Source: Scytalidium lignicola (taxonomy: Eukaryota; Ascomycota; Leotiomycetes). Taken from it: DNA of 50,647 bases. Location: the NCBI GenBank assembly GCA_002812745.2, contig NCSJ02000314.1:1-50647 (forward strand). Reading direction: 5' to 3'. The first letter of the stretch is position 1. Every line of letters starts with the position of its first letter. Shown here one piece after another: positions 1-50,647 of the stretch. The position numbers and the translations under genes were made by a program. Below the pieces are notes generated by a model, which had not been told where the DNA came from, did no database searches, and saw nothing but the letters and a program-made list of their open reading frames with translations.

Positions 1-781
1 ATAAGAAATTATAATACTTAGTTAAATAGATAAGGTATTCAAAGAATAAGAATAAATAAAAACTTACTTTTAATCTTATAAGTTGTGAGGAGTTATTAAA
101 AGGATATTATCAAACTCATCTTAGAATGGATTTCTAAGTAATGAAATCACAAGGTTAAAAAAGAAGAGGTTAATAATAGAAGAGGAAGTTATACTTAAGT
201 TAATAGAATATAACTTTACAAGTTATAAAGAACTTTGTTTCTTTTACCTTTCTTTCTCTTTTATAACATTAAGCTTGTCTAAAGTCTTCAGACTATAATA
301 AAACATTTCTTAAGTATACTTCTTCAAGAAGGACTGTTATTTCTTTAAACAAGTTAAGTAAGCCATTGTCTTTAGAAGAACTTTATTAGTTTTCTCTTCT
401 TCTTCTATAAGATAATTATACTTATGCTTGTAAATGAGGAAAGAGGAGGAAGTAAACCTTTTACTATTACAGGATTACTTATAACAAGAGTACTTCTCAA
501 GAGTACTTCTTATAATGACTAAAGTTAAAGTCCATCTTGTAAATAAAATCATTTTGCTTGTAAAATGAACAAGGTATTACTTTGAAACTGTATTCATCAA
601 TGTAATTACTCAAGGTTGTTTACTCTTAATATTTTCTTGATCTTGTCCTTTCTTCTGTGTTGTTTTTAGAATGTTATTATTTGAGTAACATATTAAAAAG
701 AAAAGAAGAATTACTAAATAAAGAGAATGTTCAAAAATGATGTTTTAATGTTAAGATGACATTAAGCACAAAAGGGAATAA
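1..781 (+). mobile_element. 3' internal end of a RIP-degraded Ty3/gypsy element (copy A)
   Basis: This stretch has no usable sense ORF. Its reverse complement aligns base by base, with many transitions, to the region next to the LTR at 4826-5600 of the larger Ty3 copy. It ends in a purine tract (AAAAGGGAATAA) immediately before the LTR at 782, the position of a polypurine tract. It is therefore the 3' end of a plus-strand element whose 5' part lies outside the window. Almost all differences from the better preserved copy are C-to-T or G-to-A, as expected from RIP. Confidence 0.8.
200..775 (-). pseudogene. Remnant of the element's antisense zinc-cluster ORF (copy A)
   Basis: Read on the minus strand from the LTR side, this copy matches the antisense ORF at 4842-5480: a basic Ser/Arg-rich stretch (EERTRSRKY), then a cysteine region in which several Cys have become Tyr, then a charged helical stretch. 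A short AGTACTTCTCAAG-type duplication is present near 490-510. Stops are frequent. Identification rests on alignment to the better copy, not on an intact reading frame. Confidence 0.6.
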
Positions 782-1139
782 TGTTATGAGTTTTGCTATA
801 ACATGCTAATTAATATAAGCTTAAGGCTTAGTATAAATACATTGTACAAGAGAACCTAACAATTAAACAGTTATATAAGGAGGACTTAAGACTTAGGAAG
901 TCCAAGGTTTATTAGCTTAAGACTTAAAGACTTAAGGATCCAAAAGTCCAACTGTATTTCATTATCTATATAAACACATTGTAAGAACATGAGAGTAGAC
1001 TCCTTGTGTTCAACCTAAATACATTACTAGATTTTACCCTTGACTTAGTCACCTGCTCAAGTGTCTCCTGTTTCTGCTGTCCCTGAACATCTACCTTATC
1101 CTTGCTATCCAGTGACCTGGATAGCGTAGTTTTGTAACA
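782..1139 (+). repeat. 3' LTR of Ty3 copy A
   Basis: A 358-bp LTR running from TGTTAT to TGTAACA. It is homologous to the LTRs at 4465, 11265, 43325, 46006 and 47315. A TATATAAA box is at 967-974. A hairpin, CTATCCAG-TGAC-CTGGATAG, lies just before the 3' end. The 5' half is heavily RIP-mutated, while the last 190 bp is well preserved. Coding orientation is plus. Confidence 0.88.
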
Positions 1140-1140
1140 T

Positions 1141-1246
1141 TGTTATAGTTCTTACCGTCACAGCCTGATAAATGCTAGAATAGCAGCTTATAAAGAGTCG
1201 GTGACCGACAAGGGGTTAGGTTACATAATTAACGCAAGTCTACAAT
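1141..1246 (+). repeat. LTR fragment of a second Ty3 family
   Basis: It starts TGTTATAGTTCTTAC one base after the previous LTR and aligns with the first ~105 bp of the LTR at 13511-13853, with mostly transitions. It is cut off where the palindromic MITE begins. It is better preserved (higher GC) than the 13511 copy. Confidence 0.6.
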
Positions 1247-1247
1247 A

Positions 1248-1819
1248 GACTGGCCGATCGGTCCAGACCGGACCAGACCGTGGGTTTTGTGGGGACCGTA
1301 CAGACCACGGTCTGAAGCCAAAATTTTGAGACCAGACCATACAGTCTACGGTCTGAAGCTAAAATTTTAAGACTAGACCATGAGACTACGGTCTGGTCCA
1401 ACAACAAATGTGAGGACCGAATATTAGTGTCAGACCGTACAGTCTGGTCTCCACGGTCTGGTCCAGTCAGACTGTACGGTCTGATGCTAATATTCCTTAA
1501 TCAGGTAAAGCTTATTTCCAATTTAAGTTATATTACCGTTACAGTCTAGCATTACGGTCTCACAGTCCAGACTATACAGTCCATGGTCTAAGATCAAAAT
1601 TTTNAGACCAGACNNTGAGACTACAGTCTGGTCNNACNACAANAGTGNNGACNGTTTCANGGTTCGGTCTCAAAACCTTAAGACCGAACCATGTGGCTTA
1701 CGGTCTCGTCCAGACGAGACTGTAAGCCACGGTCTCGCTTAAATTTTTGCGGACGAGACCATGTGGCTTACGGTCTCGTCCGGACGGGACCACAGTCCAA
1801 TGCAACGGTCCGGCCAGTC
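1248..1819. mobile_element. MITE-like palindromic element 1
   Basis: A non-coding, GC-richer block built from many variants of AGACCGTACGGTCT/GGTCTGGTCC in both orientations. Its ends are inverted (GACTGGCCG at the left, CGGCCAGTC at the right) and lie between TA dinucleotides. It includes a near-perfect 18-bp inverted repeat at 1693-1730. The ends match those of a second, shorter and more RIP-mutated copy at 1863-2282. No transposase is present, so it would be non-autonomous. The superfamily is not clear. Confidence 0.6.
1693..1730. repeat. Strong inverted repeat within MITE 1
   Basis: GTGGCTTACGGTCTCGTC (1693-1710) and its near reverse complement (1713-1730) are separated by two bases, a 38-bp palindrome with one or two mismatches. 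The same arm recurs at about 1763-1780. Confidence 0.85.
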
Positions 1820-1862
1820 TAATGAAGAATAACTAGCTTGAATTCTTAGAAACTAAGGTTTA

Positions 1863-2282
1863 AACTAGCTGATCAGTCCAGACTAGACTAGACTGTGGGT
1901 TTTGTAGGGACTGTGCTCAGACTGTAGACTGTACGAAAATTTTGAGACTGGACTGTGAGATTATAGTCTGGTCTGGCTTAAAAAATAAGGACTGTATATT
2001 AATGTCAGACTGTACTCAGACTGTGTTCAGACTATGTAGTCTAAAATGTTATAATATTTAGTATATTTTTGTCTTATTTAAGTAATATTAACGAATTACA
2101 ATCTTGCTTCATTTAAATCAGACTGTAGTCTGGTCTGGCTCAAAAAATGAGGACTATTCTACAGTCTGGTCTAGACTGGACTGTAAGGTTACAATCTTGC
2201 TTAATTTTTTGCAGACAAGACTGTGTAGCTTATAGTCTTGTCCAGACTAGACCATGGTCTAATGCAATGGTCCGGCTAGTTT
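1863..2282. mobile_element. MITE-like palindromic element 2, RIP-mutated
   Basis: The second copy of the element at 1248-1819, with the same order of motifs but C-to-T/G-to-A changes throughout. Inverted ends are AACTAGC and GGCTAGTTT. The 11 bp ACTAAGGTTTA is repeated exactly on both sides (1852-1862 and 2283-2293), which looks like a 10-11 bp target-site duplication. The flanking sequence on both sides continues the copia-like element that is also found, uninterrupted, at about 14540-14600 on the other strand. Confidence 0.65.
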
Positions 2283-2293
2283 ACTAAGGTTTA

Positions 2294-4464
2294 CAAATAT
2301 TGTCTTAACAAAAGAAGTAATATAAACCTTTAAGACTTATTTCAAGATGATTTCAAGGATTTTACTATTGATTACTTTAGAGTAATTCCTTAGAAAGAGT
2401 TACAAAGCTTATATAACTGCTTTTGTTGTGGTAGTGTACAGGTAATACATAATAACAAGAATATTATAATCATTTAAACTCTTATAAATGTATTATAAGA
2501 GGAAGAATAACATGTATAAGACAAAGAAGACCTTAAGGATACTTTTTATAACCTTTAAAAGGGACTTATCACTTTTATAATTATTATACTTCTTAAAATT
2601 ATTTAACTTACAAACTCTTAAATTAGCTTTAAAGTTCTTAACTTAATATTTATAAGTTAGGAATTAAGTATTATTAAAACTCTTTAAAGTAAGTAATAAT
2701 TTTACAAACTATAATAATATTATAACTTTAACTATAAGCTTAGCTTATTATTATCACTTTCAACTTAACTTGTATACATAAAATAAGTCTTTAATATTGT
2801 TAAAATGTATACAGAAGACTAGAAGTACAATAAAGTGATTAGTAGTTTTAAATACAAGTTGATAATCTTTAAGAGTTATTATGAACAAGTAAAATTGCCA
2901 GAAGAATTTTATATTAAAGCATTCTTTATTATGTTAACAAGGTTAGCAAAAGGCTATTTCATTATTAACAACCTTGTTAAATGTATATTCAAAAAGATAT
3001 ATACTTACTTATATAACTTTTATAAAGGACTTATATATTATCATCGAATTCACATTGAATAAGAAGGCATAATGTTAACATTAATCATAATTGTAAACCT
3101 TAGGAAAATAACATTTAAGAATATACAATTACTTATTAACAAGCTTTAAGAGTTCTAATATAGTTTTTAATCAACTTATAAGATAATTAATATTCTTTAC
3201 AAGAAGTTGATTATTACTTGTTAAAGATCTTTAACATATAGATATATTATTTTAAACTTATTAAGAAACTTAAAGTAACTTATTAACAAACTCTATTTGT
3301 TTATTATATTATATAAAAAANGAAAAGAAATAAGAATATAATAATAAAACCTACTTTATAAATTATCATTACTATACTAATCATAATATAAGCTAATGAT
3401 TTAATTCATAAGGCTTTAAGTATACTACTTTACACTCTTAAACACAAGGAAGATACTTTATATGTAAAAGGGAAGGATATTAATCTTAAAGACATTCTCA
3501 AGAAGACTAAGATGTAGAGAAAGTATATTTTAAAGTTAGAAATATAAGTAAATTTAGCCTTAACATTTACAATTCTGAATAACATTTTAATGAATAGTTT
3601 AAACAATATGTTATTGATTATAAAGAAAATGACTTTGAAGAAGATGAATTAAGCTTTACTTTCAAGACCTTATTTGCTTATAACAATGTAAAAACAAACC
3701 TTAAAGAACTTGACTAGCTTAAAATTATGTTTTTTACTATAATTATATTCTTTACTTTATGTAGAAGTTTCTTAGTAGAATTAATTATACTAATTATTAT
3801 AAAATTAGTTAATAACACTTTATTATACTAATTAACCATTAAGATGTTAATAACTGAGAATTACCCTTAAGAACTTAACTTAAAAACCTTTATAACAATT
3901 ATAACAGAAGTGTATAGTACAAAGAGCTTAACAAAGTATAATTTAAAACAATTTCATAGAATCTTGATTGATATAAAAGTTATAAAATACTTTATAACAA
4001 GTAGACTAAACTATAACACTGAATACTATAACCAAAAACATAATAACAGTATAATTCAGAATTAAGAGTATAACTTTAATAGGTTTTATACTAGTAAATA
4101 TACTAATTAAGCAAATTGAATTCTATGTAGTTGAATTAACTATTCTCTTTTTGTTATGCTTAACAGATATAAACTAATTAAGTATACATTTCAACAACTT
4201 TACAAATTTACTTATTATTTTATGAGGAAGTATTCTGGTTATACGACAATTTAACTATAGCTTTTTACTTTAAGACATATCTTTATATACTTTTGTTTTT
4301 GATTTATTAAAGGAAAANCCCTTGTTTCTTAACTAACATAGAATTATAATGCTTATACTAACGTTTTAATTACTTGTTAATAATTAAATTATAATGTATA
4401 TTAGACTGTATAAGTTATAATATTAATAANNCAAAATAAACAAGGAAAACTTTTATAATCATAG
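2294..4464 (+). mobile_element. RIP-degraded copia-like retrotransposon, gag and protease region
   Basis: The best open segment (2835-3062) reads YYEQVKLPEEFYIKAFFIML, which resembles the Gag of fungal copia-like polyproteins, followed by a YYHR stretch. Farther on (about 3940-4300) the translation, interrupted by stops where Trp or Gln is expected, resembles the protease and post-protease segment of the same polyproteins. The reverse complement of 13854-14600 is a second copy of the 5' part. The element is cut at 4464 by the Ty3 LTR, and its polymerase part is not recognisable on the other side of that insertion. Confidence 0.55.
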
Positions 4465-4825
4465 TATTACAAAACTACGCCATCCAGGTCACTGGATAGC
4501 CAAGGGTAAGGTAGATGTTCAGGGACAACGGAAACGTGTGACACACAAGCAGGCGACTAAGTCAAGTGTAGGATCTAGTGCTGTATTTAGGTTGAACACG
4601 AAGAGTCTACTTTCATGTTCCTACAACGTGCTTATATAGATAATGAAATACAGTTGGACCCCTGGACCCTCCAGGTCCCTAGGTCCCACACCGATGGACC
4701 CTGGACCCCCCCGGGTCCCAGGTCCTCATCACATAACTGTCTAATTGTTAGGTTCTCTTGTACAACATAACTGTACTGAGCCTCAGGCCTACACCAATTA
4801 GCATGTTACGGTAAAACCTGTAACA
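4465..4825 (-). repeat. 3' LTR of the near-complete Ty3 element
   Basis: LTR of about 360 bp. The first base pair of the terminus is RIP-altered (TATTACA for TGTTACA) and the other end is TGTAACA. It carries a GC-rich block of repeated GGACC/GGTCC motifs at 4674-4730 that can fold on itself and a CCATCCAG/CTGGATAG hairpin near 4485-4503. It is far less RIP-mutated than its partner at 11265-11623, in which the same GGACC block reads as AGACC/TAAGT variants. Confidence 0.85.
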
Positions 4826-4841
4826 TTATCCCCTTTCTCGC

Positions 4842-5480
4842 TTAGTGTCGTCCTAACACTAAAACGTTATCCTCGAACAATTTCTTTGTTCAGCAATTCT
4901 TCCTTCCTTTCCAACATACCACCCAAACGACAACGTTCTGAGAGCAGCACAGAAGAAAGGACAAGATCAAGAAAATATCAAGAGCGCACCCTTCTAGGTG
5001 ACTACATTGATAAGTTCGGTTTCGAAGTAATACCCTGTTCGTTTTGTTCGAGAAATGGCTTGGTTTGTAAGATGGACCCCGATTCTAGTCATTGTAACAA
5101 GTGTTCTAGGTGTAAGCAAGGTTATGATGGTGAAAACCTCCCTTCTTCCTCTTAAGCTTCTTACTTGTGTAAGCATAAGCACCTTTCTCAGGAAAAGGAA
5201 AAGACGACTCGGCTGTTGGTTGAGAGTATTGCTCACTTGGCCTGGCTAGAAAAGTAGTAGTCCTTCCTTTAAAAGTATGCTCAGGAAATGTTCTGCCATA
5301 GTCTGAAATCCTTAGATGAGCTCAACATTATAGAAGAGAAAGAGAGGTAAGAGAAGCTGTCTGAAGAGTTATGTTCTGCTGACCCAGGCAAGGCTTCTTT
5401 CTTTGTTGCTGACCTTTTCTTCTCCAACCTTATAATTCCATCACTTGGAAATCTGTTCTGGAATGAGCTTGGTAATATGC
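4842..5480 (+). pseudogene. Antisense zinc-cluster/coiled-coil ORF within Ty3 (best-preserved copy)
   Basis: On the strand opposite gag-pol, between chromodomain and 3' LTR. The uninterrupted part (4886-5155) has a basic N-terminus with EERTRSRKYQERT and then six cysteines spaced C-x2-C-x6-C-x8-C-x2-C-x2-C, close to a fungal Zn2Cys6 cluster but with a short last gap. After a stop at 5153 the same frame continues with a charged helix (LDELNIIEEKER) and ends near a NLFWNELGN segment. The interrupting stops are TAA/TAG where Gln is plausible. No ATG is visible at the 5' end: the frame is open back into the LTR, so start or splicing is unresolved. Its function is unknown. Related copies: 1-781, 13020-13400, 43665-44640 and 46364-47300. 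Confidence 0.65.
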
Positions 5481-5489
5481 CTTTAATAA

Positions 5490-5920
5490 CTCTTCACAGC
5501 TTATGAGATTAAAAGTAGGTTCTCATCCATTCTTACTCTCTGGATATCCTATCCATTTAACTAAGTATTACAGTTTCTTATAATGTATCCTATGATTAAT
5601 AATTTTCTCAACTTCATATTCCTTTTCTGGATCAACTTCTTCTAGCATTAGTGTTTAGGCATTCTTAAGTACTAGTTCAAGAAGTGAAATATGGAAAACA
5701 GGATATATCTTGACTGTTGTTAGTAATTTTAATTTATATGTTAAAGGTCTATAGACTTCTTTAATTTTGTATGGTCCTATCTTAACTTAGTTTAGTTTAT
5801 CACTTAGTCTTGTTGTTTTGATGTTTTTCTTAAGAAGATAAACTTTATCTTCTTTTTTGTACGTTAATTCTATTAAGTGTTTGTAATCATAGTACTTCTT
5901 CATTCTTTCCTTCATGTATT
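5490..5920 (-). pseudogene. Integrase C-terminus (GPY/F) and chromodomain of Ty3 element
   Basis: The minus-strand translation shows KIGPYKIKEVYRPLTYKLKL, the GPY/F module after the integrase core, then YPVFHISLLE, then a chromodomain with EYEVEKIINHR and YLVKWIGYPE followed by an EPTFNL segment. Stops replace expected Trp and Gln codons. The chromodomain places the element among the chromodomain-bearing Ty3 elements, where this domain is thought to target integration to heterochromatin. Confidence 0.85.
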
Positions 5921-5929
5921 GAAGTGAGT

Positions 5930-7250
5930 TCCTGATTTTTTTTTTGTATTTCTTTCATTTACTTTGTATGGATCTTTGCTAATTCACTTGTGGATTTCAA
6001 TTCCAATCTAGTATAAAACCCTTTTAGTTCTTGTTTGTAATTCACATAGAATAGAATGATCTTGGTTGATTTGTATAGTGTATTATTGTATATCATCTTT
6101 GCTATTAGCAAATAATCAACTCAATTATCTTGATTATAGTTAACATAACATCTGAGGTATTCTTCTAACTACTTGTTCAAATGTTTTGTTTTTCCATTAG
6201 TTTGTGGATGTTATGCTATTGACAACTTCTTCTTTACTCTTATTCTTGTTGTTATTGTTTTCTAAAACTTAGATATGAATCTAGTATCTTTATCAGAGAT
6301 TATCTGTTTAAGCAATCCTCATTAAGACATTATTCTTTATAAAAATATATTGGCTACTTCTTTTACTCCTTAGGTCTCCTTGAACAGTTCAAATGTTGTA
6401 TAATTAGTATAATGTTCAATTACCATAAAGATAAAGTTATACTTGACCTTTGTTATGTGATCTGTGGAAATTAGTAGTTTTATAATAAAATCCTATCTGA
6501 TTAGTTCTTATGGATTCTTGAGTATCTGTGTAAAGTGTAATTACCCTTAAGGCTTCCTTCTTAGATTCTTAGCCTTCTTATAAATCTTGTATTCAGTAAT
6601 TATTTTCTTAATTACTAATTATAATTTTACAATAAAGTAATCCTTATTAATTTGATAATAACATCAGGTTATTCCTATGTGTTTATTATAAGGTAGGTTA
6701 TGTTATTCTCTGACAAATTCTTCTGCTAATTTAGTTGGTATGTACAACTTCTTGTTCTTATACTAAATGTCTTCAATTTTCTCTTATTCTCTTCTGGTCA
6801 TGTCTAGTAAAGCATTTTCTTCTTTCTCTTTTACAGTTACTTTGCTGATCTGATTAGCCTAATGCTTGTTTGTTATTGTTGTGATAGCTATAAGTTGTCC
6901 CTTGTTGTATACTAGGAATCTGCCTTTGTCTTCCTTCAATATAGATTTACTCTCTTCTTTCTCTTTGGCTGAGTACTTAGGTTTCCGGCTTAGAGCATCT
7001 ACTCTTCTATTGTCTTCACCTTTAATGTGAGTAATCTTAAAATCATACTTAAATAGCTTCTCTGCTTATCATGTTTGCTTAACATTCAACTGCTTAGTAA
7101 TTATAAAGTATTAGAGGTTATGGTGATCTGAAAGTATATTGACTGTTTCGTTAAATCTAACAATATATACTCTTCAATACTTTAGGGCTTCTATGATAGC
7201 TAGCATTTCCTTGTCTGATGTTTAATAATTTCTTTTAATAGTGTTTAACT
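5930..7250 (-). pseudogene. Integrase core region of Ty3 element (degraded)
   Basis: No long frame survives. Short minus-strand matches to Ty3 integrase (zinc-binding N-terminus near 6800-7000, core near 6000-6600) lie between the RNase H segment and the GPY/F segment. It is assigned mainly by position. Confidence 0.6.
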
Positions 7251-7296
7251 TTCTTAACCAAAATGTTAATAGTACCTAGTAATGTTGTTTATTAAT

Positions 7297-8330
7297 CTAC
7301 TGTGATTGTGATAATATAACTCTTAATGTCACATCAAAGGCATTAGTTTTAATTCTTATTCCTTTCTCTAGATCAAAGATCCCCAAGAAACTTCCTTTTA
7401 TAAAGGCATCTTTAATACTTTGGAATACTTCTTTCACAGTGTTATTCCATTCATAAGCTTGATCTTTCTTTATGAGTTCAGTCAATGACATGGAGATCTT
7501 AGAATAGTCCTTCACAAATCTCTGATAATAATTAGCCAACTTTAAGAAACTTTATAGTTGCTTAACAGTCTTAGGTGCTTCTTATTCTTTGATTAACTGA
7601 ATTTTGTTGTCTAGGGTTTTTATTCTTTCTCCAGAAATACAGTATTCTAGGAATTGAACTTGTTCCTTATGAAATTTGCATTTCATGGGTTTGCAGTGTA
7701 ATCCTACTTCTTATAACGCTTGTAAAACAAGCTTAACATGCTCCTTATATTCCTTAATACTCTTTGAGTATATGATTATATCATCAAGATATACTATCAT
7801 GAATTTCTCTAGATATCTTTTTAATATCCGATCTATTATTCTTTGTTGTATGGCTGGAGTATTGGTTATACTAAACGTTATAACTAATAGCTTAAATAAT
7901 CTGTATTTTGTTTGAATGGTAACTTTCCATTTGTTATCTCTTTTAATCCTAACTAGATTAAACATTGACTACAAGTCCAACTTGGTGAATATGACAACTC
8001 CTTTTAGCTTATCCATCATTGAATTTATCAATAGTAAGGGGTATCAATCCTTTTTAGTTCTACTATTCAAGTGTTTGTAATTATTATAAGGTTATCTTAA
8101 CGGATTATCTTCTTTTTTTGTATAATGTAGTAGTGTTCTAGCTTTGCTGTGACCTTCTTTGTACAGACTTTTAAGCATTATTTTCTTGAGCAACCATTTC
8201 TTTGTTGCCTTATCCTTAACAAGAGTTGTTTGATAAATTAGTCTGTATGCTGGTCTGAACTCCTCTTTGAGCTTTATCTTATGATCCTATGGTTTGTGCT
8301 TAGGTAAGGCTGAATCATTAGGTTTTTTTG
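7297..8330 (-). pseudogene. Reverse transcriptase and RNase H of Ty3 element
   Basis: 7711-7965 carries the reverse transcriptase palm: FMIVYLDDIIIYSK, with the catalytic YLDD box, followed by the EYKEHVKLVLQAL helix. 7297-7539 carries the connection/RNase H start: ANYYQRFVKDYSKI and then FLGIFDLEKGIRIKTNAFDV, where the first RNase H aspartate (usually TDAS) is Asn, a G-to-A change. The stops between the segments fit RIP. Confidence 0.88.
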
Positions 8331-8535
8331 TGAATAACTTTAGCTATTNATAATATTCCTTAAGTATATNTTTCATGGTTTTGTCAACATGAACAACTCT
8401 TAAAGATACAGTTTCTTCTAAGAAGGTAATCATACTTGTTCTCTAATCAATTATTAGATTATACTTCCTTATTTATTTAATTCTTAATATGACTTGATAT
8501 GTTCTTAATTTCATAATATCAAAAGATATCTTCTC

Positions 8536-8853
8536 TTAGTAGCTTCTGTTATACCTTATATCTAAATTCTGAGTTTGAACATTGACACACTTCTGAACCT
8601 TAGTACTGTTTGCTAATGATATCAGATAACTATTGTCCTTGACTCTTATGCTAAGTCTAAGTTGTTTTATAACTTGTTCACTGATGAAATTCCTTTCAGC
8701 TCCTGAATCAATCAAGGCTCTTATTAGCTTTCTGCATAATATTATATTAATGTATAATGAACTCTTACTATTTATCAAGTAAAGATTAACATTTCCAACA
8801 TTATCAACTAACATGTCATTGTTAATCTCTAGATCTTCAATGTTTTCCTCCAA
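8536..8853 (-). pseudogene. Retropepsin-type protease segment of Ty3 element
   Basis: A 105-residue open segment contains LIRALIDSGAERNFIS, the DSGA active-site motif of retroviral-type aspartic proteases, preceded by a hydrophobic strand. The plus-strand copy at 50072-50275 aligns with it but has Leu-Lys where Ser-Gly is expected. Confidence 0.8.
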
Positions 8854-9906
8854 TTCCTCAAAGAGTACTATTCATCTTTCAATAAGATTCCTCAGTCTAA
8901 GTCTATCTAAGCTTCTATTGTTCATGAATACTTATACATCTTGTACTTATTCTGCTATTTCATTCCTAAAACATTCTTTTATTTCAGTAATTAAAATATT
9001 ATTTATTACAAGAATTCTTTCTATAGAATTCAAAGAATACATTATTACTTCTTAGTTGAATTATTCATCAATTCTCTATAATAGTTCATCTTCTCCTAAT
9101 AACATAACAAGTAATTCCAAAGACAATGATTCTTCCTTTAATTCATTAACCATAAATAACACTTCTACATCCTAGTTAGCTAATTCAACAACAACTTCAA
9201 CTAATTCCCTTTATTCTTATTAAGCATAATATTGTTCAGCTTCAGGCAGTTATTCTACTGATTTTCCTAAACCTTAGATTTCTTTGTACTAAGTTTCAAC
9301 TTCTAATCAGTCTTACTAATAAGTTATTATTAAAAGTCCTTTATATTGTATGTTGTATCTTCTTTATACAATATAACTTAACCCTTCTTCAATTATCATC
9401 TAGGCTTCTTTAAACATCTGATCAAAGTCGTCTTGGATCTTAATTCTTTCCACTAATAAGAGGATTTTGCATGATCCTTTCTTTATAACAATACTCTACA
9501 AGTTAGTCTTATAGACTAAAGCAAGATCCTTAAGATTGAGTTCTTGTTCCTCAACAATTACTTCTTCTTATCACATAGTTCTATAAAGTTGACTTCTATC
9601 CAGGATTTCCTATCCTCTTAGTCCTCTCATGCCAATTATAAGATAATATTTCAAGACTAATAATTCTCTAAAAACAGGATATTACTCTATCAGTATAACC
9701 TTAAACTTTACTAACATGATCATCCAGATTCTACTGACTTCTAATATAGATTTCTATCTATTTAAGCTAATAATCTCCCCTTGATTTCGAAGGTATTCTT
9801 TACACCAAGTCCTTCTTATTAGTACAAAACCTGTTTTTAGGATTCTTACCATTACTATTTCATCTACATTAATTTCAACAATGATTTCTAGTATAATTAC
9901 CAAATT

Positions 9907-11243
9907 CTATTGTTCCTCTTCTTCTTCCAAGAAGTTTCCTTCCTTATTTAAGCTTTTCTCTTCTGAAAATTCTGATAAGATATCCATAATTCTTAAGATT
10001 CTCATAACTCTGACTTTAACTATTACACTTAACTTATTGTCCTTCTTATAAGTATTTACCATATGTCCAAGAAGTCCACACTTAAAACATAACTTGTTTT
10101 TTCTTCTTTTGTTAAGTTCCTCAAAGAATATTCCAAAGGAATTCCCCTTTTTGCTTTTTCCTTCAAAGTACTTCCTTCCCTTTCCTTTAAAAGTCCTTCC
10201 TTTCTTCATGATGTCTAACTCCATAAGGTCTCCTCAATCCTTCTTTCTATTAGTCTTTCTCTGATTGAAATATAATCCACCCTTTTTGTCTAAGATCATC
10301 TTATATTGTTCATTTCTGATCTTGATAGCCAAGTTGATAAGAGCATCTAACTTATTAACCACCGGTCATTAGTATAATTCCTCTTTGATTAAGTCTTTTA
10401 GACTAATCTTAAACTGATACATATATACTTCTTCTCCTTAATTAACTAATACTGCATATTGTTAATAAAGCATTGTATATTCACTAAAGCTCTTAGTTTG
10501 TCTAAGGTAAGCTAATCATCTTTTAGCATTCCTTTTTTTCGTCAACATCCTTATATAAGCATTTAAGTTCTCCTGTATAACTTTCCCAACTCCTAAGGAT
10601 ATTTCTTACTCCTTGGTTCATTATTCCTCCGTTTATAACAAACCATTCATCCTTAAAGGGTTAAAACCAAGTTTCAACTACTCCTCTCAAATATATAAAT
10701 ACTTACAAAACTTTATGCATATCTCCAAGCAATAGATGATTGTTCAGCATTAAATAAGTTCCTATCTAAGCAAGATATACTTTCAACTTCTTTTTGTCCT
10801 CATAGAACAGATTTGGTCTAATGATTTTGACTTCTCTAAATGTTATTATTAGAACTTATTCAATGTTGTCCTCTGGTTCAGAGTCTAGATCAAGGTCTAA
10901 GCTTAAAACNTTTTGATTCTGGCTTTAGGTTAGATTTAAGTAATGAAGGTATTAACTTCTTCCTCAAAGCTTTTGACAATTCTCCAACAGTTAATCCTTC
11001 TGTTAACCTAATAAATTACTTTGATAGCATAATAACTTCCTCTAACATTCCTTTCTAGATGTTAATTTCCTTGATAGTTTAGTTCTTACCTTAATCTTCT
11101 TCAGAATTATCTTCTGAACTTTCCTCAGATACTTCCTCAAATCCCTCTTCAAATTCTTCTTCAAAACCTTCTTCAGAACCTTCTTTAAGTTGTTGTTTGT
11201 TGTTGTTATCTATTAATGTATTTGTTTCCAAATCCTGATTCAT
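9907..11243 (-). pseudogene. gag of Ty3 element, with zinc knuckle
   Basis: The gag frame opens with ATG at 11243 (MNQDLETNT), 21 nt after the LTR. An acidic repeat of GFEEE-type units follows (about 11090-11190). The C-terminal part (9907-10224) is basic (KKGRTFKGKGRKYFEGKSKK) and carries a CCHC knuckle, CFKCGLLGHMVNTY, whose last Cys is Tyr (TGT to TAT). The middle is interrupted by many stops. A second copy is at 47690-49030 on the plus strand. Confidence 0.85.
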
Positions 11244-11264
11244 CAAGATAAGTAATGTTCAAAA

Positions 11265-11623
11265 TGTTATAAAACTAAGTTATCTAAGTCATTGGATAGC
11301 CAAGGGTAAAGTAGATGTTCAAGGATAACAAAAACGTATAATACACAAGCAAACAACTAAGTCTAAGGTAAAGTTTAGTAATGTATTTAGGTTGAACACA
11401 AGGAGTTTACTCTTATGTTCTTACAATATGCTTATATAGATAATGAAATATCACTAGACCCTTAGACCTCTAAGTCCCCAAGTCTTAAACCAATGAACCT
11501 TAAACCTCCTAAGTCCTAAGTCCTTATCATATGACTGTCTAATTGTTAAGTTCTCTTGTACAACATATCTGTACTAAGCCTTAGGCTTACACCAATTAAC
11601 ATGTTGCAGTAAAACCCATAACA
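11265..11623 (-). repeat. 5' LTR of the near-complete Ty3 element
   Basis: 359 bp, same family and orientation as 4465-4825 but strongly RIP-mutated. The TATA box (TATATAAG on the minus strand) is at 11431-11438. The TGTTCAA segment that may pair with the leader is at 11392-11398 (complement). Confidence 0.85.
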
Positions 11624-13010
11624 TAAAAGAATAATATACATTATTACAGAATAAACATTTTAAAGTTAAACGAATTTATTATAAAATCTAAAGAGATTAT
11701 TATTTATACTAAATAAGATAAACAGTAAAGGAAGTTATTAAGGAATATAATATTTACAGAAGAGTAAAGAACTTAAAATAAAAACCTTATAAAATACTTT
11801 AACTTACTAAAATACTAATCTAACTATAATAAACTATAATATAAGACTTTGTTATTAAACTACTAAAGTCAAGAGACTTAATAACAGAAAAGAATTATAA
11901 TAGTATTTTAATAATAATAAACTTGTTTACAAAATACATAATCTTTATACTATAAGACAAAATATAAAGTATAGAAAAAAGTTATAAAAATGTTTTTTTC
12001 AACATATAATAATACCATTTAAGATGTTAAAAAGCATTATATCTGATTAAGATATATACTTTACCTTGAAGTTTTAAGAAACTTTAACTAAACATATAAA
12101 TGTTAATAAGAAGATGTTAATAACATTTTACTTACAAATTAATAGTTAAACAAAAAGATTAAACTAGACATTAAAAGTGTATTTATAATATTATGTAGAC
12201 TATAAGCAAGACAATTAGCATAAACTATTACTATTAGCATAATTAGCTTATAACAGCTTAAAGCATGAAATAATAAGATTTATACCATTTTATACAAATT
12301 ATAAAAAGGAACTTAATAAGTTTTAAATAAGTATTAAATTATAATTGTCATCTGATTCAGCTAATAAGTTAATAGAGAAACTACATGAAATATATACTAA
12401 ATTAACAAATATAATACAATTTACAAAAGAAAAGATAAAGGCATATTATAATAAGAAATATAGTATAGAATCTATATATAAAAAGAAGGATAAAGTTTAC
12501 TTTTAACAAAAAAACCTATAAATAAAAAGATTAAACAATATACTTGACTTTGTAAAGTTAAGACCATTTAAGGTTGAAGAAATTTATAGATTAATAACAA
12601 TCAAATTAAAATTACCAAAAGTTATAAAGATATATCTTGTATTTTATATAATACTATTAGAACTAGTATTTAAGAATATGCTGTTAATACTAAGTATAAA
12701 GGTTAAATCATAAATTAATAAGGAATGAGTAATCAAGAAAATCTTAAATTACAAATACTAATATAAGAAGATTTAATATTTGATTAAATAAGAAGGATTT
12801 CTAGAATTAGACAATTTATAAGAACTTACTAAACATTTGAAGAATGTTAAAGAGATAATAAAGAATTATTATTAAACTCTAACTAAAAAGGATCCTCAAG
12901 AAGGAGAATTAATTAAGTTAATAAAACAAATAAAAGATTAATAATATTAATACTTAATATAAAGAGGTTAACCAAAGAACATTATTTACTTTTATCAAGA
13001 GGATATAATA
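11624..13010 (+). pseudogene. Integrase and chromodomain remnant of a second Ty3 family
   Basis: Plus-strand translation with frequent stops. The integrase core is recognised around 12030-12250 (YLEVLRNFN, EDVNNILLTN, matching the FTS.FW..L and ST.FHPQTDGQ blocks). A post-core KKDKVYF and a GPF-type segment LDFVKLRPFKVEEIYRLITI lie at about 12480-12620, followed by VFYIILLELVF. Chromodomain-like sequence lies at about 12740-12900. The 5' part is missing at 11624, exactly at the LTR boundary. Confidence 0.75.
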
Positions 13011-13019
13011 AGTCCTTAG

Positions 13020-13400
13020 TAAAGACTAAGGAATTTAACTTTTCCTTTTCTAACCTTTTCTTTTCCTTAATTTCTTCTAATTCTTCTATAATAAAAATGC
13101 TTTTAAAAATCATAAGCTAAGTATTATTTTTCATATAACAACAAAGTTTTCGAAGTCTTAAAACTTTGATAAAAGCTTTTTCTTCTTCTTGTTCTAAGTA
13201 CTACTCTTCCTTAAGGTAATGATCTATTTCCTTAAAGGACAGCTTAAGAAATTCATAATAACTATTATAACAAGTGCATTTAGAGTATTTTAAGGAATTA
13301 AAAGAGTAACAATAGGATTTTTTTATTCTTTTCACAATAGTAATAAAGGAAGGACATTTTAAAACTTATTGTTTTTATCTTTTCTACTTTACAAAAGCAA
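13020..13400 (-). pseudogene. Antisense zinc-cluster/coiled-coil ORF of the second Ty3 family
   Basis: On the minus strand, opposite the pol frame and again between chromodomain and 3' LTR, the sequence reads a Cys/Ser-rich stretch (SKCTCYNSYYEF, about 13250) and then FKEIDHYLKEE, LEQEEEKAFIKVLRLRKL and finally ELEEIKEKKRLEKEKLNSL. The acidic-coil layout and the position match the antisense ORF of the other Ty3 family, although the LTRs and pol sequences are different families. Several stops and at least one frame change are present. Confidence 0.6.
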
Positions 13401-13510
13401 GTTTAATATTTATGTAACATAATGGATAAAAAGTATAGTTGAAGAACAATGAAGATTATTTGATGTTATTAATTAAGTGTTAAGACAATACTAGGATAAG
13501 AAGAGGATAA

Positions 13511-13853
13511 TGTTATAATTCTTATTGTTATAACCTGATAAGTATTAAAGAGCAACTTATGAAATGTTCATGGCTAGCAAAATGCTAAGTTACATAATAA
13601 GCCTTAGTATATAAGGGTAGATAAGGATGTATAACTATACAAGTTTATACTAGTCTATACAACTAAGTACTTATTTGTCTATATAAGAACATATTCCTTA
13701 AGCTTTAGTTAAGAACTTTATGTTTAACTTAAGTTATAACTTTACTATATATATACTTGTTTATTATAATTATAAACACCTTACTTTTATATAAACCTAG
13801 TAAGAGTGACTAAACTTACTTTATGTGACTATGCTGTAAAACGTCTTGTAACA
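13511..13853 (+). repeat. 3' LTR of the second Ty3 family
   Basis: 343 bp, starting TGTTATAATTC directly after a purine tract (AAGAAGAGGATAA) and ending CTTGTAACA. The first ~105 bp aligns with 1141-1246. It is RIP-mutated. Confidence 0.75.
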
Positions 13854-15160
13854 ATATACTCTAGTTTCTGACTAAGAGTATCTACTTGTTTATTATTAAT
13901 TCCTTTAATATAGAATTCTTTTAATAATTCTACTTGTTCATAATAACTTTTAAAGATTATCAACTTATATTTAAAGCTACTAGTTATTCTATTGTACTTC
14001 TAATCTTCTATGTACATTTTAACAATATTAAAGACTTGTTTTATATACACAAGTCAAGTTGAAGGTAATAATAATAAGCTAAGCTTGTGGTTAAGGCTAT
14101 AATTTTGTTATAGTCTGTAAAACTGTTGTTTACTCTAAGAGGTTATAAAAGTACTTGATTCTTAACTTGTGAATATAGAATTAAGAACTTTAAAGCTAAT
14201 TTGAAGGTTTGTAAGTTGAATGGTTTTAAGGAGTATAATGATTATAAAGGTGATAAGTCCTTTTTAAAAGTTATAAAAGGCATCTCTAAGGTCCTCCTCC
14301 TCTTATACATGTTATTCTTCCTCTTGTAATACATTTACAAGAGTTTAAGTAATTGTAATATTCTTGTTATTATACATCATTTGTACATTATTACAATGAA
14401 GGTAATTGTATAAGTCTTGTAATTCTTTCTAATGAATTATTCTGAAGTAGTTAATAGTAAAGTCCTTGAAATTGTCTTAAAACAAGTCTTAAAGGTTTAT
14501 ATTACTTCTTTTGTTAAGATAATATTTATAAACTTTAATTTCTAAGAATTCAAGTTGATTGTTCTTTATAAGTCTAGTCATTATTTCCCATTTCTATTTC
14601 TTGATTTATACCTTCTAATTTACCCTTACAATGCTCTTTGTTATTCTTACAACAGTTTCCAGTCTGTTTTCCCTTGTATTCTTTGTTATGTTTCTTATTT
14701 CCATTATGTTTCTTGTTGTTCTTGAGTTGTATATATATAGTCTATTAGTACTAACACAAGATGCTTAATTAACTGTAAAACAAAGCTGGTTACACATGAG
14801 TATAAAGAGTATTTACTTACAAGTAATAAACTCTATGGTTATAAAAGCTTAGACAAAAGTTTTTCAAGGGTATAATAACTTCTTAGTCTTCTTGAACATA
14901 AAGTTCTATAAGCTCTCAAAGTTCTCTTGTATACCTGTAAAGGCTTGTAGTTTTATAATGAAAGTGAAAGTAAAGTGAAAGATTATGGTTTTAATAACTT
15001 GATATATTATTTCTAGTCTAAAATAAAAGATGTNAAAAAAAGTAATGGTTTTTGAATNAAAAATTGATAAAAATGAAAGGTAAAAGAATGGTTTTTCAAA
15101 TAGAATTAGTCAATTGTTTAATTATATAACTTTATAAGTAGATTACCTAATGTCCAACTG
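13854..15160 (-). mobile_element. 5' internal part of a copia-like element, RIP-degraded
   Basis: The reverse complement of about 13854-14600 aligns over more than 700 bp with 1822-1862 plus 2283-2960, the copia-like copy on the plus strand, and includes the start of the same gag region. Upstream (14600-14800) the minus-strand frame is Asn/Lys-rich with no recognised domain. It is truncated at 13854 by the LTR of the second Ty3 family. Confidence 0.55.
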
Positions 15161-15610
15161 AATATGTTGATTTTGGCAAAAACAAGTTCAACAATAACAA
15201 TTATGAAAAGGGACTGCTGAACATCTTACTGATCAAGCTGTAATTGTTAAATAACTGTTTCCTCCTTTGACTAAGGTAAATTACAACTTTATAAAAGGAT
15301 TACTGAATATCCTATTGAACAAGTTATAATCTCTTGAGATTCAACTTTAAAAGGGACTACTGAATGTCCTACCAATTAAACGATAATCTCCTGATCTGTA
15401 TGTACAAACTGATTAATGTCAGTTTACCTGTAATACAAAGTACAGTACACAATTATACATAATATACTCGTTACACTATTCCATGGTTGTTCTATGATTA
15501 GGGGTAAGAGAGCGAAGCTGTAGGAGCTTTGCTTGTTCCTACTACCTAATCAGGACTAGCTTATAAGGGCACATGAATATCATGTGTACGTAACCACTAT
15601 TCTACTAACA
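15160..15610 (-). repeat. Probable 5' LTR of the copia-like element
   Basis: On the minus strand it starts TGTTAGTAGAATAGTGG at 15610. It is less mutated than its surroundings at 15480-15610. It contains three imperfect copies of a unit beginning AAAAGGGACTACTGAA (near 15207, 15292 and 15347 on the plus strand). The inner edge is a guess: no partner LTR is in the window. Confidence 0.45.
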
Positions 15611-17244
15611 TTAACCTTTATTTTATAAAAACAAATAATAGTTTTACTTTGATTATAAATATAAATACTATTACTCTTAAAATTACTTATTCAAATAATT
15701 TATTCTTCCTCTTAACATTTACTAATATACAGTATATACTTACATTTCCAGNTTAATATTTTCAGAGTTTTAAAACTCTTTGTACAAAATAGTAATACTT
15801 GTATTATTTTATCTAGTATATTTGATAAAAACAACATCAAATACAATATTATTATCATTTCCTCTGCTAATATTTATTTAAGATTAGTATTTATTCTAAC
15901 AACACTTATTTTAACTTTTTCTACTTATTAAATAATTTTTAGTCTAGATATTATTTATTAACGTTTAATACATATAAGTTTTAAAGTTGTCAAAAACATT
16001 ATTAAAGCTATTTTTAGAATTAATATAAAGTTAGTAAAAAAAAGCTTTTAACAAAGACTTTTTCCTTTACACAGTTTATAAGTGTAATTATTCTAAGAAA
16101 AGCATTTCTTAAGAAAATGATCTATTAAAGTTAGTAAAGTCTTGAATATTAATATATGTACAATTATACTTGTTAACTATAATAAGCATTATTATACTAT
16201 TATTATAATAAATGATTACTTTAACATTACTTAAAGTTATACTTATAAAGAAAAAGAAAAAAATATATAATATTATAATTATATATTATACTCTTTTTAA
16301 GAATTAGTACATAACCTCGTTGTTGATATTAACATTAAAACACATATAAATTTTAATATTATCTTTATACCAGACTTTTTATTCAGAAGTATCTTTTTTA
16401 AAAGGTAAAACAGTATCATTAATGTAATCTTCAAGACCTTTAGAATAGAGTAATACTATAAGACAAGAGCTCCAAAGGTTGTAATTCTCTAAACCCTTAA
16501 GTCTTTAGTCCTTTAAAAGAACTATAATACCAGAATTGTCAGCCATGATAACTAGACGTGTAAATATAAGTAAACAGAGACAAAAAGGTGCTAATCAATA
16601 CAATCGACACAAAGGAAGAAGAGTTAGCCTAATTACATTGTTACCAAAGTGCATAACCTGTTAAATTAGGGCACATAAAAGCAAGTATGCAATATAAGGT
16701 AACTTTGTGTATTGTAATGTTGTAATAACTACATATGTACACAAGTNAAAAAGAGCTAACTAGTAGACTACCGAAAAGGGAAGTCATGTGTAATAAACAA
16801 GATAGTGCTTAAGGCGACAACCAAAATATCACAACAGAATATAAAGNAAAAATCTTCTATTTCTTAATAACAAAACTCAATTCTTTTGTAACATATCAAC
16901 ATATTAATAACTATGGCACTAAAGGACTTGGCTAATAGTTGCGGCTAATTCCTTTTATGCTTATTACCCTTTGGCCTGGCTGTTAGCCTTAACTATATTA
17001 ATGAAGAGAAGGTAATTTTAAAACAGCAAAGGGGTTGTTACACTATCAAGTAGTGAAGTCACGAGATGGCTCGAACACCAATGAAATAGCGCAACGCCCA
17101 AAAATACAAGACGTTGAAGACGTGAAAAAAGAAATTTTCTGAGGAATATTTTGGGTATTATACATATTTCTCTAATACCCTAATTGATATAGCAATATTA
17201 ACCTAGGAGGCAAGATACAGCACATCCTTCTTGCTATTGAGACC
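15611..17244. other. AT-rich, RIP-like sequence without a recognisable gene
   Basis: 15611-16500 is strongly AT-rich with no domain found in any frame. 16500-17200 is less biased and may be an old LTR or promoterless remnant. I see no paired repeats, no RNA gene and no coding frame here. The last ~80 bp before 17245 would be the transporter's 3' UTR. Confidence 0.5.
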
Positions 17245-18920
17245 TTAAGCCGCCTCAACATGCGAGACATCCATTGACTTCATCTCGTTCTGCATATCAT
17301 ACTTTTCATGGTGGTCTTTGATAGTATGAGTTGCAAAGTCTATTTCGATCTCTCTTTGGTAGATTGCAACCTCATCAGCATCTCCAAAGATAGTTGCAAT
17401 CTCTTCAAGTGGGAGACCCTTGGTATCGTGGAACTAGATCCACATCACGATAGCGCCTAAGCATCCTAGGATAATAAAGGCAAGGTAGAACTTCCAGCCG
17501 ACATTTGCAAATGCAGTAGGTGCACTTTGGAGCCATACAATATTCATCAAACAGATTGTTGCAACCCTTAAGCACATGCCCTTCGCTCGAAGGTGGTTAG
17601 GAAATATTTCTCCTAGATACGCGAATTGTGCACCATCTAAGCAAAAACCATAAAAGATCTCGAATATGAAGAGCATGGCGACTGCAGCCTGGAGTGCAGA
17701 GGAGTTGTTCGATGAGACAAAGTTGGCTACAAGTGCAGCCTCGACAATCAAGCTACTCATGCAACCCAGGACACCGAAGGAGATGAATTTGTTACGAGGG
17801 AAAAGATCAATGACAAACATTGCCATCACGTTAACACCAAGAGCGAACGTCTGAAAAGCAGCGGGGTACAGAAGCTGCTTCACCTTGCTAAATCCGAGCT
17901 GCTCGTAGATGGTAGGGCCGTAGTTATTGATGACCAAAAATACCACTACACTGGATGATTCCAGTTGTTCCAATAGCTAGGAATGCCCGCTTGCGATATG
18001 AAGGCTTTTTGATAATATGAATCCACGAGTTACCCAGAGTCCGGTCAATGGCAACCTGCTTTCTGATCTGGTAGAGCTCTGCTTTGGTGAGGTCGTCATT
18101 TGGATCACTAGGATGATGATTGAGTTTGAGGAGGACTCCCTCTGCTTCCTTGTCTCGGCCTTGCATCACCAGCCATCTCGGGCTTTCCGGGAGGAAGATG
18201 AGGCCAACCAAGAGACATAGAGGCCAGAAACACTGGAGAGCAATTGTCGGTCTCCACGTGTTGGACCCACCATTCTTCCAGAAATAAAATCCAAAGCCCA
18301 TCCAGGTTTGAACACAATACCCAACAACAAACATGACGGCGTGCACATCTACAAGGGCACCACGCATATTCACAGGGGCGATTTCGTTAATCAGAATAGG
18401 CACAGCGGCTAGGATCATAAATGCTCCAGCACCAGCGAAGAAACGAAAGACTATGAACATCCCAACATTGACGCTACCACACATGATGGCACCAGAGATA
18501 ATGGGGAGAATGGCGGACCATACCAACTGTCAGACAAGGATAGTAATGCCTAGCCAAGATTGGAGTCAACACCTACCACAGTGCAACCCCATTTCCGACC
18601 ATACCTGTCAGCGACTGTAGGAAGTAACAAGGTACCGATCACACCACCGGTCTGAAAAAGGCCGTTCATTGTTGAGATCAAATCGGTACCATCTGAGCGA
18701 GTATCTAAGTGAAGGTACTCGATGAAAGATGGTTGCCCTGCTTCCATTAGTATGAATATTATGATCTATTGAAGGATTTATTGATACCCAAAGTTGTACT
18801 AATGACTGAAGCCGTATATCCATAAGTTATGGACCCAAAACCTAGGACAACAAGAACGGCAACACTGTACACGTTAACAGTCTGTCGTTTAAAGACACTC
18901 TTCGCGTCCTGATAAGGCAT
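17245..18920 (-). pseudogene. Sugar-type MFS transporter, with a frameshift and a late stop
   Basis: Plasma-membrane proton-coupled sugar or acid importer of the fungal sugar-porter family. Three exons: 18920-18788, 18737-18577 and 18526-17245, with 51- and 50-bp introns. About 524 residues once corrected, normal for the family, with about 12 hydrophobic segments. Motifs: ITYGYTAS in TM1, LGQPSFIEYL after it, DRYGRKWG in loop 2-3 and PESPRWL before the central loop. Two lesions: one extra T in a T5 run (17936-17940) breaks the frame inside CSG..VINNYGP, and a TAG at 17434-17436 (probably from CAG) cuts off the conserved GLPLEEIATIFGD tail, whose frame stays open to the stop at 17245. It shares a divergent promoter with the YrdC gene. 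It may be functional if the frameshift is a sequencing error. The substrate is unknown. Confidence 0.82.
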
Positions 18921-19089
18921 GTTGAATGGCGTTTGAGAATAATGTCAAAAGTCCGCCAATCAATGCAGCAAAGCCGTCAATAGGGGGAAAGACGAGGACA
19001 TTGGCAGCTGGCATACAAGAAAGTCAGGGGACAGGCGCATATTAATAAGCAGGGATTTATTCATTACACAAAGCATTTCTGCTTTCACC

Positions 19090-19096
19090 CGGCCCG
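19090..19096. promoter_or_regulatory. CGGNCCG site, 170 bp upstream of MFS gene
   Basis: CGGCCCG within CCCGGCCCGG. An inverted CGG triplet with one-base spacing, typical of Zn2Cys6 regulators. Member of a nine-copy set in front of all six host genes. Confidence 0.65.
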
Positions 19097-19214
19097 GCAC
19101 TTATATTTGCTTGTTGTATTGTCATGAAGGTATTTACAACCCTTAAGACTTGGAAAGCAACTATTAACTTCATTACCTTGCTATCAAAACAAAGAGACTT
19201 AAGCTGTCAATATC

Positions 19215-19221
19215 CGGCCCG
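19215..19221. promoter_or_regulatory. CGGNCCG site, 295 bp upstream of MFS gene
   Basis: CGGCCCG within TCCGGCCCGG, between the divergent MFS and YrdC genes. It could serve both. Confidence 0.65.
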
Positions 19222-19309
19222 GTATGTTATATCTTGATCTGGGGTCCCCGCAATGCGGTGGGAGAGGCGAGTGGAGGGACAAACTGAGAAACCTAGCTCA
19301 TCTGGTGCT

Positions 19310-19316
19310 CGGGCCG
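19310..19316. promoter_or_regulatory. CGGNCCG site, 184 bp upstream of YrdC gene
   Basis: CGGGCCG. The reverse strand gives CCCGGCCCGA, matching the extended consensus YCCGGCCCGR. Confidence 0.65.
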
Positions 19317-19493
19317 GGCTCAGAATAGCCTCATAAGTCTTGTAAACTTACGGTTATATGTGAAACCTGTGGCCAATCCCTATACTAGTGGACAGATATT
19401 TCCGCACAAGGCTACCTAGTCTTAGAGTTATTACAATTCCCTGTATTGTCCGAAGTTTATCAAATCCTATCCCTCCCTTAACCGTAAGGCAAC

Positions 19494-20328
19494 ATGGGTC
19501 CTCCAAAATATCAAAGAGGATGCTCGACGGGTGTTTGACGTTATCAAGAATGGTGGACTGGCAGTCGTTCCCATTACCGTGGGATATACAATGATGGGTT
19601 GCAGCGCCGAGGCCCTAGAAAGGATGTTCATTGCCAAGCGCCGTGGAGCCCAAAAACGCCATGCCATGGGAGGCAGTTACGATCTTCACAAGGAGATACA
19701 TATAATGTCACCATTGCATGCTGAGATTGTACGCAGCCTGGTTGTAGACTTCGATCTCCCTCTAGGAATCATAGCCAAGTACAAGCCTGATCACCCAGTC
19801 GTCAAGGGTATTGATCCAGCGACATTAGAAGCGACCACTGCAAACAACACCTTGTTCATGTTGATTAATGCAGGCGCTCTTCAAGATGAGATCACAAAGT
19901 TAACTATGGCAGCCGGTCTGCCGATCTTGGGAAGCTCGGCCAATCTAAGCGGGACAGGTAAATTATTTTGTCTTTGTTTTATTCTTCAGTCAGGGGTAAG
20001 AAATGTGCTGACTAGTTTGGCAGGTGCCAAATTTCAATTCGAGGATGTGAATCGTGAGATCTTGGACGTGGCGGATATTACACTGGATTATGGATTGATC
20101 AAATTCGTACACTCTCCCAGGACTAGTTCGGCTATGTTAGATTTTAGCGGGCCAAACGTCGAGGTTGTGCGCATTGGTGTTGGCTACGAGATTATTCGAG
20201 ATCATATTAAGCGCTTTTGGAATATCGATCTTCCTGCGGATCCGGGAAAGGAGAAGTGCCCATCAGGACATCTCAAGCTCCCTCCACCACCCTTAAAGAA
20301 GCTAGAGCGATTGATGGCGCAGTTGTAG
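19494..20328 (+). CDS. YrdC/Sua5-domain protein
   Basis: YrdC-fold protein of the Sua5/YciO/YrdC family. Sua5 makes threonylcarbamoyl-AMP for tRNA t6A, but this fungal paralogue type, lacking a Sua5 C-terminal domain, has no assigned reaction that I know of. About 255 residues. The family signatures are a Lys/Arg-rich pocket (AKRRGAQKRH) and SSANLSGTG (S-x-N). One intron, 19958-20023 (66 bp, GTAAAT...GGCAG with a CTGAC branch), happens to be in frame. The start is uncertain: the ATG at 19494 gives MGPPKYQ but reaches the main frame only if one A of the AAA at 19513-19515 is extra. The main frame itself is open from 19426 without an ATG. It is divergently transcribed from the transporter. The C-terminus ends in a basic Pro/Leu stretch. 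Confidence 0.82.
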
Positions 20329-20595
20329 GAGACATATTCAATCATCGGACTTGCGACGGCCAAGCCTTTGGTGGAATAACCTAACCACGAGCTCCTGGAT
20401 AAACTTCATATATGGCCATTGATTGTTGCACAACGAGCATAGCACATAGCTAGCCAAGTTTGCTGCGGCATGTCTTACATTTCATTCATATGATATTTTC
20501 CAGCTATGCTTAGACTTTTAGATAGAGAGATAATGAATCCAATACACTTGTTCATCACCAAACCCGGTCAAACCTTTACAAAAACGGAGGGGTTA
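20329..20595. other. Intergenic, 3' of YrdC gene
   Basis: No coding frame or known element seen. It ends at the TA target site of the MITE beginning at 20596. Confidence 0.5.
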
Positions 20596-20744
20596 CAGCT
20601 CAACGGGGGTAGAACGCGTAAGTTGATCGGGGTAGAAGTAATTAACCCGAAAAAGATTTGCTTACGCTAAGCATATGTTGTGATTACTGTACAGTATAGT
20701 TATCAACAATTAATGCTTGTTAACTTAACGAGTAAGGTCTTGTA

Positions 20745-20790
20745 CACGTGATCCCGGCAACTTTCCCACTCCGGTAAATTTCCCACTTTT
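20745..20790. repeat. Left terminal inverted repeat of the pogo element
   Basis: Pairs with 22851-22896 with two transition mismatches. ACCACACTTC-type sequence is also shared slightly farther in. Confidence 0.9.
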
Positions 20791-20997
20791 GGATTTAACA
20801 ACACCACACTTCCAAATATTATAACTCAACAACCAAAGCTTAATTTGAATTGAAATTGATAAATTTGCTATATTAAAGCATGTAGATTACAATGCATGCC
20901 TTAAATATTAGATATTATGTAATTGTGTAGCATAATTGCCCCTCTAATAAAAATTGCCTCCGTACCTTATCTATTCAAATTACACCATAATACTCAC

Positions 20998-22818
20998 TTA
21001 AGAAGCCTTTGGTGTAGCTCTCTTGCGTGTAACAGCCTTCTTAGCCTTCCTTTGAGTGGCCAGGAGCTGCCTTTCCAAGGCTTTCTGCATTTGCTCTTCC
21101 TTCCTGGCTTGTTTTTTGAGTAAAGCTTCCTTGGCCTTTTGCTCTTTGACTAGTTGTCATTCCAGTTGCTTTTTAACCTTCTTTGCTTCTAATTACTCGT
21201 GTTTATTCTTTACAACTAGCCTTTTTGCTATTGTAGCTTTCTTCTTTGCCTTTTCCTGTGCTTATGTTTGGGCTAATAAGGCTTTAGCTTTCAAGACTTC
21301 CTCTGTACTGAACTATTAAGCTTTATCTACTTGTTCCTTACAAAGGTTAAGACGTTGAAAGTGTGCATTCTTCTTCTTTTGTATCTTCAGAGCTCTGACT
21401 AAGCCTCTATTTGAGTGTCAGGTAATATTAAGCTTTGCTGAAAGCTTATAATTAGCATTCATAATATATTGTAGCTTAGTAGAGGAAGGACTTTGTATAT
21501 AAGACTTTTATATATGCTTAATACCTTTATAGGTTATAAGAGTCTTTAAGATTATTTAGCTTGTTATAAGAGGTGTATTTGGCTTTAGAAACACCTTTTC
21601 AAGAATAGTAAAAGGCTTAATTAGTTATATGCTAATCTTTTCAAATGCTAAAGTAATATTCTTTATTATAAAACTTTATAGTCAAGAAGGCCAAAACATA
21701 CTCTAAAATAGAGTCTTTAACATGGAAACCCTTCTAATTCCATCTTGTATTAACTTGTTCTGTTCCTTTGAATAAGCTAAAGATAATAGGAGAAATAACC
21801 TAACATTTAAAGGTTGTAAATGATAAGTAGTATAAGGTAAAAGAACTATTATAATTATTTTATAACTGTGTGCAAAATCAATAAACCTTATATTAACATG
21901 ATTAGAATGCTCATTAATAATAAGTAAACAATATCTCTTATTAACTTGAGCTTTAGTTTGAAGCTTAAATACTTGCTTTAACCATTAATAGCCTAAAGTA
22001 TTATAACTTTACCAATTTATAAAAGAGGTGAAAAATGCTTTATCACCAAGTTTTAAGTCTTATACCTAATTAGTTCAAAGGTCTTCTGATTCCCCTTGAT
22101 ATATAAAGCTTAGTAAAAGAGTTTTTCTGGTTGTTAAGATATATATTAGTATTGTAAGGAATTCTCTACTCTCATCTTGTGCATTGTGAACTTTACCGGC
22201 TTTAAGAGCTTTGACAGATATAATTCTTTTAGAAGATTTTATAAAGCTTAATAAAAACCCCTTCTTATTGATATTGTATATGTTTTTAGGCTTAATACAA
22301 TGTTTTTCAATGCTGGAGGATAACTATATAAGCTTTGGTTAATAATTGACTATTAAGACTTATAATAACTTATAACATATAAAATAATACTTAACTAGTT
22401 GATAAAAATGCTCAAATATAAGCTTATATTCGGATTTGACTTTATGATAATCTATATTCCTCAAATAAATATTACTAATCTCTTCCTTGTGACATTTTAC
22501 AAATTGCCCTACCTAGTTCTTCCTTACAAGCCCTTGTATGATCTTCTCTGCCATATTATGAACAATCTGACTGGTTAGTGGTATTCCTCGGTTTGTGAGA
22601 TAGTTGATATGCTTGATTAAAACACTCTCTTGAGCGTTATTAAGACGTTGCTTATGTGTAGACATAGCAGTCTTCATAGAGGTGTGTTGACCTTTATATT
22701 GCTTTGCAAGAGTTGTGCGCTCAAGGCCATATATTTTAGCTGTAGCACTAAAATTAGGCTTCTTTTGCGATTTCAAATCTGCAATTGCTTCTTGAATTGA
22801 AGCTTCGTTGACCTTCAT
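20998..22818 (-). pseudogene. Pogo-type transposase, inactivated
   Basis: Starts with MKVNEASIQEAIADLKSQ (ATG at 22818), a psq-type helix-turn-helix with the ATAKIYGLERTTL recognition region, followed by a CENP-B-like part (NAQESVLIKHINYL, NRGIPLTSQIV). The first stop (near 22515) replaces the Trp expected before the CHKEEIS..YLRNIDYHK segment, a TGG to TAG change. The DDE core (21500-22450) is AT-rich and unreadable. The C-terminal tail (20998-21400) is a Lys/Ala/Gln-rich coil (KKQARKEEQMQKALERQ) with a few RIP-type stops. No function is expected. Confidence 0.85.
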
Positions 22819-22850
22819 ATTGGTGGTTGAAGTGTGGTGGTCAGGGGCAA

Positions 22851-22896
22851 AAAAGTGGGAAATTTGCCGGGGTGGGAAAGTTGCCGGGATCACGTG
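22851..22896. repeat. Right terminal inverted repeat of the pogo element
   Basis: Partner of 20745-20790. Followed by TA at 22897-22898. Confidence 0.9.
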
Positions 22897-22898
22897 TA

Positions 22899-22975
22899 AC
22901 TTATAAAGCTTATAACCTGTAACTTATAGCCTGTAAAGCCTATAGTTTATAGCTTGCAAAGCTTGTAGCTTATAA
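22899..22975. repeat. Short degenerate repeats of CTTATAACCTGTAA type
   Basis: About six tandem imperfect units of 10-13 bp (cttataacctgtaa, cttatagcctgtaa, gcctatagtttatag, gcttgcaaagcttgtag) directly right of the pogo element, inside the outer MITE. Confidence 0.6.
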
Positions 22976-23186
22976 CTTGTTCATCATATGTTAAGCATAT
23001 GTTAGCTATATATATTATATTAATTATATCGTGATTTAAATATCAAAATCAATATTAATTACACATATACTTAGCATATGCTCAATTATCGGATTAATTC
23101 TCTGCCCCTATTGAACTTGACCAAAAGTTGCTCTGTACCTCCGAGGTTTACCCGAACGGCACGCGTTCTACCAGCGTTGAACTGTA

Positions 23187-23380
23187 GCCCGCAAAAACAG
23201 GGACACATAAACTTGGGTAAATTGCAGCCTCAATATTAAGACAAGAAGCGGAGATAATTTTGTTTACTTCAAGCTCTTGAGAACTGTATAACTATTTAGT
23301 ACTAGCATTTCAGCTTAAATGATCATCAAGTCACTCATCCTAAAAATATAACATAAAAAAATGGTTATATATGTTCCAGC
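23187..23380. other. Spacer with no gene
   Basis: Between the MITE and the hairpin. Nothing recognised. Confidence 0.4.
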
Positions 23381-23467
23381 CGATACACCAACTCCGCCGG
23401 TTGGCCAACTGTCTAGGCGATACACCAATTTGACAGTTGGTGTATCGTCTAGCCCATACACCAACTG
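23381..23467. repeat. Cluster of GATACACCAACT repeats forming alternative hairpins
   Basis: CGATACACCAACT at 23381, CGATACACCAA at 23418 with its exact complement TTGGTGTATCG at 23437-23447, and CATACACCAACTG at 23455. A second stem, CCAACTGTC with GACAGTTGG (about 23405-23413 and 23432-23440), competes with the first. It may be a terminus of the integrase element that follows. No matching copy was found near 25560. Confidence 0.7.
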
Positions 23468-23699
23468 AATCAACTTTACCCCATAGTAGCAGTGTAGCTT
23501 TATGTGTAACAAGTTTCTCTTATTTTGCAACCTTCAATTGAATTGTTCTTTATCCAATATAATATCAATTGAATTGATTAACCCTTTTCCTAATGATATA
23601 CACTTTGCCTTTCAAGAATATATATATAACAAAAGTTATATTAACAAAGAACAGATTAATCCAAAGTACTAACAAAGAATGTATGTGTTTTTGGACAAT

Positions 23700-25558
23700 C
23701 CAAGCCTCAAATCAGAGGATCGAACAGATACCAACTTAAAACACAAAGCACTTACTTAATTTAAGCTCAAGGACTGTTAACTATATTGATTACTTGATTT
23801 ACACCATTCAGAATTAAGATATGCTGTTTAAGATAATGAAGTATTTGATATTATTGTTCAAGAGTATATCAAACTTCTTCATGCAAGATAAGATAAAGTA
23901 TAATTAGTAATTGATCAAAATTATTATGGAATTAAACATGATAATGTTGAATAAGTACTTAAAAGATGCAAAAACTGTTCTTTGAATAGGTTATTAACTA
24001 TTAAAGTTCCTCTTGAACTTATTATTACTAAAAGAGCTTGAAAACACATTTAAGTGAACTTGATTAACATAAAGCATAAACTGTTTAACTAGTATAAATG
24101 GATATTACATATTAAGGATTATTTTACTAAATATTCACAATTATATCTACTTAAAAGTAAAGAATCAATTCTAATTGTATAAGCATTTACTTAATTTATT
24201 ATAACATTTTTACTTCTTAAAATTATACAATATAACAATAACAAGGAGTTCAAAGGTGCTTTTCTTATTATATTATGTAAATATAATATTCAAATAATCA
24301 ATGAAAAGCCTTAAACACCTTAAACTCAAGGCCTTGTTGAGTAAGCAAATGAAGTGGTTAAAACCAAAATCAAAGATTAAAAAGTAAATAATAATTCATC
24401 TGAATAGACTAATGGTTTGGTAAAGGTTACTCTTGTAATTAATACTCAAAAACACTTAACAATTAATTGTATACTTGTTGAATTGTTATTCAGAGATTAT
24501 AACACTTATATTAACTAGTTGAATAATCAAAAACACAAAGATCTTATAATTGAAGTACTTTAAGAAGATCTTAATAAAGCTTTAATTTTTAAGAGTAATT
24601 TAAAATCTAACCTACTAATTAATCTACAATTACTAACTTTAGGTTATTCAAGAGTTGATATTGATATTCAATCACAGTTATATTCTCAAGTTACTATGCA
24701 AATTAGCTCTGAAAGTAGCTCAGAGATTAATGTACGAATCACTTCATTAATCAAGAACTCTCTTGAACGGTAACATGATACTGAAACTACTATTATAACT
24801 ATAGTTATTACAACTACAATTATTACAATTACAGTTATTACAATTACAACAACTACAGTTACAACAACTACAACTACAATGATTACAACTACAACGACTA
24901 CAGTTATAACGATTACAATTACAATTATTACAACTACAGTTACTATAGCAATTCAATCAACAGATCCAGTAATCCAAAAAGCTTAGCAATCAACACAAAA
25001 TGCAAGGATTAGGATGGTCGAAAAGTACTTNAAAAAAGCATGATATTCAACACTTTGAGATTGGAGATATTATATCAGTTAAGATTTTAAGGGAAGATAG
25101 AATAGTTACTGATAATCGACGATTATATGCTCAAATATTAGATAAGCCATACCCTCATAGATATCGAATTATTACTTAATCAAGAATCATTAATCGTTTG
25201 ATGTCAACTAAAGATTTAAATGTAGTTGACCAAAGCCTTTGGCCAGATATTAACATTCCAGAAACCACCAAACAAGTCACATTGACTTTGGCAGCTAAGG
25301 AGGCATCTACAAGTCAGTGAATTAGTATATCATGTTAGTGTAAAGGTCAGTGTAGTACTAAAAGATGTCATTGTTTCAAGGAAGGAAAGGATTGTACAGT
25401 ACATTACCATAAAGATGAGCATAACTGTAGAAGGTTGTCAAGGCTAGCTATTCGCACTGAACAAGCCTTAATTGAACTACCTGAAAGCTCCAATAACAAT
25501 AGGAGAAAGCGAGCAAGGGCAAATACTAAGGGTAATGGACATGGTTTCAGGATATGAG
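23700..25558 (+). pseudogene. Integrase-like transposon gene with C-terminal CXC domain (KRBA2-like)
   Basis: The frame is readable with RIP-type stops. Zinc-finger-like ending of the N-terminal part: VLKRCKNCSLNR (about 23945). Integrase (rve) core: INIKHKLF..YKWILHIKDYFTKYSQLY, IIQYNNNKEFKG, GLVEQANEVVKTKI. The first two catalytic Asp are Asn here (G-to-A) and the Glu is retained. Further down come HDIQHFEIGDII, RYRIIT and NRLMSTKDL. The C-terminal CXC-type cysteine cluster (CKGQCSTKRCHCFKEGKDC, then a His/Cys pair, 25340-25430) and a basic RRKRARA tail are almost undamaged. The layout resembles KRAB-A domain-containing protein 2-like integrases. No LTRs are seen, so a cut-and-paste (Ginger-like) element is likely but not proven. 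Confidence 0.7.
24775..24956. repeat. (ACNATT)n-type simple repeat inside the integrase gene
   Basis: About 180 bp of TTACAACTACAATTATTACA-like trinucleotide pairs. In the integrase frame it codes a Thr/Ile/Val tract linking the integrase core to the GDII segment. On the reverse strand it gives a spurious Cys/Asn-rich frame. Confidence 0.85.
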
Positions 25559-25956
25559 TGATAGGCCCACCAACGGTGACATCGTCTTTCCCCACACTGA
25601 ATATTCCTAGTCGCCGGATCTGATAACCAATCCTCTTCCATGCTGATTGTCTGTAGGCGCCGTTTTTATGCCTTGTACACCGGACCGAAAAGGTCGGAAG
25701 GCGGGGGCGGGCAAGGACGGCAGTTCATTCAATCCAGAACCAGCAATTATTCAGCTTTGAAGTGGTTTAGATATCAGCTTACAACTCTCTCAAAGACCCG
25801 GATGGCCATTTCCCGGTAATATATTTAACATATCTACTTTGTAGCGTAGTAACGTCGTGCCACAGTCACTACTAAGAATTCTGTGAGGTTACACGAACAA
25901 TTCAGCTCTAAAAACTCCCTTCACTTTATTATCAAACTTGATCCGCATACTCTACA
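25559..25956. other. Intergenic, promoter side of hydrolase gene
   Basis: GC rises sharply at about 25560, marking the edge of the gene island. It contains the CGGACCG site at 25681. No other frame is supported. Confidence 0.5.
25681..25687. promoter_or_regulatory. CGGNCCG site, 276 bp upstream of hydrolase gene
   Basis: CGGACCG within ACCGGACCGA. A further CGG half-site lies 8 bases downstream. Confidence 0.6.
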
Positions 25957-26919
25957 ATGGATTCCCTACCACCCCTTGGTCGGGGGACTGCAGAAGTCCT
26001 TGTCCCAACCTATAAGATATATGGCGAGTTGCTTCAGCAACCGTCCAATTCCTCAGCCATCCTCGGAAAAGAATATCAAACATATTCATATGGTTCTCAT
26101 GAGCGTCAGAAATTGGATCTCTACATCCCTTCATCCTCAGTTCCTATGCCAGCTGCCGGAATTTCTCGCCCCATCTTTGTGTTCTTTTATGGTGGTGGAC
26201 TAGTAACAGGCGACCGAATCCTCTCTAATTTCCCAGGAGGGCTAGTTTACCGCAACATTGGGTATTTTTTCTCAGAAGTACTTGGGTTCGAGACTATCAT
26301 TGCTGACTACCGACTCTTGGGCAAGGGAGGAAAGGCACCAAGTGGTCGTGAGGACGTCGATGGAGTGGTCCAATGGATCAAAGAGAGATATGGGCTCCCG
26401 GATAAACCTCGAGATTTATTTATCATGGCTACTTCCGCAGGAGGTTACTTATTGGCCACCTGGCCGTTCAACAGTGATTTACATCAAAAGAATACAGCCA
26501 TATTCGATGGTAAAAGCAGAGTCCACCTACGCGGTATTATCTTTCTAGGAACCCCATTTGATTTGAACGTTGCAGCAAAGATATCGGAAGAGTATTACGG
26601 TAGTGTGGAACAAGCCAGGGCCGATCAACCCCTCGTAAGAATTTCAAAGATTCAAGAGGGGCTGAATCCAGAAGATTTGAGCAAATGGCCTCGAATCTTA
26701 GTCCTTGTGAGTGAGCTAGATTCCGAAGATTTTATAGTTGAAGCAGGAAAGAGGCTTGTCAATGAGTGGGGAAGATCTGGGGCAAAGATAGAATTTGCAA
26801 TCTTGGAAGGTCACAATCATATTAGTCCCCCAGTAGATTTGGGCAGTGACATTGAGAGAAAGGAAGCTTGGGGATTTGGAGTGGGAGAATGGATCAAATC
26901 TGGATTATTTAGTGTATAG
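25957..26919 (+). CDS. Alpha/beta-hydrolase fold protein
   Basis: Single exon, 320 residues, intact. An esterase/lipase-like alpha/beta-hydrolase (BD-FAE/esterase type): after a YGSHERQKLDLYIP strand comes FFYGGGLVTGDR, the place of the oxyanion HGGG, here with Tyr for His. DYRLLGKGGKAPSGREDVDG is the usual conserved loop. MATSAGGYLLA holds the nucleophile Ser but lacks the first Gly of G-x-S-x-G. The Asp is in ELDSEDF and the His in GHNHISPP. No signal peptide, so probably cytosolic. It lies tail-to-tail with the aconitase-like gene. It is the only cluster gene without a lesion. The substrate is unknown. Confidence 0.88.
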   Translation: MDSLPPLGRGTAEVLVPTYKIYGELLQQPSNSSAILGKEYQTYSYGSHERQKLDLYIPSSSVPMPAAGISRPIFVFFYGGGLVTGDRILSNFPGGLVYRNIGYFFSEVLGFETIIADYRLLGKGGKAPSGREDVDGVVQWIKERYGLPDKPRDLFIMATSAGGYLLATWPFNSDLHQKNTAIFDGKSRVHLRGIIFLGTPFDLNVAAKISEEYYGSVEQARADQPLVRISKIQEGLNPEDLSKWPRILVLVSELDSEDFIVEAGKRLVNEWGRSGAKIEFAILEGHNHISPPVDLGSDIERKEAWGFGVGEWIKSGLFSV

Positions 26920-27194
26920 ATCTAGCTTCTTATGGTTCAATTGATAAAGCCTTTTGTTATGAAAATGTTTAGTCTGAGATCGTATTTTTGGCTTTCTGGG
27001 ACTATAACTAGAACAACATTATAGCCTAAATAAGCTCATATATTGACAGTAAGACAAGCGTCAGAGAGTGCCACGGGACTTCGTTATAACGATATAGTTA
27101 GGTACAGTGTGGCAGCTGAAGTGATTGAATTCCCACGTAACAAAAAATGTAAAGCTAATTAGGATATAGTGGAGAATGCACAATTTCTGAGGCA
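26920..27194. other. Intergenic between convergent genes
   Basis: 3' ends of the hydrolase (+) and aconitase-like (-) genes face each other over 275 bp. Nothing else recognised. Confidence 0.5.
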
Positions 27195-30144
27195 TCACCA
27201 CTCTAATTTCGTCTCAATTGGCCGTTCTAAGCCTCCAATCTCATTGAAGGCTTGCGACTGAACTTCTGTTCTAGCGTCACTTGCAGTCAACTGTTCCCAA
27301 ATCGATCTTCCAAACTTCTTATAAGCATTGACCAGCCCCTGATTGATTGTTAATTTCCACTCCATATCTGCCATTTGGAAATAGAATGTTGTATGGCCAT
27401 CAACTGTCACCCTCCGCTCTGGAACATTAATTTAAATCGTTTCATTGTCTTTTGCTACTTCATAGAACTTATCATCGGCGATAGTAAAGCCTAATAGCCC
27501 CAAACTGGGCTGATTTCGGCTATAGATGAATGCAAATGAGCGCGCAATCACGCATTTGACGCCGCATCTTTTTTCATTGTCAATTATGATTCTAGGATAG
27601 TTTATCCCGGAGTCCTACAATTATCTGACACCAGAACGGAGAAGACAAGAAGAAATTGACTAACCTTTGAGTGCTAATACGGCTTGTTCTCGAGAAGACC
27701 CACAGCCAAACGATGATCCCGCAACAAGAACTTGTTGACCATTTTTCACATTTTCCCTAAAATTTGGGTGCGTATTTTCTAAGCAGTGAGTACCTAGTTC
27801 TTCATCGCTAAGATTTTCAACCAGGTAATGAGATGGTGCCATCTAAGAATATTGCATCCCAATTAGTACGATTACCGATGCGATTATAACTGTTGTAAAT
27901 AGCATTGCTTAGACTCACCGCATCAGTGTCAATAAAGTCTCCTAGTGTTATGATTTTGCTGTTAACGATTAAGGGAACTGACATGCCATTGCCCTGCTGT
28001 GAGTCTGGCTTTATAACTGAATCCGGCTTGCTTAACTTCGATTCTGCAAGTGGTCTTTTAGCGAGCCCAAGTGATGGCTCCACATAATCAACAGGCCCCA
28101 AGGAAGATTGTTCGAAATATTTAGTATATCTCTTGAAAAGGCCTTGGTCTATCTTTTCCAGAAATGGCCGTGGATCAGTGAGTCTCATTCCAAATGAAGA
28201 TGAAGCAACGGTGGCTGCTGAAGTGATATTGGCGAACGACCCTAATGAAAAGGATATCGGTCAACTTTTAGTTCAAAGAATGGTCTAAACAGTGAAGACG
28301 ATAAAAAGCCACCTACCAGGGCCCATTCTATCCCGATAATTTCGATTCTGAGAGCTGAGCCAGGTTTCTCCAGGCTTTGCCTGATCTGCGGACATTGCAA
28401 TACAGTAACTACATCCTGGGACGCCTCTAGTAAAAGCAGCAGCTTCGTAAACGCTCAGGAGGCCTAGGGACTCTAGCTTCTCTACAATTGGAAGGGACCC
28501 TGCTACCATGTGCCTTTTTCCCGGTTTTATAGGAATGCCTTCTTCAAGACCTATTTGCAGCACAAGAGCTGCAAGGATTGGCTCTTCTTCAGTTGTAGTA
28601 CAAGAACCAATAAACACTCCATCGAACTCAAGAGCCGGCTTCTCTGAGATTGCCACTACATTGTCAGGGGAAGGATGAATAGCAATCGTGGACGTCACAT
28701 TGGATAAGTCTATGTCGAATATGCCAGCATATTCAGCACCATCGTCTGGTTGGAAATAGACTACATGCGAGCGATTAGTCTTCAGCCGCCTTTTGCTAAT
28801 GTAATCCCTAGTTATTTCGTCAGGGACAAATATGCCAGTGATGGCACCGAATTCCTGAGTGATGGATAATTAGTGTTGAGCACAAGAAGTATATATACAG
28901 CACAATATATATCACAGGGGCCTTACAGTGCACATATTACAGATCGCAAACCTGGCATCGATTGAAAGCCACTTTGCTCCAGGTCCTGAGAATTCCACCA
29001 CCCTACTTGCAGCAACGGTATTTCGCTTTAGTTCCTTTAGAATATAGAGGATCACATCTTTACCGGTCATACCGAACGTGGGCTTTCCAATAAACCGTAT
29101 AAAGATCGACTCGGGGACTTTGAACCATGTTTCTCCGGTTACCAAGGGCATAATTACATCTGCTGCTCCAAGGCCTATAGCTAAACAACTTACTGCGCCA
29201 GCAGAACAAGTATGAGAATCGGCTCCAATTGCAACCATTCCAGGCTGGGCACGCTCACGGACGAACTCAGTATGCATAATAGTATAGTTCATTCCTTGGT
29301 ATTCAGTCATTTTGTAGTCGTGTTTTGCCTTTTCAGATGCAGTAACAAGAGCTCTGACCTTAGGACGGTCTGTAACTCGTGGATCAACAACATGATCTCC
29401 TGCAATCCAGAAACGGTCGGTTCGCCAGATCGTATTTTCACCCAGCTCGTCAAGTCTTGCTTTCATAATCTACTCAGAATGGATAAAACCATAATTAGTA
29501 AATCACAGTGCCTGACACGTTCGCAAGCTTTTGTTGAATGATTAGAAGAATTCACTCTGCCTACTTACCACCTACTGACCCTCAGACGTTATAACCCAGT
29601 CAACAGCAATAGAAATTGTGTCACCCACTTTCAAACCCTCAACTGGCACCGTTGACGTGGAATGGTGAGCGAATATCTTCTGTGTCAAGTTCATCGGCTT
29701 GGTAGATGCTGACTTGGTGGTGCTAAGTGTGCTGGGGGTGATGGCTTGTGACCTCTCTTGTGAGATTAGCGCTTCTAGGTAGGCATCGACCAAGAATAAG
29801 ATGTTCTCATAGTCTGAACTCAACAGGCCAGTTGCATCCTGGTCCAGCCCCAGGCCTCCGAAAGTCTTTTTGACCAAGCATTTGGTGACTACATTCTCGA
29901 GTGCTTCTGCTTCAGCTGCCTTGCCAGTGGTAGCTAGAGCAGTATCTAATTGTCGAAGGGTTTGGAAGAGGTGTGGAGGACCAGATAATACAATGGACTC
30001 CAAAGCATTATCAAGACCAGCAACAGCAATTTTATGACCACGGACTGAATTTAACAGATCGATGACATTCTGGTAGAAATCCTGGCTTGGTAAATTCTGA
30101 CCCAGGATGTCTGGAAACGAAACAAGAATATTCCCTATTGCCAT
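27195..30144 (-). pseudogene. Aconitase/isopropylmalate-isomerase-like protein, with in-frame stops
   Basis: Fe-S hydro-lyase of the aconitase superfamily, about 840 residues, large and swivel domains in one chain as in fungal Leu1. Exons: 30144-29569, 29469-28927, 28854-28317, 28241-27919, 27842-27665 and a last one to 27195. Cluster cysteines: SHTCSAG (about C280), FIGSCTT (C458) and PGCSYC (C521/C524). Other motifs: NMCT|EFGAITGIFVPDE across an intron, GPGSFANIT, and SSFGCGSSREQAVLALKG in the swivel domain. About 190 residues of exon 1 precede the catalytic part and match nothing I recognise. Lesions: TAG at 29572-29574 where Trp is expected, TAA at 27432-27434 (likely from CAA), and an exon 5/6 junction that cannot be joined in frame. 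Substrate unknown: an isomerase of 2-alkylmalate- or citrate-like acids is likely. Confidence 0.85.
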
Positions 30145-30600
30145 GGTTTTCAAAATGCTGCGATTTGGAGTCAAAACTAGCTCAGGTTAACTGGAATCAG
30201 AATCCTCAATGACACGGCTGACAAGAATGTCTTCAAAAGAAAAAAAAAGAAAAACTCTCTGATCGTGGAATCATGGCACATGCTCATAATTTTTGTTAAC
30301 ACGCATCACTGGGGATGTTGCAATCTAGCAAATGAGTATGTCGGTCCGACAACTTTTTTTTACAATCATACTCTATATTCGGCTATTCCTAATTGGGTGC
30401 CTGTAGAGACTCCTCGAGCTACAGTACACGGTTTTCTACACTAATATTCCACGATCCTGCCAGTGGCAAAAGAATCAACAGTATAAGGATGACAGAAGGA
30501 AATGAAGAAACAACTCAAAAGCTCGAAACCTGAAATAACTCAAACCCATACACCTATAACTCCGTAGTGTAGTTGACCGTCTCCCTGTATTATACTACAC
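30145..30600. other. Aconitase-like gene promoter and LINE 3' edge
   Basis: Contains CGGTCCG at 30342 and a T8 run at 30353-30360 which, read on the minus strand, could be a short LINE poly(A) tail. The exact LINE edge is not fixed: I found no duplicated target sequence. Confidence 0.45.
30342..30348. promoter_or_regulatory. CGGNCCG site, 198 bp upstream of aconitase-like gene
   Basis: CGGTCCG inside an 11-bp palindrome, GTCGGTCCGAC. Confidence 0.65.
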
Positions 30601-30681
30601 GCTTTGAGCAATTTTACTCTCCTCAGGGTCCATCCCTTAATTTGGTGTCTGTTTTTACAAAAGGTAAGTGTACTTCTCGCA

Positions 30682-31450
30682 TTACGTTGTTGCGAATTCT
30701 TTGTACAGCTCTGGTTTGTAATGTTTGAACTGGTCCAGGAGGCCAATTGTTAGCATGAAATTTACAGCCTTTGAGGTATATATAGGATGTCCTAGCAATA
30801 TCTTGATGTCAGGATCGAGGCTACTGAAGTAGTGGTCTCGCTGTTCTTCAAATAAGTGGCATGTTTCCAGTATATGCTGAACTGTTTGATCGTCTTCCCC
30901 ACAATCACAGAGCGACGATTCCACTCTGTTGATTTTGTGTAAATATGCTTTCAGGCTTATCTTCCCTGTTCTCATTTAGATCAGGACAAAGCTCATGGCC
31001 TTCTGTATCTTTGCATATAAGCCCTTAATATTCTTCTGTAGCTCGTTTCCCCACCAGTGCTTGTATTGTGCAACTGCCCCAGCCATAGGCCATTCTTTCC
31101 TCTAGTCCAAGAGGCATTCCTTCTTGATGATTCTCTTGATTGCAGACTGTAATCTGTATATTGGACGTGCTAGGGCAAGTCCTAGTGCAGCTCTTGGTGC
31201 AGCTCTTAGTGCAGCTTGTACAAGAGTAGCCTGTGTCTCCTGTACTGTGGTTTGTGCTAGTACTACCTGAGTAGCCTGTACTGTGGTTATAGTCTGGGGT
31301 GTTGTCCATACTAATCTCACTCCAGCTTGTGGTGCAGCCTGTGTTCTGGCTACTGTAGGTGTGGTAGGTTCAACTCTTGTAAGCTTAGCTACCGGCCTTG
31401 TTACTGTCAGTGTAGCTGGCTAAGCTACATGTATCCTTGTTGACTCTCTT
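30682..31450 (-). pseudogene. LINE ORF2 C-terminal part with Cys/His motif and repeat-like insert
   Basis: 30682-30975 is open: RTGKISLKAYLHKI, then CDCGEDDQTVQHILETC (C-x-C-x8-H-x4-C), the zinc motif found after RNase H in Tad-type LINEs. Before it, 31100-31420 codes an unusual Thr/Gln/Val/Ala-rich stretch with repeated VQATQV and QETQATLVQAA units, between the RNase H end (EKADTLAKEV) and a YRLQSAIK segment. Confidence 0.8.
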
Positions 31451-31770
31451 ATAACCTCCTTGGCTAATGTGTCTGCCTTTTCTGTTCTAAAGCCTCCAGC
31501 CTGTACTGGTATCTAATGTAAAAACACCTTAATATTATTCTGATGTAGTTGATCGATTTTCCTAGTAATCTCTCTCAAGATATATTGCCCTGACTGTAAT
31601 TGTAACCTTTGGATTGATAAAATTACAGCTTGATTAGCTATGAATATGTTAACTTGTTTAGTAGCAGATCTTGCCCTCAAAGTTAACTTTAGGGCTTTAA
31701 AGATACTTATAAGAGATGTTATGTAAACATTGCTATAACTATCTAGTCCAAGGTAAGCTTTCACCATTCA
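31450..31770 (-). pseudogene. LINE RNase H domain
   Basis: 31513-31767 reads AYLGLDSYSNVYI, then FKALKLTL, and IFIANQAVILSI, where the expected Asp of TDNQAA is Ala-Asn. QSGQYILREI and a stop replacing the Trp of the HWIP segment follow, then EKADTLAKE. Confidence 0.8.
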
Positions 31771-33900
31771 CTCCTTTTCCTTACACTAAACCATTGCCCT
31801 TATCTGTCCTTCCTTGCCACTCTTATTAGTATATATCCACATCTGGTTTGGATTCTTGTTTTTATGTAGCTTATTATGTACTTCTACAACTACTTCATCA
31901 TTCTTTGCAATCTATACAATTAATGGTTGTTACTAAGGGAGGATTGCATAGTATATGTATAGCTTTAGTAGGCTAATCTTTGACTTGAGCTTGTCCTCTA
32001 GTTTCACTTCTAGTCTTTGGAGAGTAGATTGTCTTTTGGACAGTAAGTGTATACTAGCTTGACAGACGATTTTCTTGGTTATTAGTGTTTTGTATATTGG
32101 ACTAGTTATAATTCTGGTTGTAGACATGATTGATCACTTTATTAGAACTTAATTTATGCTTATGATATAAGTTTCCTTCTTTAGTACAGTTAATGTTGTA
32201 ATGTAAAAAGCCTTTGTAGTTACATATAAGGTGTTCTTTTAGAGTATGTTCAATGTTTTTAGTATATCTTTTCTTCAAGTCTTTTCACTTGTGTAATCCT
32301 TAAGGATATACTAAGCCAAGCATGTATATGTTATGATCAATAGAATTATTACATTATATAACTTTAAGATCTTTGTTCTTATTATTTCTCATATTAAGCT
32401 TATAATTACTTGTAGAATAGTTATTACCTTGGTTGCTTACTCTTTGATGTGTTTTATATACACTTCTTATCTTAGGTCAAGGTTGAAAATTACTCTTAGA
32501 TATCTTATAACCTTTTTAGGTTGGATTACCTTAAGAAGTTGATTACTTCCTCTTAGAGTTGAAATAGTCAATAGCTTGTCAAGGTCTTCTTTGTTGAAAT
32601 CCTTGTACCTTCGGTTATACTTGTGGACAAAGTATATTAATTCAAATTTGTCTATTGTAAACATAAAAGTATATCTCCTAGTTTATTCTTTATACTTTTA
32701 AGCTACTCTTGTTAATGTAATAATCGTCTTTATAATGTCCTTACCCTTAGTTAATATCCTTATATTGTTGATATACTCTTCTTTTATAATTATCACAAAT
32801 CTTAACCTTTTTGTCTTTACTAGGTTTATATTGTAAAACAAGTATAAAATGAGTAATAAAGGTAATCCTTGAGGGATACTTGTATTTATTGTAAATTCTA
32901 GTCTTATGCCCTTTACAAGTCTAATTTTTAACTTCTAGTTTTATAAGTAGCTGGCCATCCAATTTACAAGCTAAAATAATAAGCTTCTCTTTTTTATATT
33001 ATAGAGTAATCTTATATAAGATACATTGTTAAAGGCCTTTGATATGTCCAGAAGTAATAAGTTAACCACTTTCTTCTTTCTTCATATTAAGTAAATCCTT
33101 TCTATGAACATATAGATAACATGCTTACAAGACATTAGCTTCTTACCCTCAGCATACTGAATTAGCAGTATATAATACCTCTTAACTAGATATTACATAT
33201 ATTTTGCTAGAATTGTATCCATTACCTTCTTAATGGTATTCATAAGTATGATAAGCTTGTATGTTTTAAGCTTTGAATAGTTTAACTTACTTAGTTTGCA
33301 CAAGATTATTATAACTGACTTCTTAAAGTGCTTAAGGTAATATCCAAGCCTAAATGACATGTTGAATATTTGTATTAATGTTAAAACAATCATCTTAACT
33401 ATTACTTTGAGCATCTTATTTAAGATCTCATCTCCCCTTAGCACTTTGTCTAATAACATGTATCTCAGAGCCTCTGTTACCTCTTACTCTATGATTTTAA
33501 GCTAGTTCTCCCTTAATTAAGGGTATCTGAATCCTTCAATATCCTCTAAATTTGCCTTTAATAGCTTTAAGAAGTGCACTTCTCGAAATACTTTGTATTT
33601 GCCTTGTAAGTCCTTTGCTATGGTTTTGTTTTTCCTTTGTATGTTAAAGGTATAAGCTACTCTAAGTGCCTCCTGGTTTTTAGCCTATTTAGCCAGTCTT
33701 TAAAGGCTTACTTCATCCTTAACATTTAAGACTTAATCTTTGTAGAATTATTTATTACATTTGGATATAACCTTATCTTTTTTAGCTTTGACTTCTTAGA
33801 AAGCCTTAAAATTCTCCTTTGTTAAATGTCTTTACTTCCTTTTGTTTATATTCTTTAAATTCTTGATAATATTCTTTATTTTACTAATAAAGCTTAACCT
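31771..33900 (-). pseudogene. LINE reverse transcriptase region
   Basis: 33193-33459 covers the fingers and first palm: a GDEILNKMLK segment, IFNMSFRLGYYLKHFKKS, a LSKLNYSKLKTYKLIILMN segment matching the K(P)gK.dYskp.ayRPI.LLN block of Tad LINEs, then TIKKVMDTILAKYM. The FADD box region (about 32800-32900) is too RIP-mutated to read. Confidence 0.8.
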
Positions 33901-35000
33901 TGAGAACTGTATAATTTTAACCTTTAAGACTACTTCTTTTATACCCTTGTTCAAGGCTTCTAAGATTTTAGTTATTATATAGTTAAGTTCTATAAGTAAG
34001 ATNAAAGTCTTGAATTGTTAAGGGTTACTCCTAGATTATTATAACTAGTAGTTTGATGTTTAATTGCTTAAAGGCTTTCTTGTATACTACTAAGGGAGGG
34101 TTAAGCTTAATGTTGATCTTTATAGTTATTAAGTAGTAATCAGATACATGATCAAGCCTCTTGTTTACCTTGTAAGTGTAAATCTTATCTTGAATCTTTT
34201 GTGTAATTTATACTAAGTTTATATATATTCTTTTTCTCCTTTGATTTTAGTTAGCATTATTAGCTAGCCTAGTAATTATACTTAATTCTAACGTTAATTT
34301 TAGTCTGTTCTCTTTTATTAATAGTATTAAGAAGTTTGTTTAGTTGTTATCCTTTTCTGTGAATAACTTGTCTTTAAATTATATTTTATAATATAAGTTA
34401 AAATTATTTATTATCATTTGTAAGTTGTTTTTGTATTTAACCAGTGCTTAGTCTAAGTATAAAAGTGTATTACTAGTTAGTAACTCTTCATATTCTTTAT
34501 TTGCGAACCTTGTCTGATCTTCCTTTAGGCTTGGTCCTTTATTATGAAGGTTGTAAATATTATGGATGGAAATCTCCTTGCTTATTCCTTTTATCTTGAC
34601 TTTGATGTAAGTTATAAGAATGTTATATCCTTTACTTGTAATCCTAATAGTTTCTTTATTGATTTTAGTTATATTTATAAGAAAGCAAACGTATGAACAT
34701 TCTCTTATGATTTGTATATACACTTAGTACTTGTCTAAGTATAAGTTATATATTTTCTAAGACTTCTTCTTTGAATTTAAGTATGATTTCTGAATTGTAA
34801 TAACATTGTATTCTTTAACAATTCTGTTTATTAACAGGGTTATTATAACATTATATGATTTCTAAACATTGTATTATAACATTGATATTTGTTATAATTG
34901 TTAATCTATTATTTAATAAACAAGTGTTCACTTATTTCTCCTGGATTAAACCTTTATGAATAGTATCTTAATAGGAAGAGGATAAAGGCTTTAGAGTAAC
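33901..35000 (-). pseudogene. LINE endonuclease region (degraded)
   Basis: 34448-34723 is open and matches the start of an APE-type endonuclease by position: strand-rich sequence with VKIKGISKEISIHNIYN followed by a LLYLD-type segment. Catalytic residues cannot be assigned with confidence. Confidence 0.5.
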
Positions 35001-35253
35001 ATTTAAAAGTAACAACTAAAGTAATAATATAATAACAATTACATTAAGCTCAACAACTTTCAACTAGGATAAACTATTCATAAAGGTCTAATCCAGGAGA
35101 AATAAGTGAACACTTGTCTATTAAATACTTTGTTAAGCTTTTAATTTCTATTTTATCCTAGTTGAAAGTTGTTGAGCTTAATGTAATTGTTATTATATTA
35201 TTACTTTAGTTGTTACTTTTAAATGTTACTCTAAAGCCTTTATCCTCTTCCTA
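34921..35253. repeat. Interleaved inverted repeats A-B-A'-B' in the LINE
   Basis: A (34921-34963) is inverted at A' (35074-35116) with one mismatch. B (34972-35073, 102 bp) is inverted without mismatch at B' (35152-35253). A' directly abuts B. The spacers are 8 and 35 bp. In otherwise RIP-degraded DNA such identity means a late duplication/inversion or an assembly fold-back. Confidence 0.95.
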
Positions 35254-35263
35254 GATTTGCTAG

Positions 35264-37082
35264 ATGCCCTCTGAAAGCTTAATAACCTCTTTTAGAATCT
35301 CTGTTATTTCCCTCTCTATAAATGCCTTGTGCTTCTTTCCAGTTATCATTGTTAATACTCTAATAATTTATTTATCTTGTATAATCGTTTTTATAATCTT
35401 GACTTATTGTCTAAAGACAATAACCATATTCTTATTCTTAAGTACTTTTATACACTTACTAATAACTTTTACCTAGTGAGTTCTCTTTGTTTTAAGAGTA
35501 TTAAGCTATAATAAAGGCTTAAGGATTTTACTTAATATCTAGATTAATGTTTTAAGAGCTTAAGTAATTTAACTCTCTTGTTATAATTCTTTTATTCTAT
35601 TAACTTAAACTCTTTTACTTTCTTTTCCTACTAACTTAGTTAACTTTGTTAGTTGTTTATGTAAGTTGACCTTGGATACTCTTAAAGTTATATTTACAAC
35701 TAAGAAATAAAGGTTCTCTANTAAGGTGTCTTTTTGCCNTTTACTATCTTTTTGATAATTCTTTTCTTATGATCATAACCTTGTGATTATGTTAAATAAC
35801 AACCTTTGCAAAGTAAGTATTTAAATTTAATATAATCTCTCTTGTCTAGATGTTTACTAGTTTTGTAGTCTATTAACAAATAGTATCCACAAATAAGGGT
35901 TTTGTTATATACAATTATAATATAGTTGTATTTGTAACATCTATAACATTGTACAACCTAACATTCCTTATTATAACATTGAGTTCTCTTCTTGTAACTA
36001 TCTTATAATAAGCCCCTCATTTTAATCAAGGTATTTACATCCTCTAATCAAGTAAACTTGATAACTATAACATTTACTAGTTTATCCATAAGCCTTCTTA
36101 ACCATTATACTCTCTCAATCTCCGTCTCCTCCATTTTTATATTAAGTCTTTGTATCTTGGCAATAATACTAACCTAGTCATTTATATCAATTGTTGTAAT
36201 CTTAATACTAAAGACTATTACCTTATAAGTCAAGATCATCACTTTAGTACTTTCTCTCATCATACCCTCCTATTCCTTCTGGTTGTGCAAGAGCTTGTTT
36301 ATAGTCAGGCTATCTCTGGCATATGCATAAATGTCTCCAGATGGTAGTATCTGTGCTATGCTTATCCACTGATTTATGCTTGACGTAGTAGTCCAGACAT
36401 TATTGCTAACATTTTGGCTTATGCTCAAGGCCTTGGATATAGCCTTATTGAGGAGCTTGGTAAGCTTTACTGCAAGGTCTTTCTGGCCTCTGAAGGTCTT
36501 AATTGTAGTTTTATCTGTAGACTTAATGTATATTTCCTTGGTTCTAGGCATAATTCAGCTTCTTGTAACTGTGGTTATGGTTGTAGCTTTGGTGTGTAAG
36601 GATATATTACCACCTCCGTTAGAGGATATGATACTAGCTTATGATGATTCTGTTGACTGTGGTGATCCACTCCTGGTAGAGCAGCCCTGTATGAAGCTTG
36701 CCATCTTGTTGAATTGGTCTCTGAGCTCCCTGAAATCCTGTCGCATCTCGTCCAGCTTGTCGTTCGTCGTGTCAAGTATCGCATGTCCGCCATGTCCGTC
36801 ACCATCATCCTTCAAGCCCCTCAGGAACGATTTCACGGCCCTCAGGAAGTCCAAGGCGTTGTCGGATGGTATGGGACGGGCCTTACGGTCCTTATAACCC
36901 TCTGTAGCTGGTTTCCGACCGACATATTCGATCAGGGCTTCGGTTTCCTGGAGGAGGTAGGTTCGTTGTTCGTTCAGGTCTTTCCCCTTTTTCCTTACTT
37001 TTGGGCAGCCATGGTCCACGAGGGGCTCCTTACCACCGGGCGGCATGGAGCTGACCTCGAGGAATCGATTTACGGTGTCCAA
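35264..37082 (-). pseudogene. LINE ORF1 (Gag-like)
   Basis: The N-terminal part, 36639-37082, is open and clean (MDTVNRFLEVSSMPPGG, charged helical stretch, LDEMRQDFRELRDQFNKM coil). 36270-36551 reads PRTKEIYIKSTDKTTI, then KLTKLLNKAISKAL, QWISIAQILPSGDIYAYA, typical of Tad-type ORF1. Farther on (about 35880-35960) a CCHC knuckle remnant, CYRCYKYNYIIIVYN, has its last positions altered. Frame changes and stops separate the parts. Confidence 0.75.
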
Positions 37083-37660
37083 TTGCTGGTGGGTAGCGTG
37101 GTTGTCGAGTTATTTCCAAAAAGTCGATTTGGGCGCGCGGAGATGTTTTCCCTTTCAGTCCGACAACGCATCTCGTTTCTATTGTACCCCCCGCATAGGG
37201 AATAGAGCGAGAGCAAAATGGACCCATACCTCGGCATCAGTATCCCAGGTCTGTTCTCAAAAGGCATACAATGACTAATCTGCTGTAAAATATTTTATAG
37301 AGTTTGTCCTATCGGATAGTAAAAATTGGGCTTAATCCTGGTTGACATAGATCTGACACCTACGGTATTCTTATTTTTATTCTTATTTAAATTTTTGATT
37401 CACTAAACCTAGTTGTTTAAAAATTATTTTATTACACCTAGTGCTTCCCTGAAAAGAGGCTTCATACTGCTTAACAGGATCGGCAAAGACCCCCTGGAGG
37501 AGATAGGGAACAATAAAAGGAACACAAATAGATGTCGCCATAATTCCACTTAAGTCCAAATCACTCTCCAGATTTGTGATAGCTGTTGAACAAATCACTC
37601 AACCTAGCTAGTCATTCAATAGTTAGTTATTGTTAATAATTATCTAAGACCTTGATGCTC

Positions 37661-37667
37661 CGGCCCG
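37661..37667. promoter_or_regulatory. CGGNCCG site, 204 bp upstream of ThDP gene
   Basis: CGGCCCG within TCCGGCCCGA, full match to the extended consensus. Confidence 0.7.
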
Positions 37668-37692
37668 AGAACGCAGTCACTAGTAATAACCC

Positions 37693-37699
37693 CGGCCCG
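37693..37699. promoter_or_regulatory. CGGNCCG site, 172 bp upstream of ThDP gene
   Basis: CGGCCCG within CCCGGCCCGC, 32 bp (about three helix turns) from the previous site. Confidence 0.7.
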
Positions 37700-37864
37700 C
37701 CACTTAGAAACAAGCAGGATTCTTGATCATCGATTTCCAATAAGATCTCTAATATCAAATAACTTAAATTAAAATAAATAAAATCCACTCTGATCCTTCT
37801 GTATCTAACCATCTTAAAGGGATATTCTAGATCTATCTCTCACACTCGTCTACCTTATTTCTCA

Positions 37865-39961
37865 ATGTCTACGGCCAAAGTTCCTTTGGCCTTCTATCTC
37901 TGGAAGAGGCTTGCTCAGCTAGGAATAGAGCACATCTTCGGAGTCCCTGGGGATTTTAATTGCATGTCCTTCCACTCTTCCCCACTTTCCTATGTCCAAA
38001 TCTAATATCTAAACTAACGAGAAGCCAGCTTGAAATTCAGTAACGATCATCGATCATTTGTATGATGTTCCTCAATTGAAGGGGGTAGGTGTTTGCAATG
38101 AGCTCAATGGGGCATATGCTGCGGACGGTTATACACGTATCAAAGGAAGCCCAGCTGCTCTCCTAACTACCTACGCAGTAGGTGAGCTTTCAGCCATCAA
38201 TGGAATTGCTGGTGCCTACGCTGAACACGCTGGTATGATCCATATTGTTGGAATGCCGGCAAGAGAGAGTAAGAAGTTACCAAACCCGTTTCTATAGTAC
38301 TGTGAATTGTCCAATCATAGTCTAGCTACTCTATTAACTTTTGCCCTGTAAAGAACAGGCAAAGAGAATATTACTCCACCACACCCTTGAACCCAACATG
38401 GACCAAACAATTTATGTCGGAATGAGTGGGCCGGTTCGCAAAACATACACAGCATTGGACGACGAGAGAACTATGGCCCAAGAAATTGACCGCGTGATAA
38501 CTACATGCGTTCAAAGTCGATTGCCAGTCTATATCTATGTCCCTACAGATGTCGTAGCTATTCCCCTAGATGCTTTTCGTCTAGCGACACCATTAGATCT
38601 CGCTGTACGAAATAAGAATCGAGCTATTGAGGACTTGGTAGTAAAGAAAATTCTCCAATGTATCAAAGATTCTAAGAGACCTGCCATCTTAGTAGACGTC
38701 TTAGCTGATCGACATGGTGGGAAAGATCTGGTGAGAAAGCTGGTTGACCTGACTCATTTTCCTACATACGGTACTTGTTTGTCAAAGGGGGTTATAGAAG
38801 AGAACAGTCCTTACTTCAACGGTATATATAGCGGAAAGGGTGAGTCCCGTTATGCTCTCAGTCTTCATTTCTAGTAGAATCAGTGCGCTTAGAGAGGTAC
38901 TGAGCTATATTTAGTCTCCTTCCCGGGAATCAGAGAAGCAGTTGAGACATCCGACTTGGTTCTCAATATCGGCCCGCTCCTATCGGATTCTAACACCGGA
39001 GGATTTACGAGGAACATATCAGAGGACAGACTTGTGTATTTAGGACACGAGTTTTGTCGAATTGGAGGGGAAGAGTTTGAAAATATTCACTTTTTGCCCA
39101 TATTACGTCGTCTAGTAGAGAAACTGGAAAAGAATCCAGTTGATTATAACACTCCACGCGAGCTATTCTGGAATCGAATTGAGGTCTGCTTGCCCCTCAA
39201 AATAAGCGTATATTAGAGCATATATCTGATATATATTTTCAAACACCACTACTTGATGCGTCCAGTTCTGGCCGAATCACCCAAGCATACATCTGGCAGC
39301 GAATCGGAAGGTTCCTGAAACCTAATGATATTGTATTTGTGGAATGTGGAACAGCAGGGTTTGGAATGGAGGACGTGACACTCCCTTCCAACACTAGTTT
39401 TCATACCCAGATCTTTTTCTCGTCAATTGGATTTTCCGTTGGGGCAGCATTTGGAGCTGCTATTGCAGCTAGGGAGCTGAACTCACCTGGACGGGTGATT
39501 CTTATCGTTGGTGATGGATCGCTTCAGATGACGGTTCAGGAGATCAGCTCTTTTATTCGCTATGGCTTCAAGAATATTTGTATTTTTGTAATCAATAACG
39601 ACGGATATTCTATTGAACGTGCAATCCATGGTCAACACCAAGGTTATAACGACATTAATGTACTCTGGGATTATCAGCGAATGTTAGAATTCTTTGGCGC
39701 AAACTCAACTACAGAAATCAAAGGTCAGAGTGTTCGCTGCACGGATATCGAGACAGTCGATAAGGTATTGCTGAGCAAAGAATTTAATACTAATGACTCT
39801 GTTAAGGCAAGTTTCCTATTATCTTTATACATAAGAGTGTCAAAATAACACGGGTGCAGGTCTACGAAATCCTAATGGATAAGCTCGACTACCCTTGGCG
39901 ATTGTCGAAACAACTTGAACTCTCAAGTGGCCACTCACCAGAAACTAAACCTAAGTTGTAG
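37865..39961 (+). CDS. Pyruvate-decarboxylase-like ThDP enzyme (one frameshift)
   Basis: Thiamine-diphosphate 2-oxo-acid decarboxylase, cytosolic, giving an aldehyde and CO2. Exons: 37865-37961, 38041-38268, 38354-38839, 38915-39806 and 39860-39961. With one C restored in the CCCC at 39193-39196 they give 601 residues, the usual PDC length. Motifs: start [30 protein letters not shown], catalytic Glu in [13 protein letters not shown] (E53), HH pair (117-118) in LLHHTLEPN, and the ThDP/Mg motif from GDGS (470) to INN (499). Two introns start with GC: 37962 (GCATGT) and 39807 (AAG|GCAAGT, the standard GC-AG form). It could act on a keto acid made by the neighbouring isomerase pathway rather than on pyruvate. 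The frameshift may be a sequencing error. Confidence 0.88.
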
Positions 39962-40183
39962 CTATTATAGATTTTATCTAGGTTTCTTTTGTTTTAAGTA
40001 CTTCTAAATAGTAGGTCTAAATATGACTGGTCCCATGGCATACTTATGTTAATAACTCTCACTCCTGGGTCCTCTAACCAAAGGATGCGACATGGTATTA
40101 GGCATTCAAAACAACGGGGCATAACTAATTTGTCATGATGCATCATTGTGATACCAAACCACCATGAAAATTAATAATACAGT

Positions 40184-40190
40184 CGGGCCG
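40184..40190. promoter_or_regulatory. CGGNCCG site, 199 bp upstream of HSL-type hydrolase gene
   Basis: CGGGCCG. The reverse strand reads TCCGGCCCGA, identical over ten bases to the site at 37661. Confidence 0.7.
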
Positions 40191-40203
40191 GATCAGGAAG
40201 ATT

Positions 40204-40210
40204 CGGTCCG
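40204..40210. promoter_or_regulatory. CGGNCCG site, 179 bp upstream of HSL-type hydrolase gene
   Basis: CGGTCCG within TTCGGTCCGG, 20 bp from the previous site. Confidence 0.65.
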
Positions 40211-40382
40211 GCGATGAACTCGTCATCAACTTGGCATAAACTCTTTCATTTCACCTATATCACACCAGTTCTGCTGATTATATGTTAAAGGGGCCCAATA
40301 CTCCTCTTATGAATCTAAAAGAGACTTTTCCGCCTCAAACTTGAAAATTCTCGAGATATTGAAAACCCCCCCTTAAACAGTC

Positions 40383-41579
40383 ATGACGACGCTTCAACAG
40401 GAGTTAAGCAAAGTGAATAAGGAGCTAGCGGAAGTGAGTCCCTTAAAAGCACCCTGAGACAAAAATGAAGTTGATGAACCTAATAAGATCATCAAAAAAA
40501 AACCCCCCTCCGCCCTTTATTGACGCAACAACCGACGTAAACGTACTGAGGGATAAGGAGAGAGCGATGATAGCTGCGTGTCAAAGATCTACATGGAATC
40601 AGCCTGCAACTGACGAAAAAGATTACCAAGTCCAAACCAGGGATGGATCAAGTATTACAGTTCGCGTCTACCGGAAGCCCAATCAAACCCAGGCCGGACC
40701 TATGATGACCATGCTGCATGGCGGCGGTTGGGTTCTTGGTGACTTAGAGAATGAGGCTATGTTTTGTCGCCAGTGGTGCGAGATTGCTAATGGAGTCGCC
40801 GTCAACGTTGGTTATAGACTAGCTCCAGAACATAAGTTCCCTATACCCGTAAATGATAGCTACGATGCTCTAGAATGGGTCTGTACCTGAAAACTGGTTT
40901 GGTAGATACGGTCGTTGAAATGACTAACAAGGATAGGCGGTTGCCAATGCGAGTTTGCTTGGGGCTGATCCCTCGAAGGGACTAATTCTGGGTGGAGTTT
41001 CTGCAGGAGCAAACATGGCTGCAGTTATTTCCCACCTCTGGCGAGATGATCATCATCATATACCTCTGACTGGCCTATATTTATCAGTTCCACCAGTGCT
41101 TTATCCAGAAGCTGTTCCAGAGAAATACAAGAGCCAGTATTTGAGTCAAAAGGAGAATGAAAACGGACTCTTCCTTAATAAAAAGGCAGCTACTTTTTTC
41201 CACGGTCAGCTTTTCATGAATTTCATGCCCTCGAGCATAATTAAGAAAAGATCTTAACTAATTTTAGGATATATCAGACCATTATGCAGCAGACCCACTC
41301 TCACCTCTTTTCTCTCCGTTTATCTTTCCTAGTGGACATCACAACCTGCCTCCAACTTACTTTCAGGTATGTGGGCTGGATCAACTCCAAGATGATGGAT
41401 TTCTCTACGAAAAGGTTCTTCGAGAGGAATATGGAATTGAGACTCGCCTCGACTTCTACCCAGGCCTTCCACATTACTTCTGGGCTTGGTGGCCAGAGTC
41501 TGATTTCACTAAAAAGCACTGGAAAGACTCTATTGCAGGCTTGACATGGTTATTAGAGAAGAGTCAAAGGGACGCTTAG
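40383..41579 (+). CDS. HSL-family alpha/beta-hydrolase (esterase), with indels
   Basis: Esterase of the hormone-sensitive-lipase family, about 339 residues. Exons: 40383-40433 ([17 protein letters not shown]), 40488-40878, 40937-41204 and 41268-41579. Motifs: [11 protein letters not shown], oxyanion [21 protein letters not shown], nucleophile [10 protein letters not shown], a [18 protein letters not shown] segment with the Asp, and [13 protein letters not shown] with the His. All catalytic elements are present. Joining exons 1-2 in frame requires one A less in the A9 run at about 40494-40502, and joining exons 3-4 requires one base less near 41193-41205 (T6 or GG). The intron-2 donor, GTCTGT, is weak. 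No signal peptide. The fold resembles fungal cluster esterases; the substrate is unknown. Confidence 0.83.
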
Positions 41580-42660
41580 ATTAAGACACAAGACCAAAGG
41601 TGGGGCCTCTGAATATTTTGTTCTAAATAGAAGTTTTAGGGAAGCTTGAAAGGGGAGGGTATAACGAACATTACCTTGAATCTGCAAGGCGTCTTTTGTG
41701 CTCACGCTATAGACAACATCAACAGACAACATTCTATGTTCAACTTTATGAATTCCCCATGATATATGCTTTACAATCATAGTCAATCTTTAGAGCTATA
41801 TACGCTAGAAGCAACTGTGCACCGAGCATAAGAATTTGACATGGTGACTGAATATTGATATCGTAATCACTATGAAGCTAAGAAAGTTGTCAATCTCCTA
41901 AGATGCCTTACAGTACCTACCTCGGATACTTTTACACACAACCACTAATTCTCATTAACATGCTTTGAACTAGATTACGAAGGAGATATAGAATCAATTT
42001 TACACTTTAAATTAAGACAGACAGTGTATCTAATAAGCATAGCTCAATAGCATATGTGGAGGTGGATGAAAAAGTTTGGCTAATGAGTTCCATGTTACAT
42101 TTCTTATGCTTTTGAGGCTAACCCGCCAGTCTCACTGCACCAACTCCTCTGGGGAAACCCCGCAAATTACAGCATTGATAATTCAGCATTATTTTGGCTA
42201 TAAATAAATGTGTTTGATCAGTTCATGCGCTTACTATATACAATGTGCTATCGATTCCTGTTCCTATTTTTGGAAACGCGTACAGCGGCCCTTGATGCAA
42301 TTGTGTGGATATGTGAACTTGGAGCCAAGAATCCGATCGTTATCCCGATGAAATATCTTGTTCATAAACGCAAAGGATGCGAACATATTCGACAGTACAT
42401 TCAAAAGTATAGAGCATCGCACAAACACAACAACCTTCTTTGCCTGTAACTTTCTGATCTTCACTTGCATATTTGCTAGGTGCATCCAAACGTATGGCCT
42501 TCAATGCAGGAAGCCAGTAGGTCGAGCAGTGGTGTTGCTTGGATGTGTTGATCTAATCCCACTTTCTTTATTAAGTCAGACTCCCGGGAACCCACGCACC
42601 CCCCAAACCGCGCACCTTCGCCACCACATAGGGCCATAAAAAATAATTGAATTGTACCCA
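41580..42660. other. Intergenic without a supported gene
   Basis: Moderate GC with short frames on both strands (for example 42210-42449) but no recognisable domain or codon pattern. The DNA becomes AT-rich at about 42640, marking the end of the gene island. Confidence 0.5.
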
Positions 42661-43324
42661 ACTACCTACACTTAACTAGCTAAATTTGGAAGTTAATTAA
42701 AAAGCTATCTATTCCTGACTCTTCTACTGTTTTGGCTGACAATTCAAGACCTAATTTAGGGTTGTTTGATTTGTACAAAGCCTGTTTTGCCTTCTTCTCC
42801 TGTTGAGCCTTTATAATGTCCTTAATACTTGCAAAAGTAGAATTAAGATTAAACTGAACTTTGGTTCTATCTTTGGTACTTCTTATTAAATCAAGTTTAG
42901 TCTTTAAACCTTTGTAATCATATATAATTTTTGCCTTAAATGCATTAGAACAGCTTATAACTTTTTGGACTTTCCTCAAGAAGGTTTGTACAAGTTTATC
43001 CACTTATATAATTACTTGAATTCAACGAATGATAATTGTAAGATTATGTACATTTCTAGAAGTAGTAATCCAGGTTTTATCTAATGTCAATTAAACCTTT
43101 TGAGAAGTTTGAGAAGCCTTTGAATTCAATTTAAGCTAACCTACTTTAGTCAAGCATGATTTATACACTTTGTCTAAGTTAAAAAAGTATTAAACTAACA
43201 ACTCTTCATCCACTTTTGATTATAATACTAATAAAGCCTTCTTAACATACTTTTTCATAATATTAACAAAATTAAATCTTCTTAATAAGTGTTAAATTGT
43301 TAAATTAAGCTAAATCTACTATTT
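42661..43324 (-). pseudogene. C-terminal fragment of a pogo-like transposase
   Basis: The minus-strand translation shows DKTWITTSRNVHNL, then LRKVQKVISCSNAFKAKI (helical), and DRTKVQFNLNSTFASIKDI followed by KAQQEKKAKQAL. The order matches the C-terminal region of fungal pogo/Fot DDE transposases (TPRN segment, coil, basic segment, F..I..IK.AQ). It is a different family from the element at 20745. The 5' part is cut off at 43325 by an LTR. Confidence 0.6.
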
Positions 43325-43682
43325 TGTTACAAAACTACGCCATCCAGGTCACTGGATAGCAGGGGTAAGGTAGATGTTCAAGGACAATGGAAACGTATGA
43401 CATACAAGCAGTCGACTTAGTCAAGGGTAAGATCTAGTAATGTATTTAGGTTGAACATGAGGAGTCTACTCTTATGTTCCTACAGTGTACTTATATAAAT
43501 AACGAAATACTGCTGGACCCCTGGACCCCTAGGTCCCCAGGTCCCAAGCCAACGGACCTTGGACTCCTTAGGTCCCAGGTCCTTATCACGTAACTGTCTA
43601 ATTGTTAGGTTCTCTTGTACAACGTATCTGTACTAAGCCTCAGGCCTATACCAATTAGTATATTGTGGTAAAACCTGTAACA
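43325..43682 (-). repeat. 3' LTR of truncated Ty3 copy (E1)
   Basis: 358 bp, TGTTACA...TGTAACA, same orientation and family as 4465-4825, moderately RIP-mutated: GGACC/GGTCC block partly kept. Confidence 0.88.
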
Positions 43683-44640
43683 TTATCCCCTTTCTCACTT
43701 AATGTCATCTTGACACTAAAACATTATCTTCAAATAATTTCTTTGTTTAGTAATTCTTCCTTCTTTTCTAATATACCACTTAAACGACAATGTTCTAAGA
43801 GTAATACAGAAGAAAGGACAAGATCAAGAAAATATCAAGAGCAAACAGCCTTAAATGACTATATTAACGAATATAGTTTTGAAGTAATACCTTGTTCGTT
43901 TTACAAATAAAATGATTTTGTCTGCAAGATGGACTTTAACTCTAATCATTGTAACAAGTACTCTTGTCATAGGCAATCTTATGACGGCAAAGGAACTACT
44001 TCCTCTTCTTTCCTTATATATAAGTATAAGTATAACTAACTTGCAAAGGAGGAAGAGAAAACCAACGAAGTTCTTCTAAAGATAATAACTTACTTAGCTT
44101 ATCTGAAAAAGCAACAATTCTTCTTGAAGAAGTATACTTAAGAAATGTTTTACTATAGTTTAAAAACTTTAGATAAACTCAATGTTATAAAAGAAAAAGA
44201 GAAGTAAGAGAAGTTGTTTGAAAAGTTGTATTCTGCTAATTTAAGCAAAGCTTCTTTTTTTTATTGTTAACCCTTTCTTTTCTAACCTTATAATTTTATT
44301 GCCTAGAAATCTATTTTAAGATGAGCTTGATAATATACCTTTAGTAACTCCTTATAACTTATAAGATTAAAAGTAAGTTCTTATTCATTCTCACTTTCTG
44401 GATATCCTATCTATTTAATTAAGTATTATAGTTTCTTATAATATATCTTATAACTAATAATTTTCTTAANAACTTATTCCTTATCTGGTTTTNACTTAAC
44501 TTTTATACTTAATGTTAACAACATATTTGTAAGTATTAGTTTTAATAATATTATATGAAATACAAAATGTATTTTCATAATCTTAAGTAACTTTAATTTG
44601 ATTATTATTAATCTGTAAACTTCTTTAACCTTAAATAGTC
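43665..44640 (+). pseudogene. Antisense zinc-cluster ORF in Ty3 copy E1
   Basis: Open from inside the LTR (43665) to 43910: LFSNSSFFSNIPLKRQ, EERTRSRKYQEQT, then a VIPCSFYK where the second Cys codon and following residues are altered. Downstream coil remnants (LDKLNVIKEKEK) continue to about 44200. The first 60 residues are less damaged than the rest. Confidence 0.6.
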
Positions 44641-46005
44641 TTAATTTCTTAAATTCAAGTTTGTCATTAAGTTGTTTAGTTTATATGNTTTTTTCTTTAA
44701 AGATAAACTTTATCCTCCTTATACATAAGTTTTACATTACATTTTCCATTATAATATACTTTTATTTTTTCCTTTACAAATTATATTATGTTTATTACTT
44801 TAATATATGTTTTATACAATGTCTTCATTAATTTATCTACTGAATCAGATGATCATAATTTTATACTCATTTAAAACTTATTAAGTTTTCTTTTATGATT
44901 TGTATAAAATAATGTAAATCTTATTATCTTATACTTTGAATTATTATAAGTTAATTGTATTAATAATAATAATTCTTACTAATTGTCTTACTTATAATCT
45001 ACATAATATTATAAGTATACCTTTAATGTTTGATTTAATCTTTTTATTTGACTATTAATTTGTAAGTAAAATATTGTTAATATTCTTCTGTTAACTTTTA
45101 TACACTTAATTAATGTTTCTTAAAACTTTAAAGTAAAGTATATGTCTTAATTTAATATAATATCTTTTAACATTCTAAATAATGTTATAACATATTACAA
45201 GAATACTTTTATTACTTTTTCTATATCTTATATCTTATCCTATAATATAAAGATTATGTATTTCATAAAGATGTTTATTATTACTAAAATACTATTATAG
45301 TCTTTTCTTATTGTTAAGTCCTTAGACTTTAATAGTTTAGTGATAAAGTCTTATGTAATTGTTTACCATAATCATATAAGTATTTTAATAAGTTAGAATG
45401 TCTTATAAGGTCTAAGCCTTAAACTTCTTACCTTATTGTAAATATTATACTCCTTTATAACCTCTTTAATCATTTATCTTATTGTCAGTTCATCTTTATA
45501 ATGAATATATATTTCTAATATATAAAGGTAATATATGTTGATATAGTAGTTGATTGTTGTTAACTATAAGTAAGTTTGTACTATAATAGTTATATAAGGA
45601 GTATTATTGTATAATATTGCCCTCCTCTACTATAACTGAACTAGCCTTATCTTATTTACATATATACTTAATCTACATGTAATTCTAGTTTATATATGAT
45701 TATGTTAACACTAACAACAACTAAAAGTAATAACAATTGTAAAAGTTGTAAAAACAATAGAAAAATAATAATAAATTGAAAAGATAATAACAAATATAAA
45801 GGCTCTTATAAGTATACAAAGACATTGTAAAAAGCTTTATAATTTTATCTTATTTTTAAACTCCTTATAATACTCTTATAACTTTATAACTGTTTTTAAA
45901 CCTTTATAACACTTTTAATTCCTTCAGTTTTAAGCTCNTTTTTGTTTTACTTATTTTGTTATATATAAGTTAACTTTATTCTTGTCAATTAAGTCTTTAA
46001 GTACT
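43683..46005 (-). mobile_element. Truncated internal region of Ty3 copy E1
   Basis: Aligns with 4826 to about 7100 of the larger element (antisense ORF, chromodomain, part of integrase), with far heavier RIP. Interrupted at 46006 by the LTR of E2. Confidence 0.75.
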
Positions 46006-46363
46006 TGTTACAAAACTATGCTATCCAGGTTACTAGATAGCAAGAGTAAAGTAGATGTTCAAGAATAACAAAAACAAAAGACACTTGAGCAAGTAACTAA
46101 GTTAAGAGTAAGATCTAATAATGTATTTAGGTTGAACATAAGGAGTTTACTCTTATATTCTTATAGTATGTTTATATAGATAATGAAATACAGTTGGACC
46201 CTTGGACCTCCAAGTCCTTAAGTCTTAAGCTGATAGACTTTAAACTTCTTAAGTCTTAAGTTCTCCTTATATAATTGTTTAATTGTTAAGTTCTCTTGTA
46301 CAACATATCTGTACTAAGCCTTAAGCTTATACTAATTAGTATATTGTGGTAAAACCTGTAACA
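46006..46363 (-). repeat. 3' LTR of truncated Ty3 copy (E2)
   Basis: 358 bp, same orientation as E1, strongly RIP-mutated in the GGACC block. Confidence 0.88.
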
Positions 46364-47314
46364 TTATCCCCTTTTATACTTAATATCATCTTAACATTAA
46401 AACATCATTTTCGAACATTCTCTTTGTTTAACAATTCTTCTTTTCTTTTTAACATATTACTTAAATAATAACGTTTTAAGAGTAGTACAAAAGAAAGGAC
46501 AAGATCAAGAAAATATTAAGAGCAAACAACTTTAAGTAATTACATTAATAAATACAGTTTTAAAGTAATATCTTGTTTATTTTACAAGTAAAATAATTTT
46601 GTTTATAAGATAAACCTTGACTTTAATCATTATAACAAGTACTCTTATTATAAGTAATGTTATGATAATAAGGAGTCTACTTCCTCTTCTTTCCTTGTTT
46701 ACAAGTGTAAACATAACTATCTTATAAAGGAGGAAGAGAAAACTAATAAAGTTCTTTTAAAGACAATAACTTACTTAGCCTATTTGAAGAAACAATAGTC
46801 CTTCTTAAAAAAGCATACTTAAGAAATGTTCTATTATAATCTGAAGACTTTGGACAAGTTTAACATTGTAAAAGAGAAAGAGAAGCAAGAGAAACAAAGT
46901 TCTTTATAACTTACAAAGTTATGTTCTACTAACTCAAGTATAACTTCTTCCTCTATTATTAACCTCTTCTTTTCTGACCTTGTAATTTTATTACTTAGAA
47001 ATCTATTCTAAGATGAGTTTGATAATATCCTTTTAATAACTCTTTATAACTTATGAGATTAAAAGTAAATTCTTATCTATTCTTACTCTTTAAGTACTTT
47101 ATTCATTTAACCAAGTATTGTAATTTCTTATAATGCATTTTATAGTTGATGATTTTCTTAACTTTATATTCTTTTTCTAGATTAACTTCTTTTAACATTA
47201 GTGTTTAAGCATTTTTAAGTATTAGTTTAAGAAGTAAAACATAGAAAATAAGATATATCTTAACTGTTGTGAATAACTTTAATTTATATGTTAATAGTTT
47301 ATAAACTTCTTTTA
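46364..47314 (-). mobile_element. Truncated internal region of Ty3 copy E2, with antisense ORF remnant
   Basis: Aligns with 4826-5790: antisense zinc-cluster ORF on the plus strand (46380 to about 46950, with EERTRSRKY and NIVKEKEKQEK) and start of the chromodomain on the minus strand. Cut at 47315 by the LTR of E3. Confidence 0.7.
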
Positions 47315-47668
47315 TGTTATGGTTTTACCGAACAAGTGATTAGTGTAGGCCTGAGGCTCGATACATAACAGAGTGTATATAAAGAACTTAGTAATCATAT
47401 GACATGATTAGGACTTGGTGGACTTGAGAAGTCTAAGGGGTTTATGGACTTATAAGACTTGTAAGGTCTAAAAGGTCTAGTTGAATTTCATTATCTATAT
47501 AAGCATATTATAGGAATATAAGAGTAAACTCCTTGTGTTCAACTTAAATACATTATTAGATCTTACCCTTAACTTAGTTGTTTGTTTGTATGTTATATGT
47601 TTCTACTGTCCTTGAACATCTACCTTACCCTTGTTACTTAATGACTTAGATAATATAATTTTGTAATA
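47315..47668 (+). repeat. 5' LTR of Ty3 copy E3
   Basis: TGTTATGG to TGTAATA (CA end RIP-mutated to TA). Opposite orientation to E1 and E2. Some segments (AGGCCTGAGGCTCG near 47351) are less mutated than others. Confidence 0.85.
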
Positions 47669-47689
47669 TTTTAAACATCATTTATCTTG

Positions 47690-50647
47690 ATGAATTAAGA
47701 TTTAGAAACAAATATACCAGCAGATAATAACAACAAATAATAACCTGAAGAAGGTTTTGAAGAAGGCTTTGAAGAAGAATCTGAAGAGGAATTTGAAGAA
47801 GGATCTGAGGAAAGTTCAGAAGATAATTCTAAGGAAGACTAAGATAAGAACTAAATTATCAAGGAAACTGATATCTAAGAAGGAGTATTAAAGGAAGTTG
47901 TTATACTATTAAAACAACTTACTAAGTTAATAAAAGGATTAATTATTAAGAAGTTGTTAAGAGCTGCAAGAAAGAAACTAGTACCTTCATTACCTAAGCT
48001 TAACCTAAAACTAGTATTAAGAGCTTTAAGTCTAGACCTTAATCTAGACTCTGAACCAGAAGACAACATTGAACAAGTTTTAATAACAATACTTAAAGAA
48101 GTCAAAATCATTAGACTAGACTTGTTCTATAAGGACAAAAAGAAACTGAAGGTATATCTTGCTCAGATAAGAACTTATTTAGTATTGAATGATTATTTAT
48201 TACTTAGAGATATGTATAAGGTTTTGTAAGCATTAATTTACTTAAGAGAAGTAGTTAAGACTTGGTTTTAACCCTTTAAGGATGAATAGTTTGTGATAAA
48301 CAAAAGAATGATGAATTAAAGGGTAATTAACATCATCATAAGTTAGGCTAACTATACTGGAGAACTCAAACATTTATATGAAAATATTAATGNAAAAAAG
48401 GAATGTTAAAAGACAATTAACTTACTTTAGACAAACTAAGAGCCTTAACAAGTATACAATGTTTTATCATTAGTATGCAATATTAGTCAATTAAGGAGAA
48501 GAAGCATATATACACTAGTTTAAGACTAGTTTAAAGGACTTTATCAAAGAAGAATTATACTGATAACTTATGATTATTACATTTAATACTCTTGTTGACT
48601 TGTTTATTAAGATTAGGAATAAACAATATAAAATGATCTTGGATAAGAAAGGAGGATCTTACTTTAACAGAAGAAAGACTGATGGAAAGAAGGATCAAGA
48701 AGACTTTATAAAGTTAGACATTATGAAGAAAGGAAAACTATTCAAAGGAAAGGAAAAGAAGTATTATAAAGGAAAAAGCAAAAAGGGAAATTCCTTTGAA
48801 AATCTCCCTTGAAAAGCTTGACAAAAGAAGAAAAAACAAGTTATATTTCAAGTGTAGACTTCTTAGACATATAATTAATACTTATAAGAAGGATAATAAG
48901 GTAAGTATGTTGGTTAAAGTTAAGGTTATGCAGATTCTAAGAATTATAAACCTCTTGTTAGAATTATTAGAAAAGGAAAGCTTGAATAAGGAGAGAAACC
49001 CCTCAGAAGAAGAAGAAGAAGGTTATTAAGACTTAGTAACTATACTATACATTGTTGTTAAAACTAATGCAAATGAAATGGTAATAGCAAGAATCCTTGA
49101 AAGGAATTCTGTATTTATAATAAGGACTTGACATATAAGACACCCTTAAGACAATAATTAAGTGAAGAGTCAAGACAAATAAAGATTTATGCTAAGAGTC
49201 AGTGGAATCTAGATGATTGTGCTAGCAAACTTCAAAGTTATACTAATAGAATAATATCCTGTTTCTAAAGAATTATTAACCTTAAGATATTATCTAATGA
49301 TTAGTATACAAAGACTTAAAGAATAGGAAATCTTGGACAGAAGTTAACTTTTCAAAACTATATAATAAGAAGAAGCAACTGTAAAAGTATAAGAACTTGA
49401 TATTGAGGATCTTGCTCTAGTCTATAAGACTAACCTCTAGAGCATTATCATAAAGAAAGAAATATGTGAATTTCTCTTATTAATAGAAAGAATTCAGATT
49501 TAAGATGATTTTGATCAAATGCTTAAAGATGTTTAAATAGTAATAAAGGAAGGATTAAGTTATGTTTTATAAGGGTAATATAATTTACAACAAGAAGGAC
49601 TTCTTATGATAACTTTCTAGTAAGACTAAGTAGAAGTTAAGATATAATATAAAGAAATCTAGGGTTTAGGAAAGTTAGTAGAACAATTGCTTAAAACTAA
49701 ATAATACTATATCTAACAAGTATAAAGAGAACTAGTAAAGATTGTTATTGAACAAGCTAATTAAAATGTAAAAGTGTTGTATATAGTTAATAAACTAAAG
49801 AAAGATTTATTACCCTTAAAATTACTTATTATATTATTAAAAGAAGATAAATTAATATAAAGAATCAATTAACAGTTCAACTAAGAAGTAATAATATATT
49901 CTTTGAATTTTATAAGAAGAATTTCCAAGGAAAGTAATATCTTTATCATTAAGATAAGGGAATGCCTTAAGAATAAAATAGTAGAATAAGTACAAGATAT
50001 ACATATATTCATAGACGATAAAAGCTTAGACAGATTAAGACTNAAGAAATCTTAGTAAGAGATAAATAACATTGTTCAAGGAATTAAAAGAAAATGTTAA
50101 AGAGTTAAAAATTGATAATAATATATTAGTCAACAATACTAGAAATGTTAATCTTTATTTTATGAACAGTAGAAGTTTATTATACATAAACATAAAATTA
50201 TACAGAAAGCTAGTAAGAGCCTTGATTGATTTAAAAGTTAAAAGAAACTTTATTAATAAACAAGTCATAAAATGACTTAGACTTAATATAAGAGTCAAAG
50301 ATGATAATTACTTAATATTATTAATGAATAATATTAAGGTTTAGAAGTATATTAACATTCAAACTTAGAACTTAAATATAAAGTATAACAGAAGTCATCA
50401 AGAAAAAATATCTTTTGATATTACAAGGTTAAGAATATATCAGGTTATACTAAGAATTGAATGGATAAGAAAGCATAATCTAATAATTGATTGGAGAATA
50501 AGTAAGATTACCTTTTTAGAAGAAACTGTATTTTTAAAAGTTGTTTATATTAATAAGACTATAAAAACATATTCTTGAAGAATATTATGAATGGCTGAAG
50601 TTATTCATAAAAAGAACTTGATAATTTAACTTTACCTGAGTATAAAC
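47690..50647 (+). mobile_element. gag and protease region of Ty3 copy E3, running off the window
   Basis: The gag ATG is at 47690, followed by stops where Gln is expected. The acidic repeat (EEGFEEGFEEESEEEFEEG, about 47748-47810) is kept. 47954-48229 (RKKLVPSLPK, YLAQIRTYLVLNDYLLL) is the gag middle. 48570-49029 carries the basic part and a knuckle remnant, LYFKCRLLRHIINTY, that has lost two Cys. 50072-50275 is the protease region, with the DSGA motif changed to DLKV. The pol part is outside the window. Confidence 0.85.

Follow-up and report, generated by a model that had tools for sequence, protein, structure and literature searches.

Inverted CGG-N-CCG sites before accessory 2-oxo-acid genes of Scytalidium lignicola point to a probable Zn2Cys6-type regulon

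The yeast Leu3 site is an everted repeat, CCG-N4-CGG. Leu3/LeuB is the Zn2Cys6 regulator of leucine biosynthesis and, in the available part of the source, is described as controlling the isopropylmalate isomerase and dehydrogenase genes (PMC6221358). PrnA of Aspergillus nidulans, the Zn2Cys6 regulator of proline catabolism, recognizes CCGG-N-CCGG (PMC5983819), and CLR-1 of Neurospora recognizes CGGN5CGGNCCG (PMC5468973). The Fusarium promoter motif M18 is CGGnCCG, with 93 of 369 promoter copies conserved in four Fusarium genomes and no functional category listed for it in the available part of the report (PMC2853525). A related set of enzymes is described for echinocandin homotyrosine biosynthesis, where accessory copies resembling isopropylmalate synthase, aconitase and isopropylmalate dehydrogenase lengthen a 2-oxo acid (PMC7778625).

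The DNA analysed here (the window) is the entire contig C238 of S. lignicola, 50,647 bases in length. Six genes are considered:

17243..18920, minus strand, MFS sugar-transporter-like gene (Pfam Sugar_tr)
19494..20328, plus strand, YrdC/Sua5-like gene B7463_g10649, recorded as partial (68% identical to P0122; Pfam PF01300)
25957..26919, plus strand, alpha/beta-hydrolase-like gene, a single open frame (weak BD-FAE and Abhydrolase_3 matches, both slightly below the Pfam cut-off)
27195..30144, minus strand, 3-isopropylmalate dehydratase/aconitase-like (isomerase-like) gene B7463_g10652, HtyD-related
37865..39960, plus strand, pyruvate-decarboxylase-like ThDP gene B7463_g10654
40383..41579, plus strand, HSL-type alpha/beta hydrolase gene, start at 40383 or 40465 (Pfam Abhydrolase_3)

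An exact word count across the window found 11 copies of CGGNCCG, 9 of which fall in the five promoter intervals of these six genes. An earlier note on this DNA had reported the same nine positions together with copies at 1806 and 38970, and the count returned each of them exactly. The copy at 1806, which the note had assigned to a MITE, belongs to a repeated element that has relatives on contigs C240, C405, C544 and C577. The promoter sites are:

19090..19096, CGGNCCG site CCCGGCCCGG, divergent MFS/YrdC promoter, 170 bp before the MFS start
19215..19221, CGGNCCG site TCCGGCCCGG, divergent MFS/YrdC promoter
19310..19316, CGGNCCG site in reverse, CCCGGCCCGA, divergent MFS/YrdC promoter
25681..25687, CGGNCCG site ACCGGACCGA, hydrolase promoter, 276 bp before the ATG
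30342..30348, CGGNCCG site in reverse, GTCGGACCGA, promoter of the isomerase-like gene, 198 bp before the ATG
37661..37667, CGGNCCG site TCCGGCCCGA, ThDP promoter, 204 bp before the ATG, first of a pair
37693..37699, CGGNCCG site CCCGGCCCGC, ThDP promoter, 172 bp before the ATG, second of a pair
40184..40190, CGGNCCG site in reverse, TCCGGCCCGA, HSL promoter, first of a pair
40204..40210, CGGNCCG site in reverse, GCCGGACCGA, HSL promoter, second of a pair

For YrdC, site-to-start distances are 184 and 279 bp with the ATG at 19494 as reference, a start that is uncertain because this ATG is out of frame with the conserved part. The HSL sites lie 281 and 261 bp from one candidate ATG and 199 and 179 bp from the other. 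The longer form YCCGGCCCGR, which had been ascribed to most sites, fits a bare majority (5/9), and CCGG[CA]CCG matches eight of the nine. As previously described, the sites at 37661 and 40184 (reversed) have ten identical bases in common.

The window sites resemble those of PrnA in their inverted CGG triplets, their one-base gap and their intergenic position in a metabolic cluster, a divergent promoter included (PMC5983819). They differ in that the CCGG that PrnA requires on both sides is present only at 19090 and 19215, the second CCGG being missing in the other seven, and the window genes are not proline genes. The CLR-1 site includes the CGGNCCG core (PMC5468973) but requires a third CGG five bases away; the three-part CGGN5CGGNCCG was rejected here, with no match in the window or in the stretches of C399 and C578 examined. 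M18 is identical to the window core, although it is a statistical motif for which the available part of its source names neither a factor nor a set of targets (PMC2853525). Leu3/LeuB differs in reading an everted repeat with four-base spacing rather than an inverted one with a one-base gap, and CCG-N4-CGG does not occur in the window. The earlier note called a one-base gap unusual and suggested that it could define a specific regulator; the gap is, however, already known from PrnA, CLR-1 and Fusarium M18. The window isomerase shares 50% identity with a protein named HtyD, and accessory isomerase-like and dehydrogenase-like enzymes of the homotyrosine type are found over the window, C578 and C399 taken together. 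In contrast to the homotyrosine genes, no peptide synthetase or transaminase was noticed among the window's open frames, and the window has a decarboxylase-like gene instead.

The number and placement of the sites exceed chance expectation. Shuffles of the whole window that preserve dinucleotides give 0.24 copies of CGGNCCG, and local G+C alone predicts 2.3. The genes do lie in islands of 0.38-0.47 G+C within DNA that is mostly 0.19-0.34, and G+C islands between AT-rich, repeat-laden DNA might be bound to hold CpG-rich words. However, simulations keeping the dinucleotide make-up of each 1-kb block average 1.11 copies and never attain the observed count (maximum 5 in 300 simulations). In the five promoter intervals, which total 2587 bp (about 500 bp before each start) and were drawn after the motif was known, the nine sites occupy all five intervals, where the genome rate (2916 CGGNCCG in 46.85 Mb) predicts 0.16 sites; P is 1.7e-13, or 1.9e-7 with the local rate set five times higher. 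Among all inverted or direct triplet pairs with gaps of 0-12 in these intervals, the top score belongs to CGG-N-CCG (34.6, compared with 13.1 for the best of 200 simulated sets), and no other G+C-rich pair is present in all five; the runner-up, direct CCG-N2-CCG (10 matches, 4 intervals), is largely the same sites read differently. For CGG-Nk-CCG with k from 0 to 12 there are nine matches at k=1 and at most one at any other k, and thirteen control 3-N-3 words of equal composition have at most two matches each. A pair of CGG triplets at one fixed spacing, recurring from promoter to promoter, is expected of a Zn2Cys6-regulated gene set and is seen here. Because the block-wise simulations, the triplet-pair comparison and the control words all speak against it, and the sites recur at paralogous promoters, we reject chance or a base-composition artefact as extremely improbable.

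The excess is local. Genome-wide, CGGNCCG occurs less often than its reversed pattern (2916 vs 5439), YCCGGNCCGR numbers 195/199 vs 306/303 for its reversed counterpart, and neither single sites nor pairs exceed the reversed pattern. The earlier note had held that equal density in random genomic DNA would tell against a shared signal; the part of that comparison that was run found no such equality. The promoter intervals have 3.5 sites per kb, the genome as a whole has 0.062, and 20 partly overlapping loci (83.6 kb), picked irrespective of the motif with C238, C578 and C399 excluded, have 0.048.

Sites also recur before paralogues of the window genes. The closest paralogue of the isomerase-like gene is on C578, that of the decarboxylase-like gene is on C399, and each contig additionally encodes one isopropylmalate-dehydrogenase-like gene. 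C578 was found by protein similarity to the window isomerase, with identities of 66 and 79% over two exons, and C399 through a scan for paired sites alone. Together their four promoters hold eight further CGGNCCG sites: on C578, one 146 bp before the first matched codon of the isomerase-like paralogue and a group of three at 31-bp spacing, 238-300 bp before the dehydrogenase-like gene; on C399, three 150-191 bp before the dehydrogenase-like gene and one 167 bp before the decarboxylase-like gene. Nineteen members of the three enzyme families were examined beyond the window. Only the four on C578 and C399 show a site in the 600 bp upstream; the 15 without one include the isomerase-like genes on C64, C436 and C648. 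One isopropylmalate-synthase-like gene, on C64, has no site in the 8 kb examined. Two sites lie within the coding part of the C64 dehydrogenase. Accessory isomerase-like genes are found in the window and on C578, and dehydrogenase-like genes on C578 and C399; among the matches listed, the window has no dehydrogenase-like gene. Site-marked copies are more alike than most unmarked copies are to them: the window ThDP protein is 60-61% identical to that of C399 vs 56-58% for unmarked C639, and the C578 and C399 dehydrogenases are 58 and 74% identical on two stretches, with unmarked C50 next closest.

These data suggest that the window sites probably mark a genuine regulon of Zn2Cys6 type, composed of accessory genes for elongation and decarboxylation of 2-oxo acids. 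In the reading that we consider likely from the sequence, a dimeric Zn2Cys6 factor would bind CGG-N-CCG, each zinc cluster contacting one CGG of the inverted repeat across the one-base gap. It would switch on together the isomerase-like and decarboxylase-like genes of the window, the transporter, the hydrolases, the YrdC-like gene and the paralogues on C578 and C399. We infer protein binding and co-expression from the sites, along with this direction of control and a pathway product. The earlier note had proposed one co-regulated cluster of six genes. Co-regulation is well supported, with a Zn2Cys6-type site in the promoters of all six, though not as a closed cluster: the set extends to C578 and C399, and the core also marks genes outside the pathway, on C1, on C44 and at one of two proline dehydrogenases (C177).

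The best candidate for the regulator, a tentative choice within this explanation, may be a Zn2Cys6 factor encoded on C578 (Pfam Zn_clus 5.9e-7, Fungal_trans 2.8e-6). Its gene and the isomerase-like paralogue have a common intergenic region, and more C578 sites (6011 and 6348) fall inside the factor gene itself. The nearest PDB chain by sequence is yeast LEU3, weakly (E 0.012), followed by PPR1 and PUT3 (both about 0.1). The earlier note had suggested looking for a Zn2Cys6 gene next to this locus. None on C238 is among the 150 scored of 496 candidates, and a six-frame cysteine pattern gave one low-complexity match in the window. The C578 factor, with its zinc cluster divided by an intron, escapes both searches as well, which makes the absence of a regulator from the window a weak result. 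The contig ends about 9 kb past the last gene.

Outside the gene set, sites occur in varied settings. The paired-site scan (gap up to 30) covers an estimated three quarters of ordered pairs because one arm must be spelt out. It returned repeat copies on C240, C405, C544, C577, C281, C287 and C350 and 14 non-repeat places: two in the window, one each on C399 and C578, and ten others on C1, C38, C44 (two), C159, C233, C270, C457, C613 and C629. The C1 place precedes an amidohydrolase and one C44 place a Zn2Cys6 gene, the C38 place lies beyond a short-chain dehydrogenase frame, and those on C159 and C270 lie within open frames. No nameable gene was seen at C457, C613, C629 or the second C44 place. 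Zn2Cys6 genes lie within about 1 kb of sites on C578, C44 and C6 and 2-3 kb away on C1; the C6 gene, with a site upstream, was set aside as a single coincidence of about chance size by our estimate.

A broad regulator such as a PrnA orthologue, touching many catabolic genes, would place the window genes among the many targets of a large regulon, with no factor specific to the pathway. PrnA binds the one-base-gap geometry (PMC5983819), on C177 a CGGCCCGG site lies 179 bp before the 510-residue frame of a proline dehydrogenase, sites are found again in C1 promoters, and 10 of the 14 paired places are outside the gene set. Yet the C177 site is a single copy, the second proline dehydrogenase locus (C443) has no site in 3.7 kb, the second CCGG is mostly missing from the window sites, and the elongation and decarboxylation paralogues are preceded by several tight sites per promoter; we therefore regard a broad regulator as decidedly unlikely. 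A private regulator is disfavoured by the known gap, the core at unrelated genes, the commoner reversed pattern and the share of paired places within the keto-acid gene set (4/14). Since the core marks genes outside the pathway, several Zn2Cys6 factors may share it, and at the extreme the six genes would have no one common regulator. Flank preferences do differ, with C before the core in 8/9 window sites vs 2/8 on C578 and C399 and A after it in 6/9 vs 1/8, and the Zn2Cys6 genes near sites on C578, C44, C6 and C1 could supply such factors. Within the window, however, the uniform C before the core fits one factor for six genes, and we judge separate factors very unlikely.

The window locus could also be a decaying duplicate that keeps inherited sites while the working pathway lies elsewhere, which is compatible with a shared Zn2Cys6 factor and which we hold to be somewhat unlikely. 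The MFS frame has a stop shortly ahead of the expected C-terminus and the isomerase-like gene a single in-frame stop close to its own, so the locus may be partly decayed; in addition, the ThDP gene has a doubtful exon junction near 39184, and YrdC has no in-frame ATG preceding its conserved start. Most of each protein is nevertheless open and conserved. Length errors in base runs are common in Ion Torrent reads, so the frame anomalies may be technical. The S. lignicola assembly was made from such reads (PMC6256649). A suspected frameshift in the isomerase-like gene was rejected, as the C578 paralogue and the public gene model place an intron there, and so was a break in frame at the second intron of the ThDP gene, where a GT-AG intron fits.

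The whole cluster is not visibly conserved: in 12 other species named among the best 120 matches each, which need not be orthologues, the longest contigs of the aconitase and decarboxylase matches never agree in length. In Rhizodiscina, YrdC and one aconitase match lie on contigs of equal length among the matches listed, where gene order is not visible. Literature searches on YrdC and aconitase clusters found no mention of YrdC, those on clustered dehydrogenase and decarboxylase genes and on the kynurenine cluster found nothing matching, and no site motif was found in PMC8880518.

It may be that accessory leucine-pathway genes moved from Leu3/LeuB control to a duplicated Leu3-related factor, that on C578, reading the inverted CGG-N-CCG; we consider this unlikely, and the putative Leu3 kinship is weak, resting on one weak PDB-chain match. 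Among 12 dehydrogenase-family loci, some of which may be isocitrate dehydrogenases, CCG-N4-CGG lies within 600 bp upstream in five (C112, with three, C327, C328, C50 and C399) and CGG-N-CCG in two (C578 and C399); only C399 has both, overlapping. If this origin is true, it would be a testable case of a zinc-cluster factor changing half-site spacing and orientation upon pathway duplication, with the switch in half-site geometry after gene duplication still visible. More generally, a motif noticed by eye in a single contig can serve to predict promoters of related function in other parts of the same genome, and the core, which is conserved in Fusarium and, in the available part of that report, has no assigned function, here acquires a concrete set of target genes and a candidate factor.

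The earlier note had claimed that CGGNCCG (the site or core) stands before six window genes far more often than chance allows. We counted 11 copies in the window, where that note had placed them, and nine fell in five promoter intervals serving these genes:

MFS gene: Pfam Sugar_tr
YrdC-like gene, 19494-20328: PF01300 in 23 of the 28 proteins listed
Hydrolase, starting at 25957: alpha/beta-hydrolase matches, weak, and nothing else
Isomerase-like gene: aconitase/3-isopropylmalate dehydratase family, HtyD among its relatives
ThDP gene: pyruvate-decarboxylase-like, 63% identity to a Capronia protein
HSL hydrolase: Abhydrolase_3

At the genome rate, 0.16 sites were expected in the 2587 promoter bases, and the excess was thereby confirmed. 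Because the intervals were drawn with the motif already in hand, and AT-rich repeats are averaged into the genome rate, we allowed for a five-fold higher rate (P 1.9e-7). For the whole window, the expectation was 0.24 from whole-window shuffles, 1.11 from block-wise Markov simulations (largest count 5 among 300) and 2.3 from local G+C only. Thirteen control words of the same composition gave at most two promoter matches each. When the gap in CGG-Nk-CCG was varied from k=0 to 12, nine promoter matches were obtained at k=1 and at most one at any other k; the everted CCG-N3-CGG had two, which are the two fully symmetrical CGGNCCG sites. Elsewhere in the genome, four sites were found in 20 partly overlapping loci (83.6 kb), chosen without regard to the motif and with the window (all of contig C238) and contigs C578 and C399 excluded. 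The site is rarer genome-wide than the reversed pattern (2916 vs 5439), and pairs of sites do not outnumber reversed pairs (10/10 vs 16/10, 10/8 vs 19/22 and 2/5 vs 6/11), indicating that general enrichment is absent and the excess local.

Oriented with C or A at the centre, eight of the nine promoter sites read CCGG[CA]CCG and six have an A directly after the core. The longer form YCCGGCCCGR, said to fit most of them, fits five. In the window, sites 37661/37693 and 40184/40204 form two pairs, each within 40 bases, and paired scans of the genome (664 contigs, 46.85 Mb) listed 14 non-repeat places, four of which are the two in the window, one on C399 and one on C578. The copy at 1806 lies inside a repeated element in a repeat-rich island (1000-2300); relatives of this element on C240, C405, C544, C577, C281 and C350 have two nearby CGGNCCG apiece.

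C578 and C399 carry paralogues of the window enzyme genes. The former (13.4 kb) was reached via isomerase protein similarity (79% and 66% identity across two exons), and its isomerase-like gene has one site 146 bp upstream of the first matched codon. Its isopropylmalate-dehydrogenase-like gene has three sites with 31 bp spacing, and a Zn2Cys6 gene divergent from the isomerase-like gene (Pfam Zn_clus and Fungal_trans for the former), whose zinc-cluster sequence is interrupted by an intron, holds two more. C399 was reached independently, by the paired-site scan; here divergent dehydrogenase-like and decarboxylase-like genes have sites at 150, 161, 191 and 167 bp. Among 21 genes (12 dehydrogenase-family, 3 decarboxylase-like, 4 isomerase-like and 2 proline dehydrogenases), five carry at least one site in the 600 bp before them: all four of the C578 and C399 genes, and one proline dehydrogenase. 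The total was nine sites vs 0.78 expected. The 5' end was taken as the first matched exon, so the true start may differ for some, and the count leaves out C70 and C650 (dehydrogenase-family), C488 and C37 (decarboxylase-like), weaker ThDP matches on C95 and C266, and more distant aconitase-family loci. Since C399 and C578 were selected partly for what was sought, the P values for recurrence are guides, not proofs. Of the synthase-family loci, C64 alone was covered; at C64:6001-17373, adjoining isomerase-like, isopropylmalate-synthase-like and dehydrogenase-like genes have no promoter CGGNCCG, and this trio looks like a complete accessory leucine-type set under other control.

We detected no Zn2Cys6 gene in the window by exon-by-exon and frame-by-frame searches (150/496 candidates scored). 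Since the C578 factor was likewise missed by these searches, they could also have overlooked a split zinc cluster within the window. By position and a weak LEU3 likeness, the C578 factor is a candidate regulator. The proposal of one specific regulator is partly supported, in that the six genes' promoters share the site, but the core is not private to the window. C1 has a paired site in an amidohydrolase promoter (Amidohydro_2) and additional copies, C44 has sites about 0.5 kb upstream of a further Zn2Cys6 gene, and at C177:195816 a single CGGCCCGG site, a form that a PrnA-type factor might use, lies 179 bp upstream of a proline dehydrogenase frame. The core thus serves more than one gene set. 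By eye, the neighbours of the C1 amidohydrolase are 3-hydroxyanthranilate dioxygenase- and DUF1338-like, C1:736-4410 has promoter CGGNCCG at an apparent tryptophan/kynurenine catabolic set. A Zn2Cys6 match lies at C1:8622. On C44:57207-70404, the stretches read hold eight CGGNCCG near the Zn2Cys6 gene and an MFS gene.

Several window frames are irregular. In-frame stops occur near the expected C-terminus of the MFS frame (17431-17433) and near the C-terminus of the isomerase-like gene (~27432-27434), the YrdC-like frame has no in-frame ATG upstream of its conserved start, and the ThDP gene has one doubtful exon junction. These anomalies may reflect sequencing or other technical error, or real decay; the published genome (47.7 Mb, G+C 41.7%) was sequenced by Ion Torrent (PMC6256649). 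ThDP introns at ~37961 and ~39807 have, by eye from the frames, apparent GC donors. The isomerase-like gene best matches B7463_g10652 of Scytalidium lignicola, and none of the NCBIfam matches listed for this public model (25 of 26) reaches the curated cut-off. The YrdC-like gene best matches B7463_g10649; a search of 5.8 billion proteins listed only 28 relatives, its own public record among them, which makes this a narrow family (named members come from Rhizodiscina, two Cladophialophora, Exophiala and Rostrohypoxylon). An open frame at 22513-22923 has a Tc5-transposase DNA-binding-domain match just under the cut-off.

The single-base gap had been called unusual. It is rare in print by motif-string search, but it was already known: PrnA is described at CCGG-N-CCGG (PMC5983819, PMC12941744), CLR-1 at CGGN5CGGNCCG (PMC5468973, PMC6498484, PMC12911045), and Fusarium motif M18 is CGGnCCG, with 93 of 369 copies conserved and no category listed (PMC2853525). 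The Leu3/LeuB site is given as CCG-N4-CGG (PMC6221358, PMC8262921). A predicted zinc-cluster dimer, which would sit on CGG-N-CCG about 150-300 bp upstream of the start, fits the site anatomy and the PrnA precedent. By analogy, the biochemistry is likely to be lengthening of a 2-oxo acid by the leucine-type enzymes, after which the ThDP enzyme would decarboxylate the product. Echinocandin homotyrosine formation is described as likewise lengthening a 2-oxo acid with leucine-type enzymes (PMC7778625), as proposed here.
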